Shown piece by piece: positions 1 through 64,000 of a stretch of DNA of 64,000 bases. Position 1 is the stretch's first letter, and each line of letters begins with the position of its first letter. A program made the translations under genes and the position numbers. Origin of the DNA: Cliona cf. orientalis (Eukaryota; Porifera; Demospongiae; Clionaida; Clionaidae); NCBI GenBank assembly GCA_963930775.1, contig OZ005690.1:11620411-11684410 (forward strand). The letters are read 5' to 3'. The notes under the pieces were generated by a model. The model saw only the letters and a program-made list of their open reading frames with translations, did not search any database and had not been told where the DNA came from.

Positions 1-120
1 TTATGGCTTGCTGACAGTTGGAATGCACCCCCCGCTGGTCAGACTCAAAGATGTCTTTTATACCTGGCAAAATTCCGTAATGTTTTCAGTGGATACACTT
101 GCATGTGATCTTGTAAGCCA

Positions 121-190
121 GACCCTCACAATCTGCAGCATATCTGAAAAGAACTAAAGGCTGGTGAGAGTGAGGGTCTGGCCTGCGAGA
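121..190. repeat. Short inverted repeat in the intron before the terminal exon
   Basis: The sequence ccagaccctcac near 120-131 is mirrored by gtgagggtctgg near 170-181, and gagactagg follows. The ends resemble the foldback elements elsewhere in the window (tagtct/agacta), so this is probably a small decayed foldback element. Nothing else is evident in 1-483. Confidence 0.5.
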
Positions 191-483
191 CTAGGTCCCA
201 ATGGGCCATCTGTCCTGTGTTGATCTGCAAAGTTTGTTAAGCAAATACAGAGCTTGAAGCCTTTTTTTTACTCTCCCCAGACAATTATAATATTATTATA
301 CAAAGGAGCCTGCTCATGTCCAACAATTAAATCGTATACGGTATATACCACTTGCGCGCACCACCCAATCCATGCACGCCTATGATTGACCAGGAATCAC
401 ACCTACTTCCTATCACACCTTTACTGAAGTGTAACATGCCTATGGAGGTAAATTCTTACCATATTTTGCTTTAATTTCGACAG

Positions 484-677
484 GTAAACTACCTATTCAA
501 GTGGACATTTCAAATTTTCAAGGAGCAGGACATTCAGCTACAGTACTAGTACCACCACCTCGTGTACCACCGAGAAAAGCAATCGGGAATGAGAATCCAT
601 CACAAGTTGACGTTCTCCAAAGCCAAGTGGAAAATGAAGTTTGGGTGCCTGCATTACCGCCAAAACCGAAAAAATAA
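484..677 (+). CDS. 3' terminal exon of a partial gene; proline-rich cytoplasmic tail
   Basis: This looks like the last coding exon of a gene whose other exons lie before the window. An acceptor (tttcgacag) precedes it, and the frame is open from a phase-1 junction to a TAA at 675-677. The peptide has two proline clusters: VPPPRVPPRK in the middle and PALPPKPKK at the very C-terminus. Such PxxP/PPxPPK stretches are typical SH3-domain ligands. The exon is paralogous to the last exon of gene N (55515-55747), which starts in the same phase with G-K-x-P and ends in the identical PALPPKPKK. In N this exon follows a Death-domain exon, so the missing upstream part here may also encode a Death-domain receptor; that is inference. 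No Death-domain exon is visible in bases 1-483. Confidence 0.72.
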
Positions 678-885
678 TTGGTACTGGAAAATACAGTATG
701 ACTAAATTATTAACTAATGACTGATAATATTATTACTATTGAGCTACATAATTATTATTGGCTGTGTGAAATAATGGTTTGCATATAATCAAGCCTGAGT
801 ATAATTACTCTTGATATAATTATAATAATATTATTGTTTATCGGGCTGCTTGCTATAACAGTGACGACTGTAAAGAGGGTTTTGG

Positions 886-960
886 TAGCCTCGTCCCCAG
901 GCCACTCCCACGTTTTCAATGTTACATTGAAAACGTGGGAGTGGCCTGGGGACGAGGCTA
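886..960. mobile_element. Perfect 75-bp palindromic foldback element with 8-bp target duplication
   Basis: Two 37-base arms (886-922 and 924-960) are exact reverse complements around a single base. The ends read tagcctcg...cgaggcta. The octamer ggttttgg occurs directly on both sides (878-885 and 961-968), as expected for a target-site duplication. An 8-bp TSD is typical of hAT-type non-autonomous elements; related elements here have 9-10 bp, so the superfamily is left open. Confidence 0.85.
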
Positions 961-1082
961 GGTTTTGGAATGACATGAAAAAGAAGTAAACCTAACTAGC
1001 CCCAGGCCAATAATAATATTATTATTAACGGGATGAGGCTAATTATTTTATACTGCTCAATTTTACTTAAAAATAAAAAGCC

Positions 1083-1495
1083 TCACAGCTAGAGCTCTAT
1101 AGAGTACATACACCCGTGTGCTGTAGCCACTATAGCGTAGTATTCCGTGCTGTTTTATGAGCGACGTTCTATACCCGAAATCAGCTTCCACCTAAGAAAT
1201 TTTCCAAAGCGTAGGAGAGGAAAAAAAAAAATCAATGAATAAAGCGAGGATTGAAGTGGGGTCCATACTACCCCAAACCCTACCTGACCTTAGCTGTTCA
1301 TATAATGTATTGTGTGATTTAGCCCACCTATGGCGCGCTGGTTTCGGGTACATAACGGGATTCGCGTTTTATGACCTGACGACCCTTTCCAACACCGAGT
1401 TTGAGCATGCGCAGAAAATATAGAGCTAGTAAGCCAAGTTTTTCGGCACGTGACGGACAAACCACCCCTTGCGCATGCGCGCGGGGTAAGTTAAC
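1083..1495. repeat. Dispersed repeat, copy 1 (ends in gcgcatgcgcgcggggtaa)
   Basis: The block begins agagctctatagagtacata, contains gtagccactatagcgtagtatt and tgacgaccctttcc, and ends near 1470-1492 with the GC-rich palindromic string gcgcatgcgcgcggggtaa. The same modules occur in the same order at 54733-55145, and the first module recurs at about 5090-5160. No protein homology was recognised. It is an intermediate-copy interspersed repeat. Confidence 0.6.
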
Positions 1496-1942
1496 GAAGG
1501 GTAGAATTTATGCAGAATGAGCCTGAGCTGTTGTGAGTCAGTCCATAATTTCGACAAATTCTACAGTACACCATATATGTCCATTCATAATATTTAATTT
1601 ACACAGCTGCAGCAAGCATTCTGCAGACAAGGTGTGGTTGGAGCTAACTACACGACCTTTAACAATTAAGTGAACGTAGCCAAAAGTCAGAGACCCACCC
1701 TTTGCTCAAGCACTCATTGCCAGATTATAGAATAAGAAAGCCTATTATTAAATGGTCTGGTGGCTTTATGGCCAAAAGCGTAGGCTGATCATGAGGCTTA
1801 AGCTACTAAAGCAAGCAATTTGTCCCTGACTTGCCAAGTTAAGGCCACACCAAACGAGACTTTAGTTGCCGTCCACAAAAGTAATTATACCTGCATGGTG
1901 CAATTTGTTATTGGATCCTTCTGGACCGAGATAAAATTAAAA

Positions 1943-2360
1943 TAACAACAGTATCCTGTCCAGATGCACGACAATCAAGTTCAACTTTTATGCTTGTAAA
2001 TACATCATTTAGCTACACAGCTGTGATTAGTAAATACTGGTATGTATACATGCTTGAACTCCGGTCCTGAATCATGCCATGATTGCACGGGTATATTATT
2101 ATGGTGGCAACTACATCCAATGTTGTACTGTCACACCGTAATGGCCCCCTCCCCCATCATAAATTGTGGTCCTCCGGCCCTTGACTGTCCACTGTGCCAG
2201 ATAGGGTCCCCCAGTGCACCTGCGGAACAGGATACTGTTGTTATGTGTAGTAGCTACACATAACAACAGTATCCTATCCAGTCATGTCACTGTGAAAAGA
2301 ATAGGTATAGCTATTGTAGCTATACCTATTCTTTTCACAGTGATATTGCATGACTGGATA
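1943..2360. repeat. Interspersed repeat with two nested palindromes
   Basis: Two adjacent near-perfect palindromes are visible: 2230-2274 (ggatactgttgttatgtgta and its complement) and about 2276-2358 (core actgtgaaaagaatagg and its complement). The motif aacaacagtatcctgtcca at 1943 recurs, slightly diverged, at about 3058-3080, followed at both places by similar sequence down to tttagctacaca. This looks like a MITE family with internal foldbacks. I see no gene between 700 and 4000. Confidence 0.55.
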
Positions 2361-4019
2361 GTTTAACATTCATTCAGTATCAGATTAAAACTGACACCAA
2401 GTTATGAAGAAATCTGGCTAGAGTACATGTAGTCCATCCCACCTCAAATATAGACAAATTGCTTGCCATTTGGCCATAAAGCCACGATTATGGTCAAAGG
2501 CCATTGGGGCCATGTAGCCAAAAAGGCTGGTAGCTATCCTGACTAGAATAAGATGAATCTATGGCCTAATGACCTTAGGCCTTGTGGCAACTGGTGACCA
2601 TCTATGCTGGCACCCAGAGGATTATGGAATAAGATGACCTATATTGTGGCTTCATGGCCAAATGGCCTTATTAATAAGCTATAATATATAAGCAGGAAAT
2701 TTGTCCCTGTTTGAGGTACCATGAACTGTGACTTAGCCTTTCCCTTGATAATATTGCATAACCCTTGTCTTCCAATTTTTATCATTATATATCAGACTTT
2801 CTCAATTCGTAATAGTCTGATTGAAATACAACCTCTACAAAAGAATTATTGTGGCCATAAAATTCAGTAATCAAAGCCACACCCACAACTTGTATCAGCG
2901 GCCCCTGAAACACGCGATTGCTTCCCACCCCACTGGTTTTGATCTGATACTGATGATGAAACTATCATATCATGCCACGGTGCCGGAAAAGAATAGGTAG
3001 CTACACATGCAATCGTTTGATCATGCTGGTGGATGCTTCCGAGATAAATAGTCCCCATAACAACGGTATCCTGTCCAGGTACATGATAGTCAAGTCCAAC
3101 TTAACGTCAGTAACATGTTTGACAGGGTAACTCTATTAATTTAGCTACACACCTGCGATTTGATCGTACAATAATTATAATTATTATCAATTTTGTGTCA
3201 CTTTGAGTACTATTAAGGATCATCCATGGCAACTGTGCATCATGGATCCCCCTAGCCTCATCCCAAGGTGCCCCGGTCCCCCGCCATTTCAAGTTACGAG
3301 AGGGGTTAGGGGCTGGGTTTCAGTTAGCTCGCAAAGTTAGTCTCAAGGGTCTGCAGCTGTATGGCAGGGTTAGTCTCCAGGGTTTGTCTTTAGGGGGTCA
3401 TAATAATATTATACTGTTTAATATATCAGTCAGCACAGTGGACCCCCTGAGTCATGCATGGGCTGGAGGGATCATCACAATTATTTGTGGGGGACTATCA
3501 CGGTGTGATATAAAATAATACAACATTGGATGTTGCTATATACCATAATATTAAATCAATAGTATTATGCCATACACATGCAACGAAGGCAAGATTCAGG
3601 AGTTCAGACATGCACCGGTATTTAATCACAGGTGTATGTGTAGCTAAACTTATACTATCATGTATCAGAGTCAGAGCAACACAAGCATGTTTATTTTAAT
3701 ACTCGGAAGAATCTTCGCAATTTGCACCAGTATGATAATCGTTGACTATTTTAAATAAGGCCAAACAAAATTGATTATTAGTTTCTCATCCTATGTTCAG
3801 GAATTTCCCCAGGCGGGAGGGTGGCTTTTTTTTGTCATGAATATCATTAAATGTCATCATGAATTTCATTAAAAATGGGCGAGTCTATGACGTAATGCCT
3901 TGTGCAGATAGTTTTAATGATATTCATGAAATAAAATGTGGTCAGGCAGAGGAAAAACTAGAGGCGGGCGGGGATGAGAAACTAATATTCAATTTTATTA
4001 GGCCTAAGTGACTCAATTT

Positions 4020-4378
4020 ACATCATTGTTACATTGCTTGCGCCTGTCAGAAAGAGGAGGGATTTGACTCTGGATATACAATTGGTTATGGTCCGAAGAC
4101 CAGTTCTTGAGACATACACGAAAGGCAAATCTCTGAACCTTCTCAAGAGCATCAACATCCCTAGCAAGATATGGGTCCCTAGTCTCGAAACCAGACCGCT
4201 CCCACCGCAGCGTTTAGTTCTAAATGCTGCGGTGGGAACGGTCTGGTTTATTTTCCTGAAAGAACTAAACGCTGCGGTGGGAGCGGTCTGATTTCGAGAC
4301 TAATGGGTCCCAGACGATGGAGCCGTACTCGAGGTGGGGGCGGATGAAGGACTTGTAGTTATTGTTGGTAATGGTCGT
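4020..4378 (-). pseudogene. LINE reverse-transcriptase C-terminal relic, interrupted by a foldback element
   Basis: On the minus strand the frame reads NNYKSFIRPHLEYGSIVWDP up to the foldback at 4180-4302. Beyond it the same frame resumes with YLARDVDALEKVQRFAFRVC. This order (Y-K-S-x-I-R-P-x-L-E-Y, then V-W-D-P, then L-E-K-V-Q-R) is the hallmark of the end of non-LTR retrotransposon reverse transcriptases. Only this C-terminal piece is present, so it is a dead fragment. The element interrupts exactly at the W-D-P-Y position, and its target duplication is part of that coding sequence, so the insertion came after the LINE copy. A plus-strand open frame across the region is a shadow. Confidence 0.8.
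4180..4302. mobile_element. Foldback element nested in the LINE relic, 9-bp target duplication
   Basis: The termini are tagtctcg and cgagacta. Long inverted arms carry ccgctcccaccgcag and its complement. The nonamer atgggtccc flanks it directly at 4171-4179 and 4303-4311. The ends resemble the elements at 886, 27516 and 32910. Confidence 0.82.
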
Positions 4379-5089
4379 CACGGTAATATATAAGTGTAGC
4401 CTCGTCACATAGATAGTATCCAGGCCTCAAAGGGCCTGGGAACGATCTATAGGTGAGCCATCAGAAAAGGAGGTACGGCCCGAGCCGTAGCAACCGTACC
4501 GCTTCTGACGCCACCGAGCCTTGATTCAGAAAATTGATCCTCAGTTTTCACGATCTGCTAGCATACACTCTTGTTTGGATACGCGATGTGTGCAGTCTCT
4601 GCATTTTGTGAGTAGGTGGGGTCAATGTTCATATAAAAGAGCGAATAGATACGACAACAGGCATATGCCTTGCTGATCCCGAATGAGGTAAGCCTGAATG
4701 TTTACTGGCTATGAGCACTAATTGACTGCTGTATACAATTATTTTACTTAGCTACTACCACTGACCTGGAGTTAGGAAGGCTATAGACGAACTACTACTA
4801 CTACTACTATTATTCAGTAGCCCTAATTTCACTGACACGCTTGAAAGTCTAAAAAAAATCAGGTATTACCGTAAACTCACTTGCAGGGCAGTTCCATGGC
4901 ATAATATTATCTTCGTGATTTCTACGCCGTTGCGATCGCTGGCTAGTGTGGGTGCCAGCCCCTTGCACCCAGGCTAACCGCTGACTCGCTCGCATTGTGG
5001 ATGCAGAATTGCCCCGCGCCGCATATTAAATATGAACTTATTCCGGTTTACCTTCAATACTAACCTCTTTCAACTTGCGGTTTGGTCAA

Positions 5090-5335
5090 CTAAAGCTCTA
5101 TTGAGCACATACCCCGGAGCGGCTGCATCTGAGTCCTGCACAAGTTTAATACGGTGGTACATGGTGTACGTGTACGCGTATGGTATAGCCATATGGCCAA
5201 CAAAAAGGCCTACGTAAACATTAACACATGTAGATCGACCGTACCGCCGCGAAGTTTCGACGTCATGTCATGAGCTAGCCACTAGCTCCGCATGCGCGTG
5301 CGGTGTCTCTTACTGGTAATGGTCGTTACTTTTAA
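5090..5335. repeat. Diverged copy of the dispersed repeat seen at 1083
   Basis: It begins agctctattgagcacatacc like the copies at 1083 and 54733, then diverges. It ends around the GC-rich catgcgcgtgcggtg and ggtaatggtcgtt (5315-5327). Nothing coding is recognised between 4400 and 6500. Confidence 0.4.
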
Positions 5336-6124
5336 TATTTTTGGCGGGGAGTTCATGGCATGCTAGGCGCAAGGCCCTATCATCTGATCATGGGTGCTGA
5401 TTTGTAAGGTACGTATTTACTACAAACCAGGGTGTGCAAAAATGGCTGTAGCTAGCTACTTTATTATTTTTTTTACCTTTGCCCTAAATTATAGGCGCAT
5501 TGCCTAGCCTAGTACCGAAGTTCAAAGGGCCTGAAGCTCGAAGACGAGGCTACCCCACCCCCTCACCCCTTCCAGCCTGGACTTCTAATTATCAAGTAAT
5601 CATTATCTTTCCTTCGGTTTCTGTGTGTATTCAATACTAGGCTAAAGGTAACAGTTTTCATAGTATTAAATTGAGAGATTTTGGTGAGCATAAAACTAGC
5701 TACAATGTCATGTATCTCAAAGGAAGCAGATATGTAGCTGAAACAAATCAACACCACAATGAACTTACTGGGCTAAAAAATGTGAGATGCTGATAATGCA
5801 TGGTCCTGGGTTAAAATTGCCACAGATGGTCACCTGCAACCTTATGGTATGGTACCGTGCTAATTGATTCATAATGGGTGTCTAGGGTATGAGGTGATGT
5901 CATATCGATGCAGCCTTGTACCCTAGGCCAGCGCCACGGGAGGAGGGCGAAAAGGCGTACAGTTGTTTGCAGCACCCCAGATTTCTTGGAGTAGTTGGCG
6001 CATGGGTGTGCAATAGGTACCAGGCTCTCTTTTCTCCTCCTTCCAGGCCTGGGTAGCAACCGTGGTCCACGAGAGTACACAGAGGTCATATGCAAAGATG
6101 TTCTGTGACGATTGAGTTGAAGTT

Positions 6125-6146
6125 GGGGGGGGGGGGGGGGGGGGGG
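6125..6146. repeat. poly(G) tract
   Basis: Uninterrupted run of 22 G. Open frames through it on the minus strand encode polyproline and are not credible genes. Confidence 0.95.
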
Positions 6147-6533
6147 ATCTGGTGACTTGCATTAGGTGGTGGCGTTGTGTGTAGACTGGTACCAATCAGA
6201 TTGCAGCTTTTCTGCATTGCCATAGTCACATGCCTATGCAATAGTGTCTATTGAAAAAATTTACAGCATTCCAGCAGCACAACTTCATGTATTATACACC
6301 CCCCTCCCCCCTCGTGTAAGGGTCTGACTGGAGAGACTAGGATTCGAGAGGGAGGGATTTAAGGTGTGCAACAATGGAATTGTGCAATAGTTTGGGCTGG
6401 TACCTGAATTACCAATAATTTGTACTTAATTATATCTTGTCCTCAGTAATTTTCCCAGAGTAACCACTGTGGACTCTGTAGTCAGTGCTATGGGAGTGGT
6501 ATGTCCTGCTAATAGCAACTTACAAGAAGAATA

Positions 6534-9500
6534 ATGGATTATAATCTGTTTCTATACATCACTACCATGGCCATCATTGTGCCTGGTAAGTTTGAGGTAT
6601 CTATAATAATTATTATTTGGGGGATTTGGGTGGGGGGAGAAGACTATAATATGGAACTCTCAAACAGGATGTATGTTGGAACAACATTGTCTTAAGTTTG
6701 AGCCCCCCCTCCCCCCCCCCCCCCCCCCCCCCCCCATTCCCACTCCTGCACACACATAATATATAGTTTCATATTATGTAATGTACAGTACGTATACATA
6801 AGGGAAAGAACACAAACTAATGGTTATTGATTTGTGTAATTGTGGTTGCAACATGGACTACTCCCACTAGATAGTAAGATAACCCCTCCTGGACCCCCCA
6901 GCCACAATAGCATTGAGATTCTGTGATGTATGTACTACCAGGAGCTTATGAGCGCTGCGAAGCAGCGCTCATATGCTCCTGGTACTACCTTGCCACTTAG
7001 TCTGTTGGCTCTTACATCTGCATGACTATGTATGACTGATCCATACTGTACTTTTAAATTCATCCCTATAATTACTGTTGAGTTAACGAGTTTATCTCTG
7101 CAATTGAGGTATCAAATATGCACAAGTAGACTAAGTACGCACCATAATTATAATCTTAACTGAGGCGAGCCCCACATACATGTAAATGGATATGAACTAT
7201 GTGAATGAGATATATACATATATATACAATATTATATAAGGTACGTCGGTCCTTAGTGATGCCCAACCCAACGTCCATCATTCCATATACATGTATATGC
7301 TGCTCTAATTCAACACATTCATGTGTGCTAAATATAGACTATTGCTATGAACGCTGAACAAAGCATATTAAAACCAGCAAAATGCTCATAACTGAGGCTC
7401 CAGAGGGTAGGAGGCAAGAGCGAGACAGAGTTCACCGTCAATTGGAGCCTCAGCTCAACAGCGGCCAAGAGTAAGAGACAGAATTTACTAGCCACAGAGT
7501 CGGCAGAAGAGAAAGAGGCCAGGCTATACGAGCATACATCCTGCAGCCCATAGTTTATAGTTGGGCGTGGCGCAACATAAATCACTGTCGCTCAGGCTCG
7601 CCCCACAATGCTGTGCATTTCCCAAGTAATTATGTTATTCAATTTTCATGCCCTTGTATATCTAATTAGATGTTTCAGCTGCTCAGGATGTGGAGATGAA
7701 CAGCACCCTAAGTGAATTAGGTGTTGCGTACAACAACCAGGAGATATTTTTCACCTGTCTAGTTCGAGGATCAAGTGTTCTGGAATGGAACAGTGCCGAG
7801 TATATCGGACAGGGTGGCTTCCCGCTACAAGTATCATCATTTGCTGGCACAGACACGAATGTATCGAGCACAACCCGCCCTAGCACGTATGCAGTAAGGC
7901 GGAGTGTGACCAGAGAGAATGACCGACTAGTGATCGTGTCTGATCTGAGAATCATTGCTTCCACAGAGTACCCTGTGGCTACAGTCACCTGCGGTGCTCT
8001 ATCTTCAAAGAATTTTACATTTCAAACATTGTCAAGTGGTACGTAAAATATCATGCTTGCATGTCGTGTTACCAAACCCTAGCTAATAATATTTCCATCT
8101 AGCAACAAATTTTGGGGTGGAAGTACAGGCGTATGTACATGTAGCACACCAAGTTCCTTGAGATGTATTTTTTAGGAGAGTTTCTGTACTTTCTCCAGAT
8201 GGCTCATGATTGGTCAGAATTACAGTGCCGTGTGCACAAACAAGGGTGACCATAGAGACACTGCTCTTTGTCATGTTTGTTGATCGCCCGATAGTAGATT
8301 TGGCATTCCTAGCAGAGCGGTGTATAGTAGATATGATGTTTGAGCAGAGCGAGAATGTCACCATTGCAGTGATGATTATGACATCAAACACATTTATATA
8401 AACCAAGCTCTGGTGTGCAGTGTTGTAGCCAGCTCATATTTTAAAGGGGGTGGTGCTTAAAAGTTCAAAGTATTATTGTGGTTTTAGTAACCACATCAAA
8501 ATAAAACTGAGGTTGGAGAGGAAGGTGGCCACCCTTCATTTTACCCTCTGGCTACAACCTTGGGTGTGTATTGCATAACTCGGCATGATATATATCTCTT
8601 TGAAAGCCAAACAGCAGCTATGTTCGCTGTTCTATTTTGATGCACCAGATCATTGCCATATGGTGCATCAAATTCGCCAAGATGTCAGTGCATTGGAGCA
8701 AGAATATAAGTTTTGTGTGCATTTTTGTGGCCCATCAAAGCACAGCTGCTAAACACTAGGTGCAAACTGAAACAGGTGTACCTGTGCACATTTTTTGATG
8801 ATTGCTCTCAAAGGAGCTTCATAGCTTTTGCTGTATTTACCATAGTATCCCAAATGCAGACAAATGCACATTCCTAGACCTATGCATCACATGTTTAAGA
8901 GACCAAATGTCCATGTAGCAGCTAGCTCCTCTGCAGGATACATACATGTATGAGAGTTCTTCATCCATAAACCTTAGAAAACCATAGTACAACTACTACA
9001 ATGTACATGTATCTTGGGTAAGCATCCATGCAGGATGAAATGTAATCTAAATGCCCATGGGCACTTAGTTACTAATCTTATTCATGCAGTCCCATGTACA
9101 ATATGAAATACATGTACATGCATGTATACCATAATATTATCTGTGATATTCTTTCTTCCTTACATATTCTTTAATTATTAACTATATTATCTGTAATAAT
9201 ACATTCTCATTTAGTAATGCCACCACCAGCCACTCATGATATGACATTCAACATTACCACCATAAAATATACACCTGCCACGACTATGATGACTACAACA
9301 ACTGCAACGACTGAAGATGTTACAAAAGTTGATGGTAGACGAGAAAATCAACAAGGCTGTGAGCAGCTAAAAATATTTTATTTTATAGATTTAATGATGA
9401 AAATTTCTTCACCTTTATAGATACCGCCGGAATAGCTTGCCTTGCTATCTTTCTGATCATTTCTCTAATAGTAAATACTGTTGTCATCATCCTGATAATC

Positions 9501-12500
9501 ACACTAATTAAAGGTAAGATACTGTATGTCTGGTAATTTTCATGGGGGACTAGGATAATATCCCAGTTAATGCCTGTATGATAGTAAAACATGGAAGCTG
9601 GGTAGGCTAGGGCGTGGCCACTTGTTCTCAGTGACGGCAAGTACCAATCACTGCAGCTGAAGTATTAATGTCCCTTATTCTTAAGGACATTCAATAAACT
9701 TAAGTTCATTTCTCCATACGTTTCTCATCTCATGTACCTCTCATGTTTATAGGGAGACGTAAAGAAAGTCCAGATCGTGCATTTGAGGTATGATGATATT
9801 GTCTTACTGACTAAAGATACTGCGAGAGGGAGGTGTTTTTATTAAGCATACATCCTAAGATCTTTATTGCTATTATCTACATGTAATGAGCGACATTGCT
9901 TTTGGTACTGTAATGCAGAAATATTTGCCAATTGCTACATTGGCCCCTTAAAATGTGGTACATGGGCGCTTGTCTATATCACTACAGTATATTATGGTGC
10001 CTTAGGGTGACAATTATTTTCAGGTACATGTTCTCTTAAAGCACTTTTTAAATTTGCAATTGTACAAGTACAGGAATGATGTACATATACAGGGTCAACA
10101 CATTTCTATTGTTCTACAATGCACGTGCAGTGTAGCTAATGTTAGTGGGTACAAAAATTTAATTATTCCTCTTTGGGCCATCTGCAGAAATACACGTTAG
10201 TACCCGCAAAGAATGGTTGCCTTAAGGTTTGAGTAAGCATACAATGCGCTTGCAATTAGCAGCATGTTTGACGGTAGTTATCAGGTATTCAAGGTTGTGA
10301 GTGGTACTACCGTACAACGGGAAATTTTCGAGGGAGAAAACTTTCGTGGATCGGTAGGAAAGGAGCATTTCGCAGAGAAAACTTTCGCGGAATGCTAAAA
10401 CTTGGTTGCATAATGGGTGTGGCATGCCTAGAATTTCGTGGAGAAAACTTTCGCGGATGGTGGAAAAATCGCGAAATGCGTGAAAGTTTTCTCCCTTGAT
10501 AGTTTCCCGCTATATGGCAGTGTTTCCCCCAGCATACCTGAATCAGGGTGGGACACCCGGTTTGACTTTGGGCTAATTGGATAAACATCAAAGAAATGGG
10601 TGGAGTTTAAAGCCACAACTTAATTAAAAGCCTATGAATATCATTAAGCACCCGGTTTGGATTCTGTTCTGGGGGAATCCCTGATACGGTATATATTTGA
10701 TAGATAATTAGCAATTTGAAAGTGTACTGCATTTGGGAGAAAGTTTGGGAGTCATGGGTGATGCTTCCCAAAGAGAAAATATAGAAAGATAATACTATCA
10801 AATTGGAACAACAATAAGAAACCTACTCCTCTATAGGGAGTACAAGGTTTCATTAAATGGAAGGGGCGGAGGGGGGGGGAGGGGAGGGTAGAGGATTGTG
10901 TGTGATAGCGCTCCTTATACATGTAGTGATTATGCATGAGCTTGGGAATACAGTACATATGTGGTATTAAATTATTGTCTACTGAGTCACTATCAGGAAC
11001 CAAAGTATGTACCGGCCGGTAAATTAATTTTAATGCATAAAATTACTTTTGTCTATTCAATGATATGCAGAATGACAGTAAGGCATCAGGTATTTCACCG
11101 GTACCCAAACCTGAACCATCAACGAAACGTGTAAGTACATGTAGCAATAGTGAATTTTGAGTCCACCTATTTCTGCTGATCCACTCGATCTGCACTACAG
11201 TCCAACTAAGTCCTGAAATTCCAGTCTGATTGTGATACTATCATAGCAGGCATCAGGTACATGTATTTCACTGGTATCCAAACCTGAATCAGTATCACAG
11301 AAAAATGTAAGAGTGCATGTATGCACTACAGTCCAACTAAGTCCTGAAATTCCAGTCTGGTTTACAGAGTATGATTGTGATAGCATGCCCTAATTAAGGG
11401 GGTTTGTGGGACCCCAAATAGTTGCATCTGAGACTGCTTCTAAATTTACTGTGCATCCATGTACACATGAGTAATTATGTGTTTCAGAGTTTTCCAAATT
11501 TTACGTGACTGGGATTAATTAACGATGAACTGTATTTTCTTACTGTATTTCTTCTAAAAATCGCTATGCATTCATATTTATGTACATGTAGGAGGAAAAA
11601 CACAAAAGATTTTTGGATGTGCTTCAAAGTGGACGTGAACTGCTCGTCGACTGCATGAACCCAAACAAAGTGCCCTCAGAATCTGAAGAGTTACTAGTAA
11701 GTTTTGAATACCTAATCTAATCAAGGTTTTTCTATAGGCTTGGGAATTAGTATATAGCCTCTTCCAAAATGGATGGCTTTTTTGTGTACCTCTCTGGAAA
11801 TTTAAATTGTCATAATAAAATTTTAATTGGTAGTTTGGTGGACTGTGTTATTAAACGGCCAAAGTTTAATTCCCACCAATATTTTCTGCTATGTAATTAA
11901 TTTTTATGATTATGACATGTTCCATACACTATCAGCCAGCACTGAAAAGCTTATCTGATGCACTGAGTACTGGAACCCCTTCTGCATTCAAGGTGAACTT
12001 GCTGCATGCTCGTACCATGATTGTAAATTTTGACCAATCAGATTTCTCAATATGAGGTTAATTAATCACTTATCAAACCTTGTACATGTATTAATTTTAT
12101 ATATAAGGTCTGATAACTACCTCAGGGAAAACTAATAGGACTGTACTGCTTCTACACAATTGTGTTGTGATAGTACTACGCGTAGTGAGGTTGAAGGTTA
12201 GTTTCCATAAGTGGGCAGAGTAATTGGATGCTGAGTCACCAATCTTGAGGAAAGATACTGGCTAGAAAGTCACTTGCACTGGCCAACAAGAAAGCCATCG
12301 CTGTTTAGCCTTCTTGAAGGCCTGGCCATGAGCTGATGGTAAACGCATTGAATACTAGACGGCTTTCACGGTCATGACGATTCAATTCAAGCTGACTTTT
12401 ATAGCCAGAGCTGTCGTTGCTACCATGAGGATGCGTTGTCAGGGCCACGTAGCCCATGGTACAAGTCCATTATATACCTTGGTCGGTCTCCACACGATTT

Positions 12501-14895
12501 ACATAGCCTCTGCAGGCTTTCGGACCTCGGTTGTATTAATAGCATAGAGGTGCAGAGACCTTCACCTTAATAATATACAACCTATACATACATGCATGTA
12601 TTATACATGACATTGTATCAATTATTGCTCAAACAGGAGGCCATTAAAGATTTAACTGATAATCTTCGTGTGAATAAGGTCTCTGATGACGTATTGAAGG
12701 TGAGTGCATGTCCTTATAGCTGCAGAGTAAAAGATAATAATACCGTATATATATTATATATCTGTGTACATGCTTCAGAGTACAATTAGGGCGGTAATCA
12801 GTACTCCTATATGTATTTGTAGAGTTTGGTCAGGTACATGTACACGCAAGAGCACTGTTGCTGCCCAATTGCCTAATTATACGAGATTAAATTGATAATA
12901 GTATAAAATTTGCCCTAGGCTAAAGCAAGAGTACCCAAATACAGAGTAAGAGTACAACTATACGGCTGTAATCCCTACTCTTTCCCATGGGAGTAATGTA
13001 TTGTGACTGTAATCACTATGCTATTACAGCAATAATATCCAAACATATTATACTAGATATCACTAGTATTCCTACGCGCATGTTGTACAAGTACACTGGT
13101 CCTGTTGACTGTTGTGTCTATCTACATGATCCCAACGTCTATAGGCAATTAACTGAGCAACTCGTGAGCAACAATAAACATGTTAAAGTTGGCAAAAAAA
13201 AAACAAAACAAAAAAACTGACTTCGTTATTGCTCGAATCATTTGGTAGAGCCTAGGGGCATCAATTTTTACTGGGCACGCCAATCAATTGTGCATACTCC
13301 TGGCGATGTGCTCATGCACACAACTGGCTTCACATAATCAGTAGGTAAAGATCATCAGCAGACACTGGCATGCTCATCTCTGTGCCAATTGCTATGTGAG
13401 TACTGCATTGATCTGCATCTATAGATGCAGATTGATGCAGTGCTCACAGGGTTTGGCGAGCATTAAATTTAGTTATCTGGATGCTTGCTGCTGTGTACCT
13501 GCACTGTAATACCAGCTATGAGTAAAGGGACTCTTTTGTTTGTAATATGTAGCTTGTTGTATGTATGGAGTAATGTACTGTACATGTAGCTGATCTGCTC
13601 TGTTTGTGCCTATACATCCATAGGCTGTAGCTACTCACTACCAGCTACATAATTTTGTTGAAAGAAGGTTATTTGGGGAACACTATGATTGTCCACAAAT
13701 GTGACCTGCTATGAGAAAAGGGACCACTCGGGATATTTCATAAAAATTGAATTTTTAGCATGGATTGACAGCTCTATGTGTGCTGAATCCAATGGCGCAA
13801 GTTTCATGGAAAAATATCTATCACAAGTGGAATTATGACCATCTTTATACACACAGGTAGATATATTCATTTTTTGGAAAATGCACATATTTAATCAAAT
13901 TTTGTATTAAGTTGTATGTGTCCGAGCAATTGTTTGCACCCAAGCATTATGATAGTTTACAGCAACTACATAAACATAGCATATCAATATGAAACTAAAA
14001 TTCTACATTTTCTGGTAGACTAAAATACAGAAAAATGATAAATATTTATTTTCCCCACATTTTAGCTATTATTGTAAAATGAAATTTTATCCCAAGTGGT
14101 CCCTTTTCTCAGAGCAGGTCACAAATGGTCCCTTTTCTCATAGCAGGTCACATATTATTGTAAGTTAAAGTAACAGGTTTTTAAATTGACAATCTTTACC
14201 AAATGCTTCTGAGGGGTACTGATTATTATTGTGTGCTTAATCTGTATGTATTCATGCATATTATATGTACACACTTCAATTGTAGGAATCTCTGAAGAAA
14301 CTTTGTGAAAATAATGAATCAACACAAGGTGAGTTATTATCGTTCAACATCATTATAATTCTGTTTGAAGAGAAAGTTAAGAAGAAGACAATGTCATAAT
14401 AATATTATTATTACTATGGTGGGGTTCTCTTTTAGGCCAGGCCCTGTATACAAATGTCATATTATAATGTTGGCACAATTCCTCTTACATTATGGCATGT
14501 TACAGTTTGATAATGATAATTTCACTACTAAGTAGATTAAGAATTTTTGCTCCCATACATTCACAATAATATCTACGATATTATTTCCCTTGCATTTACT
14601 GTAGGGTGACTATTTGTAGAGTACAACCACAGATAGACGGGTTTATGCACATGCAATAGGCAAACAAGAACTATTACAATGTTTAAACTGCAACCATTGT
14701 TGACGCTACAATGTAGACGATGTTTTAAATTCTTGCTATATTATATGTGATCTTATTATGTTATGTGATTTCGTTATGTAGTCATAATATACTCTTTATT
14801 AGCCTAAGTATCAGGATGTTCAGTTTATTGTTGATAGCCACAATTTTTTTATATTATTGCTGCATGTTTGATCTATAGGACTGCACTTGTCATGA
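6534..14895 (+). CDS. Gene B: V-type Ig receptor, single TM, helical cytoplasmic tail (11 exons)
   Basis: Exons: 6534-6585, 7670-8038, 9215-9334, 9421-9513, 9753-9787, 11071-11130, 11592-11696, 11936-11992, 12637-12699, 14286-14328, 14879-14895. The joined frame is open for 337 residues. Exon 1 is a signal peptide (MDYNLFLYITTMAIIVP). Exon 2 is one V-type Ig domain with FFTC, the signature VLEWNSAEYIG and a closing VTVTC-like TVTCG. Exon 3 is a Thr-rich stalk. Exon 4 is the TM segment (ACLAIFLIISLIVNTVVIIL). The tail exons are phase 0 and encode short helical units (PALKSLSDAL, EAIKDLTDNL, ESLKKLCENN) with no tyrosine motif or recognised domain. AATAAA lies at 14920 and 14943. It is probably a plasma-membrane receptor; ligand unknown. 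Small tail exons are less certain than exons 1-4. Confidence 0.75.
6703..6735. repeat. poly(C) tract in intron 1 of gene B
   Basis: Run of about 32 C with a single T, inside the first intron of the V-type receptor gene. Confidence 0.95.
6940..6981. mobile_element. 42-bp foldback element in intron 1 of gene B
   Basis: A near-perfect hairpin, ggagcttatgagcgctgc then gaa then its complement, is flanked by direct repeats gtactacc at 6932-6939 and 6982-6989. The 8-bp TSD marks it as an inserted miniature element. Confidence 0.75.
10308..10520. mobile_element. MITE in an intron of gene B, related to the one in gene M
   Basis: Inverted ends taccgtacaacgggaaa and tttcccgctatatggca. Interior repeats gagaaaactttcg(t/c)gga occur in both orientations. 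Confidence 0.6.
11250..11306 (+). CDS. Possible duplicated cassette exon of gene B
   Basis: This 57-nt stretch has an acceptor (tcatagcag), an open phase-0 frame (ASGTCISLVSKPESVSQKN) and a donor (gtaaga). It is a recognisable copy of the exon at 11071-11130 (ASGISPVPKPEPSTKR part). Direct repeats actaagtcctgaaattccag flank it. It could be included, used instead of its neighbour, or silent; the sequence cannot decide. Confidence 0.45.
12906..13030. repeat. Interspersed repeat shared with an intron of gene K
   Basis: The block from aaaatttgccctaggct to gtgactgtaatcactat matches 41362-41480 over most of its length. Both copies are intronic, in unrelated genes, so this is a dispersed element and not coding. 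Confidence 0.55.
13700..14152. mobile_element. MITE in an intron of gene B
   Basis: Terminal inverted repeats tgtgacctgctatgagaaaa (13700) and the complement ending at 14152. A second, internal copy of the right end lies at 14094-14123 (gagcaggtcaca), so the right terminus is duplicated. Confidence 0.7.
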
Positions 14896-17137
14896 TACAT
14901 CATGGTCTATAGAACCATCAATAAAACTCGTGTAACTTTAACAATAAATACGGCTATTGGGTTGCCATTATTTACAACCAGTCAAACAGCTGCCCATTTA
15001 TTAATACATGTAAATTTGCATAGTACATAATAATTAATTATTAATTTGCTGGACTCATTGTACATTGTACCTGGTACAGATTTAAGGGGCCCTCCCGGGG
15101 GAATAACCTACCTGCATTGTATAATACTGACCTATGCACTGGCAGATGTACAGGAAGTGACTGGTCACAATAATTTTTTAAGAAAATTATTATAAGCTAA
15201 AAATGATGTAATTATATGGAGCACGCTAGCGCTGTCCCCTATATTTGTTGGAGGTGTGCTAAATTTCTTTAGAATTACTAGTAGGGTGGTATACTTAAAC
15301 TTTCCAGGATTTATTTTGTGGGAGGGGGGAGGGGGGCAGTGGGTATTATCGCCCCCCTCCCCCTGGAAATTGGCTGGGTTACTCCTTGAATATTTACTGC
15401 TATGTGTTAAGCCCCCTCATATGCAAGCATTATCTATGATGCACCTTGCACGCAAATGGCTTGTACGTACCTTTCCTGAGTGCCTAGGCATACGTAGCAG
15501 CCATATTTATTTTGTCTGAATATGCTGACAATGATATTCTTCTGGCAGCTTGACCAGTAAACATGTTTATGATGCACCAACTTGTTGCCTTATTGCGTAG
15601 CTATTAGTTACATATAGGTTAATAACTATATACATCACGAGGTGCAGGTCGAGGTCTGAGGCCCGAGACCAAACAGAGTAATATAATCGACATGTACCAG
15701 GGGCTACATGGCCCTGATGACGCATTTATCTATGGCCTAGCAACCACAGCCATGCAAGGCTCGAGCGAGCATCTACCTCAAGCTTCTCATCTTACATTCA
15801 AAAGATGCTGTATATTAGCTTGTAAGTATCCTAGCTAGCAGGCCTGATCATATAAAATTTCATAGCAGAGATAGGTGATCAGCAATGAGTTTATATGGAC
15901 CTCTGATCCTATCCTGGTCAGTATGTTACAATTAATTGTATGCATGATACAATATCTATATTATAAGCATCATGTGAGAACTACAATTAAATGATCATGA
16001 TATTAGTGTTCATGTGACGTCATGTGCTGTCATACATACAATGTCGTGTGTAATACTCTTAGTACGTAGATCAATGATGATCTCAGGAAATTCACAATGT
16101 AAATGTGTAGTATTATGAGTTGGCTGCTGATGTACGTGAATCAAGTCATGTACATGCATATCATGTGTTACAGTGGACCCACTCTTAATGGGTGCGGCCA
16201 CCCCATTGATCTTATGACAGCCACTCACGTACTATTATAGTCTCAACTGCATCATCGTACTAGTCTACATGTAGCTATAATAGGATCTGAGATATCGATC
16301 ACTGCATGAGGTTAAGGTCGCCTCTCCTATAGTATGGCCAAAACTTCATTCCCGGGAAAAAAATGGTAGCCACACTGTATTGCATTGTGGCAAGAAATCA
16401 CATCATTGTCATTATGATAATTACCTTATGTAGACTCAGGGCATATAGGGATATAACCTGGACACTGCTTAGTATCATGTGAGTGAGATAGACTGTTAGT
16501 ATTATAATGATTATATTGGGAAATTTGGAGGGGGTCGTTTTCATGGATAGGTGATCTTTTAAATTAGCTGACATAACATTATGTGATCATGTGACATGTG
16601 GGGGACAATGTCCTTTGGTAAAGGTCGTTTTGGTATCTGGTCAATTTTGATAGGTAAAGGTCGTCAGTCTGACATAATTATGTACATGTACTATTAAAAA
16701 TTCCGGCTGTCCAAAAATTGATTTATCGCTATTAAGACTTGGATCTAAATCATCAAAACTTACTACCATGCATGCTTGACCGCTCCCTATTGCCTGACAA
16801 CTGATGGATGCTCTATATACTGCATATCTTAAAGGTGATGTTTCTAAGGTGCATTATACAAATATTCTCCCAAAATTTTTGCTATAGTATTGTAATAAAC
16901 TGTGTATGCAATCCATAACATCTAAACTGATAGTAGAAAGATGTTAGTTAATTCTACTACATATTATTATTATTATGAGATGTCATTAGTGTATTCTATC
17001 TGTGTATATTATTATTATTAAATCATTTTGGGCTGTGTAGCTATCGCTATCATAACTATTGCTATCATAACTCAGTCTGGTATATAAAATGTAGTATGTT
17101 ATTGTATACAAAGTTTTCACAAATTTAATTTCAATCT
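14896..17137. other. Intergenic, no gene recognised
   Basis: Open frames here (for example 15256-15519 and 16010-16228) lack splice context, family resemblance and start context. Two ggtaaaggtcgt(t/c) motifs lie at 16618-16630 and 16653-16665; the same motif occurs near the first exons of several receptors. Confidence 0.5.
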
Positions 17138-19288
17138 TTAGTTGCCTGAAATATTCTCTCGCCGAAAGTGACCGTAAGCCACATTCTGTTCTAACTCAAC
17201 ATCTCGCTCATCAGAGTCCATATGCATGGCCAACTGCCTATCACTATAGGCAGGGGTTGTTTGGTTACCGCTTTTAGCCAATTTCTTGTAGAGGTAGTGA
17301 TGACACACACATCCCATGATGAAGAGGAGAACATTGGATATGAGTAATACTCCCACCAATATTCCAAGTGTCACTGTTACTGCATTGATATCTGACTCAC
17401 TGCCTGACTCATGCAAAATCCCTGGAAAGTTGGATGATGCATAGACTCAATAATGTTGCATAATTATGCACTGACCTGATGAGTATGTATACAGAAACCT
17501 GTTTTATAATATGAGTTACCATGCCAAATTTATTACCTGTTGTACACGTCACAACACTGGGATCTGGTTTCCATTCCTCATTCCCAGTACAGGTTGTTGA
17601 ATTTTCTCCAATGAGTGACAGGTCGGGAGGACAAACGAAGGTGACAGTTGTTCCCACGTTTGCTGGTACACCATTGTCACCGTAACCTACAACCGCTACT
17701 GGACTGTTGATCATTGGATATCCACATTTGGCTAAAATTTATATTATTATGAAATCCATCATGTACACTAGCATGTGTATGCATACATATAGACTAACCT
17801 GCAACACAATTGACATTCTGTGGATTTGGTTCCCATACTCCATTTCTAGTACAGGTTGTTGTATGGTTTCCATTCAGTATCATTCCAGGGGGACAAGAGA
17901 GGTTTACCATGGACCCTTCTATTGGTAGACCACTGTGCATCAGACTTGGTGTGCTAATGTTGTCAGCAGCTGACAGGGATAACAATCCACAGTTAGCTGT
18001 ACATGTGTACATAATAAGAACAATATTATTCTTATTAAGAAGACATACTTATCATAGTGTACTCTATAGCCTGGCTACTTATCGAGTGACTTACCATAAA
18101 ATAATGTAATATTGCTAGATCCTATACTTTGACAGACAGTAGACGCCTCCAAGCTCACACTGTACTCAGTGTTGTATGATGCTATCAACTGAACACTTGT
18201 GCTTCCAGTGTGTATCATAGGTACCATAGGAATGATGGTGATATTGTATGATGCATCTTCCCACTGAGTCCATTCGATTATGACTGCAATGCTATCAGCT
18301 CTGTATTCTTCAGAAGTCCTGATCATTATTGGATCCAATGGAGCTATATAAAAGGAATAGAAACCTTGAATCACCAAGAAAGTTGATAAGGATAAAATAA
18401 GACTATAGTGATGATTTAATTTCATACGTAATAGCAGAGTGGGGCTATGGGTTTCCTTTTGACCACTTTCCCCAGGTACTCGAATGCTCATCATGTCAGC
18501 TTGTCGAAATTAATAATATACTGATAGAACTTAAGAACTAATAATGTGCAAGAAACGTTCAATCAATTTAGAGATCTACATTTTCCTCAAATCCCTCTAG
18601 CGCATGCATGCTAAGTGTGTATGATGCAAACACCATGTCCATATTATTGGCCATGAACATTTAATGCAGGTCACAGGTAGTAGCTAATAGTGATTATACG
18701 TACTATCATCCATATAGTGGATAGTGGTTGTAGCTGTCGTTGAAGTCACAATATCTGTACAACTCACTACCGTTCCATTCAAACCCCTGCTTACTGAGCT
18801 CGAGTTGACCACCAGTGTGGAAACCAATGGTGAGCTATATCGAGCAGAACTCCTCCTAAAAGTGAATGTTAAGGAGTTCACTCTTACGTCTTTTACTTGC
18901 TGAGATTCATCTTCAGCAGTGACAAAGGTTGGTCCATACTCCATAAATCTACCCAGTGAATTCCTTGCTGTGATACTCCATCTCATAAAGGTTCCATTGA
19001 CGGTGCAGGTCAGTTCAAGTGGATCTCCAGCTTGACAAACTTGGGCCACTGATTCAGGCAACAAGGTGACTGTTGTACCTACACATGTGTTACAAATAAT
19101 ATTAGTCAGGCAAATTCATAGCTACTGAATATGTTGTGATAGCTATCACTGAAGGTATTTTTCGTGCGGAAGAGCCTAGCTGGCACGAGGCTACAATATT
19201 GTAGTAATACGTACGTACCTTCTATATGGATAAAGAAGCCAAAGATTAGAAATAAGTTCAGACTCTTAAGCACGAAATATTCTTCCAT
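17138..19288 (-). CDS. Gene C: Ig-FN3-sushi-sushi-TM receptor with ENVAY-type tail
   Basis: Exons (5' to 3' on minus): 19288-19219 signal peptide (MEEYFVLKSLNLFLIFGFFI); 19078-18704 Ig-like; 18343-18095 FN3-like; 17996-17799 and 17731-17537 sushi; 17421-17138 TM and tail. The joined frame gives 456 residues and all junctions are phase 1. The Ig exon has LELTC, FMRW and LNGTVVSC. The FN3 exon has VIIEW and the family strand YNTEYSVSLEA. Each sushi has four Cys with F-x-C-P-P and NG/NEEW-x-P-N/D-P. The TM is VTLGILVGVLLISNVLLFIM. The tail has PAYSD and ends VELEQNVAYGHF, giving an N-x-x-Y motif but no hydrophobic V/L/I at Y+3. Probably a surface recognition receptor. The sequence ggtaatgttcgtt (19317-19329) lies 29 bases upstream of the ATG. 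Confidence 0.85.
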
Positions 19289-19316
19289 AGCTAATTAAAA
19301 TGCGCAGTCCCAAACA

Positions 19317-19329
19317 GGTAATGTTCGTT
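19317..19329 (+). promoter_or_regulatory. Candidate promoter motif upstream of gene C
   Basis: ggtaatgttcgtt lies 29 bases before the gene C ATG, on the opposite strand. It is one mismatch from the GGTAATGGTC(G/A) form found at similar distances before genes E and F. A functional role is inference. Confidence 0.35.
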
Positions 19330-19515
19330 GAACTCGAGCACTGGTCATGCACATGATTGTCATGCCAAATATTATATTGATAAACAAAAAATTTTGGTAA
19401 CAATACTGATCAGTTGTCGATCCAGCCACTAGATTATATTATAGTACAAGGACTGTAGTGAGCGGCAAAAATGAAAGTATAAGACTTTGGGTTGAGATGG
19501 AAAATTAAAATTGCA

Positions 19516-19655
19516 GTGGCTTCCTCAGTGACTGTGTTTACTGTGGCGTCAATTCTCCATACTATGATACTGTGCACGTGGTGCTGCAGCCACATGAACC
19601 TGACTTGGAACTGAAAGAAAGTGTAGCTTATGACCCATTAAGTTTACTCAGATAA
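19516..19655 (+). pseudogene. Orphan TM/tail exon relic with an intact tyrosine motif
   Basis: After an acceptor-like ttgcag the frame starts like a family TM exon (SVTVFTVASIL). A deletion removes most of the TM. The end is then in a shifted frame: HEPDLELKESVAYDPL, with a TAA at 19653-19655. LELKESVAY is the diagnostic tail motif (N replaced by S). No matching upstream exons exist on this strand. It is related to the relic at 24461-24633, which begins SVTAFAVASIL. Confidence 0.7.
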
Positions 19656-20009
19656 TCACATAATTATTATACACTGCATATGTGATCAGATTAAACAGGA
19701 TGATAGTAAATAAAAATATTATGTACATACATGCATATAATGCATGTTATTATATATATACCTCAATGTTTATTTCAGTTTGAGCATACAGGCAAAATTA
19801 TAAAATCCCTTGAGGCCGATGTTTTGAATAATGCACATAATATGTTGCTACTCTAGTCTATGGTGTATAATATTAATGTTGAGGAACATACTTGTGATAG
19901 TTATAATAATATTATGCCTCATGCTACGGATGATCAAACTACATGACATTGATTATTAAAGACTACATGTCCCCCTCAGTACTTAGTATAGTTTGCACTC
20001 TAAGTAGTA

Positions 20010-21401
20010 ATGGCGGCAGTGTTCGTCTACATGTACACTATGATGAATGCTATTCTTCTGTTGTACACTTGCTGTGACCATACTGGTATGAAAGGTATTC
20101 TTGTAAGCATAATAATTATCTACTCTTGTTATTATCAATGTCACTATGTGAAGTGTTCTGTACTGTGTATAATACATGTACAGTGGAAGGCAGGGTGACA
20201 ACAACTCTACCTGAGGTAGCAACAGTGTGCAATGGAAGTCAACTTGAACTGAACTGTACTATAACTGGAAGAGTACTAGTATGGAAAATTATTCCAGAAC
20301 AAAACCATTCACAGTTGAGCGCTTTGATGCACTCTCCAATAAGAAATGAATCATTTCCATATGGAGATTCTACGATAACATTCACAATAATATCTCATTC
20401 CATGGAACCGACATCATATATAGTGATCAGTCCCATAATCAATAGTCTCAATGGAACAGAAGTGATGTGTATTGATTTAGAGGATCAAGAATCATCATCT
20501 ACTGTTATCAATGTTGTGAATGAGCAAGGTAACGTAATTTAATAGGTTCAAAGCACTTCTGTCATGGTTGATAATTGCCATGGCAATAATTTGGCAGATT
20601 TTGATTCCATCATGATTAGAGCCATCTCAGAACACTTTAATAGAGATGATGTTGAAGTAACCCTGGAGTGGATCCCAGACAATTCACTTCACACCTATCA
20701 TGTGATTATCACCGCTCAACCAGTCTTCAGTATGAAACTGAAGAGGAATTCAGTTCGTCTGAAGGTTGAGTACAACAGATTGTACAATTTGAGCATCGTG
20801 GAAGTGTCTCCTTGTGGACAGACAGTCACTACCAATGAGATATTATACTATGGTGAGCGCTATTATATTATCACATCACATTATTTAAACAATGCACATT
20901 GCTACAATGCAATGCTATAGAATCAGTGTTTGTTCCTTTTTTTATAATTCCTGAAATGAGGTACTTACTAATCTTCACAGGTGGTGTCATCACAAATTTA
21001 CCTGGTACAGATGTTGTCCCTTCAACAAATTTTGAATTAGACAGTAAGATAACTATTAATATTTACTCCGAAATTATAATAATATTTACAGCATAAATTT
21101 TGTTTTTGAATTAGATAGTGAGGGTGGTGATCTGTTAACTGTGGTGGTGGCATCTTTGTCAACCGTGCTTCTTGTGTTTTCTGTGATCACCTTCATCGTG
21201 GGATTCTTATGTGGTCAATGGTTCGGAAGAAAATTTAAGGGACCCCTTAATCAAGCATCCAGTGCACACCCTCAAGCTCCAATAACTCCCCCAGTTCCCA
21301 TCTATGAGTCTATGCTTCCAGATATCACACATGAGGAACAGGCTATTGAACTGGAAGAAAATGTGGCTTATGGTCCCTCGACGTTAATGAATATTTCATG
21401 A
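20010..21401 (+). CDS. Gene D: Ig-FN3-TM receptor without sushi domains
   Basis: Exons: 20010-20085 signal peptide (MAAVFVYMYTMMNAILLLYT); 20184-20528 Ig-like; 20598-20852 FN3-like; 20981-21043 short linker; 21115-21401 TM and tail. The joined frame is open for 341 residues, all junctions phase 1. The Ig exon has LELNC, VLVW and SLNGTEVMC. The FN3 has VTLEW and YNRLYNLSIVEVSPCGQ. Where relatives carry sushi exons, D has a 21-residue linker (GVITNLPGTDVVPSTNFELD). The TM exon reads VVASLSTVLLVFSVITFIVG then FLCGQWFGRK. The tail has both tyrosine elements: VPIYESML and AIELEENVAYGPS. It lies between two minus-strand relatives (C and E). The linker exon is the least certain. Confidence 0.83.
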
Positions 21402-21870
21402 TTGATGGTCTCACTTTATGTACATGAGATACCAAAAACATATTATCTGTTTCGTGTATCTTGTGTGTGATGTTGTACGTTGTGTAAAATAACAGTAACA
21501 GTTGAGTAATCATATATTATAATAAGAGTTATGAAGTTTTGTTTGCTGTTTATGTTATTTTCAGAATTTAGCTAGCTGTTTACTATCTATAGGATAGTTG
21601 TGAATGTGTGCGTGTGTCTAGGCTGCTTTAGTAACAAAGCAGCTATTGGCACCGTATACTATGTATTGCAAGTGACACTATAATATTATAAGTGGTTCTG
21701 ACCTACATGTATAATATAATTAATAATAATTAGTGATATAATACAAGAATGCCAGTGTGGCATCGTGTTTATATTATAGTTGCATGGTTCTATTTATCTG
21801 TGTGTGTGTGCGTATAATAATAATATCTGTTACCACAAAATCAGGTGCCTACATACCTTATTTATAATAA
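21402..21870. other. Short convergent intergenic spacer between genes D and E
   Basis: Genes D (+) and E (-) converge here, so both 3' UTRs must lie in about 470 bases. The stretch is AT-rich with gtgtgtgtgtgcg at about 21800. No other feature is seen. Confidence 0.6.
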
Positions 21871-24087
21871 TTATGAATGGGTCACATGCTTTGTTGTTCC
21901 ATATGCCACATTCTCTGTCAACTCCAGCCCTTGTTCCAGGTGGTGTTCCGCAGCACTAGGTAGTGCTTCATGATGCAGAGGGTCTATAGGCTTTGTTGTT
22001 TCATATGCCACATTTTCTTTTAACTCCAGCCCTTGTTCCTGGTGTTCTACAGCACTAGGCTGGGGTAGTGCATTCAAGATCACATCCTCATACAGAGGCT
22101 CCATAGGCTGACTTGATGAAGGTGACTGTTTGCGTCTTCGTCTCCGCATAAAGTAGTAACCACAAGCTACTCCAGTAGCTGAAGTCAAAATCACAAGAAA
22201 TGCCACTATTGAGGATGATACTGCTGCTATTAGTAGTGCACGTGAAGATCTTGATTCTTGTGTCTTATTAAGATCCAAGCCTACAAAAATTAATGACAAC
22301 ATGATAAAATTAATGTATATACCATAATTATCCATATGATGAGATGTGATGCATATGCTTGTCGAAATGCATGACATTGTATATAAAGAGTGGAGCTGAT
22401 AATTACAACTATAATGCAGCACAGAATGATACCTTTGCATTCTACATCCCTTGGATCTGGTTCCCATTCTCCATTTCCCATACATGTTGTGGTATTAGGT
22501 CCAAAAAGGACATATTGAGGAGAGCAATCAAAGGATAGAACAGCTCCCTCAAATGATGGATCCATATAACTCTCGATTATCACAGAGTCATTGTCATCAT
22601 CTTGGAATGGGTGGCCACAAGTCACTATAAGATAAGGAGAGAAAAGATTGATATCATAATAATATTATTGTACATTATATCGGGTTATGGATAAAATAAT
22701 AATAATATTATTATACAGGCACACTCATACGTAGTCAGATTAGTTCTTTCTTACTAGAGGTCTCTGTACCTTCAGAGCAGTTTACTTCACTCAGAACTGG
22801 TTCCCACTGACCAGTGTGTGTACACATCACTGACTCTGGTCCATTGAGCATCATTCCAGGAGGACAAGAGAACGTCACCACTGTTCCAGTCACTGCCAGG
22901 TTAATGTGACCCATAGCTATCACAGAATCATCAGAGATCAACAGCAGTGGATCCTCACATCGACCTGCAGTACACATAATATAGAAATAAATACCCAGGC
23001 CCCGCAGTATTTGTCAAGACGTATACCATAGGTCAGTTGAATCTGTGTAATGGCAGTTTCACCATTGTGTCCACAAGAGGTAGCAGTGATGGTCACATTA
23101 GTGGGGATGTTATAGGGTACCATCAGGGCTACAGCGCTAGCTGTCCTCTGGGTGTATCTCAAGTCCACCACTTGATCAAAAGAAACACTGTAAGAAACTC
23201 CTTCCTCTGGTATCCACTCTAAGGTCACTGAGACACTGCCCATTTCAAACATAGCCCTAGTGTCCACTTTCAGGGGACGAGGACTGCCTGCAACAGCATG
23301 ATTTTTGTAATATTTACATATAATATTATAATAATATTATTAAATTTTTTCTGGTCCTTGCATCCTAATCATAATACCTGTGTGGGTTTCTCCAATGACA
23401 AGGATAGTGGTTATGGCCACCATAGCAAGTTGATTATTGATAATATTTGTGCAGCTAACGTTTTTCATATTCAGTGCACTACTGCTGTTGAAAATAGTCA
23501 TTGTAGACACCAATGGAGAGCTACTTCTCTCCGAGGTCCTCAAAATGGTAAAATTAGTAGAATTCACTGTTAAATGTTGTGGCTGCTGACTGAGATCTGT
23601 GGACGATATAAACCAATCCTGTGGTATGGAAACTCCCTGGTTGTTGATTAAAGGGGGTACGCCGAAGTTCCAAACCAGTGCCGTTTCATTTGTTGTACAT
23701 GTTATTTCAAGTTGCTCTCCCACACACACTTGAGCATGAGCCGGATTTAGTCTCACATAACCTAGCGATTTACAAGAAAGTTGGGTCAGCATCAATATAG
23801 AGTCTGCCTGCTATGTATAATTCTGAGATGAAGAAACTTTTTGATAATCATCATAATAATTATTATTATTACATTTCAGGCTCTTAATTCCCTGGCCGCT
23901 ACAATTCTGTACAGGTATGTACAGTGTTCTTATTGGCATTCTTTTTAATTGTGAATCGCAGCATGCATGTCTCAACAATAATATTCACGTGCTTACCTCG
24001 TGAACTATCTGTGGAGAAACCTAAGAAGATAATGAAACAAAGCGATACTCTATGCTGGTCCCTCGCACTGAACCAACTGGTCTTCAT
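21871..24087 (-). CDS. Gene E: Ig-FN3-sushi-sushi-TM receptor with a duplicated ENVAY tail
   Basis: Exons: 24087-23997 signal peptide (hydrophobic core VSLCFIIFLGFST); 23761-23378 Ig-like; 23287-23027 FN3-like; 22964-22770 and 22624-22433 sushi; 22280-21871 TM and tail. The joined frame is 510 residues with all phase-1 junctions. The Ig has LEITC and ALVW. The FN3 has VTLEWIPEEG and a CGHNGET loop. The second sushi carries the family string CMGNGEWEPDPRDVEC. The TM is followed by a basic stop-transfer MRRRRRKQ. The tail has PLYEDVIL and then two copies of a unit of about 30 residues: ALPQPSAVEHQEQGLELKEN-VAYE and ALPSAAEHHLEQGLELTEN-VAYG. It is the only gene here with the distal tyrosine motif duplicated. 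ggtaatggtcatc lies at 24130-24142, 43 bases upstream of the ATG. Confidence 0.86.
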
Positions 24088-24129
24088 GACGAGTCCCCAC
24101 TATTATGGTACGTACTGAAACCGAGGATG

Positions 24130-24142
24130 GGTAATGGTCATC
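24130..24142 (+). promoter_or_regulatory. Candidate promoter motif upstream of gene E
   Basis: ggtaatggtcatc lies 43 bases from the ATG of gene E, on the opposite strand. An identical 13-mer lies at 28625-28637 next to the relic copy of this gene's first exon. Confidence 0.35.
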
Positions 24143-24460
24143 ATCCCTTAAAGCTCAATAACTTTGCACTCTGACAAGGAGTTAGGTGGTAATTGGTTTT
24201 GCACACACGTGTTGTTTACTATAGACGCGCGACTGTATGCACCGTGCGTGCGTGCATTTAGTGATGGAAACGGTCATAGTAAGCCTATAGACTGTCCTTA
24301 TATTATTTGTGGTCTCTTTTATATCTAGCTATATAGATGTTGTAGGCTACCGTTACATGGAACCAAGAAAGATTTTGGCCTGTCCTGCTTGACTGATACT
24401 CATATGGAGAATAGAGAATGGTATCTTTAAGGAAAGGAGTGATGAATCAGGATGCTTTAG

Positions 24461-24633
24461 CTCAGTGACTGCGTTTGCTGTGGCATCAATTCTATTCTTC
24501 ATTCATTGCTGGTTTTCTGTGTGGACACTTTTGTCAAAAGAAGAGGAAATCAAGTAAATTATCACTGCAGACAGATGATGTGGTGCTTCAACAGTACAAC
24601 TTATCCGCTATAGATCCACATTTACTGGACTGA
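24461..24633 (+). pseudogene. Frameshifted TM/tail exon relic
   Basis: After ctttag the frame reads SVTAFAVASILFF. A one-base shift is needed to continue into AGFLCGHFCQKKRKSSKLSL, the TM end and basic stop-transfer seen in genes D and H (GFLCGQWFGRK, GFLCGRHFSKK). The shifted frame then runs through DDVVLQQYNLSAI to a TGA at 24631-24633. The ENVAY motif is missing. There are no companion exons on this strand. Confidence 0.68.
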
Positions 24634-24904
24634 TCAATACTCGAGACCTCACTGGTGAAATGGTTTCACTTTGAAAACTTTGAATATTCACGATATTGCC
24701 AGTGGTATTCATCATAATCTGATTCAGTGTTCATTAGTATTATGAGTGATGGGACCACAAGCTGCATTTTCCTTCAGTTGGATTTCTTAACTCCTGCCAT
24801 CAAGCTTAAGTGTTTTTTTTTGGTTGAATAAACCAAATGAATGGCGCTCACCTCTCCCGATGGGTTAAGATTCTACGTTGATGACCTTTTACCATTTGCA
24901 AGTC

Positions 24905-24935
24905 ACAATCCCATTCTCCATTTCCAGTACATGTT
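24905..24935 (-). pseudogene. Sushi-exon fragment
   Basis: The minus strand reads C-T-G-N-G-E-W, the third-cysteine segment of the family sushi domain (compare CMGNGEWEPDP), then loses the pattern. No splice sites or flanking domain remain. Confidence 0.5.
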
Positions 24936-25353
24936 AGATCTAGAGTGACTAGTCCATACATTGAGTATTAGTCGAGCAGAATTGGCTAAAGTCACAATAA
25001 TACTAATAATTATTTGTTTCATTCAAAATAATTACATGTATCATCTTTTCACAAAGTTGACCAACAACCAGTAGTCCCAAAGTGCACTTTGTCAAGTCAG
25101 CAGAAAATATTATTTTGTGAACTTAGGCTATAGCTATGCAGTCCCAAATAGCTAGCTGTGCGGATCTGCATATTCACAATAAAGATATGTCCTTCATATG
25201 TGTGTAAACAAGAATTAATAGCATGTTTGGCAAATAATATTATAGGTAGAGGAATGAAGTACAGCTGTTATAGAATCTCTAATCACTATCACAATAATGT
25301 TGTTTACTGCACACTATATAATGTATTGAAGCCGAGTCAGTACAGTAACTTTT

Positions 25354-27680
25354 TTAGTTGCCTTGACTGGATTGAAAGTGACCATAAGCCACATTACTTT
25401 CTAACTCAAATTCTTGCTCATCAACTCCTGTGCTTGGTAGCTCCAGATCCTCATGTACAATGTCATGTAAAGTGGCAGGTTGGGTGTCCATCTTCTTACA
25501 TCTTAGACCACAAATATAACCAGTAATGAAGAGAAAAGCATTAGATATGAGCAATATTGCCACTAAGGTTGCCAGTATCACTGTTATTGCATTGATATCA
25601 CTGCTTGATTTAGTAGTATTGTAATCTGTAAATTGAAAATGCTGATCCTTAACTCCTGATCATGGAATACAACTTTAATACACAAGTGTTATCATAATAA
25701 CAATGAATTATTGATTACTTTGACGTGAGCAGAAGTCTTCCAAATTTGGTTCCCAATGTCCATCCAATAGACAAACAGCTGTGTGCAATATTACATTTTG
25801 TGCAGCCTCCATCTCATCTGGGCAAAAGCATGTGGTTCTATTGGTGCATGAAAAGTAGATAGCCAGCCCTTCTGCTGTGTGATTGTATGAGTCGATGTAG
25901 CCATTGGGGGGAAGAGAAGGAGCATCACAGTTGAAAATTTCTGAAAATGTTATAATAATTATGTGAAATTTTAAATGTTCTAGCAGACAGTGGTCACAGA
26001 ATGACATGTATCCAATGGATATATATAGTCAGCTAATAACTAATGACATTCAATGTATAATAATGATATACAATAGCAGATACGAACTTATGCACTCCAA
26101 CTCCTGGGGATCTGGCTCCCATTCTCCATTCCCCATACACGTTGCTGTATTGCTCCCACTAAGCGCTAGACCAGTGCGGCAGGTGAAGTTGACAGTGGCC
26201 CCTTGTATCGGTAGACCATTGTATGTCACATTCGGCTTGGATTCATTATCAGCTGATAGCAGTGGATATCCACAATTAGCTGTAATAGTGACAGCTAGTT
26301 TATGACACGTATGTACATAAGCCATTGAACTTACCATAGAACAACAGTACATGGCTTTGTGCTTGATGTTGACAAGGCAGAGCAGATTTCACACTCAAAT
26401 TATAGTTAGTATTGTATGGCAGAATCAGCTGAATGCTTGAGTCTAGATCTCCAGTAGATATTATGGGTATTTGAGGAACGATGATAAGCTGGTATGTTGC
26501 ACCTTCTTCTTGAGTCCACTCCACAGTTACCGTAACATTGTCAGCTCCAAATTCCTCTTCTGAAGTAACCAATATTGGACCAAATTCAGAAGGACCTAGA
26601 AAGTATAAACAGCTACGACTAGCTATAGGAGTTACATAATAATTGGCTATTATTGCCACATGTAATAGTTATTACCCAAGAAATGGTGCAACATGGGTTA
26701 TGTTGCTCAAGAGCTAGATGTTGTCACGAGGGCGTACTAGCCCGAGTGAAACATCAGCCCGAGGACAACTATAACCCATGTTGCACCATTTCTTGGGTAA
26801 TAACCGACTTGTTGTATTACCCTTCTGGCAAAAATATGAGGGCATTTCAACCTTATTTCTATAGGAGTGACTGCATTTTACCCTTGGGCAAAATATGTTG
26901 CATATGCAACATTACTTCCTGTGCAACATCAGTTACGTTGTTATTGCAGAGTCTATGGGAATGAGTCTTAAGTATACAACAAGGTATTCATGCTTCACTA
27001 GTTGTAGAAGCAATTATTTTCTTGTTTGTAGTACCAAGTATAATTTGCAAGGCTGGACCCCAAAAGCTCAATATATGTGATGTAGTTGAACAATGGTCTG
27101 TTACAATACACCATAAACGTACTCATATCAAAAAGATGGATTGTAGTTGAAGTGTTGGTTGATGTAGCCAGATCTAAGCAATATACTTCTGTTCCATTCA
27201 AATATCTGTTCACTGAGTCAATTACTAATGTAGAAATCAAGGGTACCATTCTCTGATCAGAAGTCCTCATGTAGGTGAAAGTTGTTGAATTCAGTTCTAT
27301 TGTTGACATTTGCTGAGAGCCATCTTGGGAGTTGACACTCCGTCCGTACTCCTGTGGAATACCCTGTTCGTTACTCACAATGAAAACCCACCTTAAGAAG
27401 CTCCCACTAGAAATGCATGTCAGTTCAAGTGGATCTCCTACTCTGCAAACTGGAGCCACAGATGTAGGAGACAATGTGACCATACCTACAATCATATATA
27501 GTGATGATATGGAGGTAGTCTGGCGGGCCAGCCCCTTCGCGGGCTGGCCCGCCAGACTAGATATGGAGGCTAGTCATCACCTCTAGATTAAGCAATAGAA
27601 ATACCTGTTGTACTGATATCACAATCACCTGTAATCAAGATTAAAGACAACAAATATTTAAGTAAATAAGATTTCTCCAT
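25354..27680 (-). CDS. Gene F: Ig-FN3-sushi-(divergent sushi)-TM receptor
   Basis: Exons: 27680-27605 signal peptide (MEKSYLLKYLLSLILIT; an alternative donor at 27629 is also in phase); 27485-27123 Ig-like; 26595-26335 FN3-like; 26279-26088 sushi; 25940-25719 divergent sushi; 25625-25354 TM and tail. The joined frame is 461 residues. The Ig has LELTC, FLRW and YLNGTEVYC. The FN3 has VTVEWTQEEG and YNTNYNLSV. The first sushi ends MGNGEWEPDPQELEC. The second is unusual, with extra cysteines (CTNRTTCFCPDEM) and a GHWEPN ending. The TM is VILATLVAILLISNAFLFIT. The tail ends EFELESNVAYGHF; the proximal P-x-Y motif is absent. Gene C is the closest relative by tail and TM. ggtaatggtcgcc at 27709-27721 lies 29 bases upstream of the ATG. 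Confidence 0.84.
26668..26804. mobile_element. MITE in intron 2 of gene F
   Basis: Exact inverted arms of 34 bases: 26668-26701 (starting gttattacccaagaaatgg) and 26771-26804. They flank about 69 bases of unique sequence, in the intron between the Ig and FN3 exons. Confidence 0.8.
27516..27559. mobile_element. 44-bp foldback element in intron 1 of gene F, 10-bp target duplication
   Basis: tagtctggcgggccagcccc and its complement form a hairpin with a tiny loop. Direct repeats gatatggagg flank it (27506-27515 and 27560-27569). It is nearly identical to the element at 32910-32955, so both are recent copies of one family. Confidence 0.87.
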
Positions 27681-27708
27681 TACTGCTCTCGCTGTATTGC
27701 GCAGAAAT

Positions 27709-27721
27709 GGTAATGGTCGCC
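27709..27721 (+). promoter_or_regulatory. Candidate promoter motif upstream of gene F
   Basis: ggtaatggtcgcc lies 29 bases from the gene F ATG, on the opposite strand. The position matches the related site before gene C. Confidence 0.35.
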
Positions 27722-28557
27722 ATCTGGAAATGTGATTCCAATGGCTGTAATCGCTGCCTCATTGTTATCTACCCAGTAGCAATTTACTTTTCTGTGGTTA
27801 TGAGGTAATTATAGTGTAATTATGATGAAACCTATAGTGTAATCTATGAGGTAATTATGAGAAAATTCAGGGCCTCGCTGGAGCCTTTCTGAGACTTGAA
27901 AATCAGTAAATATGTAGAGTATCTTACGCGTGTATCCAGCGAATAGATTACAAGCTGAGCGCTACTTTCTCTGAGAAGTACTGTTGGTTGAACTTCACGT
28001 GTTTTCTTGGCTTACGTAATGCCATGGATAAATATAGCTATCCTTGCGCTATATATAGCACGCATCACTGCCACAAGGGGCTGGCCCGCGCGCGACTGCA
28101 GCAGCGTGACCAACCTGAACTTCGGAAGGAATACTGTGTTGTCGAGTTCGTCTCTGTGATTGAAGCATCGAAACTTGTCACTATCAAGGTTGAGAGTCGA
28201 TCTTAGACGCCATCTCCATGATTTCTGGGGCCAGCATCGATCGATGTGTACGCATTCTATTGACGACCTTTTACCACATGCACCATTACACTATCCAGCT
28301 ACTGGGGAGATGGTCAAGGGTTCATAATTAAAATTAATCATAACTTCGTTGTTTATTTACAGCTGCTTTCGTGGAACTGTGGCCATGGGTATAACTGAGG
28401 ATAGCCATACTGCGTTTGCATAAACAATTTTACTGTTACAGCTGTGTGCTTCTTGGATGATAGCTGGAATATTGGATGAGTTTTGTTCAATATTATGATA
28501 AATCTAAGCAAAAAATATCATCCCCACTTGTATCATTAGCTTTGGATATAACTATAT

Positions 28558-28613
28558 CTGTGGAGTAACCTAAGAAGATAATGAAACAAAGCGATACTCT
28601 ATGCTGGTCCCTA
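28558..28613 (-). pseudogene. Relic copy of the gene E signal-peptide exon
   Basis: The minus strand encodes SRDQHRVSLCFIIFLGYSTD, which differs from the gene E leader (ARDQHRVSLCFIIFLGFSTD) at only a few positions. The original start region is lost. The flanking upstream DNA (28620-28690) also matches the region upstream of gene E (24126-24210). No downstream Ig exon follows, so this is an orphaned duplicate. Confidence 0.75.
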
Positions 28614-28654
28614 GACTGAGGGTGGGTAATGGTCATCATCCCTGTTAACGTTCG

Positions 28655-29000
28655 GTAACTTTGCACTACTGACAAGGAGTTAGGTGGTACCGATAATTGA
28701 CTGTGCACACAACGTTAACGCATTAGTTATGCAGCGCAGGTTCAATATGGAAAGGGTCGTCAAGGTAGTAACATCTTTGCACTACTGACAAGGAGTTAGG
28801 TGGTAATTGACTGTGCACACGTGTTGTTTACTAGTTATGCAGCGCAGGTTCAATATGGAAAAGGTCGTCAAAGTAGTAACATCTTTGCACTACTGACAAG
28901 GAGTTAGGTGGTAATTGACTGTGCACACACGTGTTGTTTACTTTAGTAATTACACTAGATCCAATAATAATACGGAAAAGGTCGTCAAGGTAGTAACATT
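28655..29000. repeat. Triplicated 5'-flank segment (period about 109-115 bp)
   Basis: Three head-to-tail copies contain ctttgcactactgacaagga, gtgcacacgtgttgttta and gcgcaggttcaatatgg, each ending ggtcgtcaaggtagtaac or a close variant. The first part matches the upstream flank of gene E at about 24160-24225. It appears to be an expanded duplicate of a receptor promoter region. It is not CRISPR: there are no short, evenly spaced palindromic repeats. Confidence 0.75.
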
Positions 29001-29476
29001 GTCACCACACCTGCATGCTTAGATAAGTAATTATTTGCTATATATATAGGCTGCATGCAATCGTGCCTATAATTATAGCTAACACTTTTAATATAATAAT
29101 TATAGCTAAACACTTTTAATAGTCATAGTCAATGATTATACAGATATTCTAGATACATACAGAGACTCCATAGACATTACACATGCACAAATTAGTGGAT
29201 CATGCAGGCATCATCAGCTAAAATATATATATACGTCCCCTCTGAAGTATAAATTATTTTAGTTCCAGCATTATAGTGTATTCTGGAGTTGATGTGCATG
29301 TTTAACCATGCAGTAACTTAGTAAGTTTTTGAAAATCATGATAATAATATAACAGAGTTACTGTAGATACCTAATAATAATATAAATATTATCAGATTCT
29401 ATACTATGATAAGTAATATTCACTTCTTAATTGTGACACTGCTACGATAATGATTATGGATCCCTTGGAAAATAAT

Positions 29477-31964
29477 TTACTTTGTAAATATTGATAGTGG
29501 GCCATATGAAACATTCGTGTTTAAGTCAACATTTGACTCATCATTATCACAGTGCTCAATCGCTTCTGAGGCAATATTTTCATACACTGGTCCAGAAGGT
29601 GAACTCGGACCTAGCTGAATGTCCTCAGTTATTCCCTCTTCTCTCGACTGTGAAGTAGTTGGCTTCTTTGAGAAGTGACGTCCACAAAGAAATCCACAAA
29701 TAAAGATGAATATTGTTATGGAGCATAGTACAAAAACTGATGTTGATGAGACCACGGCAATTATAACATCAGTGCTCAATAATTCACCTGAGCAGAACAA
29801 TAATATGCACGGATACAAATCATGTACAATAGCATGTCTTAAGCTTACTGTGGTCCACATATTTTGGAGACATTGTTGATGAGGGGGAGCAAAGAGAATC
29901 AGAAGTGGGATCTGGCAGCCAAGTTGCATTTTTCTGACACACAGCCACTGAAGTTACATTCTTATCTTCACATTTGATGCTATACACTAGTTCAGATCCT
30001 TCTAGAGTACTGATGTAGTATATAGTAGTATCACCAGTAGTACTGGGTATTCCACAATCCGCTATAATAATTATTATAGGAGTAAAGCGTGCAGTCAGAC
30101 AATGCATGTGGATTATCATTATTATCGCAAAGTGTAGGCGGAGGCGTTACTGCAAGGGTCGTCAGAGAGAAAGTACGTATACGAGGTATAGTGATCATGT
30201 TACCCAGTGGTGTATAATATTATAGTTGTATCCAGCTGTTGTTTACATGGCACCTGTACCATACCTCAGCTACATGACTATACTGCTTTCAGTTTATAAG
30301 ATTACTATAGTAAAAACATAGTTAAGTCAGGTGCCTTCCCCCTACTCCTAGATCATGCACTGACTCTATATAAAGAGAATAGTACCAGAACACTGTCCAG
30401 GTGCAGGGTATGTAGCTAGTTCGATAGTGAGCAGGCATACATAGTGAGCCATGCTGTAGATCTACACGTGCATGAGTCAATCCTCATGCATGCATGCAAA
30501 TAGCGGTGAGAGTTACGTTCTGCACTCCTGTGCATTCATAATTCACTGTCAGTAGTTTGTACTGTCTATGATGTGTACAACAATTTGGAGCCACAATTAT
30601 GATGGTATACCTTTGCAAGCAACCTCTGTTGGATCTGGTTCCCACTGTCCATTGTTCATACATATGGTTGAATTAGGCCCAGTAAGAACCAGGTCTGATG
30701 CAGAACAAGTGAACGTGATGACAGTGCCTTCGCTTGCTGGATTAATGTCACTAGAAGGATACTGTAGTATGGAGTCATCAACTAGAGGAGCTATCATCAG
30801 TGGGTATCTGCATGTGTATGCTAGGTGAATCATGAAACTTTGATATCGATCGAACTGATATTGGGGAAGAAGCTTATCATAACATTGCACGAAACGTTAT
30901 TGAACGCTATAGCAACCTGACATTGTGGCTCACCGTGATAAATAATCTCAATTGCTGTCCTTTCTTGTCCACAAAGTGTTGCTGAAACATTCACCGTAAG
31001 TTGAATGTTATAAGGAATTATCAGCTGAACGGTTGTTTCTCCAATGAATGTAGTTACCACTTCTGGAAAGACACTAAAATTGTATGACACCCTCTTCTCT
31101 GCATTCCATTCTATGATTGTCACTACTTCTGTTGGCTCAAACCTTTCTGTCACGTTCAATACTGGGGCAACTATAACTGGACCTATAGATTCAATTCAGG
31201 AACATACATGTAATTTAATACATACAATAATATTATGTATTATTACCCCTGCTATATATAGCTTAGGGGGGAAAGCACACTAGTCTTAAATCTTTGTGCA
31301 ATGCATTAATGACGTCAATTGCACTATGTTAGTTAGTACAGCTAACTAGCTGTCTAGAGAGCACTCACTATCACCCATGATGCATATAATAATATTATAA
31401 TATGCTTAGGGCCATATGGACAAATTACCACAATTATTTCCAATGATGCAAATGGTTGCACTCTGTGTGTTTATGGCTCTATGATTGGCCCATTCTGAGC
31501 AAGAGACTACAGTTCCATTAAACACATTGTCAGCACTAATTTGACTAGTGTGTGGCAGAGTTTCGGGTGTGGAGGTTAAGGAAAATTGAAATGTAGTGTC
31601 ACCAAATGTGAGTGGTGGTGTAGTCCCTTCATTGGAAACCGTTCGAGTCACACTTGATAATACTGTTTGTTGAGGATTGGAAACTTTCCACTGTAGAAAT
31701 GCTATGTTACTTGATGAGCATGTTAGTACAAGCCGGTCTGTAGGACATAACTCCACTTGACTTTGTGAAAAAACCAGCTCTCCTATATTCGAGAGTAAGT
31801 TAATAGGATGGAAGTCAAATGGGTACTGATGGTGATATCTCAGATTCTCAGTACATGCCTGATATTATGTATCACTGAGCTATAATAATTATTATCCTAC
31901 CTTGTATATGACAAGGAAATGTCCACGTTGCAACCAGCAATTCAATCACAAACAGCTTCATCAT
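29477..31964 (-). CDS. Gene H: Ig-FN3-sushi-sushi-TM receptor with divergent tail
   Basis: Exons: 31964-31901 signal peptide (MMKLFVIELLVATWTFPC); 31782-31429 Ig-like; 31182-30934 FN3-like; 30820-30611 and 30061-29849 sushi; 29787-29477 TM and tail. The joined frame is 466 residues, phase 1 throughout. The Ig has LVLTC, FLQW and FNGTVVSC. The FN3 has TIIEW and NVSATLCGQ. The first sushi ends MNNGQWEPDPTEVAC. The second is divergent, with ATWLPDPTSDSLC. The TM exon reads VSSTSVFVLCSITIFIFI then CGFLCGRHFSKK. The tail has PVYENI and then VDLNTNVSYGPL: the ENVAY core has changed to TNVSY, but Y+3 is L, which fits an ITIM-like V-x-Y-x-x-L. About 200 bases of the intron between the sushi exons match an intron of gene L. 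Confidence 0.83.
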
Positions 31965-32016
31965 TCAACCATCTATCAGTGATCTGCAGAACTTACTATA
32001 TTATAGCGACTAATTA

Positions 32017-32564
32017 GCTCAAGCGGCTAATTAGCAGGCCATCCACGCTCCACTACTTCGTTGTGCACAGTGAGGATTGGTAATATCACTTACTGCGCAT
32101 GCGCCGCGGGGTATTACCCTATGTAAGGTATTACAGTAATGTAGCGCGCGATCGATATTAGCTCTTCTTGACCTTGTAAGTCGTGCGCGTATACTGTGTA
32201 TACTGCTATTCGATTAGAACCTGAATACAAAGTATTTTCACGCTGGTGAGTACTATATTTACCTATAGATAGCCTTTATATAGACTATAAGCTCAAGCGG
32301 CTAATTAGCAGGCCATCCACGCTCCACTACTTCGTTGTGCACAGTGAGGATTGGTAATATCACTTACTGCGCATGCGCCGCGGGGTATTACCCTATGTAA
32401 GGTACTACAGTAATGTAGCGCGCGATCGATATTAGCTCTTCTTGACCTTGTAAGTCGTGCGCGTATACTGTGTATACTGCTATTCGATTAGAACCTGAAT
32501 ACAAAGTATTTTCACGCTGGTGAGTACTATATTTACCTATAGATAGCCTTTATATAGACTATAT
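32017..32564. repeat. Tandem duplication of a 274-bp unit upstream of gene H
   Basis: The copies start gctcaagcggctaattagca at 32017 and 32291 and are almost identical (one visible substitution: ggtattacag/ggtactacag). Each contains gcgcatgcgccgcggggta and gtaatgtagcgcgcgatcg. The first copy starts only 53 bases upstream of the gene H ATG, so the duplicated segment probably includes promoter DNA. Confidence 0.88.
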
Positions 32565-32909
32565 AAAGCTTAATTAACTCATTGTATTGTGACGACAAGA
32601 TTCATAGACTTCATAAACACACTTAGGAGGTGATCTATGATAGATTTGGCCCAAGGTATATAATATTCAGTGGATATTTAAACGGCCAACAATCGGCAGT
32701 GGCCGCTGTACGTAATAGGGAGCCAGCTGGGTGGATGCTTTCTGAAAGTGGTACTATGCATATTAATTTTGTATACCATGTTGGCTTTGCCACTTTACGC
32801 TTGGAGTAAGTAGCTGTAATTCGGAGGTAGCGTATTGATTGGACCTACTTTGTTCTGGATACTGTAATTAGCTATATATATAGCCTTGGGCAGCCTGCAT
32901 GAGGATCCA

Positions 32910-32955
32910 TAGTCTGGCGGGCCAGCCCCTTCGAAGGGGCTGGCCCGCCAGACTA
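32910..32955. mobile_element. 46-bp foldback element, 9-bp target duplication
   Basis: A perfect hairpin tagtctggcgggccagcccc...agacta is flanked by gaggatcca on both sides (32901-32909 and 32956-32964). It is nearly identical to 27516-27559. Confidence 0.88.
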
Positions 32956-33090
32956 GAGGATCCATTGGTCCAGGATAAGCAGGGGCGTCTAGTAATAGCC
33001 CATGAACAGTCAGTGGTGTATCTAGAGAATTTGTGTTAGTGGGGCCCACTGCCAGCTGAGGTATGCTTTAGTACACCCAAATGGAGGGGT

Positions 33091-33112
33091 GGGGGGGGGG
33101 GGGGGGGGGGGG
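33091..33112. repeat. poly(G) tract
   Basis: Run of 22 G. The open frame through it encodes polyglycine and is not credible. Confidence 0.95.
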
Positions 33113-33595
33113 TATGCCCAGGAAATTGAAAAAAAAACTGTTATTGGAGGGTCATGCTTAATTTTGTATACAGCCATGGTTTACATCACTGGGATAAGGT
33201 ACATGTGTATATATATATCTAAGAGGGCTTCCTTGTGGAAAAATAACGTCATTATGACATTAATTTCTTACCCCTCCCTCCCCCCTCTTAATGTCACATC
33301 ATTTTGGTTAAGGTTTAACGTGTCTGAAAAGTCTTTTTTTTTGTCAATGAGTTTGAATTGTGCGTGTGTGTGCATGTGAGTGTACAACTAATTGAGCTGT
33401 TGAACCACAAGAATGTATAATCATGATCAAAATCTGCTGACAATGCAGTACTAGTTTAAAACGGTGAAGCCTGAGGAGTTGTAAAATGTTACCATAAATC
33501 CTGGCAACCCATTATGACATAACTATTATTATTCCATTAGTTTTATCCTGACTGTGTCACACATACAACGAAAAAATCACAAGAAATTCATCAAT

Positions 33596-35885
<2,290 letters not shown>

Positions 35886-36938
35886 TAATAATAATATTAT
35901 TATTATCATCGGATACTTTATCTGCAGATCAAGATTGAAACAAAACTGACTTAAGTATAGATACAATACATAAAATTAACTATGCTCTTAATTAGGACAC
36001 ACCATGTCACCTTCTATAGTACCTGTTGTGATATTATATTATATCCCTCATTTAGTGATATTACTAACACATGCACATGTATGTTGAATAAGATACAGGC
36101 AGATTGATTACTCCATATTTACTATAGCTCACCCCACTAGGTATAGAAAGATCACCCTATCCTCCACATGTGAAATCTGGTGGGTTATTTCCCAGGGAAA
36201 AACCCCTTATATACGTGCACATGCATGTATGCAAGGTATTGTAACATGATGATAGTGCCAGGTATACCTCTTGTTGCATGCACACAACATGTGACTACTA
36301 GATCTGATGATAAGCTTCATGCTGCTGAATAATAGAGGAACTGACACAGCTACATGCCAGATGTACAAATGGATGGTTATGTAGTTATCATCATCACCAT
36401 GTACCATGAACAAGAGTACTTGTGTACAAGTGGATGATTATGTTACAGTAATTATTATCATCACCATGAGCAAGAGTACTGTACTACTTGTGTACAAGTG
36501 GATGATTATATTATCATCACCATGATATAAGAGTACTGGCATGGTATAATTGCTATAGATGGTCTGGATTACCAGTTTCCATATATGGACAGTATTATAT
36601 TTAGACTTTTATGGTTAAAATTAGCACCCCAGTCATAATAGTGAATTCTAGCGTATGTTCTTAGCTGCTTGAAACAATCTTTTTATAATTTAGAGCACGT
36701 GCTGCTCATAATATAATATACTCTTGTGTAGTAATCTATAGCTTATTACTATAATTCCCATTGTTGTTTTTCATTTCTTATGACATGCTAGAGCATATCC
36801 TTAAGCTATATGTAGCTGCACGAGCTATTATACTAGTGATCTCCAATATGTAATTTATTTTGTCTGCTTCAACATTATTTCCACTGGAGTGTTTCCGTTG
36901 AATCAAGCTTTACAGTTGGACAACAAATTTGTTTTGGA
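35886..36938. other. Intergenic spacer with a degenerate tandem repeat
   Basis: At about 36363-36535, three imperfect copies carry acaagtggatgattatgt, atcatcaccatg and aagagtact. No gene is seen. Confidence 0.55.
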
Positions 36939-38596
36939 ATGATGGCTCGATGTCAAATGTTAACCTTTTTCTTCTTAGTGTATTTCACGCCACTAGTGCT
37001 ACAATACAGCATCAATGGTAACAGTTACTTACATACTATCTGTTGTTAATGAACAGATCTTATCTAAAGTCCTACTTGTAGGTGCTGTAATATTGTCTCC
37101 CTCCCCAAGAGCTTATGTATGCGTGCAATGCTGGAAATAGGCTGGAATTGACATGCAATACAACAGAGAGTGCTCTGCAATGGAGACTGACTTTGAAGGG
37201 AATGAGTGGCCCCACAGACATAACCATCTCATCCACTACTGTAGGTACCCGTAGGGTAATGATAAATACTTCTCGAATTATTGTCACAAGAATATCTGGA
37301 ATAAACGAAACACCTCTGATATCCACACTGGAGATAAGTCCAGTAACTGAAAGCTTCAACGGAACACTCAATATAACATGTAGGCTATTAAGACCGTCAA
37401 CATCCATGGCAACTACTACTATTAACATTATCAATCCAGGAAATGGTGAGTGTCTTCACTAATCAAGATTATTAATAATAATTATGTATGTGTAATATTG
37501 TTATGAATTTAAACCACAGGATATCATCCAAGCTCACCAATGGTTGAAACTGAACAAGAATTTAGGCCAGATAATATCACAATGGGCCTAATTTGGTCTC
37601 AAGAAATCCACGACAACTTCCAGATACCCGTGTCATACAGAGTCAGTGTTCTACCAATGATGAAAGCTACACTGACTATGGCTAACGGTACATGGATAAA
37701 CATCACTCTGCTGTATAACACGCTGTACAATGTGAGTGTTGAGGCTGATTTTTGTGGTCGAAGGAATACAACCATGCTAGTGGGAATTTATTACAGTAAG
37801 TATTAATCATAAAATAAAATTTAGTTCAAGATCCAAACACTAAGGTTATCGGTGCACATCTAAATCTATTACATTACACTTCTATATTTTTTAACAGTTA
37901 ACTGTGGAGCTCCCTTGAATGAACCGGCTACTTCTGTGATGGTAATGGGCTACAATGGTGTTGCTCTTGAAGGAAATATTGTCAGCTTTTCTTGCTCTTC
38001 TGGACTTATACTTTCTGGATCAAACTCTTCAACATGCATGGGGAATGGAGAATGGGAACCAGATCCCAGGAGATCAGCTTGCCATAATAAAAGCCATCAT
38101 AATAATAATATTTGTAGGTCAATGCTTGATCATAAAACCTTACTTGGTGTGCATAATATAATTCTGTACATGTGGAGGCTGCTCTATAGAAAGGACCACA
38201 TAATAATATTATTATTATCATGCAGCTATATAGTTATTAGATGTTGTTATGCCACAAATTCTAAACCGTACAATGATTATAGCTTTATATAATCAAATAC
38301 TAATATTATTGTCATAGCCTCAATTGCAAACTCTCATCCACCCCTGAGTGAAGCAGGAAAGATTGCCGTTGCTTCAGTATCAGTGTTCCTTGTGACCTTT
38401 GCACTTTGCATTCACTGTTGGATTTTTGATCAGCCACTGCTGTCATAAGAAGTCTTCTGACTCAGCAGAGATGAATGTAGCACCTTTGTATGACACTATT
38501 CAACTTAATCAAGTAGGACATTCAAAGAGAGATGTACCAATGAGTGAAAATGTTGCTTATTCTGCGGTAAAACTTACTACTGTAACAGTCAACTGA
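36939..38596 (+). pseudogene. Gene J: decayed Ig-FN3-sushi-TM receptor, close copy of gene K
   Basis: Exons: 36939-37017 signal peptide (MARCQMLTFFFLVYF); 37082-37445 Ig; 37520-37795 FN3 (intact); 37898-38113 sushi; 38318-38596 TM and tail. Three problems are visible. (1) The Ig exon starts VILSPSPRAYVC like gene K but must shift one base near 37116-37128 to reach GNRLELTC; a pyrimidine-rich acceptor at 37109 could bypass this. (2) The donor after the sushi is lost: K has cataaac|gtaata, J has cataataaaagcc; an in-phase substitute gtaggt lies at 38114. (3) The TM exon has one extra base near 38404-38408 relative to K. The tail, in the shifted frame, is intact: PLYDTI and MSENVAYSAV. AATAAA is at 38609. 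It is probably a pseudogene, or an allele with errors. Confidence 0.75.
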
Positions 38597-39005
38597 TTTT
38601 AGGTGTGGAATAAAACCTATGTCATCAACTTAACCATTATATTCATACACAATGTATGGGGTAACGGTTGTGATAATAATAATTATGGATACTAATAATA
38701 TGTACGTATACGTTAGCCTTGAGCCTGGGTATTATAGCTACAGTAAAAATTAATTAGTATGTGTATGTAATTTCTTTCTTGTAGTGTGCGAGGATTAGCT
38801 ATGGAACAGTCGAGATCTTGTTGCATGTAAGAGTTAATTAATGTTGGACTGACAATCTGCTACAGTAATGGAATTGGGGACTTGCATATGGTTATGGAAA
38901 CATGTTCAATTTACACAATATACATTTCCCAAAATTTAATTTATGCGGCTCTCTCATTAAACAGTTGGTTAATCTACAGCATAACTACCTTGGCATGTAC
39001 GATAT

Positions 39006-39018
39006 GGTAAAGGTCGTC
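39006..39018 (+). promoter_or_regulatory. Candidate promoter motif upstream of relic L'
   Basis: ggtaaaggtcgtc, with flanks conserved relative to 42504-42516, in a duplicated upstream region. Confidence 0.3.
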
Positions 39019-39144
39019 GATCATTCTGCATTGGCTTGCTCAAATGTCGACCCTGTACCATATTATACGCATGCGTACGTGTACAAGGCCTCAATGTATA
39101 TACGTACGTATTGCAAGAGGGAGTCTGGGACATATATACTATGC

Positions 39145-39430
39145 ATGGAGCTACGTTGGTTGCTGGTTGTTTCACTACTTTGAATTGGTGTTCTGGACAA
39201 ATAATTAAAGGTTTGTTATTAATGAGCAACTATAACAATTATTATGACATGCATCGAATAAAATTAACTATTCAATGACAGTAGCTAGTCTATTTACTCT
39301 CTCAGCTACACCAATCACAACTCCATCAAAAACCGCACCAGTTTGTATTAGAGATCAGCTGGCAATAACATGTAATGTAACAGGAAATTTTCTAAAATGG
39401 AACATCAATCTATCTGGTGATGAGTCATAA
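39145..39430 (+). pseudogene. L': relic of the 5' end of a gene L-type receptor
   Basis: The leader starts MELRWLLVVSLL exactly as in gene L (MELRLLLVVSLL), but a 5-base insertion then brings a TGA in frame. The Ig exon starts after ctctcag (39306) with ITPSKTAPVC, keeps the first cysteine (AITCNVTGNFLKWNINLSG) and stops at DES-TAA. Nothing of the rest follows. It sits between J and K just as L sits after K, so it marks the junction of a tandem duplication. Confidence 0.78.
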
Positions 39431-39600
39431 TATTCACAAATTCTTTCAGCTTTAGTTGTGTCAGTTTAGAGAAATTTCTTATCATCATGATATATTATAC
39501 TATCCGGAATATCAATAGATACATAACATATAAGGGATACCATAATACCATAACAAGGATATCTAAGGCTAATTTAACGCAGATTATAGTCTCCGTGACA

Positions 39601-41802
39601 ATGACAACAATGTCTTTCAAGGCATGCGTACTGTTCTTGTACACTGTTGGCTGTGTAAGAGGTAAGTATTATTATAACTTTTCTTGGCAAGCACAGCCGC
39701 ATGATAGTTACTATGTTAGACCTGATCATGGATAGCTTGTGTCAGTGGATAGCTTTGATACTGCATAATATTATTATATATTATGCTGAATAATATTATG
39801 TGGTATGCAACAGGATTGTTACTGTCTCCCTCTGGAGAAGCTGTAGTATGTGAGGGAGGGGAACTTTCACTGACGTGTTCTACGAATCTGGTTATTCTCT
39901 CATGGAAAACATCGCCACTGCAGAATGACCAAGGACCGGCGCTGACATTCATGAGGTCCATCTCCTCTGTGGGTACGTCTCAACAAGCATCTGCTATGAT
40001 GGTGAACTCAACATTTTTTAACATCTCGAGAGTTTCTGGTCAAGATGAGTCACCCCTGGTGTCTAGATTAGTGATCAACCCTGTGAGTGTGGGTTTGAAT
40101 GGGACTAGAGTGAATTGTACTGAACGGGCTGTGAACAACGAAAACACAGCAGTGGCATCCACTAATATCGATGTTATAGATGAACGTCGTTCTCGTAAGC
40201 AAAATTAACTATTTCCTGCCATCAATTTTAATGATTTTATAATCACACAGCTAATCAACCGAAAATCACTACCTCAGTCATGCGGCAAGACATAGATCAC
40301 CTCACTGTACTTATGGAGTGGATGGCAGAGAAAGGAGTGACCTATAATATTAGATCTGAGAGTCTCAGAGAAATGTGTGCAAAAATCGTTAGTGTAACAA
40401 CATCAGATTCTAGTGCACAGATTATGGTATCCTACAATACTTTTTACAACGTGAGTGTTGAGGCTACTCTCTGTGGACAAATGAATGTTAGTACTGTTGA
40501 GATATATTATGGTGAGTTTTTTTGTAAACAGCATGGTTATTTCAATACCAAGATAAAAAAATTATTTATACAGGTGCATGTGACAATCCATTCAAGAATG
40601 GACTTAATAGCACCAGTTCTATAAGGGTGAATGGATCTGCTAATCCAGTATTGGAAGACACTTCCATCCTGCTTAGCTGTCCTGCTGGTCAGACTCTCAC
40701 TGGACCTGACTCCATAAAATGCTTGGAGAATGGAGAATGGGAGCCCTCTGATCCTACAAATATCACATGCAATAAAAGTAATTATTATAATGTACTCTGA
40801 TAATAATAATTATGGCTAGAGTAGAATTTGAGGTACAGTCTGCATGTGCATGATATTATAGTAACTGTATCACCAACAGTCACATTTGACCAATTCGAAG
40901 ACAGGTTTGCTGTACTACAAATTAAATCAAATGTGGTTATTATTATTATAAGCATATGCATGCATACTACATGACTCTAACTACAACCAATGGCCAAGGA
41001 AGTTTCCATTATTATTCACCAAACCTTTTTTCCCTGTGGGAGCTGATCAAATTTTATGCCATCCTTCATATTTAAAGCCATATAATGTGATTTGCAACAG
41101 ATACGTGTGGAGCTCCCTTGATTCAATCAGTGTTGATAATTGGCCATGGCTACTCTATACCTACTGTTGCTCTTGAAGGAGATAGTATCAGCTTTACTTG
41201 CTCTTCTGGATTTTTACTCACTGGACCAAACTCTTCAACATGCATGGGAAATGGAGAATGGGAACCGGATCCAAGGGAGGTTGCTTGTCATAAACGTAAT
41301 AATATTATAATAATACTATTATGTGATGTGTTGATGAGGACTAATAAAAGTGTATGATTATAGAATTTGCCCCAGGCTATAATAGGAGTACCGATATACA
41401 GAGTGAGAGTAAAATTACAGCTGCTATAATCCGTACTCTTGCCTATAGGAGTAATATAATAATATTGTGATTGTAATCACTAATAGTAATACCGGTAATG
41501 TTATAGCTATTATCAAATTTAATACTATCATTATCATAGCCTCAAACTCTCATCAACCGCTGAGTGAAGCTGGAAAGATTGCTGTTGCTTCAATATCAGT
41601 GTTCTTTGTAACCTTTGTACTCGCGTTCACCATTGGATTTGTGGCCGGCCACTGCTGTCGTAAGAAGTCCCCTGAATCAGCAGAGATGAATGTATCACCT
41701 TTGTATGACACTATTCGATCAGAGCACTCAAAAAGAGATGTACCAATGAGTGAAAATATTGCTTATTCTGCAGTAAAACCTACTACTGTAACAGCCAACT
41801 GA
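39601..41802 (+). CDS. Gene K: intact Ig-FN3-sushi-sushi-TM receptor with ITIM-like ENIAY tail
   Basis: Exons: 39601-39661 signal peptide (MTTMSFKACVLFLYTVGC); 39814-40194 Ig; 40251-40511 FN3; 40574-40777 and 41101-41295 sushi; 41540-41802 TM and tail. The joined frame is 454 residues, phase 1 throughout. The Ig has LSLTC, ILSW and GLNGTRVNC. The FN3 has VLMEWMAEKG and YNTFYNVSVEATLCGQ. Both sushi have four Cys and ENGEWEP / MGNGEWEPDP. The TM is ISVFFVTFVLAFTIGFVAGH with a basic CCRKK. The tail has SPLYDTI, then PMSENIAYSAV: N-x-x-Y overlapping I-x-Y-x-x-V, an ITIM-like fit. AATAAA is at 41815. It is the best intact example of the full architecture on the plus strand. Confidence 0.88.
41362..41480. 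repeat. Interspersed repeat in the last intron of gene K
   Basis: Matches 12906-13030 in gene B (agaatttgccccaggct ... gtgattgtaatcacta). Dispersed element, not coding. Confidence 0.5.
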
Positions 41803-42012
41803 TTTTAGGTGTGGAATAAAACCTAATAAATTTTATGTCATCAACTAAACTATTATGTTCATACACAATGTATGGTGTAGCATTGTGATAATATGGATAC
41901 TATTTAAATAGTATATTATATATGTATGTATGACCCTGGGTATACAGCTATAATTATGTGCATGTAATTTCATTCTAGTAGTGTGCGAGGATTAGTATAG
42001 GTAATAGTGAGG

Positions 42013-42131
42013 TTTTATGTTGAATTTGGGTAAAATAGCACTCTGAGATATAGGTATTTGGTTCTGAGCAATAGCGAGTACAATTTGATGAACCAAATGC
42101 CTATTTCAGAGTGCTATTTATCCAAATTTAT
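42013..42131. repeat. Imperfect palindrome between genes K and L
   Basis: aaatagcactctgaga and aggtatttggttc on the left are mirrored by gaaccaaatgcct and tcagagtgctatt on the right. Small foldback or MITE. Confidence 0.6.
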
Positions 42132-42503
42132 CATACAACCTCACTATCACATATACATACATACACAAAGGCAGATAGGTATTTCAATTCAGAAGGTACG
42201 TATTTCAAACTCAGGTGCCTATTTCACTTGTAATACTTGTAATTGGTATACAAGATTTATACACATCCTAGTACAAGTATACTATTAGCTATGGAACGGT
42301 CAAGATCTCATGCGAGAGTTAATATTGGACTGATGATCTGCTAGAATAATATTTATAATGGAATTGGGGATTTGCATATTATGGTTATGGAAACATGTTC
42401 AATTTACACGAATCATATACATTTCCCAAAATCTCTCTAATTACACAGTTGGTTATTCAATCTACAGCTTCAGTTACCATAACTACCTTGGCATGCGCAA
42501 TAT

Positions 42504-42516
42504 GGTAAAGGTCGTC
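42504..42516 (+). promoter_or_regulatory. Candidate promoter motif upstream of gene L
   Basis: ggtaaaggtcgtc lies 104 bases upstream of the gene L ATG. The surrounding sequence (accttggcatg...cgaccctgtaccatat) is conserved relative to the copy before L' (39006), although sequence between conserved blocks has diverged. Confidence 0.35.
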
Positions 42517-42715
42517 GATCATACGGAACTTAAATGGCGTGCCCAATGTCGACCCTGTACCATATGCGCGCATGCGTACAAGGCCTCAATTTATTGAAAG
42601 AGGGAGTCAGGGACCATGCATGGAGCTACGTTTGTTGCTGGTTGTTTCACTGCTTTGGTGTTCTGGACAAATAATCAAAGGCTAGTTATCAATGGGCAAC
42701 ATTAATAATTATTAT

Positions 42716-42950
42716 CAAGGGCTTATAGACCCCAAAGGGGGAGAGGGCATGTAACTGCCATACATGATAGTGTACCTAGCAAAGTTCAAATCAGACAGTG
42801 GTTTGTAACTAATTATAGTAACAGCTGCTGTCTGGACTGCATTAGTGCTATGGACTGATAATGTGGATTTACTATTTTTAGCCTATGCATTTGAAGTTTG
42901 CCAGGTGCCAGTTACATGCCCTCTCCCCCTTTGGGGTCTATAAGCCCTTG
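42716..42950. mobile_element. MITE in intron 1 of gene L
   Basis: About 42-base inverted arms (caagggcttatagacccc... and ...ggggtctataagcccttg) surround about 150 bases. The flanks on both sides carry ttattat, a possible short target duplication. L' lacks it, so it inserted after the L/L' duplication. Confidence 0.75.
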
Positions 42951-44811
42951 TTATTATGCATCCTACGTAGCTATACATTAATTTTATGATTATTCAATGA
43001 TAGTAGCTAGTCTCTTAACTCTCTCAGCTACATCAGTCATAACTCCATCAGAAACTGCACCAGTTTGTATTGGAGATCAGCTGGCAATAACATAATAATG
43101 TAACAGGAAATTTTCTGAAATGGAATATCAATCTGTCTGGTGATGAATCGTATTCACGGATTCTCTCACCTTTCAGTGAAACCACATACTTACGTTTAAA
43201 CAATACTCAGTTCACGTTTTCAAGAGTTTCTCCTCAGAGCAATTTACCACTTGAATCTGTCATGCTAATTAGCCCTGCTACCAATTATCTTAATGGAACT
43301 GTTGTGAATTGTACGGACACAGACACTGGTAAATCATCATCAACTGTCATTAAGATCATTGCCAATAACATGGGTAAGTAATAATAATAATCAAAGAAGA
43401 GAAATTCAATGATGAAAATTCAATGATTATGTTATCATAATTGTGCTACATCATGCCTTCATTTCTAACTAGCAAAAACTGTCTTGCCTTTTTCATTCGT
43501 GATAAATGTGCTTACAGTGTAGGCATCATTATTTTTTCCCCTCTTTAAGTCGGACTACCATCCATGAATAGCTGCGACCATAATTTTACATGTAACCTAA
43601 TTTGATCATACAGCATGATCAGCACAATTAGTTGTGTCAGTTTAGAGAAATTCCTTATCATCATGATGTATAATAATTATTATACTATCCGGAATAACAA
43701 TCAGTATATAACATAATACGTGATAGGATTCTTATATGAACAGACATTTTGATAAATTTTGAAAATTATCTTAGACTTTTGGATAGCTTGATACGTGACC
43801 TAATATCATACTGTAATACTGTGCATGTATTATAAACATGCTCAATAGCACCACACGTAAACAAGCAATTATTAAGTTGTAAATATTATAATATATCCAT
43901 GTCTGCTTGTTTCTTAGAACTTTTTATATTCTTATCAAAAAGGTTCCTCTCCCAAATCTTGTCACTATGCACTATTTAAATTTATCAGTGGCTGATCTAT
44001 AATTATTCAATAATACACACTGAGCCAGTGCACGGGAAATACTCATAAATTTAATCTTGAACCACTACATCAGATTCTATAGATGCTGGAATCAATATTA
44101 CCTTGCTGCCAGAGCAGTTTGAGAGCGATGGTGTTGTAATTACTCTGGAATGGACTCGGGATCGATTCTTATTATTTATACAACGTCAGCATTGTTCCTG
44201 GTCCTGTACCACTGCTTGAGACTACAGACTATGGTAGCATTACGAGATTTATTTTCAATGTGTCCTACAACACCCACTACAGTGTAAATGTTACTGCATC
44301 ACACCTTTGTGGATCAAAATCAATATCAAACACAACAATTATGCTTTATTATGGTAAGCAAATATTATTATAGCTATATATTATTCATTATTAATATTTT
44401 TATTATTGCTTATTAGTCAGTTGTGCTGATCCTTCCAACTTGACTAAAAACTCCAGCAAAATCAGCGTAGCATACCACGTGCACATAACTCCTCCTGTGA
44501 AAGGTACGCAGATTTACTTTAGCTGTCCTCCTGGACTACTACTAAATGGATCTAATTCGTCAATATGTATGGAGAATGGGGAATGGGAACCAAATCCACG
44601 AGAGGTGGAGTGTGAAGGTACCAGTGATAACATAATTATTATTATGCACACACTGATACATTAAGAGATCCAGAAATAATTTATATACCGTTAATGTTGC
44701 ATGGTAAAATTGTTAATGGTATGCATGTAGTATTGTAATAAATATATTTGAGTGCAGAACCCTCACCGCTATACATGCGTGTATGACTCAAGCGCATGAT
44801 TGTATAGCATG

Positions 44812-45010
44812 GCTCACTGTGTACATGTATGCTTGTTCAATATCAGGAATATTGAACTACATACCCTGCACCTGAACATGGTTATGGCACTGTTCAAGTC
44901 TCTTCAGAGTCAGTGCATCATCTAGGACCGGAGTAGGGGAAAGGTACCTGGTTATGTCACTATACAAACTGAAAGCTACCTAAACTGAGGTGTATGAGAG
45001 CCATGTAAAC
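44812..45010. repeat. Intron block shared with gene H (30240-30440)
   Basis: The segment from gcatggctcactgtgtacat through agtcagtgcat to aaactgaaagc matches the reverse complement of 30240-30440. Genes L (+) and H (-) are on opposite strands, so the block has the same orientation relative to both genes. Confidence 0.6.
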
Positions 45011-45510
45011 ACAGACTGGCAACAGCTGCACACTACTACTCCACTGGGCAGGACTCAACGTGACCACTCTTCCTTTATGTCTGGTATACCTAGAATGCGT
45101 ACTTTCCGAGTCTCGGACGACCCTTACCATTTAGCACAGGAGTGACGGACAAAAATTGCCAAACGATTGCAGTAACCCCTCTGCCTACTCTTTGCGGCGA
45201 GGGTTAATAATAAGTTAATTAATTTTTGTTCCATGCAGCAATGGAGATGGAAAAGGAGATGAAAGAGGGGCAAGGCTCAGGGTCTCTCATGATCAGTCCA
45301 TCTGCACAGATAATCATCATTTCAGCAGCCGTGTGTATTGTCAGCTCCAGTTTGTTCTTTGCTGTTGGATTGCTGTGTCATCGCTACTGTCCTAAACAAA
45401 AGCACCTTCACAACTCAGAGAGTACGCAGCATCAAGAAGCCAAGTGTGTTGAAATTGAACTAACTGAGAATGTGGCTTATAGTCAAGTTCAACTACGTAG
45501 TCTGCCTTGA

Positions 45511-46729
45511 TGCATCAGAGTGATAATCACAACACTATAATAATATTATTATACATAATAGTATTTTATGGACATGCAACTCTTGGTATGGTTGTACTTG
45601 AAATCTCGTATACACTATAATAATTATTATCTTGGCAATGCAGTTTGTGTGATCCAAGTCGAAAAGGTCAGGGGATAATATTAACTTAGATTTTGATCAC
45701 CATGACAATGAAAACAGGAATATTATTATTATTGCTTACATCACATAGATCAAGCATGCTGTAGGGTCCATGGTCTCATAATTATTACTATCACACTCTA
45801 TGAATATGGCTATGGTCAGCCAGCAATGATATAATATAATATACAATCTGTGGCCCATGATCCCCTTGGCATAATATAATATATTATCTACATATCCTGC
45901 TCCCCCAAAGTGGGTGTGGTCACAAAAATTTCGTGCGCGCAAATCTTACAATGTCCCCCCCCCAACCATTACCATCTTCCTATGCCTATGTTAAAATAAT
46001 AATTGGTAATTAAATATCATTAATAATGCTTAGCCTAGTAGTGTGTAATGATAATGATCCTCCCCGCATTCTTTTAGAGGTAGTGTATGTGGTATGTACT
46101 GTACAATGAATGAATCTCATTGTGTAGCATCTAAGTATTATTTAATATGCCAGTGTACGCAGACACCACCTACGTAGCCAATTCTTGATTATTGCTCGGT
46201 CACGTTCCTGCAGCTAAAAAAATATAGGTCACATGTTTTTGATCTTGCACAATACTGGTGCCGATAGTATCAAGACGCCATGGCTGTCTCATTAAAGTTT
46301 TTGTATCTTTGACTGAGAGACTTATGATCTTATACTGCCACTTACTAGAACCCCAGGTATGTTTTGTTATATCTGACATTTGATTACTGTGAGTGTGTGT
46401 GTCTGTGTGTGTGTGTGCAAGTGATGGAAGCAGCTTTACATGACCAGGTGCACGGAGTCCAGGTTGGACTTGGGTACCAATATTAATACCACACTTAGTC
46501 TAGTGGTGCTGTTGATGAGTTCCTGTGAATTCCTATCCCAGCTCCAGGAAAATAATATGCCGAACACACGGGCTTATAATGCTTTTGTATTTGCCATTTT
46601 TTCCATTAAATATTGTGTGTGTAGGTGTACGTACTAATGCATGACATTGTGTTTCTAAGTGAAAAATTACTCTACTACTGTTGTAATTGATTCATTTAGA
46701 TCCTTTACAGTTTTGTCTTATTATTAATA
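45511..46729. other. Intergenic spacer between genes L and O
   Basis: AT-rich, with a short gt-rich run near 46390-46420. No gene or clear element is seen. Confidence 0.5.
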
Positions 46730-47626
46730 ATGAAGATCTTTAACACTGTTGCTATATTATTCTTCATTTATGAATTCGCTTGTGCTATGTCAGGTACGTG
46801 AGAATGTTAACCATTGTGGCTATAATATTGTTTTGTCTATATAACATGTATATAATATTATTATAGAGGTACGTGTGACATTGACTCACAACCTCGGCAG
46901 TGGTGCAATTGCATATCATGGCCAAACAATGATATTTACCTGTACGGTACGAGATATTGTTGTTGGTCATCCCATAGTCATCTCTCTGAGAAGTGATGAC
47001 TATATTGGAACTGGAGGTGATGTCCTCCAAGTGCGTTCTAATGCTCCTCTGGGTACTACTCACAGGAAAATGACCACTGTGACAACTCTTACCAATCGAC
47101 GTATTCGAAATAATAGAGTCACAGTCGAAATACAAATGCAAATAACAGCCTCAGAGGTATACCCCACCTCTAGTGTCAGCTGCAGACCCAACGGTGTACG
47201 ACCTCGTATGGTCACTTTCAACACCGTACCAGGTAATGCACATTAATCATTTAATTTCTGTATTATTATGATCATATCTTGATGATTTATGGTACGAATA
47301 ACCATTAGCTACAACTACAATGATGGAATCACACAATAGTGATACAACTATTGAAAGTACTGCTGAGCCCACGTCCACTGACAATTCGATTTCATTGACA
47401 AGTGAGATTAGCATTTTTGTTGATGATGGCTAATTTTATATCATTCTCCAGTTATGTGCACATGTAAGATGACATAATATTATTATACTTTCTTCTTAGG
47501 TTCAACTCCTATTCTGATTGGTGTTAATGTTGGAGCAACAATAATTACTGCTATGATTCTTTGATTGTAGCTATTTTGATTGTTACAATCTTTATTAAAT
47601 TTTATAAATTAAAAAATAAACAATGA
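46730..47626 (+). CDS. Gene O: short V-type Ig protein, TM exon interrupted by a stop
   Basis: Exons: 46730-46793 signal peptide (MKIFNTVAILFFIYEFACA); 46867-47232 V-type Ig (MIFTC, SDDYIGTGGDVLQV, SSVSC); 47309-47401 Ser/Thr-rich stalk; 47500-47564 start of a TM segment (ILIGVNVGATIITAMIL) then TGA. The joined frame is 195 residues. One base further on, a second frame gives LLIVAILIVTIFIKFYKLKNK and a TGA at 47624-47626, exactly what would complete a TM plus stop-transfer. So either one T is missing at about 47559-47562, or the product ends in a short hydrophobic C-terminus. The latter could suit a GPI signal, but that is speculation. The core of the Ig signature is altered: the usual LEW before SxEYIG is absent (VVGHPIVISLRSDDYIG). 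Confidence 0.65.
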
Positions 47627-48983
47627 TACTGTGTAAAAGAACCTTGAAGATGTGTTAAGTTTTCCGGGCAAATAATTTATGTATGTGAAGTTGTACTGGG
47701 TCTTCTGATGTTTCTCTCCAGAAACAGTCAAGTACTCTGATTTCAGTGAAATAATGTACCTTAACTAATTTTTCTCCATAATTATAGTTTATGCTGTGAC
47801 AATTGCACTTGTTTTTTTTATACCCACATGGTCTATTGTGTAAGAGACGTAATAATTGTTTTCAATATTTTTGTTTGATCACTCACGCAAATATAATATT
47901 ATTATTCAAAATATTTGCATAAATATGTTATGTATGTAAAATTGACATTGCTGATTTTTTGTTCCATCATCACGTATAATACTATATCACTGTGCTATTT
48001 ATTATAGAGACCTACATGGCCAAAAATGCACGAGAAATATACTGGCCATTCTGCGTTTCAGTTTCTGATATTATATGGCATCTGACAAAATTCAACAACT
48101 GACTGACTGACTGTATCTGGTCTGGACTGGGTAAAATCAGTTCTGCCTGATCCACCAATTTGAAACTGGTATGGCTGGTTTAGGACCTGGACCACCAAAA
48201 CTCAGTTAGCTACAGGACACATGACATTGCATATGACTTGAATGGTGGCAAGTTGAAAAATGACAAAAATATCGCGTTTTGCACAAATTTACCCCTTATC
48301 TAAATTCGTTCACTATTAATAATTTATGAATTGTAGCCATTCGTTTTTGGGACACTCTCAGAATGTGTACTGATGTTGTTTTGAAAGTTAAATATTTTGG
48401 TCCCAACTGCATATCAATACCGTACTCAATACATATAATGTTTGTTATATAATATGACAACACTCATGGCCATGGGAATGATTATATGAATAATATTATG
48501 ATAGTGTACGTTCATCATCAAGCTGTAAACAACAACCGGTAAGGGGATTCAGAATTAGATTCATCTCATTAAGGTACTATGTCATGCCAGCAAACCAAAT
48601 TAGACTGCCACTGTCGAATTATCTGTAGCTATATCTCTTTAGCTGTTAGGCACCAACAGCAAGATAATATTATATTGAAATCCTCATACTAGAAATCAAT
48701 CTTGTGTAGCCACACAAAATTTAATGCGTGACAGTTGTTGTGAAAGCTGCATGGATCGCAATAGAACCATGAACTTTGAATTTCATACTTCTTAAAATTT
48801 GACCCTTCAAAACAATTCCTTCTATAATAATAATTATTATTATGTATGCATAATACATTGTTATTATTGTTGTTATTGCAATAATGCTCTATGTATATGT
48901 GGCACGGATAAAAATTAAGTATTATGCATAATTTCTCAGCCACTAATTATTGTGATGGATAAACTTCCCAAGAGGTACCACGA
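47627..48983. other. Intergenic spacer, no gene recognised
   Basis: AT-rich sequence with no splice-bounded open frames resembling the neighbours and no clear foldback element. Confidence 0.5.
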
Positions 48984-50881
48984 TCATGTAATACTGTAAG
49001 CCACATTTTCTTCTAATTCAATGTCAGTGTTTTGGGATGTGTGGCTTTCGTTGATCTTTTTCTTGCATTTATGACCCAAACAATAGCCAAATGTGCACCC
49101 AGTGATGAAGACAGTAATTGATGTTAGCAGAAATGTTGATACTGTTGACAAAATTATCAATTTCTTTACATCATATGCATAAGGTTGATTCTCTTGGAAA
49201 ATTTGTTCTACATAGCAATAAAATTTTAATATCGATTCACTATTGTATACCCTTCGACTACCATGGAGTATAATAATCATATTAATATTAATTTTTGTCT
49301 TACCTATGCATTCCACATTGCTTGGATTTGGTTCCCATTCTCCATTCCCTGCGCACGTGGACGTATTATTTCCTGTTAGTAGATAATTTAAGGGGCACAG
49401 GAATGTATAATATTCACTCCCTCAAGTGCAGGCTCACTATATCCCATCACTTGTACTAAATTTCTAACTTGAGCTAATGGATCCTGACACTTAACTGTAT
49501 AGGAAAAAGAATGATGTATAATCACAGTCCTGAGGCAGTAAGTAATGTTACTCACTGTAAATTAGCTCAGTGGAAGTGGTCACATAGTTCTGTCCACAAA
49601 GGGGTACAGCGATAATAGTCACGTTGTACAGAATGTTATAAGATAGTTTCAGTTGAAACCTTGTTCTTTCCAGAGTGGAGTTCATTACAGATGGTTGCGG
49701 TTCACCATGAATAATAATGAGATAATGAGACAGATAAAGGGGGCTATATTCCATCCACCATAAAGTGATAATGACACCGTTTCTCTCTGGCATTACCGTA
49801 GTACTTACGTTTATTTCTTGGGGGCTTGATTCTTTGTTAGGTAAAGAATTCAACTTTAAATTTAAAGTATAATTGGTATATTATAGATATTATTACCAAT
49901 TATAACATTTATCATAGTCGATGCTGTATCCGATGTTGTTGCATCTGTACAGTTCACCACAGTCCATGGCCATTTAGATCTTCACTCACAGGACTGATTG
50001 TTAATGTGGACGTAAGTGGCAAAACATTTTCAGCAGAGCTCCTTGAGTACAAGAATGTTGTGGAGCCAATTCTTTGTTCAGATACCTGAAGATGGTTTGG
50101 ACCAGAGTCTTGGAGAACATGCGTATACTTCATGGGAACTGTTTCATTTTCAGGGATCAGGGAGAAACTTACCGTATAGCGGGAAATTTTCGTTGGTGCT
50201 AATTTTCGTATGATTGACCAAAGCGCCCTTAGAATAAATTTTTGTATTTTTTAATTTCGTATGCTTGCAGTGTAAGATTGCGCGCATGCGCAGCTCGCAA
50301 TGCTAACTAGGCCACGCCCGATTGCTTGACAATGACATCTTGTCGATTGAAGCGATGGTGAGAGGCTACCATGAGTCTACAAGAGTATTTGGACTGCTGC
50401 CGTTGGCGAAGAATTCGAAGCCTTGGCAAAGAACCGATACCGAGACATCGTTAGCACCTGCAGCTGCGCTAGTGACTGCGTGTGGTGTAGGTTAAAGCTC
50501 ACACTCGCTAGAAAAAATTTCGTAGGTTTAAATTTTCGTAGTTTTTATTTTCGTATAAGGGATGGAGCATACGAAATATACGAAAATTAGCACCATACGA
50601 AAATTTCCCGCTATACGGTAATTCTAAAAACCTCCCAGTGGTGTTACACTGGATTGAGAGTATCTCCACTGCACACCGATGCTATACCAGGAGGAGAAAT
50701 CGTGACTGCACCACCTGCATACTCAGTAACAGAACACTGTCATGGATGCATACAATTGATTAATTATTATAAACTGTAACAATATTATTATAATTATTAG
50801 CAAACTGCTATAATATGTACCTTCACAGTATATAAGAAAGGAAGTAAGAATCAGCAAGAATAATATTATAAGATATTTCAT
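48984..50881 (-). pseudogene. Gene M: Ig-FN3-sushi-TM receptor disrupted by a MITE and frameshifts
   Basis: Exons: 50881-50821 signal peptide (MKYLIILFLLILTSFLIYC); 50714-49897 Ig exon with a 447-bp MITE inside; 49831-49556 FN3 (intact; ITLWWMEYSP, YNILYNVTIIAVPLCGQ); 49494-49304 sushi, 191 nt, one base short near 49406-49412; 49207-48984 TM and tail (intact; ends DIELEENVAYSIT). Besides the MITE, the Ig exon has a shift before the first cysteine (about 50641-50655) and a net 5-base gain (ccatgg where gene N has a) near 49965. The Ig exon is otherwise very close to that of gene N (IPENET, SSAENVLPLTS, SEDLNG), which lies head to head with it. Clearly a pseudogene. Confidence 0.87.
50172..50618. 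mobile_element. MITE inserted in the Ig exon of gene M (TA target duplication)
   Basis: Termini ccgtatagcgggaaattttc and its complement, flanked by TA on both sides (50170-50171 and 50619-50620). The homologous exon in gene N is uninterrupted at this position. The TA target suggests a Tc1/mariner-like non-autonomous element. A related element with gggaaattttcg ends lies at about 10308-10520 in gene B. Confidence 0.85.
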
Positions 50882-51136
50882 GATCTATCCTAATCAAGTG
50901 TATAATTATATGACATGACCAACGAAACTGAACACATACGTGCTCCTAAATAATATTACCCGCCCACATGCAATCGTTACGTATATATATACGTGCCGCG
51001 CCGCGCGCCGCTCGATCCGCACGCTAATTATTATTAAACTATTAATCATTATTGTAGCACGTACAACGCGTTCTAAGATGCTGGGATCCAGGTGGTCCGT
51101 GGAAGTTTGTTAGCTTGTTTTCTTTCATCAGCAAGT
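50882..51136. promoter_or_regulatory. 255-bp head-to-head spacer between genes M and N
   Basis: The ATGs of M (-) and N (+) are only 255 bases apart, so both promoters must lie here or overlap. It contains a short GC-rich run (gtgccgcgccgcgcgccgct, about 50992-51011) in otherwise AT-rich DNA. No promoter element is identified with confidence. Confidence 0.45.
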
Positions 51137-54100
51137 ATGAGACCGCCTTATTTACAGTGTGAGAAAGTGTCAATAACATTAATCTTAGACTTAGTGTTGT
51201 TTTATTTCAGGCCTGTACGAGGTAAGAAATTATTTCGAGCCTTGAATTGCGTGCGCGTGCGCCCGAGAAGAACGAAATCAAATAATTTTGTTCCTCACCG
51301 TACAGGTGGAGCAGTTATTTCTCCTCCTGGGATAGTGTCAGTGTGCGTTGGAGATGATGTCACCCTAATGTGCAATACAACCGGGAGGTTTCTTGAATGG
51401 AGTTTCTCCCTGATTCCTGAAAATGAAACAGTTTCTATGAGGTACTCACGTGCTCTTCAACCCTCTGGTCTAAACCATCTTCAGGTATCTGAACAAAGAA
51501 TTGGCTCCACAATATTCCTCTACTCAAGGAGCTCTGCTGAAAACGTTTTACCACTTACGTCTGCATTATCAATCGGTCCTGTGAGTGAAGATCTAAATGG
51601 AACTGTGGTGAACTGTACAGATGCAACAACATCAGATACAGCATCAACATTGATTAATATCATTAATGAAGAGCTCATCATCCCCCAAGGTATAAGCATA
51701 TTATACCAGGTCCTAATATTATTCTCAACCACCATTATAGTATGACATTGTGGTTAGTTTACGTCATATGCATATGATAGTATTATGCTGGTGTGTACCA
51801 TAATTATTAAATAAATAATAATAGAACATCATAAGCACTTCCTGCCATGATATAATACTTCACAATTTTGATAATGTGTCCCTAACCAGGTAGCTATGCA
51901 TTTGTGATTTAGTAAATCTAACTGCTTCTATAGGTTTTTGGAAAGTGAATGTTTCGGCCCAGTTTGAGAGCAATGGTGTGGTAGTTATTCTACACTGGTG
52001 GTGGTCAACTGTTGAAGATTACAATCTTCAATCTCATAATTTCCATGGTATTATTATCAGTGTTGTTCCACAACTACCTGAAAGTGTACGGACAATTGAA
52101 AGCATAAACACCAGTATCAAATTCAATGTACACTATGATACCTCATACAATGTTACTATAGTCGCTGAATCACTCTGTGGGCAAAACAACGTGATTTCTT
52201 TTATGGAGTTATATTTCAATCAGAGTAAGTACACATGTACAATGGCTATATTATTATTTACATAAGAGTGTATTAATGCCTGATCAAGGCACTTTAAGTA
52301 ATCACTAATATTATTATTGCTTGGTATATAACTCTCTTACGATTATATTGTTGATTTAGCTCTCTGCCAGAATTCTCAACGCCATTACCATGATTCCATC
52401 ACAGTTATGGGTTATCAGATAGATTCAGTGGCTACTAATTTTGGCTGTCAACTAGACATAATAAATATGTCAAAATGTACTGATAGTCTGCCACGGTCTA
52501 ACGGATCAGATGAAAACTGTACATCAGGTAATTAAATAGGCCATACAAAAGCCTCTAATAGTACTTAATTTCTTATTGTAATAGAGGTTATGATACCGAT
52601 CAGCTCGAAAGCTGGAAGTATTAGTGCGATAATAGGAGGTGTGCTTGCAATTGCTGTCTTATTATCACTAGGATCTATCACATGTGCAGCAATATTGAAG
52701 TTTATAACCAAAAAAGGTAATTATTGTAATTATTAATTAATTTTAGTAGCTACTAAATATTAATTATATCTACAGATTCAACTAAACCTGGCAGCACAGG
52801 AAAAATTTTCAGTTCACAACCATTGCAATATCATCCAAATTTGATGTAAATTGACCAAAAATACAATACTTCTACAATGCTAAATTTTAACAAAATTGTA
52901 CCAATACGATGGTTGTATTTTAGCACAAGAGCTCTGAACATTGTAAATTTTAAACGCATGGATTGTAGAGTCAATGTACAATCATTGTAAAATATGTGCA
53001 AATCAGGATGTAATCAGTGCTAATTGCCTACAGATTTCCCCTACTTCGTATTTTTATTGTATTTCAGAAATACACAGGTTGCAAAAAATTTCAAGGATAG
53101 CAAATTGGCTGTAAATTTCTACATTACAATGGTTGTAAACACACTTTTTTTCCTGTGCAGCCAGAGAGCACACTTAAGGTATAATAACAATCAAGAGTAT
53201 TATATTATTATGTAATATTCACAGTATAGTAGTGCGTGAATTAACTTGGTGTTTTTCTGAATCAGTGTATGACATCACAGCCGATTGCAAATAATTAAAC
53301 TTCACATTCATGATTGTGGTGCTGTTATGGTGCCATAATGGTCCTGGTTCTACACAGCTGCAGCTTATTATCAGCACTTGCAATTTACACTAAAACAGGT
53401 TGTTGACACCACTATGACACCACAAAGCAATCAACTATGTAACCATAATAATATCGTCACTCATCGAAAACACCATGTATACGTATGGAGGTTATGTTAT
53501 AGTTAGACTATAGCCTTGAGTGGTTTATTTGAATTGTACGCGAGCCGAGAGGCGGGCATTTAAACCACGAGGCGAAGCTGAGTGGTTTAAATGCATGCCT
53601 CAAAGCGTACAATTCAAATAAATCACGATAAGGCTATAGTCTAAGTGGCTTGCACTATGACCGCCAACCGTGGTATATGCCGGGAAGTTATACCACGGCT
53701 CTATGCCCATAGTAAATACACGCGTTATCTGCCAGCTGTGGTATATGGAAGTTATACCATGGCTGTGGTTACTCCACAGTTTGCACAGTTGGCAGACAGT
53801 GGTTTACATTGTATATTATACTACAGGCGGTGCCTTTGATCTTTACTCTTAGACTAGTCATAGTACAAATATTATTATACACACTCTTAATGTACTGATA
53901 ATACATAATAATATGGTAATTTATGTAAATCTATAGCTACACTAATCTATTATGCAGCAGTTTTGCTCACGATTATACATATGATAGTGAAATTCAACTC
54001 CATTCCCCTGATGCTATTCCAAAGGTATGGTGTATTAATAGTAATTATATTATTCTTTTAGCTGCTGTGTATTATTCCCATAATAATTTTTGACAGCAGA

Positions 54101-55747
54101 CTGACACAAGAGGCCTGGTGTATGCGGACATCGGTACGTCACTGAATCAACGTTCATATCATCGCTCTCTAGCAAGCATTGATCTAGCAGAAGATAGACC
54201 TGTTGAGTACGCACAGCTTAAATTGCCAATGGTACACAGCAATGTTCTTCAAAACGACCAAGTAGTAGAAGGCTGTAAGCAATTATAATGATGGTGCAGA
54301 TGTCACTATATTACTCCTATTATGATCCATGCACGTTCACTTATCATAATATTATTATAGGTGAAGATTCAATTTACGTTAATCTTGATAATCTACTATT
54401 TCAATTACGTTCACAAATTACATTTAAGTGGTATCAGTTTGGGCTTGCCGTTGGTATAGAAAGTGAGATACTGGATAAATTTGCTGAACACTGTGCTCCT
54501 GAAGATTGCATCATGGAGATGCTCGACCATTGGCTGAGAAAATCCACACATAAACCAACGTGGAATGATGTGGCCAAAGCTCTGAGAGTAGTTGAGCTTC
54601 CACAGCTAGCGCTTGATATTGAAAGTGTGTACACAACTGGTAAGATTTTATATTTGGGAAATATGTACTATATATAAATTATTATACAGAGTAGATTTAT
54701 ATACTATAAATGTATATAATATAATATTATACAGTAACTAGAGCTCTATAGAGCACATACCCCGCGCGCCCTGTAGCCACTCTAGCGTAGTATTGCAATA
54801 CTATGAGGCACACATGTAGCGGTTTCATGACGTGACGACCCTTTACAACACAGTGCTTGAGCATGCGCAGTCGCATCCGCATACTAAAAGAGTGGGTGTG
54901 GTCGATAAACCACAGGCATGCTGAACAGAAAATGCACGATTTGTAGAACTAGTAAGCTTTTTCGAGAAATTCGAAGCGCGTACAAACCATTTTTTCACCG
55001 ATATCTACCGATTGGTTGTGCTTATAGCACGCACAGACGCCTAGAACTCGAGATCTGGCGATTTTCGTGCCGACGACGACAACGACAACAACAACAACAG
55101 ACGATTGCTTTACCCCTAGCGCATGCGCGCGGGGTAACTACCAATATTATGCATGGACTGATATTATGTAAACTATAGCACAATATTGATATCAAATTAC
55201 ATAAATTTTTGAGGCTTTTAGGGCACACAAGTGCCCGGCAAAATGTTATAGAATAATGGCATGGGTGTAGACACAATAAAATATTGTAGCGGGGGGGGGG
55301 GGGGGGGGGGGGGGGGGGAGGCTTGATGACCATTGCATTACACTTTTAGACTAGTAAAACTAACATTAATTTTGATACAAGTGAACAGCTGTTCCCAATA
55401 AGTTTGCAGCTGAGATCTCTATAGTCTAAGAGTCACTCGCTCGACAATATTTAATAATGCAAGGAGCCTGCTCCAAATTTTGTAATAATATTATTAGTAT
55501 GCTATTTTTAATAGGCAAACATCCAGTAGAAATCGACAACGATTCAGCACCACAACGGCCAAATAATAAGATTATGGTATCAGTGGCTACTGAAGAGCTA
55601 CCTCCACCTATACCACCAAAGACTATTGAGATTGGTACGCCATTAACACGACCAGATGATGATGATGATGGTTGTGAGAAGCAAAAGCAATTTCATATTA
55701 TGCAGGAACCTACTGCACCTGCGTTACCACCTAAACCTAAGAAATAA
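51137..55747 (+). CDS. Gene N: Ig-FN3-sushi-like-TM receptor spliced to ITIM-like motifs, Death domain and proline-rich tail
   Basis: Exons: 51137-51221 leader (MRPPYLQCEKVSITLILDLV); 51306-51689 Ig; 51934-52224 FN3; 52360-52527 degenerate sushi; 52585-52716 TM; 52776-52845; 53958-54024; 54100-54274; 54361-54639 Death domain; 55515-55747 proline-rich end. This joined frame is open for 627 residues. The Ig has VTLMC, FLEW and DLNGTVVNC. The TM is GSISAIIGGVLAIAVLLSLG. The tail has LVYADI, VEYAQL and SIYVNL (each [LVS]-x-Y-x-x-[ILV]). A Death-domain-like region follows: FKWYQFGLAVGIESEILDKF, MLDHWLRKS, PTWNDVAKAL. The end is PPPIPPK and PALPPKPKK. The join at 52845|53958 (gtaaat donor) is the weak point: if unused, the protein stops at 52849 after 377 residues, and the Death-domain exons belong to another transcript. 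There is no ENVAY motif. AATAAA is at 55861. Probably an inhibitory or death-adaptor-coupled receptor; this is inference. Confidence 0.7.
53503..53644. mobile_element. Foldback element in an intron of gene N
   Basis: Inverted arms of about 39 bases: ttagactatagccttgag...tgaattgtacgc, and the complement ending in aaggctatagtctaa with a few mismatches. It lies in the 1.1-kb intron between the juxtamembrane exon and the tyrosine-motif exons. Confidence 0.7.
54733..55145. repeat. Dispersed repeat, copy in the last intron of gene N
   Basis: Same module order as 1083-1495: gagctctatagagcacatac, gtagccact(c/a)tagcgtag, tgacgaccctt, gagcatgcgcag, and a terminal gcgcatgcgcgcggggtaa. Both copies lie beside a PALPPKPKK exon, but here it is before the exon and at the window start after it. 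Confidence 0.65.
55291..55318. repeat. poly(G) tract in the last intron of gene N
   Basis: Run of 28 G. Minus-strand open frames through it encode polyproline and are rejected. Confidence 0.95.
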
Positions 55748-57600
55748 TGCACTGAATACATTGTAGTAGATCATGGTGTGGATAATTAGACTATAATATT
55801 ATAATTACATGCATTTATATAATACAATCGGTAGATCTACTTGCATTTTTTGAGATTTCAAATAAAATAACTTTTAAATCCTTGATTGGAAATAAAAACC
55901 AAGAGTTAGCTGAGTGAATGGCCTTTCTTCTGGACCTTGAATCAAGCAAGTCAGTTAATCACACGCTTTGCGATTTTGATTTTTAGCTCTATGGAAATTT
56001 GCATGCAAATATAAGTTTCCGAGTGCGTAACTCGAACAAGCTTCGTTCTTTCAACAGGAAACACGAGAGAGGAAGCTATCGACACCTTAAGTGACTCATA
56101 ACTGCAACATCTACTCTATTTCTATTCCCATATACGACTAATACATTTGAGGCAGCAGCAAAGGTGCGAGTCGCGCCTGGTCACACCTCCTGGTGGTCAT
56201 CTAATTGGCTAAACGTTCACGCCTTAAGTCGTCTATAATAGCCAGCTATGGACATAAACGCGAAATAGTCTATTGCGCAATCTCATGCATGCCTGGCACT
56301 ACGAGCCGTATATATACCGTTCTAATTTAGCGAATTGCAAATTTACCCTCGTTCATCGCGCACGCACTGGACGACATCAGTAACGCTCCAAAGCAGGAGA
56401 GAGAGGGAAAGACAAACTCATCATCAGCTCAACAGCGCGAGGAGCAGCTAAGAACGTGATAAAGATAGACGTGCTGCTCACTGAGCCTGTGATGATAGAG
56501 GCAGCTACGCTATAATTTTGACTATTGGCTATAGGTATAGATACGTACGTGGAGGGAACTGTCATGCAGCTACACGGCACTATGACTATCATTGTCTGCT
56601 TCGATGTACATGTATGTCAGTGCATGGTCTTCAGGATCTATCGTGCTATGGCTTTGTCTTTGGCTACTCCCGGAGTCCAACACGGCAACAGAGGCTCAGC
56701 TCAGGCTCGCCCCAAACAGGCCCTGCATGACACTAGTAATACTATTAAATAGAACGCGCACCTAGTCCCATGCCCAGGGGCTGGGCACTAGCGAGACTAC
56801 CGCCCGCCTGCCCGCCCGCATCCTTTTAGCAATTTCCCCAACTATGGGTGGACTGGAAACTATATTATATGGATGGTCCGGCGGGCGGCGGGGGATCGAT
56901 TATAGAGGGACCATCGGTAGCATGACAGTACTACCGGTAAGTGAGACTGAGCATTCTCTATCTCAGCTAAGTTTGACTCTGACTGCCGCTGAGCAATCGT
57001 AAGTACTCAAAATGAATATCGGTGATTTTGTAATGATCGACGGTATGCAACTGCGCCAGCGCATGCAGCACATCTATAATACAGCTATGCATGCAGATAG
57101 CTACACGGGTCTCCAGTGATCAGTGCTCGCGCTCCGAGCTATAGGCTCGATCGTAGTATCCAGTTTTCAGCATGCAATATTGTGTGACAAGGCATGTATG
57201 TGTGTAGCTACTGCATGCTCTAGCTCCTCTATCGAGCGTGCAGCAGATCTAGAACTGAGTCCATGGGTTTACGTACACTGTGGCTCAGAGTTACACACCA
57301 CCGATAATTAATTTTATCTATTAATTCTTACACCATAGATATAATTATAATTAATACTCTATGATGCTCACGCAGCCAGTACGTGGACGCGCTACCTATA
57401 GTAACGGTTGATCGCTGTGTCTACAGTACCGGTACCGGCACCGGTAGCTAGCTACCCAAGATTTAGTGCTTGGAGTACCGGTAACTCCATTAATACAGAC
57501 TCGAGTAGATAGATGGATGGATAGCTAGATTTTTTATGTCACGCATCAAAAATCTATCATATTATGGTTTAATATTATGTGCCTCACTGTAAAATTATAA
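55748..57600. other. Intergenic, no gene recognised
   Basis: From about 56380 to 56730 there is weak similarity to 7380-7610 (gctcagctcaacagcg-like and ggctcgcccca near the ends), which suggests an old shared repeat. Tandem accggtaccgg-like strings lie near 57425-57485. Open frames here overlap each other and lack splice or start support. Confidence 0.45.
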
Positions 57601-57628
57601 GCACAGGCAGAAGAGTATAATTACACAC

Positions 57629-57629
<1 letters not shown>

Positions 57630-57678
<49 letters not shown>
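57630..57678. repeat. (TAA)n microsatellite
   Basis: About 16 consecutive TAA units, degenerating after 57678. Confidence 0.95.
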
Positions 57679-57681
<3 letters not shown>

Positions 57682-57854
57682 CAATAATAATAGCTATAGA
57701 TCCCACTAATAGCTACTGAGCCCTAGACGGCTAGTGAGGCTAGTAGCGGGGGTTTGGGTTTCGCCGGGCTACGGCTGGTGACGAGGGGAGTATTATAGTG
57801 GTGACGTGTATAAATTTGGCAAATTAATAACGACAACATGCATCGCGCTCGAGC

Positions 57855-57935
57855 TGATCAGTGATTGGCTGAGCGGACTATATAGGGTTGGGGCTCAGGG
57901 GTGGAGCGGTGGTCGTGGGTTCGAATCGCGCTCGA
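57855..57935 (+). repeat. tRNA-like sequence, possible SINE head or tRNA relic
   Basis: tggctgagcgga fits a Pol III A box (TGGCNNAGYGG) and ggttcgaatcg, about 55 bases later, fits a B box. The T stem does not pair cleanly (gtggg against cgcgc) and no acceptor stem is convincing. It is therefore more likely a tRNA-derived SINE or pseudogene than a working tRNA. Confidence 0.35.
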
Positions 57936-57969
57936 TCTTTGAATTATTATTATTTTTCCCCTCCAGTAG

Positions 57970-58360
57970 CGATTTCCAACCTCCAAATTTCACTGATTTT
58001 TCCGCAGATTATCTTTTAGTAGAATATCAATGTTCGAGTATCAGAAGGTAGCTCTCCACAAGCTCTATCCAACGGTGCTTGTAACGTGTCCGTAGATAAA
58101 ACCGTTACGTAGCCACGCCCACCTAAAACTTTCCTCATAGAAACTTAATACAAACAAAACCGAAGCTAGCAGCGGTTCCGCGGAACCGATTTGCACGGTT
58201 AAGGCGTCAGTAGATAGCTCATTCAGTGAGCTATCCAGCGCATGTTTTCCCGTGAGCGTACTCCTAGCCAGAGCTGAGATATTTTCGATTTACTGGAGGC
58301 CCTTGGAGGTTGGACATCGCTACCTCCAGGCTTTTCCGGGCCAAAATTTTTTAAGTTTTT
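57970..58360. repeat. Decayed inverted repeat
   Basis: ctccagtagcgatttccaac near 57962-57981 is partly mirrored by ggttggacatcgctacctcc near 58307-58326. A hairpin gcggttccgcggaaccg lies near 58173. Likely an old MITE; no gene. Confidence 0.4.
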
Positions 58361-59213
58361 TTGGCGGGCTACTCGAAGCGGCACTGAAAATTTTCCGATA
58401 AGTCGATTTGGGATAATTACCACTGGAAACTACAAAGACTGTTAGTGAGTGCTAAATTAGGGCTGCATGCAATCGGGCGTTTATATTGGAGTCCGCTGGC
58501 GGATGCCACTGTTGGCACTATTGAGTCAGTTCTAAATAATACCCACCCGGTACGGGCCACAACTAATAGCAATAAAGTACATCTGGGACCGTATAGTTAT
58601 CTGGCTCATGATCATGCCGGGCGGACGTTTTCATGGGTGTGCATTTGCTAACCAAAAAGGAGCTTTCTTTGAAAAATAGTAGCCTCATGCCGGGTACTAG
58701 CGGCTATGAGGCTGAGTCATGGTGGCTCAGGATATATACCTATAATAACTCTCCATCTTGAACTCTGTGCAGCCTCCAAAATCTATTCCCATCGAGTGTT
58801 GACATATGCATAATATGGTGGCCAGTACCTAGCTAATTGTAGTTTGGTTATCATTGTTAGCTAGCTAAGAGATAAGTTACCATAGTTACGTAAATAATTA
58901 ATAAATTCATACCGGCATACAAAGGTCATTAATTCTATTGGAATATGAAGTAATTTACTACTAAAAAGATCTCTCACAGTGATCACCAATTGGTAGATTG
59001 GACTATAGTACCAAGGGCTTATAGATCAAGACTTGATAGTACCTATAATTATAATAATGGGGCCCTTACTATTGATTGCATTTGGCTGGGATTTTGAGCT
59101 GTTGAGAATGGGTGGCTAATTTAATACGCTAAAATGGGACAGGGCTCAAGTGTAATTATTGTTATTTTTTTAGTTTGTATAGAACGCTTAGAAAAACTGA
59201 GAAATTTATCACA

Positions 59214-59688
59214 TACCGTAAAAGTTCTAATTATTATTACAGCGCCGCTCTAATTTAAGCCCCACTTGGCATTGTATCATATTTTTCTGTTCTAATTATA
59301 GTGCTAACCTCCAGTCAGAAATATTAAAACTGACGCTTATAATTAGAACGTGGTAATAAGCATCTTCGGGATTACCGTGCTCCCGCTGTGTTGCTAGTAC
59401 TTCTCCGACTGTAGGAGTCCGAATAGCTTGGTACACATGAAAGCCACGTACCACAGCATAGAAGCAGACTTCAAAATCACCCGGCATATCTGTAAAATGA
59501 TACCGGTAAGTACCGGTACAGGTACGCGATTCTAAGCACCGCTAGCTCGTTCTATTAGTAAGCGCCACCATAATCTAAGCGACGCTGGCTATACTTAACG
59601 CAATTTTTACGTTCTAATATAAGCGCCACACGAAGGTTAGAATTATTTTTTTTTATTTTTTGGCGCTATAATTAGAACTTTTACGGTA
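59214..59688. mobile_element. MITE with accgtaaaagttctaatt ends
   Basis: Left end taccgtaaaagttctaatta and right end taattagaacttttacggta are exact complements. The outer TA on both sides fits a TA target duplication. Internal short inverted units (gttctaat, agcgcc) recur several times. Confidence 0.78.
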
Positions 59689-59946
59689 ATATTGTTTGTG
59701 TAGCCATATAAATAATTCTTATCTGTATGATATTAAATCAGGAAAAGCCTAGGTATAATACGCTGTTATAATAATTACGTGTAATATACCTAAGGCTTAT
59801 TACTATTGCAGATTTGTGCACTTCAAGTTCAAAAGTGTGACATCTTGCAGCTCTTCATTAAATGATCATGACTCTTTCGACGATTTTGATCGTTGTTTAT
59901 AGTGGTACAGTATCGTGTAGTATTCTGTGGGAGCAAGGTATCAGTG

Positions 59947-60400
59947 CAGTGGAACCCCTCGAAAACGGACACCATTGAGACCAACAATTTTGTCCACTGT
60001 AGCGGGGTGTCCATAGCTCAGGGGTTAAATTAAATACAGGTCACGCCCTCCTACAATCATGGCCAGCTATGATAAATCATGACTGTGGACGACGAAAAAG
60101 ACCGTATTGATGAGTCTATCGACTGATAGCTCCTCAGCAAGAATTAGATATAGCTAGATTTAGGCTTTACTGTAGCTATACTGGTCGCTGAAATTGATTG
60201 ATTTGTGGCTAACTGGCCATTATGCAAGGTTGTTAACTATTGCGTAGGCTCGAATGGGACCAAAGTAAGTATATGTTGTACGGTGTTCATTATTGAGGGG
60301 GTTTGAATATATTGAAGTCTATCGAAATACAATCTGGAGATTCAGAATTGTCCAGGTGTCTATCTGCCATTGAGGGGTGTCCGTAAGCGGGGTTCCACTG
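59947..60400. mobile_element. MITE with cagtggaacccc ends
   Basis: Left cagtggaacccctcgaaaac...ggacaccattgag and right ttgaggggtgtccgtaagcg...ggttccactg are imperfect complements over about 34 bases. A classic miniature transposon layout of about 454 bases. Confidence 0.78.
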
Positions 60401-61315
60401 TATTATCTATATTTATAAGTTTCAGATACTTTGTTAGAGTATAGCCATGCACTAATAGCTATACTCTCGTGCCTGGATTCCACCCTCAGCTCAAGGAGGG
60501 AAAAAGGATCTAGTGAATTTGGACCATTTTCTTAGTTTGGCCAGCTCAATAGGTGAAACAAACCTTTGATCTGATACAGCAGGGAATGGTGCTTTGCATT
60601 CCTGTATTTGGTGAGTCATATTAATATTATGACTACGCTAAAGCTGCAATCTCATTGGAGCACTCAAATTCCTTTCCCTGGCCCAAAGAATGTGTCCAAA
60701 CTCACCTGTACGAGCCGAGCCCCCTTTTCCTTCCTCGAGAGTGTGAGACTATTGCATTCAAGTATTTGTCTCATAATTGTTTCTTAATGGGCTATAATTA
60801 GTTTAGGGATTCACGGTAAAGGAAATACTATAATTGGTATAATATTATTATGGGCTCAACCATCAGAAGTGTCGTGTGCAGCACAAAGACATTTGCTATA
60901 GAACCCACAATCACTGGTTTTAGATAGGTAAAGAGTAAGAATATTGATAAATAAAAATTAGTGATCGAGAATTTACACTGTGCCTAGAAGGTCGAACACC
61001 CAGAAGAGCGGTAGCTTGCTGAAATAGTGTGGAAGTGAGCAGCCTCTGTGCTTCAATTCATACTTTGTAATTGTATTTGTGCATGTGTATGAGTGACCAG
61101 TAGTTACGTTCTGTTTTATTTACTATGGCTTGTAATGTCTTTGTGTTTGCATAATAATGCCCACGCATGGACAATGTATACCTGCATATATGTGTGGTAT
61201 GCTTACATAGGTAGAACAACTGTTTTCTCATGCATGTGCGTGATTAGTGTGGGGCCGGGCACGCTCGACGAGTAATTTCCATGTTCTCTGCATAATTATT
61301 ACCTTTTATACGTAG

Positions 61316-62466
61316 CCTTTGCACACTCTGTTTTGATAAGCAATGATGAACTTGGTGGTCAAGGCAATGTTGCAAAGCCTAATCAGGCCTTGGTTTTCAC
61401 TTGTGTAACGAGAGGATCTGGCATTTTGGAGTGGAGAAGTGCTGAGTATATAGGAATCGGAAACGTACTTCAGCTGTTGTCCGTCAATTGTGTTGGAAGA
61501 AATTTTTCAAGTGGCAATAATTTAGCACTTGGAACATGCACAAATGTCACCGATGATCATGGAACTGAAGTAATAGAAAGTGAACTGTATGTGATCGCAT
61601 CATTGCTGCATCCAGTATCTTCCGTAACATGTACCAATAATGGTATTGGGACAAGTGAAGAGATTATCTTCAATACAACCGGTAGGTACAATACACATAC
61701 TATGTAATGAACACTCAATATCATTATTTGCACAAACACTTGATGTAACTATGTAAAACATGTAATCTTATCATAACAAATTTTAGGAATACTTTCGATA
61801 TTATGCATAGAATTTGTACGTACATACTGTAACATTGTAATATACACTATAGCATATACTCCTGGCCAGTATTCATGAATAATAGGCAGCTTCTTGAAGA
61901 AGTTGAATAGTGGGCTTTTTAACTGCTAAAGGAAGCTAGTACTGCACAGGCTCAGTGTGCTCAAAATTTGTGCCATGTGATATGAGCCTGTCATGGGCTC
62001 CACCAAAACTATGCCCTACTGTCATGCGCCTTGTAAATTTGCTTCAGGTGAACACTGGGATATCAGCATCTTTACTATGATAATGATTAATTGTAATATT
62101 ATTTAGAGCCTACTGACGTTGTTTTAACATCATCACTGAAAGAAGATATGGTTGCTGTTGCTCTACAACCGATTATCTTTACGTGTATCACAAGGAATAC
62201 CGGCATTCTGGAATGGAGGAGCCGGGAGTACATTGGAGATGGGAATATTCTACAGCTCTTGTCAATAAACTGTATCGGAAATAATGCAACAAGTGGCAAG
62301 AAATTGGCAGTAGCTACGTGCAAAGAAATTACATATGATCATGGAGTTGAAGTTATTGAATCAGAACTTTATCTCGAAGCATTAGTACAATTTCCAATAT
62401 CTACAGTGACTTGTACTAATAATGGTCGCGGATCATCAGCATCAATTCAATTTCAAACAATAATTG
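61316..62466 (+). CDS. Gene P (partial): two tandem V-type Ig exons
   Basis: Two exons, 61316-61681 and 62107-62466, both phase 1 at each end, with good acceptors (tacgtag, atttag) and donors (gtaggt, gtaagt). Each encodes one V-type Ig domain of about 120 residues: LVFTC...ILEWRSAEYIGIGNVLQLLS...SSVTC and IIFTC...ILEWRSREYIGDGNILQLLS...STVTC. They are clearly an exon duplication (VEVIESELY and TEVIESELY in both). These two are closer to each other than to the Ig of genes B, I or O. I could not place the leader exon: a frame at about 61093-61210 is hydrophobic but has no convincing ATG. I see no stalk or TM exon before 64000, so the gene probably continues beyond the window. Confidence 0.75.
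61868..61975. repeat. Dispersed repeat between the two Ig exons of gene P
   Basis: ggcagcttcttgaagaagtt and the following actgctaaaggaag match 35300-35400 (ggtagcttcttgaagaagtt ... actgctcaaggaag). Non-coding interspersed repeat. Confidence 0.5.
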
Positions 62467-64000
62467 GTAAGTACATGTACATATTTAGATCAAGCTATAG
62501 TGCAAAGTTTAAGTAGTATACTCCTAGATTATATAGGAATGGAATTTGTCATAAGTACATGATATAATTTGTAGCACTTGGTCTGAGAAAAGAGCCACTG
62601 CTTATAGTACAGCTGAGTATTGTGTAACAGTGTGTAATCAGCACTAATGAATGCATTGATGGGTACAGTCGTCATTCTGTGTGTGAGTGTGTGTGTGTGT
62701 GTGTCTGTTACCACGCTAACTGCTACATACCTGGTTTATTCGATGTAAACAAGGTGCCACTAGGCTTTTTACGGCATTTTCAAAAGTTCTGGCAATATTT
62801 GCTGACCACCATGGCCTTCTTCGCATCTTGACGAGCTCTCGATCGATGAAAGAGACAGCGATGGCACGATTAGTAGTGTGTAGCTCTAGCGATAGTTCTT
62901 GTAACTTAACTGACTCATCACAGCTAATATACTATTATGTAATTCCATGCAATCAGTATTAGTGCATTCTTGTGATTACTCTCAAAACCAGATACACTAT
63001 ATTGCAGTGTTGCTTGGCTTAGCTTGCAAATTTGCAATAGCTACTGCTATTGTGCCAAGGGTTTTGCACTGTATATAGCGTTTCATTGCTGACAGTATTG
63101 CTGATTTAGCTTGCAACTTCACAACATGCCTAGGATTTATAATAATATAAATTTAATTTTGACATAAAAAACGGCAAGTAATGCAAATTATTTATACAGC
63201 AGCTTAGACGTTTGTTATGACAAGACATTTTTGCTTTATCACTGTTATTAGAATTAATTTTTAAGAAATATGGGTGCAGGGGCGTGTCCAGCGGGGGGGC
63301 TCAGGGGGCTCGAGCACCCCCCTAAGGTCTGGCACAACAGCCAACTTAGTAGCTGTGTGACAATTATTGTTACTGATAAGCAACAACTGGTAGCTAAGAC
63401 CAACAATAAACTTACTGGACTCGCTCGAAACAGCAGTTTCTCGTCGCTACTAGGCCTAAAACAGCCTTCTTTGTCATCAAGCTGTGTTCAAGAACGCGTT
63501 AATGAGGGGCGTGGCTAAAATTTTTGCGCGCACACTTTGCGCACATTTGGCACAGCACCTACCTTCCTCAAATCCTGGACACGTCGACGACAATCTTCGG
63601 TACATGCTCAAGAAAAAGATACCGATAAATGAAGGATCGAGAGCCTTCATGATGCGTAGAAAGTCGAATGCCCAGCAAAGTGAGCCTCAGCGCTAGCTGA
63701 TTTGAACATAATATAATATGCAAACTCTAATTGATTTTCCACGTGACTGGCACTTAGTGCATAAGTACACAGAAATGGGATGCATTAATTTAATGGATAA
63801 TGCATTTCATAGGAATCATCCTTTTACTCTCTGATGGACTGCGATAAAAATATCATCGTACAGGCCTATATATAGCTGTTTTTTTACTTGCACCATGACA
63901 GTAATTTATTCACTTCGATTGAGTTTGTTTTTTAAATATTGTACACCAACTTTTCTTGAGTGCTATATACAAACTAGCACATGCACAACCACATTTTAGG
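62467..64000. other. Downstream intron or intergenic sequence, no exon recognised
   Basis: Contains a (GT)n run near 62680-62705 and a GC-rich stretch from 63270 (ggcgtgtccagcggggg) to about 63700 that looks like a repeat. Two overlapping open frames there lack splice context and any family motif. Confidence 0.45.

Follow-up and report, generated by a model that had tools for sequence, protein, structure and literature searches.

The 64,000-nucleotide stretch of Cliona cf. orientalis DNA analysed here (the window) carries ten receptor loci, C, D, E, F, H, J, K, L, M and N (Table 1). The first nine and N had been named in an initial annotation, and all were found at the positions given there, on both strands. 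The build ascribed to them also held, with Ig, FN3-like, TM and tail exons located at all nine loci and a number of sushi exons that varies from two (C, E, F, H and K) through one (J, L and M) to none (D). The gene models are exon lists predicted from DNA alone; each domain corresponds to one exon-like open reading frame (ORF), with phase-1 splice-site candidates for most, and the splice-site scan gave no good candidate for a few, for example the acceptor of the D Ig exon and the donor of the E Ig exon. The signal peptide that completed the proposed build was recovered in part: a loose heuristic found signal-peptide-like first exons at seven of the nine loci scanned (M lay outside the scan), but none for H and none near L. 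Three of the ten loci (J, L and M) are broken and three further fragments are present, in agreement with the earlier estimate of about a third. A second Ig family, IgB, is interleaved with the main family in the window as five exons, and searching the window against Rfam at gathering thresholds returned no match.

Table 1. Receptor loci, remnants and IgB exons in the window (window coordinates; exons in order from the Ig end)
Feature	Type	Position	Strand	Parts
Locus C	class A	17141..19076	-	Ig 18705-19076; FN3-like 18096-18341; sushi 17800-17994 and 17538-17729 (Pfam Sushi 4e-5, over cut-off); TM/tail 17141-17401 (VELEQNVAYGHF)
Locus D	class A, without sushi	20183..21398	+	Ig 20183-20524; FN3-like 20594-20851; TM/tail 21117-21398 (VPIYESM ... 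IELEENVAYGPS)
Locus E	class A, two NVAY motifs	21874..23759	-	Ig 23388-23759; FN3-like 23028-23285; sushi 22774-22962 and 22434-22622; TM/tail 21874-22278
Locus F	class A	25357..27483	-	Ig 27124-27483 (modelled as V-set); FN3-like 26336-26593; sushi 26086-26277 and 25726-25932; TM/tail 25357-25614
Locus H	class A	29480..31780	-	Ig 31433-31780; FN3-like 30935-31180; sushi 30609-30815 and 29886-30059; TM/tail 29480-29785 (PVYENI ... NVSYGPL, strict ITIM)
Locus J	class A, TM exon with internal frame break	37091..38593	+	Ig 37091-37444; FN3-like 37513-37794; sushi 37900-38085; TM/tail pieces 38293-38430 and 38396-38593 (PLYDTI ... NVAYSAV, strict ITIM)
Locus K	class A	39813..41799	+	Ig 39813-40181; FN3-like 40253-40510; sushi 40576-40773 and 41103-41291; TM/tail 41542-41799 (PLYDTI ... 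NIAYSAV, strict ITIM)
Locus L	broken	42991..45507	+	Ig 42991-43372 and FN 44067-44352 (both with frame breaks); sushi 44419-44616; TM/tail 45241-45507 (NVAYSQV, strict ITIM)
Locus M	class A member of head-to-head M/N	48987..50739	-	Ig broken (pieces in 49877-50739); FN3-like 49557-49829; sushi pieces 49302-49492; TM/tail 48987-49205 (ELEENVAYSIT)
Locus N, outside and TM	class B	51308..52733	+	candidate signal-peptide exon from ATG 51137; Ig 51308-51673; FN3-like 51936-52217; TM exon 52569-52733
Locus N, ITIM exon	class B	54094..54285	+	tandem strict ITIMs LVYADI ... VEYAQL; conserved part 54112-54246
Locus N, Death domain	class B	54360..54662	+	Pfam Death 8.5e-5, over cut-off
Locus N, proline-rich C-terminal exon	class B	55430..55744	+	PPPIPPK, ALPPKPKK; SH3-ligand-like
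Tail fragment	remnant	19515..19652	+	DLELKESVAYDPL
TM fragment	remnant	24475..24621	+	
Ig fragment resembling locus L	remnant	39257..39427	+	
IgB exon		7666..8043	+	
IgB exon		33692..34120	+	
IgB exon		46851..47243	+	
IgB exon		61297..61704	+	
IgB exon		62097..62513	+	

The cluster that had been placed in about 38 kb is real, but those coordinates make up a small fraction of a receptor block of about 3 Mb at 10.99-14.02 Mb on chromosome 2, of which the window itself is a small part. Two genome searches put at least ~200 ectodomain loci in this block, among the matches listed. In the Ig search, in which 150 of 283 candidates were scored, 143 of the 147 matches listed on chromosome 2 fall at 10.98-13.9 Mb; FN and tail matches also lie mostly in the cluster, and others occur on chromosomes 10-14, 16 and 18.

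Naming the Ig and FN3 exons by Pfam and PDB sequence search was dropped, since Pfam gave no match over cut-off for either and the PDB matches were weak; structure prediction (Ig) and hhalign with a relative on chromosome 13 (FN3) were used instead. The structure model of the locus F Ig exon is a V-set domain (pLDDT 92.5), with antibody and TCR V domains as its best PDB matches (probability 1.00; TM-score by query length 0.43-0.58 over the best 50 matches), and across 49 aligned Ig sequences C23 is kept in at least 90% while W32 and C102 are invariant. As modelled, the ectodomain Ig belongs to the V-set immunoglobulin superfamily. The tentative FN3 assignment rests on weaker signs than that of Ig or sushi. 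Two single PDB profile matches were weak, one to fibronectin (E 0.7) and one to 1wj3 KIAA1496 (E 0.59), which we take to be an fn3 domain. Aligned by hhalign to fn3 exons of the same genome, the FN3-like exons gave E 0.013, against 0.2 and 0.36 for the sushi and Ig controls; one of 51 members matched Pfam fn3 (E 0.017), as did the chromosome 13 relative at E 0.0038, below its cut-off. Profiles trained on the window scored its Ig and FN exons at E 1e-32 to 1e-54, values inflated because those exons were part of the profiles; the FN exon of locus J, outside the training profile, scored 1.9e-15.

Two cytoplasmic tails

The tail of the window copies has two tyrosines and ends in N-V-A-Y; we call it class A. 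The conservation attributed to it was borne out, N-[VI]-[AS]-Y being present in 9/9 window class A tails. Its layout is P-x-Y-[DE]-x-[IVM] followed by N-V-A-Y, an NxxY/PTB-type site. Among 55 distinct class A tails, NxxY occurs in 51 (shuffled mean 7.8), Y[DEN]x[ILVM] in 41 (5.0), both in 39 (0.9) and a strict ITIM in 24 (7.9), counts that are partly by construction because the tails were gathered by similarity. The ITIM consensus used here is [ILVST]xYxx[ILV], and N-V-A-Y reads as an ITIM in about half of the copies, those whose +3 residue is I, V or L. A canonical ITAM was rejected: the tyrosines are 19-29 residues apart in 37 of 39 tails, beyond the 6-12 of the ITAM consensus. A pure endocytic YxxPhi signal at the distal tyrosine is disfavoured, given that 31/51 tails have I, V, L or F at +3 and 20/51 another residue, and because of this variation NxxY is the more constant part of the distal motif. 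The proximal motif may serve as an endocytic YxxPhi signal.

Locus N had been annotated as an ectodomain. Its Ig and FN3-like exons are indeed present, but N is predicted to be a complete receptor of a second class (class B): beyond its Ig, FN3-like and TM exons come tandem strict ITIMs in one exon, then a Death domain, then a proline-rich end; neither this class nor the head-to-head twins described below figured in the initial annotation. In class B the two strict ITIMs stand ~22-30 residues apart, ahead of the Death domain and SH3 ligands, and such genes occur repeatedly along the cluster and also on other chromosomes. The proline-rich exon of N has no Pfam match, and its ELPPPIPPK recurs in L070, which holds another class B gene.

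A survey of Death exons (150 scored of 701 candidates) yielded 46 in the cluster, with an ectodomain exon no more than 6 kb upstream on the same strand in 36/46 and on the opposite strand in 6/46. Two [ILV]xYxx[ILV] motifs 18-35 apart in one ORF precede Death exons in 11/20 sense stretches against 1/20 antisense (P=0.0012), or in 10/19 against 1/19 (P=0.003) without the stretch L106, which had been chosen for its motif; the strict tandem pair is absent from 9/20 of the stretches upstream of Death exons. Tandem ITIMs ahead of Death domains were found on several chromosomes. Loci L071 and L098 hold tyrosine motifs and a Death domain in a single ORF; the Death domain of L098 matches Pfam at 6.8e-7, and the ITIM-Death ORF of L071 had no phmmer match in PDB at E 0.01. 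In locus N a hydrophobic TM exon lies upstream of the Pfam Death domain (8.5e-5). On layout, class B is a strong candidate for a receptor with its Death domain C-terminal to the TM segment, and judged by sequence motif the tails of both classes are ITIM-type.

Head-to-head twins and selection

Six head-to-head A/B couples, the window's M/N included, have mutually best-matching Ig exons. Such a match was found in 6/12 divergent neighbours and in 0/18 tandem or convergent ones (P=0.0016); without the twins P3, P4 and P5, which were completed with sequence gathered specifically around divergent neighbours, the counts are 3/9 and 0/18 (P=0.029). All six mutual-best couples are A/B, and they make up all but one of the seven divergent couples with two Ig sequences that could be classed as A/B; the exception, 11290301/11291181, is A/B, yet its Ig identity is 0.52 and it forms no sister pair. 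Ig identity in the six twins is 0.72-0.97. This is the anatomy of paired receptors, in which genes that lie together have ectodomains much alike but differ in their signalling ends. There is variation among the couples, in that M, the class A half of the window's pair, is broken, P4 and P6 have the variant motifs NEAY and NAAY in their class A tails, and the P5 Death exon lies 5.6 kb past its ITIM exon.

It was not unreasonable to consider that the twins are foldback contigs or unpurged alleles of a very heterozygous genome, given that the available text of the assembly report puts k-mer completeness of the primary assembly at 60.5% and mentions 81 haplotypic duplications taken out in curation (PMC12639293). 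On the other hand, the same text gives a consensus quality of 58 for the primary assembly, and the twin partners bear different tails. Their similar stretches are just 263-1018 nt long (in two blocks in two couples), vary in nucleotide identity between couples from 81.6 to 97.1%, and end within the ectodomain in 6/6, as far as the compared stretches reach (which in P1 and P6 stop short of the class B TM and tail). We regard an artefact of this kind as very improbable.

Tail class is decoupled from Ig phylogeny, with 14 changes on a tree of 53 leaves, 15 of them class B; shuffling the classes on the same tree gave a mean of 13.3 changes (range 7-15). The Ig exon of locus K, a class A gene, clusters with those of the class B gene in L070 and of that gene's twin.

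Stronger diversifying selection on the ectodomains than on the tails was at best weakly indicated. Pairwise NG86 medians, window included, were 0.61 for Ig, 0.53 for FN, 0.63 for sushi and 0.40 for TM/tail, by which the tails appear somewhat more constrained than the ectodomains, but a SLAC-like count over exons from 10.99-11.37 Mb, outside the window (33 Ig, 34 FN, 57 sushi and 18 TM/tail), gave similar omegas (0.61, 0.59, 0.57 and 0.62, respectively). No site in that count reached P<0.01, and 2/119 Ig sites fell at P<0.05 uncorrected. Omega exceeded 1 in 1% of Ig, 8% of FN, 8% of sushi and 5% of TM/tail paralogue pairs, and no clear omega >1, as diversifying selection on the ectodomain would give, was found among the paralogues of the one primary haplotype of one individual; selection is therefore not counted as evidence for allorecognition.

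An omega of ~0.6 and three broken genes in ten agree with weak constraint, and might be taken to mean that the region is relaxed and its receptors serve adhesion or tissue organisation, expanding by mostly neutral birth and death with no recognition role; a review, in its available text, calls sponge IgSF proteins mainly adhesive (PMC11999971). We consider this improbable, in view of tail tyrosine motifs that are conserved amid diverging surroundings, of the tandem ITIMs before Death domains on several chromosomes, and of twins that share ectodomain identity and differ in their tails.

Proposed paired recognition receptors and known systems

Clustered, diverged Ig-type TM receptors with conserved tyrosine tails make this a candidate recognition-receptor locus, as the initial annotation had proposed. 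The ITIM-Death class and the twins point to a paired-receptor logic, which would suit innate immunity and allorecognition equally. Our preferred reading, to which we assign a probability of about 0.7, is that these are paired recognition receptors encoded in the germline, one arm of which would signal through phosphotyrosine and the other through ITIMs and a Death domain. Each gene would encode a surface protein that crosses the membrane once and binds ligand through its V-set Ig, with the FN3-like and sushi domains as a stalk, and one ectodomain pool would be joined to two main cytoplasmic ends, class A and class B. The Ig exons of twins would be held similar to near-identical, most simply through gene conversion (an inverted duplication in which a tail was later replaced is another origin that would account for the twins), and since they are kept alike we propose that both arms recognise the same ligand, the balance between the A and B arms setting the outcome. 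Ligand binding, phosphorylation of the tails and the docking of SH2/PTB proteins and of Death adaptors are steps that we infer, as are the opposite sign of the two arms and their immune or allogeneic use.

A bolder form of the paired-receptor reading, which we offer tentatively and at well under even odds, would make the block a sponge immune complex on the scale of the vertebrate leukocyte receptor complex, in which the tandem ITIMs of a V-set receptor gate its built-in Death domain. With equal reserve, the complex may have evolved independently in sponges or been kept from the base of animals, and loss of a self signal might directly kill or alarm the cell, which would be the output of a new receptor type.

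Two further explanations are compatible with the paired-receptor reading, each naming a use. The receptors could be innate sensors of microbes or symbionts, an expanded repertoire for reading microbial surfaces like that of NLR or SRCR proteins, with the Death arm leading to NF-kB or cell death. Death domains suit such an alarm output, from what is generally known of Death adaptors. Sponge receptor expansion is exemplified, in the available text on Halichondria, by more than 600 SRCR genes, and the LPS-responsive genes there include some with sushi, Ig or Death domains (PMC8242945). V-set twins with ITIMs, however, look equally like receptors for host or self ligands, and we hold the sensor explanation to be possible, though short of an even chance. 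Somewhat unlikely, in our judgement, is a sponge histocompatibility complex of highly polymorphic receptors or ligands in which the matching of neighbours decides fusion or rejection, as with Hydractinia Alr and Botryllus fuhc. Sponges do tell self from non-self tissue, as the available part of an Amphimedon graft study describes (PMC5450542), and the anatomy resembles that of the Botryllus fester co-receptors, with tens of loci (PMC12065747), and of the Hydractinia complex, with at least 41 Alr loci (PMC11067881); but a term search of the main text on the Amphimedon graft transcriptomes found neither 'immunoglobulin' nor 'receptor' (PMC5450542), and paralogue omega is ~0.6, none clearly >1.

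The likeness to Botryllus FcoR and Hydractinia Alr is one of architecture by published description, not of sequence homology. As described in the available text of PMC12065747, FcoR/fester at the Botryllus schlosseri fuhc locus is a family of many genes whose type I TM products combine V-type Ig with sushi domains; the tails carry ITIM, hemITAM or core YxxI/L/V motifs, and there is little amino-acid homology between the loci of the fester family. FcoR differs in having two C2 Ig domains where the sponge receptors have an FN3-like one, and that text mentions neither a Death domain nor A/B twins with shared ectodomains; a role in fusion or rejection is based there on fester knock-down, whereas the sponge family is known from its genes alone. 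The Alr genes are likewise clustered, diverged IgSF genes, many of them likely pseudogenes, for which ITIM/ITAM-type motifs are reported (PMC11067881, PMC12065747, in their available text). Unlike Alr, the sponge family has at least ~200 ectodomain loci, an FN3-like and sushi stalk, and a Death-domain class.

Sponge grafting behaviour has long been known, and to our knowledge the genes of sponge self/non-self recognition are still unsettled. A literature search, open-access only, found among the papers listed nothing on the chromosome 2 locus or a sponge ITIM-Death receptor, no sponge paired receptors of the A/B twin kind, and no ITIM and Death domain within one receptor. The locus offers a named place (chromosome 2, ~10.99-14.02 Mb), an architecture and a checkable prediction, namely shared-ectodomain twins with two signalling ends; if true, paired-receptor logic with ITIM-type tails would be present in an early-branching animal lineage.

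Among vertebrate receptors, activating members of pairs have a charged TM segment and ITAM adaptors; the second arm of the sponge receptors, in contrast, has tandem ITIMs and a Death domain. Siglec paired receptors share with the sponge family a V-set domain, and SIGLEC11 and SIGLEC16, as the available text of PMC5701461 has it, are neighbours ~9 kb apart with differing signalling ends, whose similar ectodomains are maintained by gene conversion under relaxed constraint. The likeness is one of organisation, and homology is not claimed. The predicted class B protein also resembles the death receptors (TNFR superfamily, p75NTR), which are single-pass proteins with a cytoplasmic Death domain, but its ectodomain consists of V-set Ig, FN3-like and sushi domains where TNFR has cysteine-rich repeats, and tandem ITIMs stand ahead of its Death domain.

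Receptor loci and extent of the cluster

The initial annotation had described nine loci (C, D, E, F, H, J, K, L and M) of one build within the window (chromosome 2, bases 11,620,411-11,684,410), and this was confirmed: Ig, FN3-like, 0-2 sushi, transmembrane (TM) and tail segments each occupy their own exon-like open reading frame (ORF), with phase-1 splice-site candidates at most of them. Frame breaks disrupt J, L and M, and three further receptor fragments lie between the loci. Locus N, previously read as a member by its ectodomain, does have that ectodomain, but by exon layout continues into a TM, an exon with two ITIMs, a Death domain and proline-rich motifs.

In the window alignment, the Ig exons share 26-41% identity with the first entry. 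The locus F Ig model, made from an alignment of 49 Ig copies, reached a pLDDT of 92.5 and a pTM of 0.86, and Foldseek matched it to antibody and T-cell-receptor V domains with a probability of 1.00; given this confident model and these matches, we regard the predicted V-set fold of the cluster Ig exon as settled. The second ectodomain exon is named FN3-like on weaker grounds.

We searched the genome (216.8 Mb, 149 contigs) with one Ig exon (150 of 283 candidates scored), and 143 of the 147 tabulated chromosome 2 matches lay at 10.98-13.9 Mb. Most FN3-like and tail exon matches also fell there, and some on chromosomes 10-14, 16 and 18. Merging the Ig and FN matches listed gave roughly 221 ectodomain loci at 10.99-14.02 Mb (124 plus, 97 minus), a count in which exons more than 900 bp apart within one gene enter twice. 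None of the 150 canonical Ig_3 exons scored genome-wide (of 1,805 candidates) fell in this region, and the cluster Ig is therefore distant from Pfam's Ig. Two equal-scoring Ig matches 9 kb apart on chromosome 2 (11.845 and 11.854 Mb) may stem from a recent duplication or from a haplotype that was not purged.

Features of the window and cluster (TM and IgB exons in window positions, all others on chromosome 2)
Feature	Coordinates	Strand	Ig identity
Locus N TM exon	52569-52733
IgB exons	7666-8043, 33692-34120, 46851-47243, 61297-61704, 62097-62513	+
Third tail type (L020, L018, L036, L013)	11.04-11.34 Mb
Couple P1	11111175/11113317	A minus, B plus	0.91
Couple M/N	in window	A minus, B plus	0.72
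Couple P3	11709402/11711919	A minus, B plus	0.78
Couple P4	11825102/11825938	A minus, B plus	0.90
Couple P5	12516874/12517654	A minus, B plus	0.95
Couple P6	13876046/13878795	A minus, B plus	0.97

Class A and class B tails

The nine loci carry the short class A tail, with two tyrosine motifs. We assembled 55 distinct class A tails (a TM, then 25-160 residues) from 46 profile matches, located in the window and in fetched loci, and from 20 fetched stretches. Because the tails were gathered by similarity, their motif counts arise partly by construction: NxxY in 51 (mean in shuffled tails 7.8), N[VI][AS]Y in 46 (0.1), Y[DEN]x[ILVM] in 41 (5.0), NxxY together with the proximal motif in 39 (0.9) and a strict ITIM in 24 (7.9). 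The two tyrosines stand 19-29 residues apart in 37 of the 39 tails with both motifs, and 25 of 51 have I, V or L at +3 from the distal tyrosine; this tyrosine fits a strict ITIM in window loci H, J, K and L, and not in C, D, E, F or M. The pattern VVYEE(V/I) ... IELEENVAY(G/E)HI is kept in tails on chromosomes 11 and 14 despite a quite different TM. The ELxENVAYG cassette or a close variant also follows TM segments at loci fetched from chromosomes 11, 12, 13 and 14 (L082-L088; IEDNEAYG in L088), and some cluster ectodomains bear a tail of a third type, SVTY(K/R)K ... YD(E/V/I)(I/V) ... NEAYYSTV or NESYHSR.

Locus N defines class B: after the TM come an exon with LVYADI and VEYAQL, the Death domain (Pfam match, 8.5e-5) and PPPIPPK/ALPPKPKK. 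With its Death exon as genome query (150 of 701 candidates scored), at least 46 matches lay in the cluster; among the matches listed, 36 of these 46 are preceded within 6 kb by an Ig/FN exon on the same strand (median distance 3.0 kb), and six by one on the opposite strand.

We scanned for ITIMs the ~0.65-1.0 kb preceding each of 20 Death exons. These lie on six chromosomes; 19 came from the list of Death matches, and L106 was chosen for a prior motif-exon match. Two [ILV]xYxx[ILV] motifs, 18-35 apart in one ORF, occurred in 11/20 on the sense strand versus 1/20 on the other (P=0.0012), or 10/19 versus 1/19 without L106 (P=0.003). Three more stretches (L098, L102, L092) hold a single YA-type motif, with a near-miss partner in L098 (CIYADV) and L102 (MIYSEV); the tandem exon was not found in the remaining six of the 20 (L095, L096, L100, L103, L105, L108). 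In L071 and L098 a single ORF holds both the tyrosine motifs and the Death domain, and a chromosome 13 relative has the full receptor order of Ig, FN3-like, sushi, hydrophobic segment, tandem ITIM and Death. Tandem-ITIM or near-ITIM tails with Death domains occur outside the cluster at L098, L101, L102 and L106 (chromosomes 3, 10, 13, 18).

Head-to-head twins as probable paired receptors

Among 57 Ig exons, mutual best matches were found in 6 of 12 head-to-head neighbours versus 0 of 18 tandem or convergent ones (P=0.0016), or 3/9 versus 0/18 (P=0.029) minus three couples completed by targeted fetches. All six twins have class A on the minus and class B on the plus strand. Among divergent couples with both classes assigned, a seventh A/B couple (11290301/11291181) is no sister pair (Ig identity 0.52).

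In gene-body comparison, similarity begins 6-21 nt ahead of the Ig match in five couples, where the class B members of P3 and P4 have just 19 and 38 nt of compared sequence ahead of it. In M/N, whose M copy is broken, it begins inside the match. The similarity stops within the ectodomain in all six; P1 and P6, whose class B TM and tail lie outside the compared stretch, gave no match in the 1.2 and 1.5 kb compared past its end. The FN3-like exons are not close in M/N (identity 0.37) and P4 (0.27), and therefore what the twins keep similar is the Ig exon.

On a tree of 53 Ig copies, 15 of them class B, tail class required 14 changes, which does not fall below the number for shuffled labels (mean 13.3, range 7-15). 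Since tail class changes as often as when shuffled and the twins are alike, ectodomain and tail have been reassorted while twins were kept alike, which is the signature of paired receptors such as SIGLEC11/SIGLEC16 (PMC5701461).

The loci combine surface-receptor anatomy, two predicted signalling ends and twins, and this sponge complex of IgSF receptors, real and very large, has paired members. Recognition receptors of the IgSF that form clusters and carry ITIM-type tails are already known (Botryllus FcoR, Hydractinia Alr, vertebrate paired receptors); what is new here is that shared V-set ectodomains are divided between two tails, one a phosphotyrosine tail, the other joining tandem ITIMs to a Death domain. 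The V-set domains of both pair members may bind one common ligand, and Src-type kinases would phosphorylate the tail tyrosines. Class A would recruit SH2 and PTB proteins; in class B the two ITIMs would recruit SHP-type phosphatases and the Death domain would recruit Death adaptors, and the phosphotyrosine state might thereby set whether the Death arm fires.

Selection and the IgB family

The comparison of ectodomain with tail dN/dS proposed initially gave a mild sign in the expected direction, with pairwise omega medians of 0.40 for TM/tail, 0.61 for Ig, 0.53 for FN and 0.63 for sushi, but nothing clearly above 1, per exon or pairwise, among these comparisons of paralogues rather than alleles. 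In the 10.99-11.37 Mb part, per-exon omega was ~0.6 for all exon types, with no positively selected site at P<0.01 in any of them; at P<0.05 without correction, two Ig sites stood out. Among these paralogues, the absence of clear positive selection counts against the initial reading of the cluster as a possible allorecognition locus.

A second Ig exon family, IgB, with a motif such as ILEWRSAEYIG, is interleaved with the main one, to which hhalign relates it at E 2.9e-4; by our own reading, its 102 genome matches include 92 in the cluster's part of chromosome 2. Downstream of its second window exon, ahead of a hydrophobic ORF, runs a long (CT)n tract (34690-34840). The window also holds a 274-nt tandem duplicate (32013-32560, two copies, 99% identity) and a 58-nt element at 24006-24063 and 28555-28612 (98% identity between sites), to which short repeats at 24171 and 28785-28946 are related.
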